Below, piece after piece: positions 1-64,000 of a DNA stretch of 64,000 nt; the first letter of the stretch is position 1, and each line of letters starts with the position of its first letter. The stretch spans positions 682,001 to 746,000 of the forward strand of contig CM022372.1 in assembly GCA_011800155.1 (NCBI GenBank). Reading direction: 5' to 3'. The position numbers and the translations under genes are program-made. The stretch comes from Flammulina velutipes (lineage: Eukaryota > Basidiomycota > Agaricomycetes > Agaricales > Physalacriaceae). The notes under the pieces are model-generated. The model saw only the letters and a program-made list of their open reading frames with translations, searched no databases and was not told the origin of the DNA.

Positions 1-1652
1 TTTCTATTGAAATCCGCCTTCTACGGATGTGCTATACTAGCTGCGCTCTTCCCACCCGCGGCGTCGCTACCACAACCCTCGAGTCAAGATGTCAAAGGTG
101 TTAGCCTATCACTGTCTCTCAAAGGTATCGTGCTGTTTGTGAGTCCAAACGACGTGGTCTTGATCAAAACAAATAGGTCCAGCGAGTGTACATAGTGTCA
201 GTGATCTCATCATAACTGGTACACTCAAAAACGAGGGCACCCGAGACATTCTGGTTATCAAGGATCCGAGCGGATTACTCTATGATTTCTTCACCGCAGA
301 CGCCCTGGATTTCGAGAAAGGGGACTCAAAGGCGAAGGATGCTATTAACCAACCTACCTTCGTCGCTTACAGGGCAAAATGGGATATGAAGACCTATTTG
401 CAAATCGATGAGGAAAACACAGACCTTCATGATGCGCACAAGGGCGTAGCCTCCTCCCGAGCGTGGGATAAATCGAGCACGCGACGTGGTAACTCTGATG
501 ACTCCTCGGACGAATCGACCTCTCTTCCTGATACCGAGAGCAGCGTAGAAGGAAGCTCGGAAACAGGAGACAGGAAATATCCTCCTGGTTCAACCCTTGC
601 GCTTCCAGCTGGTAAAACGATAAGTTTCAACTATAAAGGTGCGCCACATATATCACCATGCATCACCTACTCTAACATGTCTCTATAGTTGGTACCGCGT
701 ACGATTTTAGTGAATCAGGCGCTGGCACTTACACCTTCAAGCCCAAGCGCGACTTTTTTCACGTGTTGGTCGATGATGTGGACGTTGAAGTTCCGGTGAA
801 CATGAAGGGCTTGAACACAGTTAATATCCAGGGGAAACTCCATGCTGAGGTTCCTGAACCCACGAAGTACACTCGTGATATGGACTATGGCGACGATGTT
901 CATGGTACCGAGCCCACAGGGCGCAGTATCATCGCTCGGGTAGGGACTAGGAATACTAGCGTGACGACTCAAGGGTGCGATGAGACACAAATTTCCATTA
1001 TCGACCTAGCTGCACAGGGAGCAAACAAATATGCAGCCGAGTCAAATGAGTGAGTCCCACTTCCATTCGTGGATCAATCAAAATCTTATGCTGGACAACC
1101 CAGCTACATCTCCGCCATGACGGGGTCGACACCGCGTTACGAACACTGGTTTGGAAAGTGGGACACTGTGCAATCTCCTCATTATACATTTCGGCCTAGG
1201 GACCAAGTTGCCGCCATGTACAGGAGCCTGAGTGAACACTCTTTCCTGGATCCTGGAGATGCAGGCGGGTACACCTATGATTGTTCATGCAACGAAAATA
1301 TAATAGCATTTGTGAAGGGGAGAAAGTGAGTCTTGTTGTCAGCATCTTCGTCGGGCTAGTATATTCACCGTGGCTTCCCAGAGATTTACTACCACCTGAT
1401 AGCAATAATCCTGCGATTATTAACCTCTGCAACGGGTTCCGCCGCGAGAGTAGACCATTGGTGGGTACCAACTCGAAAGCCGGTGTACTTATACACGAGG
1501 CGACACACATCACGTACCATGTTCCGCCTACCTCTGATTATAGATATTTCAAGAAGAGGTGTGAAAAATTAGCCAGCGATAACCCATCCCTTGCAGCTAT
1601 CAATAGTGATAGCTATGAGTACTTTTCAGAAAACGAACCGTTCGAAACCTAA
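1..1652 (+). CDS. M35 lysine-specific metallo-endopeptidase-like protein, 5' end off window
   Basis: Secreted zinc metallopeptidase of the deuterolysin/peptidyl-Lys (M35) family. It has five exons (to 124, 177-638, 689-1049, 1104-1325, 1382-1652). The reading frame is open to base 1, and the first codon near base 7 is TTG, so the ATG lies upstream. A hydrophobic leader ends near LPQPSS. A beta-sandwich prodomain follows, then an Asp/Ser-rich spacer, then the catalytic domain. The active site HEATH is preceded by GVLI. The usual GTxDxxYG is altered to TSDYRYF, but its Asp, the third zinc ligand in the family, is kept. The C-terminal Asn-Ser-Asp-Ser-Tyr-Glu-Tyr-Phe region is typical of fungal M35. 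An intact homologue of the split gene at 12711-16331. Activity is uncertain because the zinc/Tyr motif is degenerate. Confidence 0.85.
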
Positions 1653-1842
1653 AATTTCTCCTATTTCCTTGTATGTAATGCACCTTATATAGTTCTGTAA
1701 TCAATAAATACATTCACAACTTCTTGTCAACTCGAGGTTACTGTGATGATGAAATCAACGCACCTGTAGGCGCCTGAAGTAATCAAGTAAAAGTTGAAAC
1801 CGATGAACTTTGTGTGCGCCAAAATATATCTACATACTAGGG

Positions 1843-2259
1843 TCTTTTGGGCTACGCCACATTTCCCGAGACATACGAAAGCGCTCCATTGGATGACGGA
1901 GCCGTTGTCCTCTTCTCTCCTCTTCCCGGCGGTGCTACTCTGAGCTACGACGAAGGCCAAACACTCACGCACGAGGTTGGTCACTGGGTCGGCCTTTACC
2001 ACACATTCCAGGGTGGTTGCTCTGGCGTTGACGACGAGGTCGTCAATACGCCAGCCCAGTCATCTCCCATTACGTTCAGTCTCTAGAGCAGAATTTTATG
2101 AGCTGGAAACTTGATTAACGAGCAGCTGCATTGCCTCGCGCGACTCTTGCGCTGCCACTGGTGTCGACCTCATATGATGCATGCCTAACGGAATTCACCC
2201 CCGGCCAAACGTCCCGTCTTCCAGACCAGATGCGCACCCCCAGTGGCATCACCATCTAA
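1843..2259 (+). pseudogene. M43 (pappalysin-like) metallopeptidase relic
   Basis: The translation gives [11 protein letters not shown], then LPGG, then [15 protein letters not shown] with the HExxHxxGxxH zinc motif of family M43B, followed by GGCSG. A probable intron (about 2073-2128, ending CAG) leads to CIASRDSCAATGVD. The segment that should read IHNFMDY is missing, and the C-terminus resumes out of frame as SYDACLTEFTPGQ, ending at a TAA near 2258. The prodomain and the first half are absent upstream. I read this as a decayed fragment with a deletion of roughly 23 bases in the Met-turn region. That two unrelated secreted metallopeptidases sit side by side may be chance. Confidence 0.75.
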
Positions 2260-2382
2260 ATCATAAATGTACCTTCACTTGTATCCCTCACTATATCGTT
2301 CTTTCATGTATCAATGACACTATATCATTCACTCTCATTGTGACATGCATCATCGTCTTTGATTACTATACAATGTTGAAGC

Positions 2383-5321
2383 CTATGCTTGTGCGCTCAC
2401 TATTAACACACTCGCGGATAACGCAGGCACATTGTACGAAAAAACTCCTCCCTCGCCAACTGTGAAGTCAAAGTCCACTGGGACAGCAGCGTTCGGGTGC
2501 TCTGGGGTGTTGGCAGTGCCTAACGAAGCAGTAAGAACAGAACCATGACCGGTATCTGAAAGGATCGTAGAAGTCGGTGGAAGAGTGAACACAATGGTAT
2601 CCTCCGCGAGAGCAGTGTTGACAACCTAGATACCATCAGCTTGAAAACTTCCAGCGAAGGAATGTGTGCACCTTGAAATAGATCTCGCTCTTGTTCGTGC
2701 TCTGTGTGACACTCCATTGAAGAGGGTTGCTTGCATTGTTATTCGTGGAAGTGAGATATGTGTCGCCTTTGTAGGTTCCAAAGAATCTCTGAACGTAGTA
2801 AGACGTAGATCTGATAACCGTGTTTGGAGAGAAGGAAATCAAGTCGGGTGTCTTGTGGACATTTAGAAAATACCAGAAAACAAGGTAAGAAACTCGCCCA
2901 TTGGGTACTGTTGATATGCTATCCAAACCACGTCAGATACAACTCCACTGGGTCTAGGATACTCACGTTCAAGAGAGGTGCGTACGCTGTTGCGAACACA
3001 ATGTCCGAATTCCTATCGAACCCAGTCAAATAAGCCGCCTCAGCAACAGCAGCTTCAATCGTTGGGTATGGCACCCGAGAGCCATCGTCGGCGCGAGTGA
3101 CAGCATACTCGCCCTGGAAGAATTGAAGACCGTTTCTTGGCGCAACATCAAAATTGTAGGATCCTTCACGGAAGAATTCTATGGCTATGTCAGTATTAAG
3201 GAGAGAAGGAGATTGTTGCCATACTTGGATTCGAATAGATATGGAGGTCCCAGTGGTCTGGCGCTGGGGATATGTCGGGAACCGCAGCGCTTTCACCGCT
3301 TGTCGCGATGTATTCTATACACAATTAGCGCCATATATATGGACACAGGGATGCAAATAGCTCACTGAGATCGGGGAACACGGCACTCAAGCCATTATAG
3401 AATACCTTCCAGCGGTAGGCATGGTATCTAGGTAGATAGATCAGCGAAACGCCGAAGTAGAATGGAGTTTTGAGCGAACGAGTCGGGAGCAAAGAAGTCT
3501 TCATTTCCAATCTCGATGTATTTGACGTCGAAGGGTTCGGGATGTCCAAGAGCAGCACGGCGCGCAGCTACAGATAGGTTTGAAGTTACAAGGCTGCTGT
3601 AGACAAGGAGACGATATACGTACCCCATTCATTCGTAGTGGGATCACCAATCGCGAATTGTACCTAAAGATGATCATCATTGCTTATGATGAAGGAGTAA
3701 ACTATGTAGGTTCAATATGACTCGCCTGATTGATCGCTTCCTCGACATATGGGCCTATGTCTGCCTCTGGAACAGTCTCTCCCCTCAAAGAGTAACCTGA
3801 AGTTCTAAACATCAACCATGAATCCAAAGACCACTTCACACAACTTGCCTGCATAGACGCCCATAATCGACTCCATACCCATATCTTCGACCCATTGAAG
3901 GTACTCGAAAATACCCAAGCCACTAACATGAGTAAGATATTATGTAGCAAGAGACATTGTAGGTGAACGTACTCTGTGTTGGGATACGACCAATCTCCGG
4001 GGCGGCCGGGACGGTCGAGGAGATCACCAAGAGTATTAAACCATTTCCAACGATTGGCGACGGTACTTCCCTATCGTGATAGAGTCAATTTCATCAGCTA
4101 AAGATAATATGGCCGACCGCCACCTCGAGATCTTGCCATACTAGTCAGAAGAAATTCGGAGGAACAACCAAGGAGACAATGCGTACTGTTTCCACCCGGC
4201 CACCTGAAGATCGTGGGCTTCATATCCGCCAAAGTCTCCGACAGATCGATCCGCATTCCATTCTTCCTACCCTTGAACGTAGGTGGGAACAGCGAGAATA
4301 GGGCGAATTGCAGAGTGGTGCCCTTTACCGCTTCACCGTCAAGCGAAACCACAAATATATTGTTTATGCCATTTGCGGACGAGGTAGGCTGAAAGCTGAA
4401 CTCGGCCTTGGTCCATTCGGAGGCGGCATCAAAAGGAACGGACGCTGACGCAAATTCGACAGTGCCGTCTGCACTTCGGAGGGCGACTTTGAAAGACCCA
4501 GCAACTCCTTCTCCAGGGAAGCGATAGTAGAACGATCCGGTATACGTCCATTCCGACTTGACGTTGATACCTAAGATTCGGAGTAACGACACAGCGCCCG
4601 TGTGTAAAAGACATTAACAACGTACCCCAGAATCCGGAGTTTGAGAAGCCTATTTCGCCAGTGGCATTGGTCGGGGCCGTGACTGCTAGCGCATTTGGAA
4701 GCGCTGCAGACACCGGCGGGACGGCAGCTACTACTGAAATCTGCGGAGAGCCAATCCTGGACCACGCAGTGAGGGAGTTGGAAGCGCCTGAGCAAAGAAG
4801 TAGATTTCATAATGAGGAAAGTGCATATAGATCGACGTGAGATTTTACAGACCTGGTTGGACTGTCTGGAACGCTCGGTTTTGTAGTACTAGAGGTTTGC
4901 CATGCGATGAGAGTGCATGGTGGAGTGTGGAATGGGGGTCACTGACATTCGGCATAGAGTCCACCGTCCCCACTCTTCAGCATAGTTTAGTAGTTTGGGA
5001 TGACCAAACCGTGGCGTGACTTACATGCTATAAATAAATGTTGGCGAGGAGTTCGAAAAAGAGAAAAGGAGAACGCGAACGCACGTTAATGTCCTATAAA
5101 TCGGTTGAGAGTGTGGTCTTGTGAAGGGTAGGTCACACACCTCGAACATCAGCCCATCTGTGAGTCCTGTTAGTTGAGCAAACGTAACACATACAAAGAC
5201 ACTCACAGAGCGTCCGTGGCTGCGCATGTCCCGCACTATTCACAGTAACATTCGATGCAGCGTAGACACAAGAAGCGCTAAGGAAAACGATAGACGTTAG
5301 TATGGACGGAATGCGCATCAT
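2383..5321 (-). CDS. GH51 alpha-L-arabinofuranosidase, secreted
   Basis: Extracellular enzyme that removes arabinofuranosyl side chains from arabinoxylan and arabinan. The start is the ATG at 5321 (MMRIPSIL); a signal peptide ends near VYAA. The early region reads [31 protein letters not shown], assembled from very short exons of 17, 9, 3 and 28 bases (5141-5157, 5085-5093, 5025-5027, 4947-4974). A carbohydrate-binding-like beta region follows, then MRIDLSETLADMKPTIFRWPGG. The acid/base motif is VKYIEIGNEDFF (about 3520) and the nucleophile is in FQGEYAVT (about 3110). The C-terminal beta-sandwich ends LIVSAQA. There are more than a dozen exons, and no in-frame break was seen. The length fits the fungal family. 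Confidence 0.9.
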
Positions 5322-8267
5322 TCGTTGCTGGGGGAGCTGTCGGAGAGAATCGATTCCCTCTTTAAAGTCTCTGGAGCGAAATCCTCTGAGCAAAGAAGCG
5401 CGGACCGTTGAACGGACCGCGTGTCGGATACCAATTCTTCAGGCAGGTGCTAATAGCTATAGCGCAGGTAGGCATTTATAATTGACTTCGAATGATGCGC
5501 TGTGGTCATCCGATCAGGTGCTTCGCCTCACATAGCGTTCGAAAGTCTTGACTTGTACATAGGCAGAAGATATTAGGACAAAGAAGCTCGGTTCAAGGTG
5601 GCCTGCGAACAGCCTGCGAATATTAGTCCGACAAGTTTCGCCGAAGAAAGAGTGAGACGAAAAAATGACATACAGTACTCAATAACATTCTGTATGAAGT
5701 ATTTTGGTTGACGCAGGCAAATTGAGTGGAGAGGATTCGGTACTGGGACGGTGGTTCATCACCAAGTGACCTGGAGTCCTCCAGGGCCAGGACCGACGTC
5801 GTTGGTGACGGTCACGTGCCAACAATCGATGCAGCCTTGCGCCACACATACAGTTATACGCACCAAAAATGTATTGGAAATGAGTATGATTCCCAAGCGG
5901 TCGAATTAAAAGCTTTTGTGTAGTAACAGGTTTGGTTAGTGATCAATTTTGTAAATCCTAACTTGGCTTTACACCATCACTTTCATATGCGATCGCCCAA
6001 ACCATCGCCGTACAGCCAGCGCGCTTCGAACAAAGGTCACCATCGGGATGCATTCTATTCAAACCTTGACTCAACCCAAGTCGAGATAGGTCATCGCACT
6101 GAACCCCATACTGCCCTTTCAACGGATGCACGACCGCATCCACCCAACTGATACTTGCCGCCCGCAAAGCTGAAACACGGCATTCAAATCCGCCGCAAGT
6201 CGTTAGAATGATAGAAACGCTCTGTGCGTACATATAATGGTGTGTACCGCAACTTTGCGACTGCAAAATGTCTGTTACGCTCAGTCATATTATTCAGCTA
6301 CCTTCAGTGGCGCTAGAGGAGTACAAAGATATTCTTACCCAAGCTCTCGATTCGAGGGTATTCTGCCTACCTTGAACTATGTCTGACGAAACCGCGGTAG
6401 TCATCAAAACCTATCATTTTGCAGGCAACGGTATGGATTCGGCGGAAGCATCCATGAAAAACACTACATGGTGGTCTCGAGGGTGAAGAATTCAAGGGAG
6501 CAGAGCTAAAAAGGGATGATCATAGGGATACTGGCGTCGGAAAGCAGAAGGCTACGTACCTCAGGTTGAGGTCTGTCTTATCTGTTACTTATTCACTGAC
6601 GTTTGCTGATCTCTCCTAGGCATGCCTATCCTTTTCATCATCGTTCATACCTCCTTATCAACTCTAGTGTTCGAGATGACTTTCGAAAATAATTATCCCA
6701 ACGGTATCTAGCAGCGAGCTCTGGAACAGCTCACCAACTTCGAGGTCAGTCTACAACCTCTGTCCCCTAACACAAGACGGCCGAACAGAACGATACAATT
6801 GTCTAGTAAGAACGTGATATCGCCCCATCTGTGTCCCGCCCACTGATATATACCGGTAGCGTATACAAAAATTAGCATGTTTCCTTACATTCAATTCCCA
6901 AAAGCCAATGAGAGTTGGAACCGGGAAATCCACTGCCCACCGTCTACTATTTGACCGTACACGTCGGCAGTCGCTCGAGAATGCTACTTGGTACCACTGA
7001 AGCGCCGGCCTGAGTCATGATCACAGTATGATGGTCTACTGCGTCGCTTTACTGACAGTTCGTTGTCAGGAAGATCTATCCTGTGAGCGGCACAGCCATA
7101 TGAGAGGCTTACGAACATCTATTCGGACAGGCGCCAATCGTTCTTCCAGATGCCGTCTTTTTGGTGTTGAACGCGCAAGTCGTACCACTCCCGTGAGCCC
7201 CCCAATTCATACAATAATATCATCTCTTGTAGACTGTGGATATCATCAATGTGGGCACCGCGCGGGAATTTGGGAACTTGGCACCATCTGGTATTCACTC
7301 AGGACACGGAACTGCATCTCTGGCTTATTTTTATGCTGATTATCGAAACACCTTTGGCAGAGACTTTGTCATTTGTGAGACCGCCTATTGACACATCGGA
7401 TATTAACCTTCAACGGACTTTGAGTAGGATGGAAGTCTTGGAGGATGGTTCTAGTTCGGAGCCTCTTTCACTCCCACGGAAGTGGAGTCAGCCTATTGCT
7501 GAAAAAAAGCTTCTGGACAAACGGCATTACTCTGGAGACGCTTTACGACAAATTACTAGCGTAACTTGCTCTGGTACTACGCCATGCTCCTCTGGATACT
7601 CACTGCGCTTAAATGTATGCAAACTCGTTAAAACTACGGCCATCTGATAACGACACATGTGCGTCTACAGAACCCTTCTTTTTTTGGTACTGAATATGTT
7701 GGGAGTATAGTATATGAATTGTGATCACACCACCAACTAAACGCTGAACGGTAGGACCGTCTTGATGTGGGTCCCAGCTCAAAGCATGAATTCCATCGAT
7801 GGTCGCGGCATGGAAGGACCCATCAAACATCCCTCGGCGACTATAGCATCATGTTGAGCTTATTCCTCTTCGCGATTACCGGGGGACAATCGCTTGACAG
7901 GCATTCAAATTTGGTCTGCGTTCGTCCAATCGGTGTCTGTGGATAGCTGATACGAGTATGTGCAGGTTCCTCAGACACAGCGACTCGGACAGAAGCAGAG
8001 AAAGCCGCGCTATGTCAAATGTGTATACAATGTATATACACCGCACTGGTCCGGCGAGATCGTCTTGGGATAATAAAGGCTGCATGCACTGCAGGATAAA
8101 CCTTCTTGTCAAGTGTTTGCATCTGTGTCATCGCCGTCTCTTGCGGGTTCCTTCTATTTGAGATCGAACGACGAAGGGTGATTCATGTTGAACAAGAACT
8201 GCCCTCACAGGATAGTCAATACCTCCCCACCAAGGATGGAGGCTTATAAGCAAACTTTCTTTTGTTG
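5322..8267. other. Region without an intact gene; scattered coding-like relics
   Basis: About 2.9 kb in which no ORF is convincing. Around 7105-7390 a spliced reading on the + strand (FGQAPIVLPDAVFLVLNAQ, then after a possible intron NVGTARELGNLAPSG and YADYRNTFGRDFVICETAY) looks protein-like but ends in closely spaced stops. I do not recognise the family and treat it as a relic. A copy of TGCGCCACA lies at 5838. No promoter or RNA gene could be identified. Confidence 0.4.
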
Positions 8268-9482
8268 ATGTCTCCATCCGCTATGTCCTACTTGGCAGAG
8301 CATGGTTACGCAGAGACGGATATCGAGTATCTTCTGGCGTCAAACCTACATGCCGACATGGTAGACATTTTGTGCTATGGAATGTATACTGGCGTATACT
8401 TTGTGGCGCTCTATCTAACACGTATGTCTTCCATTTCAATATCAGTTCATCTTCTTAGCTCCATACACAGTGTATCGTGGAACTGAGAGAATTCGCATAG
8501 CCTCTGCGATTCTCATTACCGTCATGTGGATCCTTATTACCGTCCATACGAGCATTGTATGGGCGTACATCGACTATGGATTTATACAGCACGGAGAAAG
8601 CCGAGAAACGCAACTTCACTCGCTTGTGTTTTTTCGAGGCTCAGACCAATTCCAGCTGGATCTGATGAACGGTACGGTGACTTTCATGAACCTTTTTCTG
8701 ACCGATATGACAATGGTGAGAGTATGACATTCATTCTCCCTTTCACCGCTGACATTGCATAGATATGGCGATGTTGGGTCTTGTGCAACCGACGATGGCG
8801 CCGCATTATCATACCCATCTTATGTCTTGGAGTTACATCAAGTATATCATAACACTGTGTTTATCCGACGCTAATCATCATCCTCTAGCTTGCTTCGTTT
8901 TGCGGTGTATCTGGATCTACAAGCAGCCCGTGCGGACTGACAAAAACACGAACATGGAGCTCATTTATACGTCAACGACTGTGATCACGAACATATTCTG
9001 CACGACCAGCATCATTTATCAACTTCTTAGCATTGGTGGATGGAGGAAATCACTGAGGACATATCGCGGGCTGATAGAGATCCTCGTCGAGTCTTCCATC
9101 CTGTACACTGTCGTTTACTTGGTTAGGGTTGCTCTGGAGATTCACGCCCAGTACTTCGCGGAGGTCCTCGATGCTCGCCATTGGTATCCTCAAGCACTTG
9201 GGTATTCAATTACGGTACGTAAAAGCTTGTGAATCTACGCATCCTACTGACACGAGCACGAAGGGACTTGCGCCAACTCTCATCATAGCACGAGTTGCGG
9301 CAGGTCATGCGCGCCCCGATTATTCCTGGACGTCCGCGGCGCAGACTTTGTCTGAGTGTTTACAATTTGCCTCAGCTACCGTCGTGGACTCTGATGCCGA
9401 TTGTGAATCGAGGGCTTGCAGGTCGGAGGATATCGAGAGTCTCGCCTCATTTGAGATGAACCGTGGATGGTCTCGCATTTGA
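8268..9482 (+). CDS. Agaricomycete multi-pass (about 7-TM) membrane protein, unknown function
   Basis: Five exons. The ATG at 8268 is chosen because the codons just upstream are TTG; 8283 is an alternative in-frame ATG. Introns are about 8422-8469, 8717-8762, 8839-8888 and 9213-9261. Successive hydrophobic helices are seen in ILCYGMYTGVYFVALYL, IASAILITVMWILITVHT, LMNGTVTFMNLFLTDMTM and IIIPILCLGVTS, with later ones at TTVITNIFCTTSIIYQLL, ILVESSILYTVVYLV and GLAPTLIIARVA. The IWRCWVLCNRRW segment after helix 4 and the C-terminal GLAPTLIIARV are typical of a large Agaricomycete family of unknown membrane proteins. The C-tail of about 70 residues is acidic and Ser-rich. Its job is unknown, and a receptor role is only a guess. 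Confidence 0.75.
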
Positions 9483-9804
9483 ACGACATGGAGAAAATAC
9501 GCGGGGGTCGGTTTCTTACAAGGTCATTTATTTGCTCTCAACAGACTCGTACTTGCTGTCTGGTCACAGCAAGGTCAATGTGAGCCCTCAGTGTGGGTTC
9601 TCGGTTGTAATATACATAGTTATTAGACATTTCAATGTATGTTCTGTTTCTTGAGCACTGTTTAGAGTCAAGTTTAGAAGGATTCTAAGTGCGCCACATG
9701 ATTTCCCATGTTCTACTCAAAAAGGGCACGATGGGAAAATATATTTCAACAAGACAGATTCGAGAACGTTCGTTGTAGAATGTGACAGCCGTAATGATGC
9801 AAAT
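9483..9804. other. Intergenic, 320 bases
   Basis: 3' flanks of two convergent genes; one TGCGCCACA copy at 9690. Nothing else. Confidence 0.4.
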
Positions 9805-10209
9805 CTACATAATATCATCCGATACAATTGTGGATTCAGGCTCCTTCACGCCCGTAGTAGTAGGTTCCGTGATAGGCTCCTTATCAGGAATCGTCCCCGC
9901 ACCACCACCGCCGCCAGTGGAATCCAAAGCCTTGATCATTGGCTTCGTCTCCTTAAGCAATGCGGTCGCCTTTTCGATATCCTTTCCAGCAACCAGCTCG
10001 ATAGCGTCTACCACATTGGTGAGAATCGTCGTCAAATCGGTAGAAGGTTCCGCTCTTGCGACGACGGCGTTGACGGCTGTTCTTCTGATCGACATGAGGG
10101 GGTGGAAGAAGAATAGATAGAAAACTCACCGGGACATTGTGGGTGCAGCGTACGACGTGACGGCAAGAAGAGCGACGGTGGCAAAGGAAAGAGTGTGATG
10201 AAAGAACAT
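9805..10209 (-). CDS. Small secreted protein with Gly-rich C-terminal linker
   Basis: Two exons (10130-10209 and 9805-10084) joined over an intron at 10085-10129, giving about 107 residues. The start at 10209 (MFFHHTLSFATVALLAVTSYAAP) is a clear signal peptide with an Ala-x-Ala cleavage site. An in-frame upstream Met at 10335 would put about 40 residues before it and is less likely. The mature part is one amphipathic helical stretch (TTILTNVVDAIELVAGKDIEKATALLKE), followed by a Gly run and a Pro/Thr/Glu tail. There are no cysteines. I do not recognise a family. It resembles the many short cysteine-free secreted proteins of mushrooms. Confidence 0.6.
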
Positions 10210-10843
10210 GATAAGTGCTGCTTGTTGAAAATGTAGAGGATTGGGATTGTGGCGCGCCGGGCGGAAGAGCTGGATGATTGTGTGAAGGAAAGAGACCTGC
10301 TGCTTTGCTTGAGATTTCTCGGTAAGAAAGAACATGCTTTTATACCTAGGTTTGGTCTGCGTGATGTCTTGACAATGACCGTGCTGAGCCGACGAGTTGA
10401 ACTTGAGGATGATGCATGTTGGAAAACATGATCGTCGTGAACTTGATTATATCCCGTGTCGCCGACTCACGACCATCTACGCTCAAGCTGGCTAGCACGA
10501 GAGTGTTTATGACGAGCCAGTTTACGGGTACGGCTTTCTTCATCTCTGTGTTTTGTCATCCAGAAGCATGGAAATGGACAATAGCGGCATGTACCCAAAG
10601 ACGACGATCTGCTCCTTCCAGTCCCGTGTTGCGGACAAGTGGCTAATATGTGATGGTACTGTGATGGTGGTAAGTCCACTAAGGATACACGCAGAGGCAT
10701 ACTACCTCGCCTCCTTTGAGGTAACACAGTAACAGTAACCAACTCCAAGTCGCACACTGAAAATTACACATGTTAGTCCATTCATTTAGTTTACATACAT
10801 CATGTTTATCCAAAGTTTATAGTGTCCAATGTCCACTCTATAA
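10210..10843. other. Intergenic, 630 bases
   Basis: 5' flank of the small secreted protein and 3' flank of gelsolin. Small ORFs on both strands show no recognisable domain. Confidence 0.4.
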
Positions 10844-12140
10844 TCATGCTTGGATCGCTTTCAAGAAATCCGGGCTTTCGTCATCTTCTCGCATGGTCAC
10901 GATGGGCACAGCGACGTCCGATGACCCTTTACGATAGAGATATCTCTGCGCGTATTGTGTTGCTAGCCGCCGTTCCGCGAGCGATGCCTTCTTTCCCAGC
11001 CAAATGAAGATTTCGGAAGTGGTGTCCAGAAGGAAAGCATCGTCGGAAGAGAGGGAATTGAAAGTCGGGGAATCGACTTGCGCAAACGTTAAGTTGCCCG
11101 AGGCATCGGACAACCTGAATAGAGATAGTGTGGACGTGGAAGTGGGAGGAGACGGTAAGAGGGTGGTGTCTGGCCCAAACTCGGCGAGGAAAATTCCAGC
11201 GCCGGAACCACCTTCATCTGCAACAAAGGTTAAAGGGCGAACATGACGACGAGCGGGATGGACGAACCGTATACAGTCAGCTCCGATTTGCCTTGTCTCT
11301 CTTCTACCAACATCCTGACAAATTCTGCCGCTTTGAACTTTTCCTTGCCTGCACTGTCTTTGGTGTTGAATTGCCAGACTTTCTCGCCTTTGTCCAGGAC
11401 ATAAACATCGCCTTGTAGCAAGCTCGACGCTTGTGCCGGGACTTCCCTGACGACTAAGTTGTTTTCCGGAGTTGTTGAGATTTTGTAGAGAATGTGGGTG
11501 TCGAGGGGAAGGGGATCAGATACGTGTCGGAAGCCACTAGCAACGCCACCGCGGAGACATATGAAACGAGGGAAATAGGACAGGAAATGGGATGATTCGT
11601 GGCCTTGGATTTCTCTGTATTGGACAGGTACACCGCGTAGATCTTCGAGATGTTAACAACGAAAGATACATGACTAAAATCACTGACGGTCGTCAAGTTC
11701 AACGGTCTTGTAGGCAGCCGTACCAGCTTCGTCTTGAGATGTGTCTTCTCCCAGCCAGAAATGAAGATTATATGATAGCGACTTTGATGCAGGAGTCTTC
11801 TTGTACGTCTACAACAGACTGCGAATCAGCGCGGTATCGCCATCGAACAAAGAACGTACGTGCAGGATTATGTATGAGTCGCCATCGTAAAACTCTCCCT
11901 TTACAGGGCGACGAACGACGTCGAACTGTTCGATACGCCAGATTTGCAAGCCAGGTTCTTGGCCCGCATCGTCCCAGGCTGATTCTGAATCTCCAGCATG
12001 CTCGCGGACGCGTTTCTCGACCTACACGGTGTTCGATAAGCTGAGCTGCTTCACAGCAGATATTTGCGCACATCCGAGCCCAATAACTCAATATTTGAGT
12101 CCTTGATATCGTATTTTATAGCCTTGGTGAGATGCGCCAT
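10844..12140 (-). CDS. Gelsolin/severin-like actin-binding protein
   Basis: Cytosolic actin-severing or capping protein with gelsolin repeats. The start at 12140 reads [23 protein letters not shown]. Exons then give [66 protein letters not shown], the second repeat ([20 protein letters not shown]) and the third ([20 protein letters not shown]). The end is [26 protein letters not shown]. At least five exons with introns of about 40-60 bases. The length, about 380 residues, fits three-repeat fungal fragmin/severin proteins. No lesion was seen. Confidence 0.88.
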
Positions 12141-12710
12141 GTTGACGGTGATGGTAAGAAATAAGCAGTGCTCGAATGTAGAGTGCGGACCGGTGATGCC
12201 GAACTTCTGTTTCTCTCCGTCATCTATACAATCTGTGCCATTTCGGTGGACTCTTCACACTACCTCTATCGTTCGCTTCAGTGAAAGAAAGGATAACGAC
12301 GACATCTGAAAGCCCCGGACCGCTTCGTGGTCACCCAAGTTGACACGGTCGGCGTGACTTCCATTCTGTCACAGGTTGCAGTGTTGTCGCCCGTAACGCG
12401 GGTGCCGCCTGCCACTGCCAGTTGCAGCGAGAATGGTACCGCTAACGTTAAAACATACAGTCGTGTTGACTGATTAAAACGCGTCTAGTTTCCAATTTTA
12501 CGTATCCAGTTTCAGCCTACTTATACTCATTCCTCCAAGGTGCACTGTGATTGGACTTAAGTGGCGCTGCCGCAATTTGCAATTTGTGGCGGTCATACAT
12601 GTCCTATCCATGGCAGTGGCACCGACTGTCAGACGGTGGCTGCAGGCTATACCTTGCTCTGCACGGATACTACTAAAAGCAATGTTCTTCCAGTGGGCAT
12701 GTATCACAAA
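12141..12710. other. Intergenic, 570 bases
   Basis: Divergent promoter region between gelsolin and M35 copy 2. An in-frame extension of the M35 ORF back to 12561 reads Cys-rich (ICGGHTCPIHGSGTDCQ) but is not called because copy 1 has no equivalent and the leader starts at 12711. Confidence 0.4.
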
Positions 12711-13689
12711 ATGTTTCCTCAGAAGACCACATTCAAGTTATACGGATGTGTTGTCCTAGCTAAACTCGCAGCGTCACTACCCCAGTCCCGAGGAGAGGGA
12801 AAAGTCAGCCTGGCGCTCTCTCTAGATGGTACGGCCATTCTTGTTCGTTCGAGTCACACAACCTCATCTATCCACTTGCATAGTTCCAACTACCGTGAAC
12901 GGCGTCAGCGATTTCACCATAACCGGTAAACTAAAAAACGATGGCACCCAAGACGTCCTAGTTGTCAGAGATCCGGGCGGAATTCTCTACCAGTTCTTCA
13001 CCGCGGATGCCCTGGTTTTCGAGAGAGCGGACTCGAAGGAAAAGGATCCCCCAAGACCTTCATTCGTCGGTTACAGCGCATCATGGGATATGAAGACCTA
13101 TCTGAATGGCAACATTAAGGAAGATAAAGAGCTTCCTAAGGATCGCGAGGCGGCAGATACCAAGTCTCACTCCAAACGTGCCAGCCCTCAATCTCAAGGC
13201 TTGGACTCAGACTCCGTGAGCGAATCGGAACCTCTCTCTGACACCGATAGCAGTGTACCCGGAAGCTCTAAGTCAGGAGATAAAAAATACCCTCCCGGTA
13301 CAACCTTTGCTCTCCCAGCTGGTGAGACTGTAACTCTCGACTACAAGGGTACGTCGCATAGTCTCTCTCTCTCTTCAAGCTCTGATCATATCTCTATAGC
13401 TGGCAACGTGTACGACTTCAGTACATCTGGCGCAGGCGCCTATACTCTGAAGCTCAAACACAACTACTTCTACGTTTTGGTCGATGATGAGATCTCTCAA
13501 GTCGAGGTGAAGGTGAAGGGTTTGGACACCGTTAACATCCAAGGAAAACTCAAGGGAAAGGTTCCCAAGCCCAATCACCACACTCGTGACCTGGAGGATG
13601 GTGATGATGACACCGAACTCAATCGTAGCATCGTCAAACGGAGACATGATAGGAGATTTACTGTAACAACAACTGATATCTTGTTCTGA
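12711..13689 (+). pseudogene. M35 metallopeptidase copy 2, N-terminal half (prodomain)
   Basis: Paralogue of the gene at 1-1652. The start at 12711 (MFPQKTTFKLYGC) gives a leader. Introns at about 12831-12882 and 13350-13400 match those of copy 1 in position and phase. The prodomain is well conserved (VSDFTITGKLKNDGTQDVLV, YDFSTSGAGAYTLKLKHN, GLDTVNIQGKLKGKVPKP) and carries the same Asp/Ser-rich spacer with SSVPGSSKSGDKKYPPG. Homology stops after VTTT near 13673; the frame then reads a few unrelated residues to a TGA at 13687. The catalytic half reappears about 2 kb downstream. On its own this half could only make a secreted prodomain-like protein. Confidence 0.8.
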
Positions 13690-15665
13690 CCACCATCTCT
13701 GATCGCTGAGCGACTTTATTCTCGATATCGTGGGCGCTATCTTATGAAGTCGCGGCCTATATACATGCTCTCTGGCATTCGAATGGGATTTGGTGCAGGC
13801 TTAAAGATGCTAGACGAGGACCGCCCTCTCCAAGAACCTGAAGATTGAGCTTGAAGCTTGAAGACTCGCCGTCGCGGACCGGAAAACAGTGGTCAAGGAT
13901 TGGCTCTGCCACTCAGCCATTTGGATTTGATACCAGCGCGCCTGAGCCTCTCTGGCCAAGGTTATTCTTGAAGGAGGAAATGACAACGTTGCCGTAGCAC
14001 CCAACATCCTCCTCGTCCATCCTTTTTGTGGTCCAACACGACACAGGAAAGTAGCAGCAGTGGCAACGGCGACGACAGAATTCCGAAGCCACTTTTACAA
14101 CTCACTTCCGACCAGCATCTTAGGTAGCAGTCGATGCTGTTGCTGCCACCATAGCCTGGATACCATCCGGACTGTCGTTCTCGAAGAGTATTGGACAATT
14201 CAGTCTTTGAGGCCTCAGGACACGTATTTTGGACTCGAATTAATCCAAGGACTCCTCCGTCGTTTTGGATCCCCCTCTTCCGATCCCAGCGATATTCAAC
14301 TTAGACCCCAGCCGGAAGACAGTCTTTGCATCATGCCACCATCCCTCCATCAAAATCCTATAAGACAAATTCTACGCTTCATTCATCCCATAATGGCCCA
14401 CCTTATCAACCTGCCGTGTACCAGGACGACCGCCGACAGGACATATCGGTCTCGCGCCCATTGACTTGTCAGTCGGACAGAACATCATCACTTCGCCAAA
14501 GACATATTCCACTCCGCCCTAAAGAGAATATCAAGTCCATCATAAAAGCATAAAAGCATAATCAGTCCGCCATAAAACCGCCCCAATCATCAGCCCGCCC
14601 TATAACACAGATTGCCCCTCAAACGCGCCAGACGTTCCCGCCGCCATCGTTTTTCACCGGATCTTGCCGGGAACTGTACAGTTGGATCAGTGGCTGCGCA
14701 TGCTCCCCTTTCGGATGACAAATGCTAAATGCTAAATGCTTCACTTCGACGGTCCGGACGAAATCACGATAACTCTTGCCATGCCTCCTGTGCGCCGGAT
14801 GCTCCTCGACGCTCCTCCAGGCCTCCCTCTCCCACGCCGAATACGACATCGATGAAGACATCATTTCCCCCGCGGGGAAGAAGTTTCCTGTCAAGAAAGC
14901 TGCACCTCCGTCAACACGCAGGAATATCTGCCAGTTTATTGGATACTGTCTCCGAAAAGAACGCGTCCTTGGCTAGCCTACCCCCACTTCCGGACTCTGA
15001 TGTCGTCACACTGCACCTTGGCCTCCTCGATGCCTCCTAGAGCAAAACTATACCACCCTCCTCAGCACCACTCCTTCCTCCATCCTATCACTCCTCAAAA
15101 ACCACTTACATCAACGTTGCTAGACGCTTGCTTGCCGCTCCCGTTATAGAAGGACTTCCTGGTCATTTCGTCGAAACATCGCGCGAAGACGTTGCGGCCT
15201 CGCGTCGATGACATCCCTCTCTGCATCATTGTCACCCGTCTCCCTCTTGTCGTCACATATCCTCACCACATCGATTTCTCACTCTTCCTCCTCCTGGACC
15301 ATCATCCCGAGTTGCAGCCAGATTTAGACCATCTATACGCACACCCCGCCATCCAGGAAAGACACCAACTCCGACTCCGACTCTGAAGATATACATACCT
15401 TGATAAATCATAATTCAATTCACTTTACCACCCATTCCCATGCTCCTTGTTTCAATGGCGACAGACTGTAGGTCTGTATTCGAGGTGATTTATTTTCCTC
15501 TGAAGCGGTAGTGAGAGAGTACTTGCGACCCCTTGAAACATAGGGATATCCCCGGTATCACTCAACTTCTGCGTGAGACTCGCGGTTCGCCACCTATCAC
15601 AGTCTCACAAATGGTCGTTCCTTATAGGGACCACAGACCATCACTACCTACCTACCTACCTACCA
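13674..15665. mobile_element. About 2 kb insertion splitting M35 copy 2
   Basis: Unrelated sequence sits exactly between the two halves of a gene that is continuous in copy 1 (Val-Thr-Thr then Gly-Cys). No convincing ORF, terminal inverted repeat or target-site duplication was found. The right edge is a (CTAC)n run at 15644-15664. Internal short repeats include three ATGCTAA-type units near 14720 and CATAAAAG repeats near 14545. It could be a non-autonomous retroelement, a solo LTR, or filler from break repair. The class is unresolved. Confidence 0.5.
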
Positions 15666-16331
15666 GGGGGTGTACTCAGATACAAGCTATAATAATCGAC
15701 AGGGCTGCGCAGGAAGCAAACAAATACGCAAAGGACGCATACAAGTGTGTCTCATATTAATTCAAGATTCACCAGCATACTAATTCCGGATAATCCAGTT
15801 ATGTCTCCACGATGACTGGGCCAACAGATAGGTACACAACCTGGTTTGGCGACTGGAACACCGCTGCTCCTCGTAATGGATGGCGACCAAGGGATCAAGT
15901 TACCAACATGTTCAAAAGCATCACTAGTCACTCTTTCCTGAGTGCTAGCGATGCTGGTGGATATATCTATGATTGCACATGCCAGGAAACCTCAAATGGA
16001 TACGTAGAGTAAATCTGTCACCAGCATCCACCTCGAGCCATACTCACATATGCACAGGAACCTCATATTTCCACCTGATGCATCAAATCCTGCAATTATC
16101 TTCCTCTGCCAAGGGTTCCGCTCTATTGAAAGACCAATGACAGGTTACTACTCGAAGGCTGGTGTGCTCATACACGAGGCTACACATTTCAAGTACTATG
16201 ATCCGAGTTGTCACGATTGGGCATATCATCCACAAAAATGCAGGCAACTAGCTATTGATAATGTTTTTTATGCCGCTACGAATGCTGATAGTTATCAATT
16301 GTTCACAGAAAATCAACCACCCCTCCTTTAA
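15666..16331 (+). pseudogene. M35 metallopeptidase copy 2, C-terminal (catalytic) half
   Basis: The frame resumes at GCTQIQAIIIDRAAQEANKYA. Introns at about 15745-15798 and 16010-16058 match copy 1 in position. The exons read YVSTMTGPTDRYTTWFGDWN, AGGYIYDCTCQE and FPPDASNPAIIFLCQGF. The active site is GVLIHEATHFKYY, with an Asp kept in CHDWAYH where other members have GTxDxxYG. The end is NADSYQLFTENQ. The half lacks a signal peptide or start of its own. Apart from the insertion, the two halves show no stop or frameshift, which suggests a recent split. Confidence 0.8.
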
Positions 16332-16694
16332 ATACGTGATTTTCTCTTATTTGCTTATATCCCATACATACTATAAACAACGGTGTTAGACACAGTCATT
16401 CAAAAAGATAGCAGGGCATTATAGTACACGCTGCGCCACAATTACTCACTATCCTGAGATTCAAATCCTAAAGGTCACATCTGACGTATAGCTTCCTCAC
16501 GGTCAATATTCAACACTGACTGCTCTGTTCATCAGACTCTCTCGACCGGTCTTGGTTGTGTTATGCCGTAGCGACAGATCAAAACAATGAGAGCGACTCA
16601 CTCTCGCGAGTGGTAGATACGGAGATGCCTATACCCATTTAAACGGCGATGCGAGCCCTCTCGATTTTGAGACTTTCCGCCTCTTTATATCGAC
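16332..16694. other. Intergenic, no gene seen
   Basis: 3' flank of the M35 catalytic half and 3' flank of the convergent UstYa-type gene. One TGCGCCACA copy lies at 16432. Nothing else was recognised. Confidence 0.5.
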
Positions 16695-17558
16695 CTACAA
16701 ATCATCCTCTACAAACGCTGTTAAATTTACCAGTCCCTCCATCTGCCGCTTCAACGCCCAGTCTTTGAGCAAACCAAAGTTCCTACATGTGTGTGCTGTA
16801 TTCGCGTAAGCGCGCACTCCCTGTACGCGCTCGCTCCATTGGAAGACAACAGTGCTGATGTCCGCGGTGCACATCAAGGACTGGCGTATGCTGTCGATGC
16901 AGTGTATGATATGAGATTCTCCTGGTCCGAGGTCCAGGTCGTTCATCATGTACTGAGGGTAAAGCGCTTGTCGCACCATATCCTACGGGTAAGGTTCAAA
17001 TCGCTAGCGGGAGAAGGATGAGAAGGGCGTACGAGGCAATGCAATTGGTGAAAGACGTCGATTCCAACAATGTATTTCCCAGGATGCCCAACAAGAGGAT
17101 ACGTCTTGTTGGGAAGACGCTGCGCCTCAGACCGATCAATTTGTTGGATACCGACTGCATTCTTCGTTAGCGCTAGGACGCGTAAGATACTCCAGTACTC
17201 ACCTTCATATAGATCAGTCCATGCCTTGTCGACTTCAAGTGAGGGGTTTTGCATGTAGATAGTTGTGTCGTCTCGAAATCCGTGGGTGAATGTCACTACC
17301 TCATAATCCAGCGCCACCTGGGCTGGGGCTGTGTGTTCGGTTAATCGAGAAAATTTAGGAAATGCTGCAAGTCATACAGTAGAGCATCTCAAGAAAGATA
17401 GGATTTTTCGACTCTCGCTGCACCCATCGCCATAGAAATGCTCCGTTGAAGAGGCCTTGCAGCAAGATGATCGAGAGGAGCCAACGCCTTTTCGTCGGAC
17501 GCGTTTGGGGTAGCGTGTCCTCCAACTCTGTTCGCAAACGAGAATATCTGTTGGCCAT
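16695..17558 (-). CDS. UstYa/DUF3328-family oxidase-like protein
   Basis: Membrane-anchored protein of the family that oxidises or cyclises peptides in ustiloxin- and cyclochlorotine-type pathways. The start at 17558 reads MANRYSRLRTELEDTLP. An N-terminal transmembrane segment (WLLSIILLQGLFNGAFLW) is followed by the conserved region. Both family HxxHC motifs are present: FHQLHC (about 17050) and HIIHCIDSIRQ (about 16900). Three exons; one intron splits directly after HQLHCL and resumes DMVRQALYP. The C-terminus is WALKRQMEGLVN and an acidic tail. No precursor-peptide gene or kexin site was seen nearby, so its substrate is unknown. Confidence 0.85.
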
Positions 17559-17992
17559 GGTGGTTAGCGCGTGAACGCCGCATCGGTACTGAGTGGCCAA
17601 ACTATAGTCCCCAGATATAAATGGATCCGAGTGCAAGTATCACAGTACCCTAGTCGCCGTTCACTTTCCATGAGAGACTCCAGTAATGTTTACCAGCTCC
17701 AGAGCATTCATCGTAGCGTGTATTCAGATTGTTCAGAGTCAAGGAATCGGAGCACCTCCGACATAACCCATATGCGGAGACCGCCCGAATACAAAAGGCT
17801 GTAATAGGGTTGTCACGAAAAATGACATAAATCAGCTTACGTTCTGCCACAAATCGTAAGATGAAATGACACCTGCTTTGCAACCTGCTTTGAGCTCTCG
17901 CGGTTGTTACGAATCACAGGGTTCGCACACCATATAACCCTCCCAACGATGGTCTCGAATTTATCCAGGTCCACCCGCTCATCTTTTCCAAA
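17559..17992. other. Intergenic, 430 bases
   Basis: Divergent promoter region between the UstYa-type gene and FAD oxidoreductase copy 1. No ORF or repeat recognised. Confidence 0.4.
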
Positions 17993-19318
17993 ATGTCGGC
18001 ATACAAGGAAAACGGAAAGAAGAACGTTGTAGTCGTAGGCGGCGGGTACGGCGCAAATGTGGCGCGCTCCATTTCTGCTAGCCTCGACGTGTCAAAGTTC
18101 AACCTCATCCTCATAAATCCCCTGCCCTACCGAATCCATCTCGTCGCCACCGCCCGCATGGTCGTCTCCGACCAAGACAAGCTCGAGGACACCGCGTTCA
18201 TGTCGTATGACAAGCTCTTCCACAACGGGAAGGGCACCTTCATCCAGGCGCTAGTTTCCTCTGTCGAAAAGGGAGCCGTAGTGCTTGACAGCGGGGAGCG
18301 AATTCCATATTTCGCGTTGGTTGTCGCTACGGGCTCGAATTGGGTCGGACCCATCTCCTTCCCGAAACAGGCGAACGAGGTATCTAGCCATATAGCGGCC
18401 CGCCGCAAAGAATTCAAGGAAGCGAACGACATTGTCATCGTAGGTGGCGGTGCCGTCGGTATAGGTGTGTCTTCGCGTTTCTTCGTGTTTCTTGGCGACG
18501 TGCTAACAGCTAGTTTTCGACAGAGCTCGCTGGAGAAATCAAGGACGTATGGCCGGTATGATAATTCGTCTATGGCCCGAGCGTGCTTTCGAACTGATTC
18601 CCTCCTAGAAAAAATCCGTGACCATAATCCACAGCCAAAATAAACTCCTCAACGATGTTTACCCCGACAAATTTCGCGACCGAGTGGCAAAGTCCGCCAT
18701 TGCGTCAGGTATCGACCTCATATTCAACGACCAGGCCCCAGGCGAGCTCGAACCTGGTTCGACTTTTGTGAAGACTGACAACGGCAAGACCATCAAGGCC
18801 GATCTAGTTGTACGTCTCTTCTCCACTATTCGTCCTCCATTTTTTTGACGATACCAGGTTCCAGCATGGGGAAACAAGCCTAACACCGCGCTTTTATCCT
18901 CTCTCGGATCCGACGTCTTGTCAGCGAATGGTTTTGTGAAGATCAAAGATACTTTCCAGCTCCAAAACTACCCCGACGTGTTCGCCATTGGCGATATTAT
19001 CGACGTGAAGGAGCAGAAACAAGCAGCTAAAGCCCAGACCCATGCGGCGTTAGTTGCGGCCAATGTCTTGAGCTTTATCGCCGGCCAACCACCGAAGAAG
19101 AAGTACACAGGCAGCCCCGAACTGATCCTGGTCACGAACGGAAAGGTGCGTCATTCTAGGTTTCTCGTGGCGCTAGTTGGACTGAATGAGCTCTTCAGAC
19201 TGGCGGTGCTGGGTATATCGGTATGCTATGGGGTATCTCGTTGGGTGGTTATTTGACGAGTAAGATGAAGGGCAAGGAGCTCTTGATCCCTCCTACTCGA
19301 GCATCTATGGGCCTGTGA
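17993..19318 (+). CDS. AIF/FSP1-like FAD-dependent oxidoreductase, copy 1
   Basis: Pyridine nucleotide-disulfide oxidoreductase of the AIF-M2/FSP1-like type, which passes electrons from NAD(P)H to quinone-like acceptors. The start at 17993 (MSAYKENGKKNVVVVGGGYGA) begins the FAD Rossmann motif GGGYGA. The second nucleotide site is IVIVGGGAVGI-ELAGEI, split by an intron. FAIGDI near residue 290 is the conserved C-terminal FAD contact. The C-terminus (GYIGMLWGISLGGYL) is hydrophobic and ends ASMGL. Five exons, about 370 residues. It has a close tandem paralogue in the same direction at 19738. No signal peptide. Confidence 0.9.
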
Positions 19319-19737
19319 ATGTTGTGTTATACCCTCTTTTAGTTAGTAGGAGCTCTATTTTATTTCGTTGATAGATACTCGTGTACGCACTATAGAATGC
19401 TACTACACATATTTATCCGTTGATACTGCAGATGCATCTAGAATTCGTGTGCCTTTGCGCTTTTCTGGTTTTTTGGCCTTCAATAGCCATTGGTTGACTT
19501 GACGAGTAAGCAGCCCAAATTTCTAGGCTGTATTGTAGTACTTTATAGGGCGGGGTAGCACGATAGGCTTGGTATAAGTACTGTTCTCAATTAAGAAACA
19601 GGGGAGCGGAAAAAGGACACAATCATGATCATGGCATCGGGACCTGCTACTAAGCATATGTAAACCGAATCAAAGATAATTGGACCGCACAAAGTGACAC
19701 TCACCAACAATGATCTTAACATTCTATTGCCTTTCCG
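19319..19737. other. Spacer between the FAD oxidoreductase copies
   Basis: Noncoding, about 420 bases. No repeat of the 5' flank of copy 1 was evident. Confidence 0.4.
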
Positions 19738-21062
19738 ATGCCAGACAAAGAAAGCGTAAAGGAGAACATCATCGTCGTGGGCGGTGGGTACGGCGCGAAT
19801 GTGGCGCGTTCCATTTCCGCTAGCCTCGACGCGGCAAAATTCAACCTCATCCTGATCAATCCCCTGCCATACCGCATCCATCTCGTCGCCACCGCCCGCA
19901 TGGTCGTCTCCGACCAAGACAAACTCGAGGACACTGCGTTCATGCCATATGACAAGCTTTTCCACAACGGGAAAGGCAAGTTCATCCAAGCGCTGGTCTC
20001 TTCCGTTGAGAAGGATGTCATAGTACTCGAGAGCGGAGAACGGCTTCCGTATTTCGCACTGGTCGTGGCCACAGGCTCATTGTGGTCCGGGCCTATTGCT
20101 TTTCCCAGAGAGGCGAGTGCAGTGTCTAGTTATCTCGCAGAGCGTAGGAAAGAATTCAAGGACGCGAATAACATCGTCATTGTAGGAGGTGGGGCCGTTG
20201 GAATAGGTATGTCTGTGTTTCCTCTTGTTCCCCGCTAGGACCTGATACCCGTCAGATATTGCTGGAGAAATCAAGGATGCCTGGCCAGTACGCGTTTATT
20301 CATCTATGAGTCGAGTCGGCGCCTTTCTGATATTCCTATTCCCGTCTATTAGAACAAATCAGTGACGATAGTCCATAGCCAAAACAAACTCCTCAACGAC
20401 GTGTATCCCGACAAATTTCGCGATCGACTGGCAAAACTGCTCGCTGAGGCAGGGGTTGATATCGTGTATAGCGACAATGCCCCTAGCGAGCTCGCTCCTG
20501 GTTCGACAAATCTGACGACGGAAAACGGCAAGACCGTCCCAGCCGATCTAGTCGTACGCACCATCGCAATTTTGCCTCTCGTTGCTGACGATGTGCAGGT
20601 TCCAGCATGGGGGAGCAAGCCCAACACTCAACTATTGACTTCTCTGGGCCCGGACGTGTTGTCGACGAACGGTCTCGTGAAGATAACGGAGACCTTCCAG
20701 CTCCAAGACCACCCTAACGTGTTTGCCCTCGGAGATATTATCGACGTCAAGGAGCAGAAACAGGCGGCCAAAGCCCAGGCGCAAGCAGAGTTGGTCGCAG
20801 CCAATGTCTTGAGCTTTGTTGTAGGACAGCCACCCAAGAAGAGATACAAAGGTAGCTTTGAGGTGATTCTAGTAACAATCGGAAAGGTACGTCGCCTTAG
20901 AATTTGCATGAGGTAGAAATGATACAAGCTGAGGCTCTGCAGAATGCCGGCGCAGGTTATGTAGGCATACTGTGGGGTATTGTGATGGGTAGCTACCTGG
21001 CAAGTAAGATGAAGGGCAAGGAACTTTTTATACCTCCCACTCGTGCTGCTATGGGTCTGTAA
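19738..21062 (+). CDS. AIF/FSP1-like FAD-dependent oxidoreductase, copy 2
   Basis: Tandem duplicate of the gene at 17993 with the same exon boundaries and long identical stretches (INPLPYRIHLVATARMVVSD; KEQKQAAKAQ). The start at 19738 reads MPDKESVKENIIVVGGGYGA. In the NAD(P)H site the usual Glu of GI-ELAGE is replaced by Asp (GI-DIAGE). FALGDI is kept. It ends with the GYVGILWGIVMGSYL hydrophobic segment and AAMGL. Both copies are intact, so duplication was followed by retention, perhaps with a different cofactor or substrate preference. Confidence 0.9.
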
Positions 21063-21476
21063 AGGCTTATTGAATGCATTACATACCCTCAGTAGTCAGA
21101 TTCTTAGACTCTTACACATAATGCTCAAGAGCGTGCCGTGGCGTACTCTATTCAACTATGAGACTTTCTCTGGATAGTGAATAGTTGTGGGTAAAAGATA
21201 GCTACCATGGGTATCAATGTCCACAGTCGCAAAAGAGGCTGATTGACGCGCGCTCACCAAGAGCCATGTAGAGCTGTGCTGAGTGACCGACGTGACTCCG
21301 ATTGACCGGGACGATACTTCGGGCCGCGGAGACCGGCATCTCCTCGCCAACCTTCGCCAACAACCACAACGTCTACATTACCAGTACGACTGTCTCAATG
21401 GAAACCTTTCTTGCTACAGTGATTCCTAAATACCTTCTTATGACCCTATCATTTTCGAAACCTTAACACCCTCTGT
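21063..21476. other. 5' flank of kinase-like gene A
   Basis: About 410 bases; the pre-ATG box of D-H is absent, so the A-C group differs from D-H in its leader. Confidence 0.4.
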
Positions 21477-22816
21477 ATGTCCCCGATTTCCATCCTCTTT
21501 TTTGTCTTCCTTGGTATTTTTGTCAATGCTCGGTACGTCGTCCAGTACTTGCAGGTCTCCGCCAACTGACCATCTATATCCAGCCCTGTATACCCACACT
21601 CTGTGTTGGCTTCGACAAGATCCAACGCACCTGTAAACCGCAACATCAAGCCACCACTCAAAGTAAAAAAGGTCAAGCTCGGCAGAGGTGATAATAAGAA
21701 AGAGTATACCATGGTACCTATACCAGAGGTAGATCAAGGGGCATTTTCTTCGACGTACGAAGTTCTTGAAAGTGTCCATGGATTTGCAGCTATCGCGAAG
21801 GAGGTCAATGGCATAGATAATGCGACACGCGACAAAACAAACAAAGAGATGGACTATCTGAATCATGTACGTATATAAATTTGAACTCTGAGAGACCGTG
21901 ATTGACTATCTCCACGCCTAGCCTTATGTTGATTTATTTCTTTTCGCGTCAAAGCCGGCCAATGCTGACGGGATCTATATCATTCTGAAGAACGTTCGGA
22001 AATTTGACCCACCAATGATGCCCTTCCATGAATGGTACCTCGAAGACGAATCCATCCTGGCCGAGGAAGGCCTAACCATGCTGCGAAGTGCAATTACGAA
22101 GAGGTTATTTGAATTTTATGCCAAGCAACACAAGATACTGTGAGTCAACCCGAAACGTACTTAGGTCTCCCGTTGACCCCAAACAGGTACTACGACGTTC
22201 ACCTTCTCAATATATTCACTGTGGAATCACTCGACATGATCATTCCCGTAGACTGGGGTCCATCCACGTGGATTTATCCCAACGACGACAACCCTCCTTG
22301 GTTCGTGCGCGGTGTCGAAGACGTCAACTCTAACAACACGGATGCACATCTTCTCTACTTTGAAAAGGAACTAGATCGCCGGCTCTCAAAGAATTTCAAT
22401 GTCGCGACCTTGGATGTTTTGCTACGAAAGCGTGGCAAGCGGCTGAGGGCGTGAGTCTGAGATAAAGCATCATGGCGCATAGCTGATGATTCTCGTGATA
22501 GGGCTGATATAAGGATTGAAACGTTCTCAGGCAAGACTTTTGAGCTCGTACTCTCTCAAAAGGGAAATGAGACCTCAGTTTACAATATCGTAGGTGGTTA
22601 CGATGCAAAGATGGCTGTGATGGAGATCGGTCCGAAGGAATTGGGAGAACAGATTGTGCAGGAACTCACGGAGGTCTCAACGTCTTGACTTTCCAATTTT
22701 CGACGCCACACTGATATAAATGCTAGATCAAGGCGACATTGCTAGACAGCTTCACAAAGGAAGGAAACATTTACATTGTCTATACATTTGCTTCGTGGGA
22801 CCCTCCACAGGCTTAA
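21477..22816 (+). CDS. Secreted kinase-like protein A (one domain plus half N-lobe)
   Basis: Six exons. Exon 1 (21477-21532) encodes a hydrophobic leader, MSPISILFFVFLGIFVNA, and intron 1 follows directly. The body has a loop (VPIPEVDQGAFSSTYEV), the lysine motif AAIAKEV, EMDYLN, then PFHEWYLEDES, the catalytic-loop-like YYDVHLLN and IPVDWGP. A C-terminal helical part ends LRKRGKRLRA. A sixth-exon extension (FELVLSQKGN, YNIVGGYDAKMAVMEI, then NIYIVYTF) resembles the start of a second N-lobe in which the lysine is lost. No lesion seen. The residue pattern fits a kinase/APH fold; catalytic activity is not shown. No named family was recognised. Confidence 0.75.
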
Positions 22817-22995
22817 TACATAGCTTTGTCTCTCTTGGCACAGGATAAAAGCAAGCATAGCTCGTGTTAAGTATCAGCCACTGTACAGCCAGCAATCACA
22901 ATCACAGCACGACCGTTTCGACGGGAACTGCGTATCTGTCGGCTTAAGTACCTTGCTCTGACTCCCATCGATTTCGAAAACTCAATATTCTCCGG

Positions 22996-24334
22996 ATGTC
23001 GCGAATCAGTATCCTATTTCTGGCCTTACTTGGTGTATACAATGATGCACGGTACGTCAATGAGTACATGGAGGTTTTCGTAAATTAATCTTCATCACGT
23101 AGTCCTTTATACCCATATTCTACATCTCCTTTGATAAAGGATTGTAACCACTGTATGATTCGTGCCCTAGAGCCACTCCAATTCGAAAAGGTAACATTTT
23201 TCTTCGGTAACAAAGAGAAAGGGTACACCATAGTACCCTTCTCAAAGATAGACCAAGGAAGATTTTCTCGGAGTTATGATATTCTTGGTGGCTTTGACGG
23301 GCATGCAGCCATCTTGAAAAAAGATCGAACACCCAGAGCAGGTAGATACCAAGACACGCAAAGAGATTGGCTATCTGAAAAATGTGCGCCTTGTTCTCGA
23401 GGCAATGAATGCCATAACTCACCATTCTCTTCATAGCCCGTGGTTAATCTATTACTTCACACGAAGATTACCCGCGACGCTTTCTACCTCGTTATAAAAA
23501 ATCTCCGGAAAGATGACCCGCCGATGAAGCTCTTTTATGAGTGGTACATCGAGGACGAGTCTATGCATGCTGGCGGAGGACAGTCTGGCCATTTTTCGAG
23601 ATACCATTCGGGAAAGACTGTTGGGTTATTACGCCAAACAACATGGCATACTGTGAGTTCGCCCAATATTCAGGCCCGAGTCTGCCTATGATTTGAGATA
23701 GCTATCATGATGGTCATCTCATGAACATATTCGTCACAAAGTCACTCGACTCGGACAAGATCATGCCTATAGATTGGGGTCCACCCGAGCGGTTCTATCC
23801 CACAGACGGCCGGCGTCCATACACCATGCCCGGTGTCGAAGACGTCGATCCCACGCACAAAGAAGAGGACATCCTAGACTTTGAAAGCAAAATGGATCGC
23901 ATGCTTGGGATGGATTTCAATGTCGAGTCCCTTGATCGTGAACTAAGAGCGCGCAACCACTGGCAGCGACTAAGGCCGTGAGTCCCAGATGAAGTTTTAT
24001 CGTGCGACGCTGATGATTTCCTTAAAGCTGATATAAGAGTCGAGAAATTCTCTGGCAGGGAATACGAGCTCCTACTCGTTCAAAAGGGAAAGGAAATCTC
24101 AACTTACAGCCTCATCCACGGTTACCACCACACAAAGCCGGCGAGGATGAAAATTGTTACAAACTATTCAGAAGATCAAGTTCAGCAACTGATTTGGGAC
24201 ATGAAAAAGGTCTCCCCGTTTTAAGTCTCAAGAAAATGTAACGCTGATATATGATTCCTCAGGATGGTGCAAAGTTGCTGGACGACATTGAAAGGGCAGG
24301 CAATGTTTACTACTTTGTTTATACGTGGAGCTAG
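22996..24334 (+). pseudogene. Kinase-like paralogue B, with frameshifts
   Basis: Tandem copy of A with the same architecture. Exon 1 reads MSRISILFLALLGVYNDAR. Conserved parts are VPFSKIDQGRFSRSYDIL, AAILKK, FYEWYIEDES, YHDGHLMN and PIDWGP. Three lesions are seen: an extra A in the A6 run near 23315, after which the expected Lys-Ile-Glu frame is shifted; an extra G near 23573 before the expected Asp-Ser-Leu helix; and no usable AG in phase before the extension near 24027. The extension (YELLLVQKGK, NVYYFVYTW) is otherwise kept. It is probably a young pseudogene, unless the indels are sequencing errors. Confidence 0.7.
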
Positions 24335-24761
24335 AACATCTCAGCATCAAATTCATACGAGCTACTGCGTGCCACCATTGAGTCACTGACTCGAAGCAGC
24401 ATATTGACCGTGCTTGACGCCACTATGATTACTGTATTTGGCATTGTTTACCCTAGATTCTTTGTATCCGCCTACCACCAGCTTCGAATACATTACTTCG
24501 ACCACCTCGTCTCTCTTGACACAGCATAAAAGCAAAGATCGGTAGGGATCATGTTAATCATTCTCCGGCTTGAGGCCTAAGCAACGGAACGGGCGTCGCT
24601 TGGTGATCGCTCTACGCTAGTGGGTATGACATCCAATTACCGTTTGTTCACCTATTGGGTAACGATCCTTGCTAGGGTAACGAGTGACGATTACCATACA
24701 CCGGTGACCGCACAAAATCCTCAACGTAGTCGCCCATCTCCTCGAGCCGAACCCGTATCAG
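24335..24761. other. Spacer between kinase-like B and C
   Basis: Holds a TCTCTTGACACAGCATAAAA-type stretch near 24510-24530 that repeats one after A (near 22830-22850), evidence that A and B are tandem segment copies. Confidence 0.45.
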
Positions 24762-26843
24762 ATGTGTACCACCTATCACTACTTGGTCTTCTTCCTTGCA
24801 ACGCTACTCTGTAATGCACGGTCTGTACTCTAAGCCTTCGTCTTTGATAACTCGCAGCTAATATTGTACACAGACCCGTTAATCCTACCAATAACCTTTC
24901 GACGCGTTTCGTAGAAACTATCTTTTTCGACGGCTCTATACGCGCAGTCAAACAGCTTCCAGAATACGGCATATGGTCCACGACCTACAAGATCATCCAT
25001 GGCTTCCGCAATCAGCCAGCTATCTTAAAAGTCACCAACAAGAAGGGCGATCATAATGGCGTCGTACGGAAAGAAATTCAACATACGAAAACTGTGGGCC
25101 CTTATACTGATAAAAGTGAATCTTGGAACTAACGCGTGCAAAGGTAGGTCTATGGTTATACAACGAAATGATCGACAACCGGTATTACATTGCCTTGAAG
25201 GACGTTCGAGCAGGGATCAATGGAGGTCCTCCATTGGAACACTTCTCTGAATGGTACTTGAAAGGAATGTATACGGACCTAATAGAAGACTTGGACGAAC
25301 TCAGAAGAAACGTCGAATTGTCGCTTGTTCAGTTCGCCGTCGAGAAAAAACTACTGTGCGTCAGGATGGTTTACCAGTACCCTCCAGAAAGTTACTAACT
25401 CGCGAACAGTTACTACGATATCCAATTCCGAAACATATTCGTTGATGCCACTTTCACTTCTATCATGCCCGTTGACTGGCGCCCACAGGAAGGGCCTTAT
25501 AGCGTCGTAGAACTCGAAAGCGTATCCGAATCACGACTTCAGATGTTCCGTCGTGAACTGGCCATTATTCTCCCTAAGCGTCTCAACGTCAATCAGCTCG
25601 CTATCAATCTTGCAGCGCAAGGCAGACGGTTAGACCCGTGAGTCAGTTTCGTATATCACGATTGCCCATGACAGTGTCTGATGTCTTGGAGTTAGAGACG
25701 ACGAAATTCCGAGTAAAATTCTCGGTGAAGATGATGCTGAGTACGACATTCTACCGCTCATACATATGTACCAGGGCCGGTCTTCGGAGACATTTGAGAT
25801 TATCGGGGGCTACCTAGGTGCAGCTGCTATCTTGAACGTTATTGAAAGGCACAAAGACCGACAAGATCAAAGTATACGGGCCGAATTTGGCTACCTGAGA
25901 AAGGTATGTCCTGTCCCGAATGATACCGCATATCCAACACTGATTGTCACACCCTCAGGTTGGCTTAATTCTAGACAGCGAAATGAGCGAGGGGGATTTC
26001 AGCTTCGTGGTGAAAGATCTGCGAAGAGGAAATTTCCCAAACCGAGGAGATCCACCACTGAAACCATTTCACGAGCTGTATCTCGAGGATGAGAGGATGG
26101 CAGTCAAGGGAAATTTGATTAAATTCCGAAGAAGCGTAAAAACGAGGCTGGTCAAGTTTGCTCGGGATCATGGTCTGCTGTACGTTATTCGGTTTTACCA
26201 CGAAAGTAGCTCGCTGATGAAATGCAGTTATCTGGGATACGATTTCACGAACATATTCACTGACAAGGAGTTCAATATAGTCATGCCTGTAGACTGGGCA
26301 CCAGAAGGAGACGGCCAGTTGGGTGTGAGGAGAGTCAACCCACGGAGTGAGGAAATTGTGCAATACGAGAATGACTTGGACAAAGGTATTGGAATGATGT
26401 TCAACATCGGCAGGCTGGAGGCCGAGTTGAAACGACATGGCGAAATGCTACGACTGTAAGTTCAAGGTCGAGTAATCATGCACACCTCTAATATGTCTCT
26501 TCAGTTCGGATTCAGAGAGACGAGTCGAAACAATCGATGGCAAGAAATACGACCTCGTACCGGTGGGGGTGGAAAACCTCGGCGCAGCGTTTTGTGCCAC
26601 GTATAAGTTTGGCAACGGCTACCAAGGCCAGGACGCTATCTTGGAACTGATGAGGGATGTCGCAGGCCCGCCTGCCTTCGAGGATTTGATCTATGATGAA
26701 ATCGATCGTTTGAAGAAGGTGCGCGGCCTCTCTGAAAGAAGACACAAAGTTGATATATCTGTCAGAATGGAGAACACCTATACGACAACCGGGAGGGTCA
26801 ATATTGGTATATCATAGCCAAGGACACCCACCCAGAGGAGTAA
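24762..26843 (+). CDS. Secreted kinase-like protein C: two full domains and a third half domain
   Basis: The start at 24762 (MCTTYHYLVFFLATLLCNA) is a leader exon followed by an intron. Domain 1 has LPEYGIWSTTYKI, PAILKV, HFSEWYLKG, YYDIQFRN and MPVDWRP. Domain 2 (from about 25698) has MYQGRSSETFEI, AAILNV (Lys to Asn), PFHELYLEDE, YLGYDFTN (Asp to Gly) and MPVDWAP. Domain 3 (from about 26505) has YDLVPVG, DAILEL (Lys to Glu), EIDRLKK and QYWYIIAKD, and stops at the point where a C-lobe would begin. Eight or more introns repeat in the same places in each unit, so the domains arose by internal duplication. The frame is open throughout. Confidence 0.75.
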
Positions 26844-27134
26844 AATGCTCTACAGTCTACCCATCCTTATACCCAGTACTCGAGACAGCCAATCAAACTA
26901 TTGCAATTGCATCCTATAGCTACTACTCTACTTAAATACACGGCGTCGCTATCGAGAGCCTGAGAACATGTATGACAACGGAACGAGCCACGCAAGACGA
27001 GATCATTACGCGCCAGAGCGCAGTCAAGCGGGTCATGATTGCTTCAAAATCAATGTCCCGAGCCATCCAAGAGGCATCACCATGGGCTAAGGATGATGCC
27101 TCACACTAAATGGGTATGCTCGGTGGGAACCTCA

Positions 27135-29918
27135 CTATCTACCCTCAAGTCGATTCTTCAACGCAACCGGTACGAGCTCCGGCGGTAGCAACCCAAGTAC
27201 CTACATAAAAGTGAGTATGGAACCCGTCAAAAACAGATGTCCTCACTTTGCGCATGACATCCTCCCCGCCAACCTCCCATCCACTGTTGGCGACGGGTAA
27301 CATAACCGCGTCCACCAACCCAGTCATAGATTGCCCGATCCCAAACTTCTCCCCAGTAGCCTTCCGCCACCGCACCATATTCCGCAGCAACTTGACTCTC
27401 CTGTTAAGATACCTTCGACGGGCAGGTATCGCCTCGGGGTTGAACGACATCGCCGACTGATTGAGAAGTTGCTCCCGCTGTAGCTCGTCCGATTCAGAAA
27501 TTGCTTTCTTGAAGAGCTCGTGTATGGTCTTGTAAAGCATCTACCGAGGATGGCTTAGCAAGGCGAACAAGGAAGGTAGGAAGGAATGGACAAACCTGTA
27601 CTTTGACATTGCCTTGTTCGACGCTCGCTTCAACCTCCTCCCATAGATCTACTAGCCGCTTGATATGCGCTTCAGAGTATACATCAAGCGCTCCACCTTC
27701 CAAGACTTTGCATATCCTTGGGATGATGGCAGTCGTGATCATCGATGCTACGAGGTCACCGTCGGTTCCTAGCTCCTCGCCGTCAGGTCGCGAGTATTCG
27801 TACAAGCTCTTATACCACGAAAAAGTATCCAAACTTTTCGAAATCTAAAAACAACGATTAAAAATCGTGTTCACATAGAAGCAATTGGGAATTCTTACCT
27901 TAACACAATCCCAACCGACACATTCCAATCTCGCCCAGAACTCCCAGACACTGACAACACCGAGACCACCCCACGCACCAACATAACTATCCATGTACTT
28001 CTCGCGCCACGTGTTCCACATCCCTTTCGACGGATCCAGGAATTCCTTTGCTTTCACGTCAGACAGCACATCTTTTCTTCTCGTTTCAAGTGCCTCTAAC
28101 GCTTCGAGATAAGCATTCTCGTCCGGTGGCGGAAGCTCAGAGTCGGTCGAAAACCCTTCATCGGCATCTCGCTGAGATTTCCGAAGTTGTCGTCTGGCGA
28201 TACGTTCCATCCTCCTTTGTGCTTTGAGCTCCGGCTCGGTGGGCAAAGATCGGCCGTATTCGTCCTTCTCCTCTCGAGGTTGTAATGCGGGCGATGTTCC
28301 GAAGAAAAGAGATAGATCATCTTTATCGTCCTCAAACCGACGCTTCCGGACAATCTCATGGCGCTCTTGAAGTAACGAGATGAACTCATCTTCCAACTTC
28401 TCCAGAAGGGGGTACTGGTGTATGTTTTTGTAAATAGGACCCTCAATGGAGTGAAGGAGACATACCTTCTCGTCTAAGAAGCCCGCCACACCCTCTATCC
28501 AATCGTCAAATGAGCTGAACCATGCGCGTTTTTCTTCTGCTCTGACAACCATATCACGCATTTCTGTCTCCCGTCGGCCGACATCATCTCGTTCCACAGA
28601 CAAGGAGTTCATTGTAGATGTGTTCGTGGCATGAGAAGTGGTCAATTGGGACAATTGAAGAGCTAATCGATCAACAGCCGAGCTGAGGGTTGGAATATTT
28701 GTAGCAGCAGGAACTGAGAAAAAATGAGATGTGCAAAGATTGAGAGAAACTAAACGCACTTGGGGCAGCCTTGTAAACCTGTTTCGTTTGAGAGGTTTCT
28801 GATAGTAGCTTCGAATGTCCTCCCCGCCTCAACTGTTCGTTTTCCCATTCATCCGCTTCCTCGTCCTCCTCTTCTCTAAGACGGGGGTGAGAAGAAAGAC
28901 TTGAATCCAAAGAAGCTACTCACGCGTCAGCAATGAGCTCTACCATCGCGTCGCGTCGTTTCTTGGCTTCCACTTTGCGTGATTTCTTGCCCAGTGCTAT
29001 TCGTTCTTGAGCACTGGTGTATTCAGCATACTCTATGGATCGTTTAAACGATCGTGACGGCAAAATAAAAACGGCACTCACCATCGTCGCCTTCCCCCAT
29101 TTCGTCGTCTTCTCGCACCAGTCTACTTTCAGGATGCGGCCCTATGTTTTCCGTTTGTCTGGTCAAAGACAATGAGATGAAATCTGGCTCCCCATTCGAA
29201 GTAGAGGCTCTTGAACGTTCTCGGCGTTCCTTGGCTACTTTTATGGACGATTCGGACGGTATGAAGCTGGCTATGAAGTGAATCAGGATTAGGCGTCTAG
29301 GGTGGCATAAATTACACACTTGGGATCTCTTCGTCGTCTACAAGCGACATGGTAACATCACCCGCGTCCATTGACATATCCATTGACATGTCCGCATCGT
29401 ATGGATCGGAGGGCTCAGGAGGTGGCGCCTTCCTTGTGTTGGCCTTGAGTTCGTTGAGATGCGCCGCATCGTACGTTGGCCTATGGCTAGCTACTGACAA
29501 TGTCTCCAAATTCGGGAGGGCATCCCTACGTATAATAAGCAAGCTAAAACCAATGAGCAGAACTATGACAAACGTACTGAGAATGCTTACTGCTCTGGCC
29601 CAGCGTCAGTTTCTGACTTAGTCTTGATTTTTTGACCTGGAATACAGAATCAGTGCCCTCCTGAAGCCAGCCAAGTCAGTAAGCGTTCATAATGGCAGTT
29701 TGAAAGCCGACCTCGTCGTCTGCGCCGCCAAAGCTCAAGCGAGACTTTGGGCGTGATTTCTTTGCTCTGTCCTTGAGCTTTGTCGCGAGAGTGCTGGGTG
29801 AATCGTCGGCCGTCGCTGTCATTGATGCATCGGTTGCAGTCCCGCCACCGTCGTCGTCGTCGTCGCCGAGACGTTGTGAACGATTGGCAGGCTTTGATTT
29901 TACGCGCTTGGTGAACAT
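27135..29918 (-). CDS. GCFC-domain protein (PAXBP1/GCF homologue)
   Basis: Nuclear protein related to GC-rich sequence binding factor, a family tied to spliceosome function and transcription. The start at 29918 (MFTKRVKSKPANRSQRLGD) opens a disordered acidic N-terminus. SRPTYDAAHLNELKANTRKA matches the short conserved box before the coiled coil. A helical middle (EERRETEM, EKRAWFSSFDDWIEGVAGFLDEK) is followed by the GCFC domain with MWNTWREKYMDSYVGAWGGL, FWARLECVGWDC and SLDTFSWYKSLYEY. The C-terminus reads RRRYLNRRVKLLRNMVRW and ends LLPPELVPVALKNRLEGR. About nine exons. It is divergent with the gene at 30015, with under 100 bases between starts, so a shared promoter is likely. Confidence 0.85.
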
Positions 29919-30014
29919 GGAGGGAGGAAGTGTGACGCGAGGTGATCTGTCACCAAACGCACGTGGCAGGGCAGCAAAAGCGCGAAATTCCCACGGTCAG
30001 CAACCCAAATCAAG

Positions 30015-31615
30015 ATGTCACAAGCGCGCCCGCGTCCCAGGCCAAGACCCGTCGCAAAGACCAAGAATGCAGCGAGCTCGTCGTCGACGACCGCCACTGT
30101 CGTCGACAGCGACGAGATGTTCCTTCGAAATACATCGCGCAACCTCGAGACATACAAGGCCATGTTCGAGATGAACAAGGGTGGGTGGCAGTCAATATCA
30201 TCAAGTTACAAGTCTGAATATACGTAGTGGAACGCAAGGTTCGCCATAGATCTGCCGACGAGGACGATGCACCAGACACCCCGAAGAGAAAGAACAAGAA
30301 GCAGACCAAATCGGCTCCAAGCTGGCAGAAGGGCAAGAGTACAGAGTGCGTGTTGCTCCTGTTATCATCGTCCTACCCTGACAGAAAGTAGTGTCTTTGC
30401 CATCGACATATCATCATCAGACGACGACGACGACGAGCTGAGCATCGTTGACGGCAAGGAGAATTCACCCTCCAAGAAGCGGAAACGCAAAGAACGACAA
30501 CGAAGTCGCTCAATAACACCACCTCCTGCCATATCTCAACACCAGCTCCAGAACGCGCGCAACGTCGTTCGGTGCGTATCTTTGTCGGCGTCCATACCAC
30601 TGCTAATGGCAACCGCAGACAAGCGCTTGCACGACCCGCGCGTGCGCCTTCACCGTCACAATACGACGACTTCAACGATGTCTCGACAGACACGATAATT
30701 TTGGATCCAGAGCTGGAGCGAATAGCGAAACAGTCCAAAGCCGACTTCAGAGGCTCCTCTGTTCCACCAGAAGCATTGAGCGACGAGATGGTCGAAATCA
30801 CTGTCAAGTGGACACCACATCCGCTGAACGATCTAGGGAAAATATCAAGCAGCGTGTACAAGATGCATCAAGTACGCATTTCCCTTGGTTACTCTCAACA
30901 GTATTGACCTCTTTCAGACTGAGAGCTTCAGCGAACTCTTCGAGGCTGTAGCCGACGAACAGTCCATTCCAGTTGACTGTCTTATTATGACCTACAAGAA
31001 CCTCCGCTTTTTTAAATCCGTATCACCCAAGACCCTCGGTATCTGGGGATCTGCAGAATTTTGTACGCCGTTCCATACTGAACCCTTTTGCTTGCTTGCT
31101 GACCACCTCATCCAACAGTGGCATGCAATAAAGCAACTTACGACTACATGCGCGCACAGTCTCTCCTTCCCAAACAGAAAGTCATGCCCGAGACGGAGGA
31201 CGACACTGTCCTAATCTTGTCCGACGACGAAGACGTATCCCACGTCCACAAAAACTCCCGAGTGTCTCCTACCCCCCAACCCGAGGATGACGGGCCCGAC
31301 GACAAATTCAAACTCACCTTCAAGTCTGTATTAACACAAGGAGAGATCGTTTTGACTGTACGACCAACGACGACGTGTGGCGCAATTGTCAAGGCCTTCT
31401 TGAAAAAGGCAGGGCTCGCCGACAAGTACCCCAATGTTATGAGCGGAGTTCCACCGGCGCCGGCACCCAAGAAGAAGGGCAGGGTGGCGAAAGCCGCCGC
31501 TATCGAACTGAAGGATCCGAAACTATGCGTGGACGGCGACAAGTTGGGCAGTGATACGGAGATTGGCGATATGGACCTTGAGGACGGTGACATGGTCGAG
31601 GTTGTTGGTTTGTGA
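30015..31615 (+). CDS. Rad60/NFATC2IP-type SUMO-like domain protein
   Basis: Nuclear genome-stability protein family with two C-terminal SUMO-like domains (Rad60, Esc2, NIP45). The start at 30015 (MSQARPRPRPRPVAKTKN) is followed by a long disordered region with basic and acidic tracts (SSSDDDDDELSIVD, PSKKRKRKERQR). SUMO-like domain 1 is MVEITVKWTPHPLNDLGKIS to MTYKNLRFFKSVSPKTLGIW. Domain 2 is FKLTFKSVLTQGEIVLTV to DMDLEDGDMVEVVGL, ending at the stop. Between them are acidic SIM-like runs (VLILSDDED). Six exons or so. A Lys-rich insertion (KKKGRVAKA) sits inside domain 2. Confidence 0.8.
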
Positions 31616-31809
31616 TATGGATTTATACTTCGCGGGGCGCTTTCTTCTCTCAATTTCTATAATGCTTCATCGGTATGTCGTTGGTTTGCTTCGTCGGCAG
31701 CTCGGTTTCTTACTAGCAACTGTGTAGTCGTACTAGGAAATTTAACATCTTATTGAACTACACTGTTGATACCCTTCTGAACGATATCATGGGTACGTGT
31801 TTGTGCTGT

Positions 31810-32062
31810 TCATTGACTAACCGCTTCTTCCGAAGCTAGTGCAGCGTCTGCCCTAAACAAGGCAAAAATTCAGTGATATGACTGGGTATAGAAGAACTTG
31901 AACTGACGGCCTCGATTGCTTACCACTTCTTGCTAGCACCATTGCCAACTCCTTGATAGTAAATGTCTTCGGGATATTTTCTTGCCGGTGAGTCCCAAAA
32001 GCATGCAATTGATCTTCAATGGTTTCGTCCAAGCCTTTTTCAACACCGGCTGTAATTGGGCG
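31810..32062 (-). pseudogene. Kinase-like family relic I (C-terminal exons only)
   Basis: The minus strand reads AGVEKGLDETIEDQLHAFG and IPKTFTIKELAMVLARSGKQ, then RP, a GT..AG intron (about 31853-31908) and ADAALASEEAVSQ to a stop at 31810. This is the C-terminal helical segment and last exon of the kinase-like family (compare GVEEVLERTKDRQ and PKRINVGELAKILAKRGKQ in G; PADAAALAKDQ in F). The N-lobe, catalytic loop and signal exon are not found upstream. The splice signals survive, so the loss is a 5' truncation. Confidence 0.75.
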
Positions 32063-32414
32063 CGATCCCGACAACCTCTAAATGTGCGGAGATATCGGAC
32101 GGATGCTCACGCCACTCTTATTTCCTCCCGCGCACGATACACTGGCGGCATTTGGCGCTGAGCTGACCGCTTGGAACGGGGAGTCGCATCGAAAGATGCG
32201 AGTTGGTGGTGTTCCGTGTACTCATCATCACTCTGTCACTGGTTGTTTCTACTGGTTACTCACTGGCACTTGCCGTCCCTTGTCCTTCTTGTGTCTTTAG
32301 GTGAAGCATATTCAAATCTGAAAAGCTCGAGCTTTCATGAACGGTCTTCATTTTCGAGCTACCGGTGATACTATAAGCTAACGAACTCAGAAATTTGGCT
32401 CTCCGACCAACACC
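32063..32414. other. Spacer between kinase-like relic I and gene D
   Basis: About 350 bases where the missing 5' part of the relic should lie. No family motif found in any frame. Confidence 0.4.
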
Positions 32415-33418
32415 TTAGCCTCGGCCAGTGACCAAGGCTGCGTCGCTCCTAATGAAAATGAACGCTCAGAAATATGCCTTACAGAAGAACTTGGGACTCA
32501 CGGTCTTAACTTGTGGCCTCGTTTTTCTAGTTGATTCGCTAGATTATCGATATTGATTCTCTCGGGGATATATTCTTGCAGGTATTCGGTAAACTCGGCG
32601 AGTTGAATTTCCTTGGTTCCACTGAGGACTTTCTCAACACCCGCAAAGCCATTTTCTGGCGGACTCCAGTCTACAGGCATGGGAAATCGGAATGTTCGAT
32701 CAACGAATACGTTGCTAAGACTGAAGTCATGATAACTTTGGGAATCGGTCTGAGTGAGAATCAACAAGAACTATGAACTATGCTGACTCACAGTAACTTA
32801 TCCATGAGTGCGGTCTTGGTGAGATCAGTTTTAATGCTTTTCCTAAAATCTGCTAGAGCCTTCTGAACATCCATCGTCTCGTCAGCCAGGTACCACTCAT
32901 AGAACGGCAAGAACATATTGTCTGCTCGGACGTTTTTGATAACAACAAAATACGCATCCAAATCTAGAACCTGTTCAAAGTCCAACAAAAGCCCCATCTG
33001 TACTGCTTATCAGCTCGCCCGTCAAAAGCTAAACGCCGGCGCCAACCAACCTGCTTCAAATATGTTGCTTCTAAAGCTGTCTTGTCTCCGTCTACGGGGA
33101 CGACTTTCAATATAGCGTAATGGCCCATGAACTTCCCTTCGATTTCGTAGGTATCCGACCAGATGCCCTGGTCAGCCTCAGGAAGGGGCGTGAGATTGTA
33201 TTCTCTACGATCGGGCCCATCAGGACCGAGGATAGTTGATTTCAGTTTGCGAGTGATCTTCGCTCGACTGGAAAGAGCCGTGGAAGGAGGACTGTGTAAA
33301 AATTCAGACAGGTATTCACCGAAGAAAATTGAGTAGTGATCGAAACATACCGAGCGTCACTGAGTAAGGCTCCCTGGAAGACAAAAAGGGCGAGGGCGAG
33401 GATGGAGAAGGAGAACAT
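32415..33418 (-). CDS. Secreted kinase-like protein D
   Basis: The start at 33418 reads MFSFSILALALFVFQGALLSDA (leader exon), followed by an intron. The mature part has the family run YNLTPLPEADQGIWSDTYEI, then YAILKVVPVDGD and ATYLKQ, a helical region with PFYEWYLADETMD, the loop YHDFSLSN and PMPVDWSPP. The C-terminal helix reads GVEKVLSGTKEIQLAEFTEYL then RINIDNLANQLEKRGHKLRP, with a last exon SDAALVTGRG. About 265 residues. The frame is open across all exons. The 15-base box GAGCTGGCCTCAAAC lies at 33422-33436, directly before the ATG. A relic of the same family lies just downstream. Confidence 0.78.
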
Positions 33419-33421
33419 TGA

Positions 33422-33436
33422 GTTTGAGGCCAGCTC
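33422..33436 (-). promoter_or_regulatory. Conserved pre-ATG box of kinase-like gene D
   Basis: GAGCTGGCCTCAAAC, three bases upstream of the ATG of D. The same 15 bases stand before E (41221-41235), F (47125-47139) and G (49252-49266), and the first 11 before H (51102-51112). The position implies 5' UTR. It could be a translation or transcript-level signal, or simply a remnant of recent duplication. Confidence 0.6.
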
Positions 33437-33819
33437 GAATAACAGATAGCTACTAGCTTGTAATAGGATGTTATATATATTTCAAGGATATAATATGGGG
33501 TAAGTGTGTTACTGTCGAACATCAGCGTCATGGTGCCAGCGCCACGATGCACTACTACGCCTCGGAAGATCAGACAGACGGAAGAGAAACCGACATACGA
33601 TAGCTGCCACAGCATCGTGTTGCTCAACAAACTCACAGCGCTTTACAGACCTCATTTACCGCTATTTCTCGGTTACGCTCCTCAGCTCAGCATCGCTGTG
33701 CTTGAACTTTATGAGATCTACATTCCCACGATCATTGAAGCACCTTGTCGATATCCCATTGCCGCAGAGATGTTCAACGAAATGTATTATACTACACATA
33801 CTACTACTAAGATAACACC
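33437..33819. other. Spacer between D and MFS gene
   Basis: 5' flank of D with a TATATATA stretch near 33470-33480. No gene. Confidence 0.4.
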
Positions 33820-35669
33820 CTACAATAGATATCTGAACCCAGCCTCTTGCTGCTCCTTGGTGGGAGCGCTCTTCTTCTCATCGATTCCCCTATCAAGCAG
33901 ACTATTCTGCCTCGTAAGGTATATCCTCGTAGCCGTCGCACATACGATCGCCATCACACTCGCCGCCAGATTCACGCTAAACGCTGTGAGGTAGCGTGGT
34001 GATGAAGTGTAGAGGTACGCCGTCCAGATGTTGGGCGTGTTGCACATAGCGTTGATCAGCGATATCGCAGCGGCGCGCTTGACTGCAGGCTGTGTGAGTG
34101 ATCCGGTTATCCACGAGAGAGTAACGACGGCAGAGCCATAGAAGGAGGAAGGCATGAACATCATTGCGACATCTGAGCGGGCAGGTGTTAGAACGGTAAT
34201 GGAAGAAGGAAATGGGAGTCTCACATCGTCCTGCAGTGTTGAGTGTGGCGACGGCTATGACATTCGCGATGACGGTAAAGGTCAACGGCCCAACGATATG
34301 CCAGAAACGCTCTTGAGTCTTGTCGGAGTGCCAACCGTTCACGATCATGACGACGACGCAGAGCAGGTAAGGTGGGGCGGTGAGGACATAGGTGATGTTC
34401 CGGCTAAGCAACGCATTTCTGGTTAGCACAGCAAATCGAAACATGTAGAATAAACTACTCGCCTGTAACCAAGGGTGCCTACAACAGACGGGAAGAACTG
34501 CACGACGGCGGCGGCGATGTATGTCTAAGAGCCATGGTCAACAGTCTACTCGAAAGCAAAGAAGACGAGAACAGACCATATAGAGAAGACTCATGAGCAA
34601 CCAAGTCTTGGGATCCGTCACAGCCATCACGAACGCCTCCCAACCACCAATCTCATCCCTGTCGTCCTTCTGGCCTTGGTCCTTCTCAAAGTTCCACGCC
34701 AAAAAGTCCTTCTCCGTGTCGGTCAAACCCCACGCAGTAGCCAAACTGTTGGGAAGATACATGCCAAAGACAATGGCGAGGAAAACCGTGACGACACCCT
34801 CAATGATGAAGAGCCACCTCCAGCCCGTGATACCCTTCAGCCCGTCCATTTCAAGAATCGCAATGGCAAGGAGACCACCAAATGCGTTCCCGAGCTGCGA
34901 ACCAGAGTAAAGAAGCGCTGTGCGAAGCGCGAATTGCTGACGGTTGTAGAACATGGAGAGATAATGAAGGGCACCACTGTGATAACGGGTAAGTCGAAAG
35001 GTCGAAGAAGACGGTCTAGAACATAATGAACGTACGGGAAGAAGACAGCCTCAACGAAGCCTAGGAAGAAGCGACAGGTGACAAGTCCAGCGAAGTTGTG
35101 AGTAGCGCCCGCAGCGGCAGAGATGACTCCCCATACTGCCATAGCAGCGCAGACTGCGCACAATAGGTTAATTCTCTTCGGCGAGTGGATTGAAAGACAA
35201 AAACGCGTACTGTAGTAGGCCGGGTGAGCTATCTTTCCGATAATGATAGTCGAAGGAACCTGCATCAGGATCTAAATAAAATGATGCGTGTTAGTGGGGT
35301 ATGGAGGCGGGGAAGAGGCCACCGTACATATCCCAGAAAGAGAAGACTGATGCATGTTTGATACTGCACAGGAGTGAGGTTAAGTTCCGCTTCGATGTTC
35401 GCGAGTTTGGCAGAGGAAATGTTCTGGCGATCGAGGTAGTTCATGACACTAGAGAAAGTCAGCGAAAACGCGGAAGAAGGGTCTAAGGTAGACACGTACT
35501 ACATGACGATTATAGCGGGCATAATCAACATGTCAATTTTGAACGTCGCTTTCTTTCCAAGGCGCGCGTAGTCCTCTGTTGATAACCCGGCGAGCGACGC
35601 GGGCATTGTGTGAGCTGGGCGCTTGGTCTCGATGTGGATCTCGTCATTGACAGACTTGGTATCAGACAT
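33820..35669 (-). CDS. MFS transporter, DAL5/anion:cation symporter type
   Basis: Plasma-membrane uptake carrier of the fungal allantoate permease family; substrates are organic anions such as allantoate or nicotinate-like acids. The start at 35669 (MSDTKSVNDEIHIETKRP) is preferred to an in-frame Met at 35711. Helix 1 contains MLIMPAIIVM, then YVMNYLDRQNISSAKLANIE, the typical TM1-TM2 loop. Later come GLVTCRFFLGFVEAVFFP, GWRWLFIIEGVVTVFLAI and GLTDTEKDFLAWNFEKD. The C-terminal half includes NITYVLTAPPYLLCVVVMIVNGW and ANVIAVATLN. About ten exons. The substrate cannot be told from sequence. Confidence 0.87.
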
Positions 35670-36784
35670 GGCTGGAAAGAGGGACACAAGTAGGCGACGG
35701 TATATCTCCAAGACGCGTTTAACCTTTAAAGAAAGATGAATAGCCGTCAGTAGCCATAGACCCGAAACTCCGTCACTGTTAGGTCCCAGAAAGTGGGTTC
35801 ACGAGACCACCGCGTTAGATCAGGGATGTCATGAGATCCTCAAGATAGCTAAAAATTATTCAACTAAAGAAGAGGGGGCGTTTGTCAGTCGTTTGTTGAC
35901 GGGATTCGACCTGATTTGACAGAATACGCCTCCGAATTTCAAAGTGGATTATCGCCGTTTGGTCTTAGTAGTATTGGAAGAAAGATAAGTTGATAGCTGC
36001 CATCCTTGTACGGTCGCCAACAGGTTCTCCCTGAGAATTTGTAAGTACAGTACGCAGGACATGTCCAACAATCAGTGAACATACTTTGCGTACTTTCAAG
36101 GTCAATACTCAATGCTCAACGTTACAGCCCCTTGACGCTCGGAAGACCTCCGAATTTCAGATCGCATTTTACCCCGCTTTTTTGGGGATTCATCAACGAG
36201 CGAGTTTTTTTAAAGCTTTAACGAACCGACGGAATTGACGACGCGGTCTAAGTCTGGTAGCATTGAATTATCAGATAGGTCGACGATGGTGACTAGGGCG
36301 GGGCGGGGCGGCTGGCGTGTGTACGAATAGCTTCAAGCGTCTACTACCGGGAAATTAGAGTTGGAGAGGTGATACAATTGGAGATGGACGCACCTGATTG
36401 TAATAGTGAAATCTCTTCATGATTTCGCGCACTGAGTAACCATTGAGTACGTCGTAGCCACGTATCGGGAGGTCAATTCAGTCTCTGTAGCCGCCGCATT
36501 CGTAGGACCCAATGCCGCGTCAGGTGAGCTTGGTAAATGTCGAGATTGGTTTTGTCTGTTGGTAGCTCTCCCTCACAGAGTTTTAGAGTGTATCAGGAGT
36601 CCGACAATAAACAGGTTGCGATATGAATATGGTCGAAAGCAGAATATAGCTTGCAATCGTCGTGGTCAAAGGAACACAAAGGGCAGCCGCCGGCAAAGTT
36701 CGGCGTGTCCCGTTGTCTATAGATTGGTCTTCAAAGGTACAAAACAGCTTGTAGTATATCTTTTCCAAGTGACAGGCTGGCATC
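35670..36784. other. Intergenic, 1.1 kb
   Basis: Upstream of the MFS gene and downstream of the P450, which points the same way. A short GC tract (GGGCGGGGCGGGGCGG) lies near 36297. No convincing ORF, repeat or RNA gene was seen. Confidence 0.4.
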
Positions 36785-39076
36785 TCACACCGCAAGAGTC
36801 TTCACCTTCAACGGGAGCTTGCTTCCTTCTTCATATTTTCCCTCCAACGCTGGGAAGACGTTGATTTGTGTAGGCGCAAACTTGATCTCAGCATCAGGCT
36901 CGAAGGAAAATTTGTTGACCAATAGCAAGGTAAGGACCTGCAGCTCCATCAATCTGCTAACGGTCAGTGTCATAACCGGTGCCAGACTTTAGCCACGTAC
37001 GCGAATCGCCATCTACGAGGAACGTCAATTCTCACATACATAAACTAAGGATTCAAGGAACTCACCCAATACAAGCTCTGTTTCCTGCGCTGAAGATGAG
37101 CCTAAAGTATCGATGCGGTTAGCAATCTATTGCTGTCCGTATGACGGTCTAAACCTCACAAATTCGCATAAACGCCAACATTGCTCCCACTGCGCCCAAC
37201 CTTGTCACCCAAAAACCTGTCAGGGTTCCAATTGTCCGCGTCTCTGCCCCAAAGGCTCTGCAGCCTACTCACAGTGAGGTTGGGGCTAAGATTTCAGATG
37301 ATGATCTGCTTACCGCTGGTATGCCAAAACGGACGCGTAAATCACTTGCCCTTTCTTGATAGGAAGTTCCATGCACGTCGTCCCGTCATTCAAAGTCAGT
37401 GGCTCAGAAAGAGGCAAGATATCGTCCTGGGCTGCTTCGCGAAGAAGAGAATGCACGACGGGGTGCAAGCGAAGTGTTTCCTGTGAATACATAAGGACTA
37501 GGATGCCATCGGGGCGTTGGTAGACCTGACCTTGATACAGGCATTTAAAAATAACAAAGCGTCATAATCTGCGCTCGTCAGTGGCTCGCCATTCTTTCGC
37601 TTCAGCATTTCGCGGATCTCATCTCTGAGACGCTCCTGGGCAATTGGGTTGCGTGCGAGCTCATAGAGAAGGCTACCGAGGGTGTTCGACGTCGTGTCTT
37701 GTCCACCAGCAATGAACGTCCTATCACGTCAACTTTATGAGGCTGTCACCCAACCTTACATGTTGAGAAACGTACGCCATCTGGGCCATCATAGCATCAC
37801 GGTCCATTCCTTTGTTTTTATCTTTTGACAAGAGACTCGAAGCTACAGAATATGTCAACATTTCCCCTTCAATGGAATGAACGAAGTATACCCAAGAGCC
37901 CAACAATATCCTTCTCTCCGTGACCTTCAACGTCGTCCACAGCTTTCTGGATAATATCCTTTGATATCCTATGTGCCAGTGCGCGGAAGGTCCTGGGCAT
38001 CGAATACGTCCGAGAGGCGACGACGGAATCCAAGGGGTCAATGAGCCAATCAGGCAGGACGCGCAACAGCGACGTATACGCAATTTCAGCTGGCTTGGGG
38101 TTCAAGGTGGCGCCCGTCCTTTCGAAAGAGTGAGTCAATGTTGGCATCACACACGTACATACTAGATGGAACTCACATAACTTGCTTTAGGCTGTCCCCT
38201 AGCTCGTCTTCCTTTCCATCCAGGGCACCGAATGCATGTCTAAAGGACGCTATTTTTTGTTTGTATGGCAAAGAAGAAGGAACAATAAATACACCTACCA
38301 AGTCCCAACAGATCGAGAGCTACCTTGGTAGTCCATGGAAGGATGTCGATGACGGCGGACTCGCTTGCAATGTGGGCCTCAAGTTTCTCTGTGAGCTGGT
38401 ATGATTGTTTAGCACCAGTTAGGCGTGCTGGTAAGAACAAAATACCTTCCGGCCCTCCGCCTGGAATAAATCAAGCAAACTCTTCAACTGCCCCACAGAA
38501 AATGCGGGATTCAAAATGTGCCTCTGTCGACGATGTTCCTCGCCTGAAAGTCGATAAGTCTGACCAGTCGTTAATGGCGATACAAAGCGAAACAGCTCAC
38601 CCTCCACGGTGACGATCCCTGGCCCGAACCAAGAGTTCCAAAAGTGGTGCATATCTCCCGTCTTCGGGAAGCGGTAGCCTGAAGTCTGGAAGATGTACTG
38701 GAGGGCTTTGGGGTCGGAAACAAGGAGATTATTTTGCTGATGAGGATTCAAGCTCAGAAAACATTGATCTTGTTGGCGCCACTTACACCGAAGCATCCAG
38801 TGAGACGGACGACGAGGCCGTACTGTTTGATCCATTTCATTTCGTTCTCGCCTGCAATGGGCTGGCAGCGAATGTCCATTTCATGGCCTATAGTGTGTAA
38901 GGGTCAACTCGTGCATACAATGAAATATTCATGATCCACTAACCAGTAAGCCAAGATCCATTGGGAGGCCCGCGGGTCATTCGAAGACCTCGAGCCCTGC
39001 GTTTAGCTCGCAGAAGGAGTGAAAGCGTAACAATGACGAGGATGCTTGAGAATGTTAACTTGAGCGAAGAAATCAT
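36785..39076 (-). CDS. Cytochrome P450 monooxygenase
   Basis: ER-anchored heme monooxygenase. The start at 39076 (MISSLKLTFSSILVIVTLSLLL) gives a membrane anchor followed by a basic stop-transfer; an in-frame Met at 39154 is possible. Then come a Pro/Gly hinge (TRGPPNG), EHRRQRHILNPAF (C-helix), the I-helix TFIAGGQDTTSNT, the K-helix ACIKETLRLHP, and the heme loop FSAGNRACIGWRFA with its Cys ligand. The C-terminus is LPLKVKTLAV. At least twelve exons, including a 12-base exon (37001-37012) just after the heme Cys. A general redox partner is encoded at 58471-60826. The substrate is unknown. Confidence 0.88.
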
Positions 39077-40199
39077 CTCGAGGGAAATTATAATCTTGTA
39101 AAATGCAGTCCACAAGACTTTATATACCATCTTAAGGAGCCGTTCTGCTGGCATAATAGCTTCGTTAACTCACTGGACGGACCGTTGACAGCAACATCAT
39201 GTCAATCGGGGTGGGTAGCACACGAACAGAAGAGCGTCTAGAATCGAAGTGAGGTCTTGTCCGAGACGGAAAGGAACGCACACACACTGCTTTGAGCTCC
39301 AGGACAGGGTTTGACCACTTACAAAGCCTGGTTTCCATCACACGACGAGAGTAAATCACCAGGGAGGCTATTCTGAGAGAACGCATGGAGTAAGTATGAG
39401 GATACGGCTGTAAGCAAGGCTTTGACTGCTGGAATAAACGCATCTGTACTGCCCCGTCTGGTAGCAAGAAAGCGAAGTTCTTGCCATTGAGAACTGGATA
39501 ACATGTGCCGAGGGTCAGCCCGCTACAATGGAAAACCAGAGACTCAACTACAATGAATTGGCTTGAAGGCTCAGTCATACGAAATTACGGAGAGCGCACG
39601 ACGAGGGCGTTCAACGACTATCCCGCATACGCCCCGATGTTCGGTGTTCTGAGAAAAACCGGTGAGTAAGCTTGAACATGACTAATATGTACGTTAGAAA
39701 ATGCTGCACTTGTGGTTTGCTTTCCGTCCAACGAACGTTTTCGAGCCGGAATCTTCAGGCTATGATTTCCGGTTATCGTTAGCTCCTTGGGATAGGTAGC
39801 AAAGCGCCACCTCCGAGTCGACATATAATGATGACTTGTACTAGGCAGCGAAGGTATTGGAACGTGACCCCAGTGAAAATTGCGTTGGGATGGGTTGATG
39901 TATGTTGGGAATCGGCTGCCCATATATGTGTGATATTCCTTGCGCTCGCTAGGTCTGGTCAGTGCCAGTGAGAGAGCCTACTAGTCGAGCAGTGATATGC
40001 TGTAGATTAGGCAGTGAGAGAAATCAGATTTAGCATGATCGGGTGGCTGTGCTACTCCTCTTCACGGTCACGTTCATTGAATCAGACACACTTGCTGAGT
40101 TGTGATTCGCGCAGCTTAAATGTGATTGAATTCCTGTGTATTCATATTCATGATTGGAATCGTTTTGAAGTCTATGCTATATAGTTTATGGTAGCACAG
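39077..40199. other. Intergenic, 1.1 kb
   Basis: A minus-strand ORF at 39165-39578 and an overlapping one (LSSSQWQELRFLATRRG) have no recognised homology and are not called. The right part contains the 3' conserved box of gene E at about 40034-40075. Confidence 0.4.
40034..40075 (-). promoter_or_regulatory. Conserved 3' box of kinase-like gene E
   Basis: On the minus strand AACGTGACCGTGAAGAGG, then a few bases, then CAGCCACCCGATCATG, about 125 bases after the E stop. Counterparts lie after F (48269-48307), G (50372-50417) and H (52278-52316). It could be a 3' UTR or termination signal, or the remnant of a duplicated neighbour (it reads V-T-V-K-R-x-x-T-A-T-R-S in E, G and H). Confidence 0.55.
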
Positions 40200-41217
40200 T
40201 TAGGCATTTGCTTTTCGGAGTTTCGCCAAAGTTGCAGCATCTCGCCTAATCAGAACAAAGAGTCAGTGTAGTAGAGGGAATGCAGGTACTAGGACTTACG
40301 GTCTTAATTCCTTGCCGCGTATTTTCAGCGCCTCCTCCAGTTGTTCAATGTTTATTCTCCTCGGGAGATATTTAATCAGGTATTTGGCAAACTCGTCTAA
40401 TTGATCTTCGCTCGTCTCGTCCATGACTTCTTCTACACCTGCAATTCTGCCACCGTCCTCTAAATCTTTGTCTGTTGGCCCCAGTCTACAGGTATGGATG
40501 CCGTAAGTGTCTCGTCAACGAACACATTTTTCAGGTCGAAGTCGAAATAGCTAAGTGGCATCAGTGAGCATGAAAAACAGACTGCGGAAGACTGACATAC
40601 AGCAGCTTTCTGTTGATTGCTATGTTGACCAAGACACTCTCAATAATTCCTAGTACTTGCTTCAAGGATTTTTCCAGATCCATATCCTCGTCCTCGAGGT
40701 ACCATTTGTAGAATGGCTTAAATGGCGCCGCCGGCCTTCTTTCCACGTCAATGCTTACTATGAAGAATACCCCTCTCATTGGCTCAGCTTCATCGTGTAA
40801 GTGTAGGTTAACCTGGTTCAATTAACATCAGCAGTCAAGTTTAGTTTTCGCGTAGGAAAATGACCTTCTTCAAGTAGCGGACTTCTATTTCCGTTTTACT
40901 ATTGTCTTCCGGGACAACTTTTAATATCGCAGGCTCGCCCTCAAACGGCTCGACAATCTTGTATGTGTCGGACCAGCGGCCTTGATCAACGTCGGGAAGG
41001 GGAACAAGTGTGTACTCCTTGCCGTTGAGAACTTGAGATTTCAATCGTTCGGTGTGTATTACTCGACTGGAGAGCGATGTAGAAGAAGTAGGACTGTGCA
41101 ATGAGTGGTTAGCTATGAAATATGCTGCGCGATGTGTATAACGCACTGTGCGGTACTGAATAACACCCCCTGGATGAGAAGGATCACAACCAAGAAGATT
41201 TGGGAATGTGTAAGCAT
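40200..41217 (-). pseudogene. Kinase-like paralogue E with a frameshift after the VDW motif
   Basis: The start at 41217 (MLTHSQIFLVVILLIQGVLFSTA) is a leader exon followed by an intron. The body has VPLPDVDQGRWSDTYKI, PAILKVV, IEVRYLKK, PFYKWYLEDED, YFDFDLKN and IPVDW. At about 40480 one base is missing relative to F and G (GGGGCCAACAG against GGGGTCCAACAG), so the frame reads GQQTKI and stops. In the other frame the C-terminal part is intact (GVEEVMDETSEDQLDEFAKYL, RRINIEQLEEALKIRGKELRP) and ends with ADAATLAK-like residues at 40200. The lesion removes about 70 residues after the kinase motifs. A sequencing error is the alternative. Confidence 0.72.
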
Positions 41218-42391
41218 CCTGTTTGAGGCCAGCTCGGGATGATGGTAATTTCAAACTATGGAACTCGCCTGCTATTTAAAATCGAACAGCTTTCACTGCA
41301 TCTGTTTGTCGTTTCGGATGGTACCACATCCAGTAATACGAAACTGCCGGATGGACGGTTATTTTGGGTTCGCGACAGCCTAGATTTTTGCCAGTCTTGC
41401 TAATACCAGTATCATTGGTGCAATGAAAGGCTATGCACAGCGATAGACATGCATTGTCTTTCTTGAATATTGTGTGGCGCAGTTAGATAACTTCATTTTC
41501 ATGCTTCCGAGTCCATGGTTGATGCTGCTAAGTATTTAAAGCGGTCACGTAACATTGTTTGGATTACCTGATGTATAATAGGCCTTATATAGACTGGCAT
41601 CTACTATACTGTGGAAAAATTGAATCACAGACAAAGGTTGACATTTGGCAAGTCCAGCGCCCGCACCTCCCTAATGGCAACAACCCATCTGTTTTTGAGG
41701 CGACTGTTTCTCTTATTTTTCAGTGCCAAAAATTTTAATCAGTAGATACTTATGGTCCTATAGATGGCCTACTGTGCTATGCTGAACACGCCACACTTAG
41801 CTGAATGCAGTGCTGGTCCTGGGTCCTGGCGCGCTTTCCCGCGCGGCCCGCACCTGCCAAAAATGGAAACAGCCCTTCAATTTTGAGCGTTTCTGTAGTA
41901 CTAGTAGTCATGCTCACCGCCGCTAGTCACCAAATATCAACAATACAGTGTATTGAGGTCAAAGCATTACATGGGTGTAACGGAAGATATTCTGTGGTTG
42001 TAGCGATGATATTATGGAGCATGAGGTTGAAGTCGAGACTGCAGCAGGTTGCTCGCAAGAGTTTGAAGGCGCGCGCGACGTAAAAGAACGAGCGGATGAG
42101 TATCGTTACCACATTACTAAGGGGAGAAAGGGAGAAGTGTCCTTGGGCGTAGCCACGGCGACGCCACAATACTGGCCGTCGATTTGGTTACTAGTACAAT
42201 AGTCTCCTGTCGACAAAAGTGTCGCCCAAAGTATACGGCAATAGCCGCCCGAGTATTCGCTCGTCGACATGCATACTTGCGGTTTTGTCCTTTTATTGAG
42301 TGACTTTCGAGTTGGAGAAGGTACCGCGGGATCACTGATATATATCTAATCTTATCTAACGTTGTGATGCCGTGTGGTTGCGAGAAACTTG
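41218..42391. other. Intergenic, 1.2 kb
   Basis: Contains the pre-ATG box of E (41221-41235) and a minus-strand copy of TGCGCCACA at 41473. No gene recognised. Confidence 0.4.
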
Positions 42392-43431
42392 TCATATATA
42401 CGTGGCATGAATATCTTTGATCTGCTTCCATTGGTGTCCCTTCCACAGAGCATTCCCACTCGTCGATCTCTTGGATACCACACCCTCCGACGCGTCTGCA
42501 TCTTCCAGGAGATACCCAGCTCTGACGCCACCCTTGTCTGCCAGCTCTTGTAAGAAACGGACAAACGGCTGGTCTATCTCCTCAGGCGACACGTAGGTGA
42601 TCGTCTTACCAAGTATCTGCGCAACCTCCTGGAACGTAGCGGCTTCTCCCTCAACAATGAAGCTCTTGTTGTAGAGCTCAGAGAGCGGGATGGTGGTAAG
42701 GATGTGCGCAACGTAACCTGGGTAAGACTTAGTGTCTATGCGAGATGGCAGTGGGGAGAATCTACGACGTACCTCCGATGTCTGCGAGCGCTGTGAAGCT
42801 CACTTTCTTGTCGCCTTTTCCTGCAACGACGAATTCACCGGGCTTGCTGGTGGCGGAAGTAAGCCAGGGAACGAGCTCAGTGAACACCCCAGTCACCACC
42901 CTAGTAGTGGGAATGCCAATCTCCTGGATCTTGGCTGTCGACACGTTCAATAGTATTAGCTCAAGCATTTCCAAAAAAAGTGAGATACCTAATGCCGCAC
43001 TCTTCGCTCCAAAGAGGCTCCCAGAAGCATGACCTTCCGCGTTCAAACCGAACTCAGCGGGTACGAAGAGTTTCACACCTGCTGCCTTGGCGGCGCGAGC
43101 GATGGCTACTTGGACAACGGCGATGACATTTTCAGTATCAGTACCACCGCCAAGGGTAACGACCACCACATCAACCGCATTCTCCTTGAGGACATTGACC
43201 ACCTGCGCCTCATTGGTGTAGTCGACGGAAGCAGTCTTAACCGCGGCGGGAACATCTTGGAGCTTGGATGCGTCTCTGGATAAGAGAAGGACTTTAGCGC
43301 CTTGTGCGGCGAGGGCCTGGACGAGCGACAAACATTAGCGGGAATAAGGGGATACATTGTTCGGTACTTACGCTCACGAGAGGCTTTCCAAGTGTTCCGT
43401 AGCCAAAGACTGCGACTGATATAGAAGACAT
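42392..43431 (-). CDS. NmrA/isoflavone-reductase-like NAD(P)-binding protein
   Basis: Rossmann-fold oxidoreductase or redox sensor of the atypical SDR family. The start at 43431 (MSSISVAVFGYGTLGKPLVS) carries the GxGxxGxP nucleotide motif. Next come KVLLLSRDASKL, VDVVVVTLGG, LFVPAEFGLNAEG, the family PAEFG motif, and KIQEIGIPTTRVVTGVFTE. The C-terminal part has FIVEGEAATFQEVAQILGKT and VSPEEIDQPFVRFLQ. Four exons; an intron at about 42940-42988 separates LGAKSAAL from AKIQEIG. About 300 residues, as expected. Cytosolic; substrate unknown. Confidence 0.85.
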
Positions 43432-44613
43432 TGGGGGAATTGATACTAGGAGAAGGGTGTTCTTAAGGGATTAGGTGAAATTGTGTTTGCGTTTTAAAGT
43501 GGCGTCCGAGCCTATTGAAGAATGTAAGCCGTCATCGATCACTGGTAAAGGGCAACTGAGCGACCTTGATGAGACCCCGGGAGATTAGCAAATATTGGCC
43601 CAATGGAAGTCTACCTGGATGTTGGATGTTAGGAACCAGTAGAAGAAGCCTTGAATATAAATGTATATGGATGGCGCCGCAGAGGAGTCCTAATGGCATA
43701 GCGTGTGTGGGACGATAGGAAAATCCTGTCATCTAGATCTCTTACAAAATGTGGTGCAGGGAGGTTGAACAATCAATACATCTCAGCCACCGCCACCATC
43801 GCCACCACCACGGCATAACACTGATATCACGGGCATTACCTCTCTCCAGTCTTGCGTTGGTGGTGGTGGCGTTGAACTAACAGATCTCCGGCAAGTCACT
43901 TGAAACATAATTCCCGCGGTGCAAGCGCAGCTTTCAGGACGCGGATTAGTTAAGTTGCGCCACATTATCTGTACTGCTCCAATGATTGATACATAAGCAT
44001 CTCGAGTGCTTCCTAGAGTTGAAGTGAACAATTTCTTACCTCTCTAACGCTGGTCATCCTTCCTGCAAAAGACCTCTCTCAAATAACCCGTCGCACATCA
44101 GCTGTCATCTCACTGGTGCATCCATTGCATGGTCGATGTGGTGACCACAACTACCGCCAGTAAAACCAAAGTATAACTGATGGAATAGAGGTTGAGCAAA
44201 GACCATTGGAAAAACGCACTTTCAATTTCCTCGACATTTCGAGCTCGTCAAACAATAAACAATCTATTCACTCCACAAAATATGGCACAAGGAAACCATT
44301 AATTCAAAGCTAGATTTCGAACGGATAAGTGTGCGAATGTTGTAGAAATGCAGAGAGTACAATGCGGTGTGGGTATCCAAAACCGTTGTCGTCAATGAAG
44401 CAAAGGGATAAATAAATGCATGTAGGGCGAGGATGTAGGGCGAGGGTTTAGACACGGCGTTAAAGAGCGGACGGGATTGTCGATGGTGTAGACTATCCCA
44501 CTGGTAGCATTGGATGATAGTGAGGCGAGGCAGGGCGTGTGCAGACCAGATGACTGCAGGCGTCTACTACTCTCGAATATTAGATTTGGGAAGGAGACAA
44601 GAGAGGGACGTAC
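43432..44613. other. Intergenic, 1.2 kb
   Basis: Holds a CCACCACC/ACCGCCACC-type simple run near 43785-43810 and one TGCGCCACA at 43958. No supported gene. Confidence 0.4.
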
Positions 44614-45832
44614 TCAATAATAAATCTCTTCATATTTTCTTCTTTTATGAGAATGGCTTCTGCGCACTGGGTAATCCGTCGGGAGAGCTCGGTTGTCAAC
44701 AGTGTGCGTCGGGGCAACAAATCGGGAGGTGACTTCAGTCTTCGTACCCGCCGCCGCCGTGGGACCCAAAGCCGCATTGCCTTCGGAACCACCAAAGGCT
44801 TCTGGAGCCTCTTGAGAGTCATCATTATGAGAGACCCACCATCCAAGTCCGATGCCACCAGCAGCGCACTACGTGTTGGCATGAGCAGATATTCAACAAA
44901 AGCGGGGCGAAAAACCTACAATGACGAGAAGCATGCCAATAATCCAGACCCAGCGAGATAGTCTTGTTGAACCGTTCTGAGTCTTGCGCAACCAGGAGCT
45001 GACAGGTACGTTAGATAAGGAAATTGTTTATTAGAAGACGACTGACCTGCCCGACTTTCTGTTCTCGGTATGGGCGATAACAGAGAAGCGCCTCCAGAAC
45101 TCGTCACCACGCTCGCCACGTCTGGGCAGCATGGTTTCCTCCTTCTCGCCCCTCATGATAGGCTTCTCGTCGGCAAAAGTGATGTCCTGCGCCTTCTGGG
45201 GGCGAGCAAAGACGGGGGTGATGGGAGTCATGGGCGCCTGGAGAGGATGTGGCGCACTGGGGACGGGCGAAGGCGGGGGAAAGTGCTCCGACGCGTGCAA
45301 GAAAGGATTCTGGCCCTGTCCCTGCTTGACATTGATTTGTAGTTGTGGCTGACGCTGTGCGCCGCCTTGTGCTGGTTCCGGACGAGCCAAGTTGAGGGTA
45401 GCGATGGGTGCTGCATACCCGGGGCGCGGGGACGCTATGTACTGGGGTGGCGGCGACGGCTCCCGGCCTGAAGTTGCTGCGGCCAACGCTGCGTGCTTGG
45501 AGGGCAAGGGTCCTGCTTGGCCTGGTTTGCGCGGCTCGTCGTCGTCGTCGTCTTCATCGTCCATGGACCCGTTCATGAATCCCATTCCGAGGGCGCCCAT
45601 GCCAGAGTTGCGGTTGGGTTTCTGGTCCCGGCCATCGAGATAGTTGTCGTACCTACAGAACAGTAAGCACTGAGCTCGTCGTTCAGTACAAACGAACATA
45701 CATGTTGTAGGCCGATGTCCTATCGTTCGGATTTGCTTGAGGCGGCTGGCGAAGTCTACGCTGCGGCTGCGGTGTTTCGTAGATCGAATCTGGTTCGTCT
45801 GTCGCGTACGGTGGTCGGCCAGATACAGGCAT
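44614..45832 (-). CDS. Single-pass membrane protein with long disordered N-terminus, unknown function
   Basis: Four exons. The start at 45832 reads MPVSGRPPYATDEPDSIYE. The N-terminal 220 residues are Pro/Gln-rich and disordered, with an acidic run (DDEDDDDDE) and a FWRRFSVIAHT box. Then come SSWLRKTQNGSTRLSRWVW and one membrane segment, IIGMLLVI-CAAGGIGLGWWVS, joined across an intron. The C-terminal part (DSQEAPEAFGGSEGNAALG) is about 75 residues and ends in a basic HSHKRRKYEEIYY tail. This layout recurs in unnamed basidiomycete proteins. No catalytic motif is seen. Confidence 0.7.
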
Positions 45833-47142
45833 AGGACAGAAAGACAGCAAGGAAAAAAAGAGTGAAAGGTAGAGAGAATGGATGCCTCGCAAAGGCTGAC
45901 GACCAGACGACGACGAGGGGAGAAGGAGAAGAAGGGTTTGTCACAGTCACATCACAGAATCCATATGATCATCAAATTGGGAAGAATCGTTCCGCCACCG
46001 CGTCCTATCATCCATCACGACCAGCGCTGCGTCGGGCTCGCTGGCGGCTACTGAAGCTACATCAATCTCGCATCTAGTACTGCCCCAGGATGGCCCCAAC
46101 ACTTGGATAAATCTCATAAAGATTCAAGTGCTACGTCCCCTTGGCACTCCACCAAACTTCTGCTCGAACAATCTTAACTGTTGTCATGGCGCCAGTAACG
46201 GATTTGCGCCACACTCAAAATAATCAGCTTTTCAGGTTCACTCTGACACGGCTCTATCGTGCAAGGGCGCGATGACCGAAATAGATCAAGGATCAGCGCT
46301 CAGCGCTCAGCGACAGTGATCTCCTCTGACTTCACTTCGCGATATTCGACACCGTAAGTAATATTAACAGGATCAGGTCGCAAGTCTCCGTGTGCACTGG
46401 GAGCAGATAGTTGGGCGTGCGTCGTTATAACACCTCGTCACTGCCTTTGTCAACAAGCAACTATCATAGTATTACCTATACTCACTAATGGCCGGCATTA
46501 TGGAATCACCACTGCTCTGCCAAGGACAGGTATTTACCGCTTAGTACTCGTACCCTTGTCTTTCTATGTAACACCTTCAAACTTGATTCCGACTCTATCC
46601 TGCAACTCCATGGTCCATCTTCAATCACCCCCACCTGAAAGTTCAACGTTTGACGATTAACCTCGATACCTGATCACAACACTGCCTCGTGACTGGCAAG
46701 TGTAGTGGCGTGGCGTGGCGATGATGTGGGATAACGACTACTAGTAGGATGGGAGTACATTTTCATGATTCGCGGATGAACAGACTACTGATGCGCCAAA
46801 CAAAGACACAGGGCCGTTCATTGCTTAGCGCTTAGCAGCAGTAATGTCATTGATCATGAAACAGGCAGGTTATCTCACTGCGCCACATGGGCACATGATC
46901 CAAGAAAGAGAATGTGTATGTAACGCCGTGCATAGCCGCCCATCGTACCAATAATGACCGTAATAAATAATATGGACGACTGGCGCAAGTCATCGTTAAG
47001 CCGTTGAAATGCCCACGTGTGGTGGATAGCTTGGTTGTCACACCATCCTGATCGGAGAGAATGCAATGAGACCTACTGACGTTAAATAAAGTACAGACTC
47101 ACAGGTCTATAACATCATCTTTCTGAGCTGGCCTCAAACGGG
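45833..47142. other. Intergenic, 1.3 kb
   Basis: Two TGCGCCACA copies at 46205 and 46879, a short GCGCTCAGCGCTCAGCG direct repeat near 46300 and a GTGGCGTGGCGTGGCG run near 46705. The pre-ATG box of F lies at 47125-47139. No gene. Confidence 0.4.
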
Positions 47143-48172
47143 ATGCTTTCCAACTCCCGGTTCTGCCTGGTGGCGCTCCTCCTCGTCCAAGGGGCTTTAC
47201 TCAGTAACGCGCAGTACGTTAAACACGTCACGCTACATATCTGACAGCTAACTACTCAAAGTGCAGTCCAACTGCTTCTACATCACTTTCTACTCGAGCA
47301 AAGTTCACCGAGCTCTTGGAATCTCAATACCTCGGGGAAGGGGATAACCGTAAAGAATACACCCTCAATTTCCTTCCAGAAATTGATCAAGGCAGCTGGT
47401 CCGATACATATCAGATTGTCGAGCCGTTCATGCCATTGGGAGAGCCAGCGATATTGAAGGTTGTCCGAGAAGACGATGGAAAGACGGCAGTAGAAGTCCG
47501 TTACTTGACGAGGGTGAGCATTTTCCCACGCGAACGTTGGGCTTGACGGCTGATATGTGTTGGACCAGGCTAGGCTATTCTTGCACGGGGAAGCTGAGCC
47601 AATGAGTGGATTATTTTTCATGGTATCCATCGATGTAACAAGACGCGATCCGCCATTCAAGCCGTTTTACAAATGGTATCTTGAGAACGAGAATATGGAT
47701 TTAGAGGCGTCAATGGAACTAGTGCGGACAACTATGGAGACTTGCTTAGTCGGAATAGCGCTCTATTTAGATCTACTGTACGTCAGTCCCGCTCAGTCTG
47801 GATTCATGCTCAATAACACTGACCCCAACTAGCTATTTCGACTTTAGCCTGAGAAATGTGTTCTTGAACAAGTCATTTACCAGGTGTAAACCTGTAGACT
47901 GGGGTCCAACAGAGAAAGGTATTGATGGTGTAGAAGAAGTTTTCGAAGACACCAAGGAAGATCAGCGAGACGAGTTCGGCGCATACCTGCAAGAAAAACT
48001 CCGGCCGAGAATTAGCATCACGGTATTGGCGAAGATACTAGAAAATCGTGGGGAGAAACTACGGCCGTGAGTACTTATCCAAACATGCCCTCTACCTCAC
48101 TGACTGTTTGTTCCGATTAGGGCAGACGCTGCAGCATTAGCGAAGGACCAAAAGGCATTGGGGATCACGTAA
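47143..48172 (+). CDS. Secreted kinase-like protein F
   Basis: The start at 47143 (MLSNSRFCLVALLLVQGALLSNA) is the leader exon, followed by an intron in the shared place (Ala-His/Arg then Pro). Motifs: LPEIDQGSWSDTYQI, PAILKVVRED, VEVRYLTR, ARLFLHGEAEPMSGLFF, PFYKWYLENENMD, YFDFSLRN and KPVDWGP. The C-terminal helix reads GVEEVFEDTKEDQRDEFGAYL and RISITVLAKILENRGEKLRP; the last exon is ADAAALAKDQKALGIT. Five exons, about 280 residues, frame open. Upstream box and downstream box are both present. The neighbour G arose by segment duplication that includes the 3' flank. Confidence 0.8.
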
Positions 48173-49269
48173 ACGTGCTACCACGTAACATGACAATTAC
48201 GGTGATGAATATACATACATGCAATCAGATATATACTATGCAAATCAGGTAGCGTGTCTGATCAAACGAACGTGACCGTGAAGAGGCACCGCCACCGATC
48301 ATTTTATCTCTACTCTGAGTAGTGGTAGTACTCAGAGTTCCCATCGCAACAACGTTGACTTGTGCTCATCGCACCCGGCCATCCAGAAGACTGCATCAGG
48401 CACAGTAACACACACATTCACCTATAGTAGTCGTCTACCCCTATCGGGCAGGATATTCATCTGTAATGCGGTTGGACGCAATCTTGCGAAGATGTCGCAA
48501 GCGCAAGCGCGGAATGCCTTACATACTGGATGCTCGAGTTCGAAGACCATTACCGTTAACGTCCAAATACTCATTTCTTAGCCTGAAGATTCGTTTACGC
48601 ATCCATGGCCAGATGGAAACGCCACATGGCCGCATACTATACAGTGCTATAAACAAGGTGTGGGACAATGCTCCATCTGAAAGACTGTCAATGATATGAC
48701 TGTGTAGATATCTTGATTCTACAGTTGCCTTCACAGAGGAGGCCACCCAAACTTGTCAAACTGGAAAACCATTTTTGAGTGTCTTCTCAATAGCAATGAC
48801 ACTGGTTTCTATGTGCATCTATCGACAATCCGACAGCCGTTTCCTTTCCGCCTCCACCATAGCTGTGCATGCGATCAACGATCGCTATGATCTTACTGAA
48901 TATCTCCAAGTATACGTTACCTCGGCTTGGTCACAGCAGTCGTTTGGTGAGTGGTTGACGGTGTGGCGGCACGATCATATCTGAGAGTATGTGAGTACTT
49001 ACATCTTTCCAGAATGATCTACCAGTGCCCGGGCAGCCGCCGTACAGCGCATTGCATGGCAGCCAACCGTACTAGTAATCCCGGTATTAGTATTTCTCGA
49101 ACAATCAGAGCGCTAATAACCGTCTATGTATCCTAATATCGACGGTGTTGGTATCACCGGTTGGCGTATCATCCAAATACGAGAAACACATCCAACAAGA
49201 GCTGAAGTTTAAATAACGGACAAGTTCGAAGATTATGAACATCATCGTCCCGAGCTGGCCTCAAACGGA
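48173..49269. repeat. Downstream segment duplicated between F and G
   Basis: About 48269-48880 matches 50372-50900 with many substitutions and small indels: the 3' box, then AAGACCATTACCGTTAACGTC against AAAACCATTACCTTTCACC, then a shared CCAGA[TC]GGAA...GCCAC stretch, then TTCACAGAGGAGGCCACC against TTCACTGAGGAAACCGCC. No open reading frame is conserved between the two, so this is either noncoding or a decayed gene. The duplicated unit is therefore gene plus about 600 bases. Confidence 0.6.
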
Positions 49270-50304
49270 ATGCTTTCCAATACCCACTTCTGCCTGGTAG
49301 TGCTCCTCTTCATCCAGGGGGCATTACTCAGTACCGCGCAGTACGTTCTACATGTCGTACATCATATTCAGCAGCTAACTATTCCCTATACAGTCCAACT
49401 GCTTCTACATCGCTTTCCGGTCGAGCAAAATTAACAGAGCTCTTGGAATCTCAAATGCTCGGCCCAGAAGGGCCTGACCGCAAAGAATACACTCTTGACC
49501 CCCTTCCGGAGGCTGATCAAGGTAGTTGGTCCGACACATACAGGATTGTTGAACCGTTCATGGGAAATCCTGCGATATTGAAAGTTGTCCGAGAAGACGA
49601 TGGCAAGACAGATATAGAAATCCGCTATTTGAAGAGTGTGAGCATTTTCCTACACGAACACTAAACTTGGGCGCTCATACGAATTGAACCAGGTTAAACT
49701 GTACTTACACGCTGAAGCTGAGCCAATGAACAGAGTATACTTCATAGTATGTGTTGACGTGGAGAGACGAGAGGCGGCGCCATTCAGGCCGTTGTACAAA
49801 TGGTACCTCGAGGACGAGAACATGGATTTACGTGAGACCTTGATCCGAGCAGATGCAGTTATTGAGCATGTCTTGGGCTCCATAGCAGACAACAAAAAGC
49901 TACTGTATGTCACGATCCGTCTTGCGCACCCTGTGTTTATGCTTACTGACTGCGACTACTAGCTATTTCGACTTTGATCTAAAGAATTTCTTCTTTGATA
50001 AGACAATCACTTACGGTATACCTGTCGACTGGGGACCACCAGAAGGCAATATTGCAGGTGTAGAAGAAGTCCTTGAAAGAACCAAGGACCGCCAGCGAGC
50101 TGTGTTCGACCGTTATCTAGATACCCATCTCCCAAAGAGAATCAATGTCGGGGAATTGGCAAAGATATTGGCTAAGCGCGGCAAGCAATTGAGAGAGTGA
50201 GTCCCAGTCCTTCTCACCCCTATAGAGATCACTGAGCGTTCATTTTGATTAGAGAGGATAAACCACTTTTGCAGAAGTTCTTGGCGAAATCTAGGCGTAA
50301 TTAA
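49270..50304 (+). CDS. Secreted kinase-like protein G
   Basis: The start at 49270 (MLSNTHFCLVVLLFIQGALLSTA) is a leader exon. Body: LDPLPEADQGSWSDTYRI, PAILKVVREDDGK, IEIRYLKS, YLHAEAEPMNRVYF, PLYKWYLEDENMD, YFDFDLKN, IPVDWGPPEG. C-terminal: GVEEVLERTKDRQRAVF and PKRINVGELAKILAKRGKQ, with a last exon EDKPLLQKFLAKSRRN. Five exons, about 285 residues, no break. G is the closest relative of F, and the full family signature is intact here. The upstream box is at 49252-49266 and the 3' box at 50372-50417. G and H share the last-exon type (EDxPxLxKFLA), against PADAA- in F, so C-tails have been swapped or have diverged. Confidence 0.8.
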
Positions 50305-51116
50305 ATACGCAGACGTATTACCAAGTATGCATCTGCAATACTATACAAGATGCGTGATACATTCACAGAAGGAACGTGACCGTGAAGAGGAATAGCACCG
50401 CCACTCGATCATTTTATTTCCTCCCACCATCATCGCAGCAACGTTAACTTGTGCTCTTCGTAAGTACCAGGCCATCCAGATGACCGAGTATAGGGCAGGA
50501 ACATTGACATTTACCAGTCCTTTCCACGCCGTATCGGGTTGCCTTCATCTCAGGCTACCAGACGCAATCCTGCAGTAATACTGCGAAGCGCAACATTCCG
50601 CACCCCAAAAACCATTACCTTTCACCTCTTAGCCCGGGAATCCATTGGCAATACTTGGCGTCCAATCACCACCAGACGGAACGCCACTCGTCATATGCAA
50701 CCCCAGAAACCAAAGGTGAGTTGACGTCCCAGCCGAGAGACTTACAATGATGAAGCTTGCAATACACCTTCACTGAGGAAACCGCCTGAATTCGTCAGAA
50801 AGCCCGGGAAACCATGTTTCATTGCGTTCTCAAAACGACAATGTTTCCATGCACCTATCGCCAATGCAACAACTGTTTCTGCATCGCCTCAAACAATCCC
50901 TGTCATTGCTGTGCGTACGGCCGTTGGCGAGAGTCAGTAGTCGTGAGTGACCATCATGAGGGTATCGTCACACTGCCACAACCAGCGGTAGTTTTCAGCA
51001 CTGCTCGTAGTGATCACTTCATGCGGATGATGCACCTATGGTGGGAAAGTCAAAGAGGTTCAAATAGACCATCTCCTGATATCATCATTGATCGTCGTCT
51101 CGAGCTGGCCTCGCGG
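50305..51116. other. Intergenic between G and H
   Basis: Carries the 3' box of G, the second copy of the F/G downstream duplicate (to about 50900) and the truncated pre-ATG box of H at 51102. No gene. Confidence 0.5.
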
Positions 51117-52156
51117 ATGTTCTCCAAATCTCAAGCCGTCTTACTGCTGCTGCTCCTTTTCCAAGGGGCATTATTATGTAGCTCACGGTACGTTCTGCAC
51201 GCTGTAGTATGAATTCGGCGACTGACTGCTCATTAGTCCTACTACTCCAACGTCACTTTCCATTCGCACGCACCCAGATTATTTCGAGTCTCTAACTCTC
51301 GGACCGGAAGGGCCTCACCGTAAAGAGTATCATCTTACTCCCCTTCCAGACGCTGTGCAGGGCTCCTGGTCCGATACGTACCATATCAAGGAGACATTTA
51401 TGGGCAGGTCTGCCGTACTGAAAATTGTCGGATTCAAAGGACACGAAGCCAAGAACAAGGAAGAGGTGGAAAATCTAAAGACGGTGGGCATCTTTTTCCT
51501 ACGTGAATTCTGACACTGATATATATTGAATCAGATGAACCTGTACCTGCACCATGAATATGGGCCGAAAAAGAGACTATTCATCATCATCTCCAAAGAT
51601 GTCGAAAGAGAAGAAACTCCATATAAACCTCTGCACAAGTGGTATATCGAAGGCAAATTGTCTTTGGGTCTAGAAGACACCCTCGACTTAGTCCGAACAA
51701 CCATCGAGGATATGTTGGTCAGAATAGCACTTGAGCACAACCTATTGTATGTCAACATCGCACAGTCTCGGTTCATGTTCACTGACTACGAACAGGTATT
51801 TCGACTTTGGTCTTAATAATTGTTTCCTTACCGAGACACTCAAAGGGGGGATGCCTGTGGATTGGGGTCCGCCGGAGCGGGATGATAATGGCGAACTTAT
51901 TGCAGGCGTAGAAAGAGTCTTGGATGAAACCTTCGACGACCAACGAGATGCGTTCGCCGACTACATCCGAGAACATATCCCAAAGAGAATCAATGTCGAA
52001 GAGTTGGCGAAGGCACTGAAAAAGCATGGCATGCAATTGAGGGAGTGAGTCCCAGTCCTTCTCAACCCTATAGATCACTGAGTGTTCGCTTTGATTAGGG
52101 AAGATGTACCAGTTTTGGAGAAGTTTTTGGCGTCGAAACCCACCCAGACACAGTAA
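51117..52156 (+). CDS. Secreted kinase-like protein H
   Basis: The start at 51117 (MFSKSQAVLLLLLLFQGALLCSS) is a strong leader. Motifs: YHLTPLPDAVQGSWSDTYHI, SAVLKIVGFKG, EEVENLKT, YLHHEYGPKKRLFI, PLHKWYIEGKLSLG, YFDFGLNN and MPVDWGPPERDD. C-terminal: GVERVLDETFDDQRDAFADYI and PKRINVEELAKALKKHGMQLRE, with a last exon EDVPVLEKFLASKPTQTQ. Five exons. The Gln-Gly of the loop is kept, but Asp-Gln-Gly becomes Ala-Val-Gln-Gly. The frame is open. H is the most diverged of the three tandem genes in its N-lobe. Confidence 0.78.
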
Positions 52157-52401
52157 ACTACTATGCATTGGCTACTTCAATGATACAATGGCATATAATT
52201 CCACATAATAGAGTGCGTGGCGCGAATCGGACGACCACCAAGTGGCACCAACGACAGCGAGACGCGAATCCATTGCAGCGTGACCGTCAAGAGGGACGTC
52301 ACTGCCACCCGATCATGCCGCTGCTGCGCCGGCACGCCACGGTATAGTCAGGCCAGGCTGCGCGTCTTCTGTCACTCTCACTCTCACCACCACCATCAGC
52401 A

Positions 52402-53239
52402 ATGCTAATCGTACCAGACACCCCAGAAGAGCGCCTTTCAAAGGCGCAGGAACACGCACAATCTGAACCGCCCTCCCAGTCTGTAAGCTATCATTCCATT
52501 AGAGCCAACACCGTGATATTCATCTCGTACGGCCTCCAGACGGACGTGCCTCCCGCATACGAAGACATCGCAAGCGCCAGTGCGAACCCCATCTCTACTA
52601 TCCCGAAAGCGGGAAACTTCGTATACGTGCACCGGACGAACCATCCGATCAGGGAGACCTATACTATCGACACGAATCTCAAAGTCCCCGAGGCATTCCT
52701 TCCCGCGCTGCAAAGCGGAGATACACATCGAGATAACCTTTCCCTCACCACCTCGAACGGATCGATCAACACGACGGTACATATATTGGAGAACCGCCCC
52801 AGGGCTTCTTTGCATATGCACACAACGAACGGATCGTTGGAGGCGAGACTGGTGAGTTTTTATCGCCAGTCTGACTCTGGGCCGTTGACCAACTAAACTT
52901 TCTGCTGCGCAGCATGGAGGGTCGGCGTTCACGCTGAACGCAAAGACGAACAACGGCGCCATCAAAGTGTTCATTCCTCGGGATTTCCAAGGGCCTTTGT
53001 CTCTCGTAAATGGGAATGGGACGTCGAAACTGTCTGATGAGGTGACAGCGAGGACGACGTCCTTCAGTGACGTGAGGCAGGAGAAGAAGTGTTTTGTTGG
53101 GGATTTGAGCACTTGGAAGGAAAAGGACTGGCAAGGAGACGAGATCAGACTGGAGTCTAGGAACGGCGCAATCAAGGTCTTTTACATCGACGAGGTTCAG
53201 CCTGCGGGGACCTCGTTTTGGTCGAGGTTATTCCAGTGA
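52402..53239 (+). CDS. DUF7330-type basidiomycete protein
   Basis: Three exons from an ATG at 52402 (MLIVPDTPEERLSKAQEHAQ). A short disordered head with a PPAYEDI motif precedes a repetitive beta-strand domain: NLSLTTSNGSINTTVHI, ASLHMHTTNGSLEARL, AFTLNAKTNNGAIKVFIP and EIRLESRNGAIKVFYIDE. Each strand carries the T-x-NG-[SA]-I pattern that suggests a right-handed beta fold. I assign it to DUF7330 from memory of that pattern in Agaricomycetes. Function unknown. No signal peptide, so probably intracellular. Confidence 0.7.
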
Positions 53240-53343
53240 CATCAACGTGTTCGTGTATTTCCTGTAGCTTGCTCTCTGTAACAATAGTAACGATTCAGGT
53301 CAAGCACCCACTGAGAAATCTAGCGAATTTACCAGAACGCAAC

Positions 53344-54014
53344 CTACAGTTTTGAGCGGATGCGGGCCAAAAGCGAAACGGCATCATCGTCATCCAATTC
53401 GTTCCTCCCTTCGAACTCGATCTGGTGCATTTCGCGTTTCGACAAGGCAACTTGAGGTGCAATGGGCGCCTTCTTCTCTCCGAATGTAGGTGCTGGAATG
53501 ATGTGGTAATGTACCTAACACTTTTGTGAGCAATAGGCGCGTTGAACTAGACGTGAAAAACTTACGTGAGGAACCGCTTGAGCGTACTCCTGGTTGCAAA
53601 CCACGTTCAACGCCGTGTTATCAAGGGCTAGTGGGCATCGAATGAGAGGGCTATCCATATAAAGTTATTACTCGCACCCAACGTCAACGCATGAGCAACC
53701 TTGCTAATGGCGACGCCCACAGCAGCAGCGAAATCAGGTGGCAGTTCTGAAAGCCGCGAATAGTGCGCTTTGGGTATGACAAGCGTGTGTCCTTCCCTGA
53801 GAGGCAGGATATCTTTTTATGGTGCGTTTGAACTGATATTGCGCCACACAGTAAAACGACTTGACGGACCTAGGATAGCGATGACCTTGTCGTCTTCGTA
53901 GACTACAGATGCTGTGGACTCGTTTCTTAGGATGCGGCAGAAAGCACAGTGGGGGTCGTCGTTCCAAGAAGACGGCTTTCTAGAGACGTGAGAGTTGATG
54001 ATGAAGGATGTCAT
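53344..54014 (-). CDS. HIT-family nucleotide hydrolase
   Basis: Small cytosolic nucleotide-binding hydrolase or transferase of the histidine triad superfamily. The start at 54014 (MTSFIINSHVSRKPSSW) is followed by CAFCRILRNE, then VVYEDDKVIAIL-DILPLREGHTLVIPKAHY, split by an intron that contains a TGCGCCACA copy (53840, on the + strand). The active-site triad is VPHVHYHIIPAP. The C-terminus reads FEGRNELDDDDAVSLLARIRSKL. About 175 residues, four exons. Closest in shape to HINT/aprataxin-like fungal proteins. No lesion. Confidence 0.87.
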
Positions 54015-54970
54015 GTCGGGTAGAGGCAATGGACACGTCGATGTGGGTACGCGCAGAACGCCACGGATTAAGAGGTGGCCGGATAGTTCGGACCGATAAC
54101 AACTAGTGTTCCCCGTTCCGTGGCTTTGAACGATCAACGTTCAATTTTCCTTGAACCGTATAAAAGGAAGTGAAGGCCCAAATGCTAATGCGTTCACACG
54201 TACTTCAGCCTGGGTCGATGTATGGTCTCCGACATCCTTGGACGGGATCGCCACACAACGTCTCGCTTGCGCGAACGACAGAACCCATTGTTTTATCTAC
54301 CTACTTGCGCCGGATTTCTGCAAACAACCTTCTCTGGGATTCTCTTTCTACTATGTCCTTCCCCGCAGTTTCCTCTCTTTTTCCGAATGTCTGCAGACTA
54401 TCGGTCTTGTGTAACTTTATCGCTCGGTCAAGCTTCCTAATGTCGGTCTATCTAGCATGGCTTAGCTCTGATGTCTTTTTTGTTTACTTCTTCATTGCTC
54501 GTAGTCAACGCCGAACGGGACATGCACAGCATTCCGCTGAAACGATACTTGCTTCCGCTTCAAACAATTACTGCGCCACAATGTTCCAAAGCTTGGCCTA
54601 CCCGTTGATACATACGTCTGGCAAGTCGAATGATCCCGCACGCCGATGTAGAATCATCAATCCTAGCGCCCTAATTTACAAATAAATGGACATCTCTACT
54701 ACTGGCACTAGTTGGTGCCAACCATGAGAACTGAGGCTCAGGGTGTTACTGTCAACTCGAACATTCTTGGTTACAGTTCGACACTTGCGCGCCACGGAAT
54801 CTCAAGACTACTACTTACAGAGGCGAATGATTTGCAGAGGATAGCCGGTCTCACTACTTGGCGTGATTGTTGTCTCCCCTGAAACTATGTAGGTTGCTAC
54901 CACCGCTTTCAGCTGTATATATATATATACCTCAGCACAGGCATTCCCATCCCTATCCCTACCCATTTCA
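54015..54970. other. Intergenic, about 950 bases
   Basis: A 171-codon ORF at 54170-54685 has no recognised domain and contains a TGCGCCACA copy (54572), so I do not call it. A TATA-like (TA)n run at about 54914-54930 stands upstream of the secreted protein at 54971. Confidence 0.45.
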
Positions 54971-55297
54971 ATGCTCTTCACATCCTCCATCTTCGCGCTC
55001 TGTTCTCTCGCCTTTGTCAGCGCTCGGGCTGCACCCATTCGTACACGAGCAGAACCGGCGTCAGAGGAGATCAAAGTCTGCTCGTGCATGTTCAAGACCG
55101 AAACCAACTACCAATGCTTCCCTGGCATTCCTACCAACGTTGAGAATCCCTGCGTGGGCATTCCCGATGCAAAATACCTTTGCTGCCCCGAGTGTAGTGC
55201 GTACAAATGTAATCCCTTGCAAGTTCCCATTGTAACCATGACTGTTAGGTTGCAACATCAGCATGCCGATGGGAGTGCCCCTGCTTCCTGCTGCTAA
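54971..55297 (+). CDS. Small cysteine-rich secreted protein
   Basis: 108 residues if unspliced. The start at 54971 (MLFTSSIFALCSLAFVSARA) is a signal peptide with a clean cleavage region, followed by a short pro-like stretch (APIRTRAEPAS). The mature part has CSCMFKTETNYQC, NPCVGIPDAKYLCCPECSAYKC and ends CC, giving ten or so cysteines. A perfect GTGCGT..TTAG pair inside the ORF (about 55200-55249) would instead give ...CPECSCNISMPMGVPLLPA and extend the stop to about 55331. Both models are plausible, and RNA reads are needed to choose. It could be an effector or a structural secreted protein; no family recognised. Confidence 0.65.
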   Translation: MLFTSSIFALCSLAFVSARAAPIRTRAEPASEEIKVCSCMFKTETNYQCFPGIPTNVENPCVGIPDAKYLCCPECSAYKCNPLQVPIVTMTVRLQHQHADGSAPASCC

Positions 55298-55431
55298 GTT
55301 TGACGAAATGAGCAAATCAAAGACGACTTAGAGGGCAATAAAATAGAAAACCAAAGACCATATTTATTTGTATTATTGTATCCCGGCTTGCGGACCGTAG
55401 TGCCATCTCTTGAGCTTGAACGTCCATCTTG

Positions 55432-56460
55432 ATGCTAAGAGCGGCGCGTGCGTCGTCGCGCTTGGTCGCAGCAACGACCAGATCGCACTCGACAAGGCCT
55501 CCGACGCCACCCAGCGAACCGCCCCGAAACAACCTCGATGAGCTCAAAACGCGCCTCCTCGAACTGTCCAACACCACCGCGCTCAAACTGCGCACGCGCG
55601 CGGACGACTTTACCGAAACGACACGGACGACGTTCAGCCAGCTCGGGGCGCAGCTGAACAAGGTCACGGGGTACGGAGAGATAGAGGCGCTGAAGCGGCA
55701 GGTCGTCGAGCAAGGTGCGTGCGCTCCGAGGCCCCGTATGCGCGCTGAGTGAGTTGATGTGGCAGAGGCTAGGATAACCCACACGCGCATCGCTGCCCGC
55801 GATGCCAAGGCGCGATACGAGGACGCCGTCGCCAGGCGCTCGAATTCGCAGCGCGAAGTGAACGATCTGCTCCAGCGCAAGTCGATGTGGACGGACAGCG
55901 ACGTGAGCCGCTTCACCGCGCTCGTCCGCGAGGACCATATGCTCGAGCAGGAGGAGGCGCGCGCCAAGGCCGGCGTCGACGACGCGGAGGCGTCACAGGA
56001 GCGCGAGTTCAGCGAGCTCATGCGCGCCATTCTCGGGCGATATCACGAAGAGCAGGTCTGGTCCGACAAAATCCGAAGTGCGTCGACGTACGGCCAGCTC
56101 GCGGCGCTCGCCCTCAATCTGTTTGTGTTTCTCACCGCCATCGTCTTCGTCGAGCCGTGGAAGCGCAAGCGGCTGGCGCAGACGTTCGAGAAGAAGACGG
56201 AGGAGCTGAGTGGAGAGACAAGGGCGCTCGTTACGGATGGGATTGGCGAGGTCAAGCAGGAACTGCATGAGCAGGTTAGAGTCTTGACGGCGATGGCAGA
56301 ACTCGCCTTGAAGCAGGAGGCAATGCGGGAACGACAGCAGGCGGTCGAAGTCGTCAAGCCCAGCAAACCGTCTGGAGGCTTCTTGGATAGAGCAATAATC
56401 TCAGGCGTCGCAGCAGGAGCTGTGACTGCAACTATCATATCAATGTTCTTAAACTCGTAG
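55432..56460 (+). CDS. SHE9: She9/Mdm33 mitochondrial inner-membrane protein
   Basis: Mitochondrial inner-membrane protein needed for normal tubule shape in yeast. The start at 55432 (MLRAARASSRLVAATTRSHSTRPP) is an Arg/Ser-rich presequence without acid residues. A long coiled coil covers ARITHTRIAARDAKARYEDA and REVNDLLQRKSMWTDSDV, matching the family core with DVSRFTALVREDH. The membrane part is STYGQLAALALNLFVFLTAIV, followed by EPWKRKRL. A second short hydrophobic stretch ends the protein. Two exons, one intron at about 55714-55762. The third-position GC content is high. Confidence 0.88.
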
Positions 56461-56580
56461 CCCTCTTGTCTGCGCCACAGCTTCGACCTATTCCCCTTCT
56501 ATACACCAAAATCACTAGTATAGGTAATGAATAATCCCATCACAAAAACTGTCCGCGCAATGAAAACCGTAATAGAGTCC
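56461..56580. other. Short spacer with TGCGCCACA 12 bases after the She9 stop
   Basis: A TGCGCCACA copy at 56471-56479 immediately follows the She9 stop codon. The inverted-repeat element begins near 56581. Confidence 0.45.
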
Positions 56581-58224
56581 ATTTGCAGGAATATATCCTT
56601 GAATGTGTTAGGACATCCTGAGATATGTTCTTCGCGCTACCCAGGTTCTTTCGAGTCCCATACTGCATATTTGCAGCCCCCAAACAGCTGGCCGTTGGAT
56701 CCTTTGAATTAGAGCACATGTGTGAGGCCCCGGCTCGATGCTGACAAGGATTAGAAAACTGTGGCGGTACTCGGTCTAACTAGTTTGTCCTAGGTCATTG
56801 TAATTGATATGCAGGTTTCTAATATATTTAGACTATTTACTAGCGACAAGATAAATCGATATATACTCCTACTAATGTTGCACGTACCGATGTATACATA
56901 GAGGCACATATCTTTTCTGAATAAATGGCAAGACGGTAGGGGAAAAATACCCTATTATGGTGAGATCCGGCAAAACTAACACTCAGCTATAGCCCTCTCG
57001 GAAGGGTTCCCCAAGTGTCAGATAATCATATTCAATGCCTCAGGATGTATTGTGGGTCTAAACAAGACTTGCCATCCCAACATCATACCGGCCACTATCT
57101 TCACCCCCTTTGCCTGCTTATCCTGCTTCTCTCTCCATGTCGTATACAGCCCAGTACAGGTTCTCATCCTACTCAATAATGTCAGTCTAGACGCTTATAT
57201 CTCCACCGTCATTCTCATCGTTAATACTCTCGATCGCGATTCGCGACGTACAAGTGCGCTCGGCAATCTCCGGAGGTACTCGCGTTCGTGGTCTGTCACG
57301 TACATCGCGGACGCGTCTTTCCCTTTAACCATCATCACCAGCAAGAACGATCCAACGAAGGCCAAGCTTCGAGTCGGCGACATTAAAACCTTGACTAGCG
57401 ATGCGCTTCGCCGGAATCCAAAGATGATAAAGCACCAGAGAGTCGGGCGGCTGAGTGAGAGCAGCCAAAATGCCTCTTCACTGCCTCTTGTCGTTCTCAC
57501 AATCCCTGCCACAGAATTTGGACGCCATGAATTCAGTCACGTCACCCTGGTATTTCACTCTCCCGTATTTGAGACGCCGTCCCTAAGGAAGATGGTGGTG
57601 GGTATATACGTGCTCGTGGCCCATCCTGTTAGCCTCGCTCCAGTGTTCCTTATGTATGTCTACTACTGCATTTTCTCACTGTACTATATAGAATTCTATT
57701 CCCGTTAGTTTATACTGGTGACTGATTCTAATACCGCAGAGCCTGTGGCGTAATACTAGCAGTATCTCTATCGCAGGATTTACGCTTATATCAGATACTT
57801 AATGAGGGGAAGTCCACCTAACATCCAATAGATAGGGTATTTATCACTCGTGGGTCCGGTGTGCGCCGTCGGGCGGTGTATTCATCGGGGCGTATTTGTA
57901 GGAGACTAGGAGCATATATCGATTTATTTTGTCGCTAATAAATGGTCTAAATATATTAGAAAACTACACAACAATACAATGGAGTACCTAGGACAAAATA
58001 GTCAGACCGAGTACTGCGCCACAGTCTTCTAATCCTTAACAGCATCGAGCTGGGGTCTCACAGATGTGCTCTGAATCAAAGAGTCCAGCGATAATCTGTT
58101 CGGAAGCTGTAAAGATGCACTATGGGACCCGAAAGAAGCTGGGTAGCGCGAAGAACATATCAAACCAGGACTACACATTTCTCAGGATGTCCTAACACAT
58201 TTGAGGATATATCCCCGCAAATAC
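56581..58224. mobile_element. Long terminal-inverted-repeat element, about 1.65 kb
   Basis: The left arm (56581-56898) and right arm (57878-58224) are reverse complements with substitutions and small indels. Shared runs include GTGTTAGGACATCCTGAG, TTCTTCGCGCTACCCAG, the GAGCACATSTGTGAGRCC stretch (mixed bases) and TTTCTAATATATTTAGAC. Similarity stretches over more than 300 bases per arm. The core is about 1 kb and contains a + ORF at 57052-57708 (218 codons) without a recognised domain. A TGCGCCACA copy lies in the right arm at 58015. No transposase was recognised, so it is probably a non-autonomous DNA transposon or fold-back element. The target-site duplication was not resolved. Confidence 0.75.
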
Positions 58225-58470
58225 ATACACTCTTATGCATCGGTACGTACAGCATTAATTCTAGATATAGTAGCCCTTCTATGTATCACTGACCTCTAAT
58301 GCGCTCCGACAAATTTTGTGATGCCCCGATGCTGCTAATAAGTATTGTTTATACGGTATACAGACAAAGAGAAATGAACGAGTAGCGATGCGTCGAAAGT
58401 CATTCGTATGTATCGACGAGGTCATAAAAAGAATCAGTATTAGACAAGTCAATTAATAGGGCAGGATCCT
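58225..58470. other. 3' flank of CPR
   Basis: AT-rich spacer between the inverted-repeat element and the stop codon of cytochrome P450 reductase. Nothing else seen. Confidence 0.4.
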
Positions 58471-60826
58471 CTAACTCCAGACATCAAGGAGCAGGCGTGA
58501 ACGTTCCTTCAACATCTTCAGCTCAGCCGCACCCTCAACCTCCGCAGATCCACCCTTCGCCTCACCCATAATCCTCGCAAGCGTCTCCTCAACAGCCTTC
58601 GACATACTCTTCGCATCCCCACAGATATACACATACCCCTTCCCCTTCAAAATCGCCTCAGCGACGTTCTCCCGATCCTCCCAAATCAAGTCCTGCACAT
58701 AGATCTTGCTCCCGTCCGCCCGGTACTTCTCCCGAGAGAACGCACAGTGCATCGTGAACTTGCCCTTGAGCTCCTCAGAGTACTGCGGCCACTCCTCAGC
58801 GTACAAGTAATCCTCGGTCGATTTCCTGCATCCGTAGAAGAGCGAGATCTTGCCCCAGTCGTTCAACGCATCGGGTCCGTTCTTCTCGAGGGTGCGTCGT
58901 GCGAGAGCCACCCGTTCCTGGACGAAGCCACGGAAGGGAGCGACACCCTATAAAGAAAAAGCCGGCGTGAGTAATACTGCGAGATGAGATAAAGAGATCA
59001 AAACTTCTTACAGTACCGGGTCCAATCATGATGACAGGACTCTTGGGGTTCGTAGGCAAACGGAAGGTGGACCTCCTGACGTGGACAGGCGACTTGTAGA
59101 TGGTCTCTTGACGGTAGGCGCCACGCGGTCCTTCGATGGCATACTGGGGAATCGAAATGCTCGCTTCGCCGTTGGTAGTGAGGAAAGGAGCGTCTTCGCC
59201 GTTGACAGCGTGCTTGAGGTTGAGCAGGAAGTTGGAACCGACACCGTACACCCAACGCTGAGGAACCTCGCCCTCCGATTGATACTTGAGAACGACACAG
59301 GTGACGTGAATGCTGTTAGGGTGGAGCTTGGGCGACGAGGAGATGGAGTAGTACCGGGGCTGAAGACGAGGAATGGAAGAGACGATAATGTCGAAGGGGA
59401 TGTTCCAGACAGCTGTGTTCGCCGTGGTCGGTAAAGCCTTGAGATCGTTTCCAGCAGCAAGTTGGAGGATCTCTCCAACCTTCAGGCAGCCCTGAGCCAC
59501 AACGTCAGCGTATTTCTCCTTGTTGGTGTTGAGTTCCTTGAGGTACGCCTCTGCCTCGGGGGTGGGAGCGAACTTGGAGAAAGCGCCGAGGATTTGACGG
59601 CCAGCGAGACCGCTGATGTCGATGTAGTGGCGGAGGACGGTGGCATACGTAGTAGGGACAGGGAAGGGTACTTTAGCGAGAGCGGGATCCAGCGACTCGA
59701 TGCCGATGACAGTGTCCTTCTTCTCGAAAAGACCGAGAGCGCAGAGCAAACGTTCAACCTCCACCTCAGAGTTGGTGGGCCAGACACCGATGTGGTCGCC
59801 GTGCTGGTAAGTCATCCCGGAGCCCTCGATGTTGAACTCGATGTGGACACAATTCCTGTCCCCGCCAGCCTGGAAGAGCTCGCGAGACACAGCAACGGGC
59901 GCAGCGAATGGGTTCTTGGCGTCATGGATACCCTTGGTTTTCGTCAAAGCACGAGCGGACAATTCACCTGCGTCGGAAATGAGTAAGAGAGATCAGAGAG
60001 CGCAAGCGAGAAATGCTTACCGAGGTAAACTTTCTCCTGCGGATGATCAGGGATTTCGGATACGGCAAAGTCTGCGGTGTCACCGCCTTGGCCTTCCTCG
60101 ACACCCAGAGCCTTGGAGAAGGCTTCCCACATGCCGTCCTTCCACTCGAGGTAGTCCTCTTCCATGCTCTTGTCATCATCGCCTTCACCACGCTCTCCGA
60201 TGCGCTCGGCACCCATGGACTCGAGGTACTGATCCGTCTGGCGCGCGACCAAGTTGTAGTGCTCGTAGGTGCGATTCCCGAGACCAAAGATGACATACTT
60301 GAGGCCCTCCAGCTTGTGTTCACCCTTGGAGAACTCGAAGGAGCTGTCGTTGAGGTTCTGGAGGAGAGTGACTGCATTGTCCGTGGGTTCACCTTCACCG
60401 TAACTAGCCATGACGAAGATCGCGGCCGAGCCCTCTGGAAGTTTGTCTAGATTCTCAAAATCGTATTCCTCCGGGTCGCAGACAAGCGATGTGAGCCCGA
60501 ACTTGGACTTTGCCTCCTTGGCCAGACGAATAGCGTATTCTTCGGCTGTTCCAGTTTGAGAACCGTAGAAGATGACCAGGCGTTTGTTCTGCGGAGGGAA
60601 GGGATGTGAGAATTTGCAAGTGAGGTGGGAAAAAAGGATGTGTGCGCACCCCTGCCTTCATTTTCTGGAGGAAATCTCGGGGGTTGTCTTCGCCTTCCGC
60701 CCGAGGTGCTACTACGACGGCCTTTGGCTGAGAAGCAGCGAATATCTGTTCGCGGAAGAGGTAGGCGGCAGCGAGGACGACACCGAGGACGACGATGTAG
60801 ACGTCGCCGGATGAAGTTGAAGACAT
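58471..60826 (-). CDS. CPR: NADPH-cytochrome P450 reductase
   Basis: ER-bound diflavin enzyme that passes electrons from NADPH to P450s. The start at 60826 (MSSTSSGDVYIVVLGVVLAAAYLF) gives the anchor. FMN domain: IFYGSQTGTAEEYAIRLAKE, ASYGEGEPTDNA and GLGNRTYEHYN. Then the linker domain with HGDHIGVWPTN. FAD site: PRYYSISSSP. NADPH site: IGPGT-GVAPFRGFVQER, YGCRKSTEDYLY and YICGDAKSM. It ends LLLDVWS, with the C-terminal Trp typical of the family. Five or six exons, full length, no break. The window holds one P450 (36785-39076), which this reductase would serve together with others elsewhere. Confidence 0.95.
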
Positions 60827-61378
60827 GGTCGCGGCGAGGAAGAAAGGGACTGGAGAGACGGTGGTTGAGTTATCGGAGGAGACAGAGTCCATGGCTGGCT
60901 GCGCAATGAAGGAAATAGAAAGCTTACCTGGGACGATATATACCACGCCTTTTGAACGAACGGAGCTGCCAATTTCACTTGCTTCGACGCAGCGGTGATG
61001 GTGGTATTTGGTCAAGAGCAACAACAAGACGTGGCTCGGAAGATCTATATGGGGGTTGCCCGGGGCCGCCTGCTCGTACTATTCCTCCTGCTTTTTTTAT
61101 CAGATCAGATTCCGACCTCGCATGTCATTATTTAAATTTTATTTAATTGTAGCACACACACAATTGCAGTACAAGCCTTGCCCACTCGTACGACTGGTCT
61201 CGCCGTAATCTCTAAATCTACGGCCGCAACATGTTACATTTCATATGCCTCCAACCCCGGCATCTCTCGCTCATTCTGGCATCTCGACTCTCCTCGAACA
61301 AGATGTGTATAACCATTCAGTTCGACCCATCTCCACTTGTCATTCCTAAATCTTCCTTGAATGCGTAATGGTGCGCGT
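60827..61378. other. Spacer between SET gene end and CPR start
   Basis: Includes the CPR 5' flank. No supported gene; ORFs here are shadows. Confidence 0.4.
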
Positions 61379-62663
61379 TCATATCGGACCCCCCACGTTT
61401 TCCCTATCCCGACTTCCCCATACACCCCTCGCATCCTCAGGCTGCGCCACGATCCGCCGCATCCCTCCGACACGATCGTCATCCGCACCAAGCTCGTACC
61501 CAAACCACTCCATCGCCACAGCCGCCCACTCCCTCGCCGCGCGCCCGCTGTAACTATTCAGGAAAAGCGCAACGCATAAACGGCTACACGTACTCGGAAT
61601 GCGCAGAGGCAACATGGGCAGCGTCTGCAGCCAGCTGTCCCCGTTCGCTCCAGTAGCCCTCTTCAGTTCCCAAGGCCCAGATCTGGCGAACACAGCTAAT
61701 CGCCTCGCTCCCGCTTATCCTCCGACTACTCCATGTGGCTAAGCGTCCATACAGCCCCGCCATCCTCGATAATCGCTCGTCGGATAGCCTCGACTCAGCT
61801 GCGGGAAGGCTGCACACAGAACACGTACACCCAAAATCATACTGCGACAAAAGGTACTCCCTACATCCGAACATCATCAGTAACCAAGAAACACGAGTGA
61901 ACAAAAAACACCCAACCTTCTTTCATCTCTCGGCCTCTTAGTGTCCGTATAAGTAGTCAGCAACTCCTACATACCATTCAGCTCCCGAATTCAATTCAAT
62001 TGAAATCAAAAACCCAACCTGTCCCTTTGCTATATCCTTCAGCGCATGAACAACAATCACACCTTCCTTCTCCCTCCACGAATAAACAGCGTTGAAGGCC
62101 CCCGCACAGCCGTGGTTCAGCCTCGCCATCGTAGGGAACACACCCACCGCGTCTCCCGTAGCAACCGCGTTCGTGCTGATAATCGCCACTGCCACCTCCG
62201 CAGGGTGCGCTAGCGGGTCCAGGTCCGGAGGGAAGTGCACGTACGACAGGTTATAGAGCGCCGAGCGCGCGTCAGGGTCTAACGCCAGGAGTCTTTCGCT
62301 CACGTACGTAGCTGGGTTGAACCCCTTCCCCGTTAACGTGCGGGGAATGACTAGGATAGGCTTCTCGCGTATCACCAGCTCGCCTTGCTGGTAATCACCT
62401 TGTTATGAGCGCTCGTATGGACGAGGGGCGGATGTACTAACTTTGATATCTCGTAGAGCCATAACGCCCTTGCCTCTCCCAGGCAGGTCGACTACTTGGA
62501 ACATCGGAGCCAGACTTTTCGGAGCCGGAGACGGGGATGGAGATGTAAGATAGAAATAGCCCAGCAGCGAGCTGCATACCCCCAGAACGAGGACAGCCCA
62601 AAAGCCGAAACGTTTGGGCGCTGGCTTGGGTTTAGAATTCGAATGTTTAGGAGGACGCGCCAT
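61379..62663 (-). CDS. SET-domain protein with N-terminal membrane anchor
   Basis: The start at 62663 (MARPPKHSNSKPKPAPKRFG) is followed by one hydrophobic helix, FWAVLVLGVCSSLLGYFYL. The SET domain reads FQVVDLPGRGKGVMALRDIK, GELVIREKPILVIP, TNAVATGDAVGVFPTMARLNHGC (usual NHSC) and ALKDIAKGQELLTTYTD. A Cys motif (FGCTCSVC) follows. The C-terminal helical tail ends WFGYELGADDD and RRIVAQPEDARGVW. About five exons; the last joins via a GTACGT donor. SET proteins of this layout occur in basidiomycetes; whether it methylates histone or another substrate is unknown. Membrane anchoring is unusual for a chromatin enzyme. Confidence 0.8.
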
Positions 62664-62992
62664 CAAGAAAAGACGTTAGGAATCTATGATAAGCGCAGCT
62701 TCATAGAGTTGTAGAAAACCAATAGATGGAGGCAAAAGGAAAGTCGCGCATCAAACACGGTCTGCTCCTGTTCGCGACACGCTCCAACATAGTTTTGATC
62801 AAGTTGTGATTCCATTCAGTATTACAGACACTTGAACGGTCCATCTATAAGCTATATAACTATGCGAGGGTGGGGTCGTGATATCGTAAGAGGTCGTCAA
62901 TGGTTAATTTAGGTATATAAAGTCAAGACGGAGAAACCAAACACTGTATGTACGTTCGAGTGCGGAAAAAAACGAGAATAAGTTAAAATGGC

Positions 62993-64000
62993 CACCAGGA
63001 GAGGAGGTACCATCGAGCGTATTGAACACCCGTTAGCGATGAGAATTCCTGGACTGCCGAGCTTATGCCATATGAATCAATACCACCTTCCTTCAACCCA
63101 GGTGCATAGTAGAAGCCAGAAGTAAGGACGAGGTAACTAGTGCAAATATCAGCTTTGTTTCTAGATGCTAGTCGAAAGATGCGTACCTGAGAATGAGAAT
63201 GCTTCCACGATGATAATTGCTTTTCGCCTCAATGTAGGTGTAGGTCATCAAGAACATGGAGAGAATAATGGCGATAACATCCCAGCGAGGGAAGATAAGG
63301 CTACACGCCGTCAGTACGACATTCAAAGAAGGTCAAAGGTAAAACATACGTAAAAGTTTTCGCAACCTCGCCCATCTTATCAGGAGCCCACCAAGCGGAA
63401 AACGCAACCATGGCCGGGATCTGAAGCAGGCAGACCTGAAGGGCATACGCAGAGCCGATTTCCATACTACACGAAAGTCAACACATGTCTCGTCCAGGAG
63501 ACGAAGTAGACGTACCTCAAAGCGATGTTTCCATTCAATGCAAAAGACATTGCATTCATGAACTCAGTCGTATTCGGAACAAGAGCGAACAAAGTAACAC
63601 CGAGGAACTTTTCGTCAATTCCGGAACCTTGAAGAATAACATCCACAACGTCGACGAGAATTTCTAGACACGTTGGTAAGCAGGGAGAAGACAGGCCAAG
63701 GAAATGGGCATACCAGCAATGATAGCATACAACAGAGTGCATCCCATGAGGACACTAGCACTGGTGGTCCTATTCCAAGAAGGAGCATCGTGACCACCAT
63801 GACCACCTCCAGCGTCATGCTCAGCGCTGGATGTTCTCGCGGGACCGGGCGAAGGAGGGATCGCCTGCTGGTGACGAAGAGCGCTGACAGTAGCGACAGC
63901 GACAGCCCGTGTGAAATCATCCGTCGTCATAGCCGGGGGAAGATTCATAGGCTGCATGCCAGATGTCTTCATAGCCTGATCAACACTCTCGAGAACAGGC
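62993..64000 (-). CDS. CaCA-family cation/H+ exchanger (VNX1-like), 5' end off window
   Basis: Vacuolar or endomembrane Ca2+ or monovalent cation/H+ antiporter. The 3' end is at 62993; the frame is open to base 64000, so the N-terminus lies outside. The visible part has a Gly/His-rich hydrophilic stretch (EHDAGGGHGGHDAP), then helices with EILVDVVDVILQGS, FLGVTLFALVPNTTEFMNAMSFALNGNIAL, the signature exchanger motif with Glu in TTEF, and MEIGSAYALQVCLLQIPAMVAFSAWW. Then comes IFPRWDVIAIILSMFLMTYTYIEAKSN. The last exon starts SYLVLTSGFYYAPG. The motif P-N-T-T-E-F is the conserved alpha-2 repeat. Yeast Vnx1 and plant CAX are its relatives. Confidence 0.85.

Follow-up and report, generated by a model that had tools for sequence, protein, structure and literature searches.

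The stretch of 64,000 nucleotides analysed here (the window), part of an intron-rich fungal genome of 38 Mb, holds eight related leader-bearing genes, A to H. All eight, together with a relic beside D, were found at the coordinates at which the initial annotation had placed them, from the start of A at 21477 to the end of H at 52156. Six genes (A, C, D, F, G and H) are counted as intact; the other two are frameshifted, B twice and E once, if errors in the sequence are not to blame. The introns of the six spliced models are of the GT-AG type, 47-59 nt long and conserved in position. A first exon that encodes only the leader, as had been described, is present in all eight genes (six by spliced models, B and E by eye).

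Gene A (21477..22816, forward strand; spliced model, 360 amino acids) comprises a leader exon (21477-21532), a full domain (exons 21584-21866, 21922-22139 and 22187-22450) and a C-terminal half domain that corresponds to an N-lobe (exons 22502-22673 and 22727-22816); the full domain keeps all five catalytic residues and has the DxHxxN motif. Gene B (22996..24334, forward strand; ends placed by eye) has the same kind of layout, with leader, domain and half domain, and is either broken or misread at frameshifts near 23317 and 23572. The spliced model of gene C (24762..26843, forward strand) has nine exons encoding 555 amino acids, arranged as leader, domain 1, domain 2 and a C-terminal N-lobe half domain like those of A (model) and B (by eye). 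Domain 1 of C has all five catalytic residues and domain 2 is without the catalytic Lys and Asp. Gene D (32415..33418, reverse strand; five exons, 260 amino acids) encodes a leader and one domain with the five residues kept. It adjoins the relic (31916..32050, reverse strand), 45 codons from the C-terminal exon of a domain, which scored 102 compared with 22-38 in 20 unrelated 900-nt stretches. Gene E (40200..41217, reverse strand; low end by eye), also a leader with one domain, is broken or misread at a frameshift near 40480, just past the VDW motif. Genes F (47143..48172; 270 amino acids), G (49270..50304; 270 amino acids) and H (51117..52156; 278 amino acids), all on the forward strand, each consist of five exons encoding a leader and one domain that keeps the five residues.

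The family extends well beyond this locus. At least 74 exon clusters, many of them closely spaced, were counted in the whole genome from 114 matches at E<=1e-3, with some overlapping or adjoining matches left out; at least 67 lie beyond the window, spread over eight contigs. This spread was not visible to the initial annotation from the window alone. We modelled 35 further domains outside the window, 32 of which are free of frameshifts; L031 has one.

To describe the catalytic positions, 42 domains were aligned, seven from the window and 35 from elsewhere in the genome. The order of Lys, Glu, catalytic loop and metal-binding Asp first noted in the window is conserved well beyond chance in this set: excluding gapped positions, the Lys is found in 39 of 40 domains, the Glu in 40 of 40, the catalytic Asp in 34 of 41, the Asn in 37 of 41 and the DFG-type Asp in 38 of 41. 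All five residues occur in order in 30 of 39 complete domains, and at least one has been lost in the other nine. The resulting signature consists of a QGxxS remnant of the glycine loop, in which a single Gly is left, an AILK lysine, the alpha-C Glu, YxD(x4)N and [IV]DW[GA]P. The catalytic His is replaced by Tyr (YxD) in 35 of 41 domains, and no APE motif is conserved after DWG in the aligned domains. The family does not show the HRD loop and APE segment of eukaryotic protein kinases, and its C-lobe past DWG is much shorter than that of ordinary kinases. The Tyr in place of His, the reduced glycine loop, the short C-lobe and the nine domains with a lost residue count against the reading favoured below.

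A profile of the family was compared with the PDB. All 46 matches were protein kinases, including CK2, RAF and PLK2, at marginal significance (best E 0.0057), and the alignments (three among those listed) ran in register from the glycine loop through DWG. A ten-sequence subset of the profile matched 17 entries, all of them kinases, and the same ten sequences reversed matched none. This exclusive, in-register matching to protein kinases is in line with the kinase- or APH-like reading proposed earlier. CK2 and RAF, the best matches, share the register with the family, and the DWG site is like that of CK2, whereas the family differs from both in its YxD loop, its lack of a conserved APE and its shorter C-lobe. 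Taken together, motifs and profile matches make a kinase-like fold very likely.

Leaders were evaluated by a home-made score for hydrophobicity and splicing, rather than by SignalP, with shuffled upstream sequence as control. Outside the window, leader exons were found for 22 of 26 first domains; these scored 1.8-3.7, and the 99th percentile of the control was 1.5 (175 shuffles). The test is not fully specific: second domains have no need of a leader, and three of six still scored 1.66-2.24. Ala directly precedes the end of the leader exon in 25 of 30 leaders (hand count). Most leaders are followed by an xP and [LIV]SxR stretch; its xP start is found with 25 of 30 leaders, those without it by eye including L036, L038 and L068. 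The boundary of the leader exon is the likely site of signal cleavage. With leader exons in all eight window genes and in these 22 others, measured against the shuffled control, the earlier proposal of secretion gains support, and the family proteins are in all likelihood secreted.

The reading that we favour, as a probable one on the sequence evidence, is that these proteins are secreted phosphotransferases whose fold is a shortened version of the protein-kinase-like one, and that they form an expanded family restricted to a lineage. The leader would route the protein into the secretory pathway; the domain would bind ATP-Mg and transfer phosphate to a protein, a glycan or a small molecule, and the site of action could be the secretory lumen, the cell exterior or a partner cell. 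Judged by the conserved residues, active members probably exist. ATP is scarce outside cells, which counts against this reading.

Seven genes fuse two domains, and in each of the seven one domain is complete and the other degenerate, a pairing that would be skewed if very degenerate domains were missed. These fusions resemble pseudokinase-kinase pairs and may stem from few origins. By analogy with Fam20A/Fam20C and ROP5/ROP18, the degenerate domain may regulate its complete neighbour, a proposal that we hold only tentatively because the tree gives no sign that the pairs arose independently. About three independent origins of such pairs were considered and rejected, since the tree gives no such evidence.

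A different and somewhat unlikely explanation is that these proteins form an arsenal of effectors, secreted kinases that act in plant, animal or rival fungal cells and that expanded in an arms race, as a fungal parallel to the rhoptry kinases of Toxoplasma. ATP would be plentiful inside such target cells, and the leaders, the xP and [LIV]SxR stretch that follows most of them, the many closely spaced clusters across the genome and the members with broken frames would all fit. Across the 29 close pairs listed, dN is below dS in 27, which favours our main reading. In the nine pairs that were bootstrapped this was backed in six, degenerate domains included, with significant dN>dS in none, and these bootstraps speak against the effector explanation. 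One triple (L030, L031 and L033), at dN/dS of 0.80, 1.11 and 1.30, has dN close to dS as an arms race might produce, but one of its members is the frameshifted L031. Diversifying selection in this triple was rejected, since the bootstrap fractions for dN>dS (0.18, 0.70 and 0.89) do not support it and L031 is frameshifted.

Another explanation, which we consider quite unlikely, is that the family consists of APH-type kinases of small molecules or sugars, active in the secretory lumen or outside. A DxHxxN loop, with the second His of the APH loop, occurs in 26 of 41 domains, and most members share with APH (PF01636) both this loop and the IDW site; the second His is absent from D, F, G, H and domain 1 of C. 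APH was matched by five of 26 members where its model covers the catalytic loop, at a best E of 0.0025, but its best score of 18.0 bits is below the cut-off of 23.2. Sub-threshold matches of single members included APH and ABC1 (catalytic-loop region), UbiB, MphB and MTRK; they fit the broader kinase- or APH-like reading, and the MphB and MTRK matches, one member each, would likewise suit an APH-type enzyme. Compared with seven APH proteins of the same genome, the family profile scored 26.6, against 9.9-14.1 for six controls, with the catalytic loops superposed; hhalign gave a probability of 5.8% for APH. Against this explanation stand the PDB matches, which are all to protein kinases, and the own-genome APH places (76 matches listed), none of which lies within the window. 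The family also departs from APH in having YxD for HxD and in bearing leaders. Least likely, and in our view improbable, is a family of binding or scaffold proteins that retained the fold and in which catalysis is rare or absent: the nine degenerate domains, the N-lobe-only half domains (in A, B and C, and one beside L052) and the reduced C-lobe would suit it, but 30 of 39 domains keep the five residues and every two-domain gene retains a complete domain.

The secreted phosphotransferase family that we favour corresponds to no named family in the libraries searched, as the initial annotation had suspected. In a Pfam scan of 26 members no model reached its cut-off, and PF00069, PF17667 (FunK1) and Fam20C were not listed at E<=1; the match with the lowest E was that of one member to an unrelated family, MCR_D, at 0.00048 and 20.4 bits, where the cut-off is 25. 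Neither the own-genome Pkinase places (144 matches listed) nor those of FunK1 (116 exon-level matches listed) fall within the window. FunK1 is likewise an expanded, fungal, kinase-like family, with at least 116 exon-level places in this genome; its loop, however, is of the HRDIS type, and it scored 23.3 with the family profile (controls 10.9-18.9) at an hhalign probability of 2.6%. The low hhalign probabilities for APH and FunK1, the sub-threshold level of the single-member Pfam matches and the MCR_D match count against the reading that we favour. A search of 5.8 billion proteins returned just two environmental fragments, P0001 and P0002, and one database search at E<=0.001 returned none. P0001 is near-identical to L056, a paralogue in the same genome, with an intron stretch retained, and P0002 is near-identical to the N-lobe of L056 (both by eye). 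This lack of relatives carries weight because, as a control search showed, the database contains proteomes of mushroom-class fungi (Mycena, Pisolithus, Hypsizygus, Leucogyrophana, Athelia and Armillaria). It was rejected as proof of novelty, since the search finds only sequences with 5-residue words in common and so does not reach every relative. Among the matches listed from the open PMC literature, no fungal family of this description appeared. To our knowledge, few fungal families of secreted kinases are known. New here is the joining of complete and degenerate domains in single genes, in a family dozens strong that these libraries do not name. If the reading is correct, the family would offer a system for studying kinase action outside the cytosol, a view of how pseudokinases emerge beside active partners, and perhaps a case of fungal manipulation of the surroundings through phosphorylation.

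The closest likenesses are to systems outside the fungi. The Toxoplasma ROPK kinases are expanded, lineage-specific and secreted, with complete and degenerate members mixed and with the pseudokinase ROP5 needed for ROP18 activity (PMC3682881, PMC3493473). The present family resembles them in expansion, secretion, lineage specificity and the mix of members, but ROPK is protozoan, the two kinds of domain are here fused in one gene, and no likeness of sequence is claimed. A full parallel to the rhoptry kinome, in which minimal kinases would be secreted by the dozen and aimed at a partner or rival organism, a few or more of them carrying a fused regulatory pseudokinase, seems doubtful. The Fam20 kinases act in the secretory pathway, where the pseudokinase Fam20A activates its partner Fam20C (PMC5865150); that likeness is one of location and partnership, whereas Fam20 has been studied in animals and its Fam20C model is absent from the matches above. 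HopBF1 is a small bacterial kinase fold exported to act elsewhere (PMC11997596), and this family recalls it and the NleH minimal kinase effectors in that respect, although those are bacterial and no sequence link was shown.

Partial models of the C-lobe reached mean pLDDT values of 61 and 74. Foldseek gave no significant match for them (best E 0.81 and 3.9), a point against the favoured reading, and the weak matches were mostly kinases, NleH chains among them. The partial models agree weakly with the kinase-like reading.

The genes under study belong to a real, unnamed family of putatively secreted, kinase-like proteins that is lineage-restricted so far as the searches show. The initial annotation had proposed eight such genes and a relic in the window. 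All eight genes are present, from A (21477-22816) to H (51117-52156), as is the relic, 45 codons long, beside D. Six genes (A, C, D, F, G, H) gave spliced models with short GT-AG introns, every one intact. B has two frameshifts and E one; these frameshifts could represent real decay or assembly errors. A, B and C each carry an extra C-terminal half domain ending after the N-lobe (B was read by eye). Ordinary genes lie beside and between the family members: a pyridine nucleotide oxidoreductase (20353-20916), NTR2 (27845-28828), Rad60-SLD (31103-31612), an MFS transporter (34541-35050) and NmrA (42765-43331), for which the nine named relatives bearing an organism name are mushroom-class proteins of 35-43% identity. 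A DUF7330 gene (PF24016, E 2.9e-21; 52348-52893, forward strand) lies directly downstream of H.

The genome comprises 38.1 Mb in 23 contigs, with the window at G000:C5:682001-746000. Whole-genome searches with G and C as queries returned more than 200 exon-level rows. From these, 114 places at E<=1e-3 were taken and formed 74 clusters, of which seven lie in the window and the other 67 are spread over eight contigs, a number that is a lower bound on places, as the searches score best candidates only, and is not a gene count. Within part of these places, 38 overlapping loci were read with a home-made spliced profile alignment (threshold 90; 20 background stretches score 22-38), which gave 59 raw matches and, after repeat removal, 35 further distinct domains. 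Of these, 32 are free of frameshifts and stops, and 32 have two introns whose profile positions (65-69 and 135) are shared throughout; the domains that lack this pattern are cut or half domains. A 410-codon open frame at G000:C9:348166-349077 (+) is matched by two parts of query G and may therefore be an intron-poor or retrotransposed copy. In a triple of loci (L030, L031 and L033; contigs C5, 1.44 Mb, and C12, 1.16 Mb), dN is close to dS (0.80-1.30, not significant), and L031 has one frameshift.

The domain alignment combined the 35 outside domains with seven from the window. The catalytic Lys, Glu, Asp, Asn and second Asp are all kept in 30 of 39 complete-length domains. The catalytic loop is mostly YxDFHLxN, with Tyr replacing the usual first His in 35/41 domains and the second His, typical of APH enzymes, in 26/41. 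Another highly conserved stretch, PPLKPFHEWYLED, follows the hinge.

Kinship with kinases, as first proposed, is supported by profile comparisons. A seven-sequence family profile gave 14 PDB matches (E 0.098-0.66) and a 26-sequence profile gave 46 (best E 0.0057), all to kinases, and three printed alignments of the latter span the glycine loop to DWG. With a ten-sequence subset, 17/17 matches were kinases, and the same sequences reversed gave no PDB match at E<=10. No Pfam model's cut-off was reached by any of the 26 members, in agreement with the earlier view that the family lacks a name. APH was matched by five members (best 18.0 bits, cut-off 23.2) and ABC1 by two (18.4 bits, cut-off 22.9), in both cases where the model covers the catalytic loop; overall, the Pfam match with the lowest E-value was that of one member to the unrelated MCR_D (20.4 bits, cut-off 25). 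Of 11 weak families returned by NCBIfam, four are kinase-like (UbiB, MphB, MTRK and a defence kinase) and seven are not. Against seven APH proteins of the same genome the family profile scored 26.6, versus 9.9-14.1 for six controls, pairing catalytic loop with catalytic loop, and against 14 FunK1 fragments 23.3, versus 10.9-18.9; hhalign probabilities were low (5.8% and 2.6%, respectively). FunK1 (PF17667; 116 exon-level matches), APH (76) and Pkinase (144) are each abundant genome-wide. The matches to PF17667, a fungal kinase family, together with the short GT-AG introns, identify the genome as fungal.

Secretion of these proteins is likewise supported by their predicted leaders, as had been suggested; their fold, activity and role we infer. 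All eight window genes have a hydrophobic leader-only exon in front of them, as do 22 of the 26 first domains counted elsewhere. The nine outside domains that this count omits, from the 35, comprise six second domains, a half domain and two that the locus truncates; the upstream search found no candidate for L023, L025, L046 and L047. A phase-2 intron ends 21 of the 22 outside leader exons. These leaders score 1.8-3.7, against a control 99th percentile of 1.5. Three of six second domains reached 1.66-2.24 in this test by drawing on the tail of the domain before them, which makes the two leaders with the lowest scores (L033 and L030) less certain. In 25/30 leader exons (hand count) the final complete residue is Ala. 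Among 27 genes entered, which are paralogues and thus not independent, Pro occupies position 1 or 2 after the leader in 25, and [LIV]SxR occurs within 24 residues in 15 (shuffled mean 1.0, maximum 5); Pro followed by [LIV]SxR would perhaps mark a propeptide cleavage site. In a term search, the word "secreted" was absent from a 2025 fungal kinase review (PMC12394161).

Seven genes join two domains in frame: gene C, four on contig C7 (L020, whose join depended on a weak donor, L024, L032 and L050) and two on C8 (L029 and L047). Each has one domain with all five catalytic residues and another that has lost one or more. Degenerate domains account for 7/14 domains of these genes versus 2/25 others (Fisher p 0.005, with relatives treated as independent), although the domains are not independent, since in the tree the four C7 degenerate domains form one clade (100/100) and those of L029 and L047 another (100/96); the tree does not settle the placement of the second domain of gene C. 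All nine degenerate domains need at least three or four changes on the tree, and because two of these belong to L048 and L036, outside the two-domain genes, the pairing of complete and degenerate domains may have had one to three origins. Complete partners on C7 and C8 sit in two different clades, and domain order in gene C is reversed relative to the C7 and C8 genes.

Earlier reports offer analogies, with no claim of membership for the present family: Fam20C is activated by Fam20A (PMC5865150), ROP18 activity needs ROP5, within an expanded secreted family (PMC3493473, PMC3682881), and a kinase effector of minimal size is known in HopBF1 (PMC11997596). For the C7 degenerate domains, dN/dS is 0.32-0.55 over six pairs, and bootstrap of two of these pairs placed dN below dS. 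The first domains of L020, L024, L032 and L050 (C7, 2.07-2.09 Mb) lack the catalytic Asp, with NxN replacing YxD, and keep an open frame with dN below dS.
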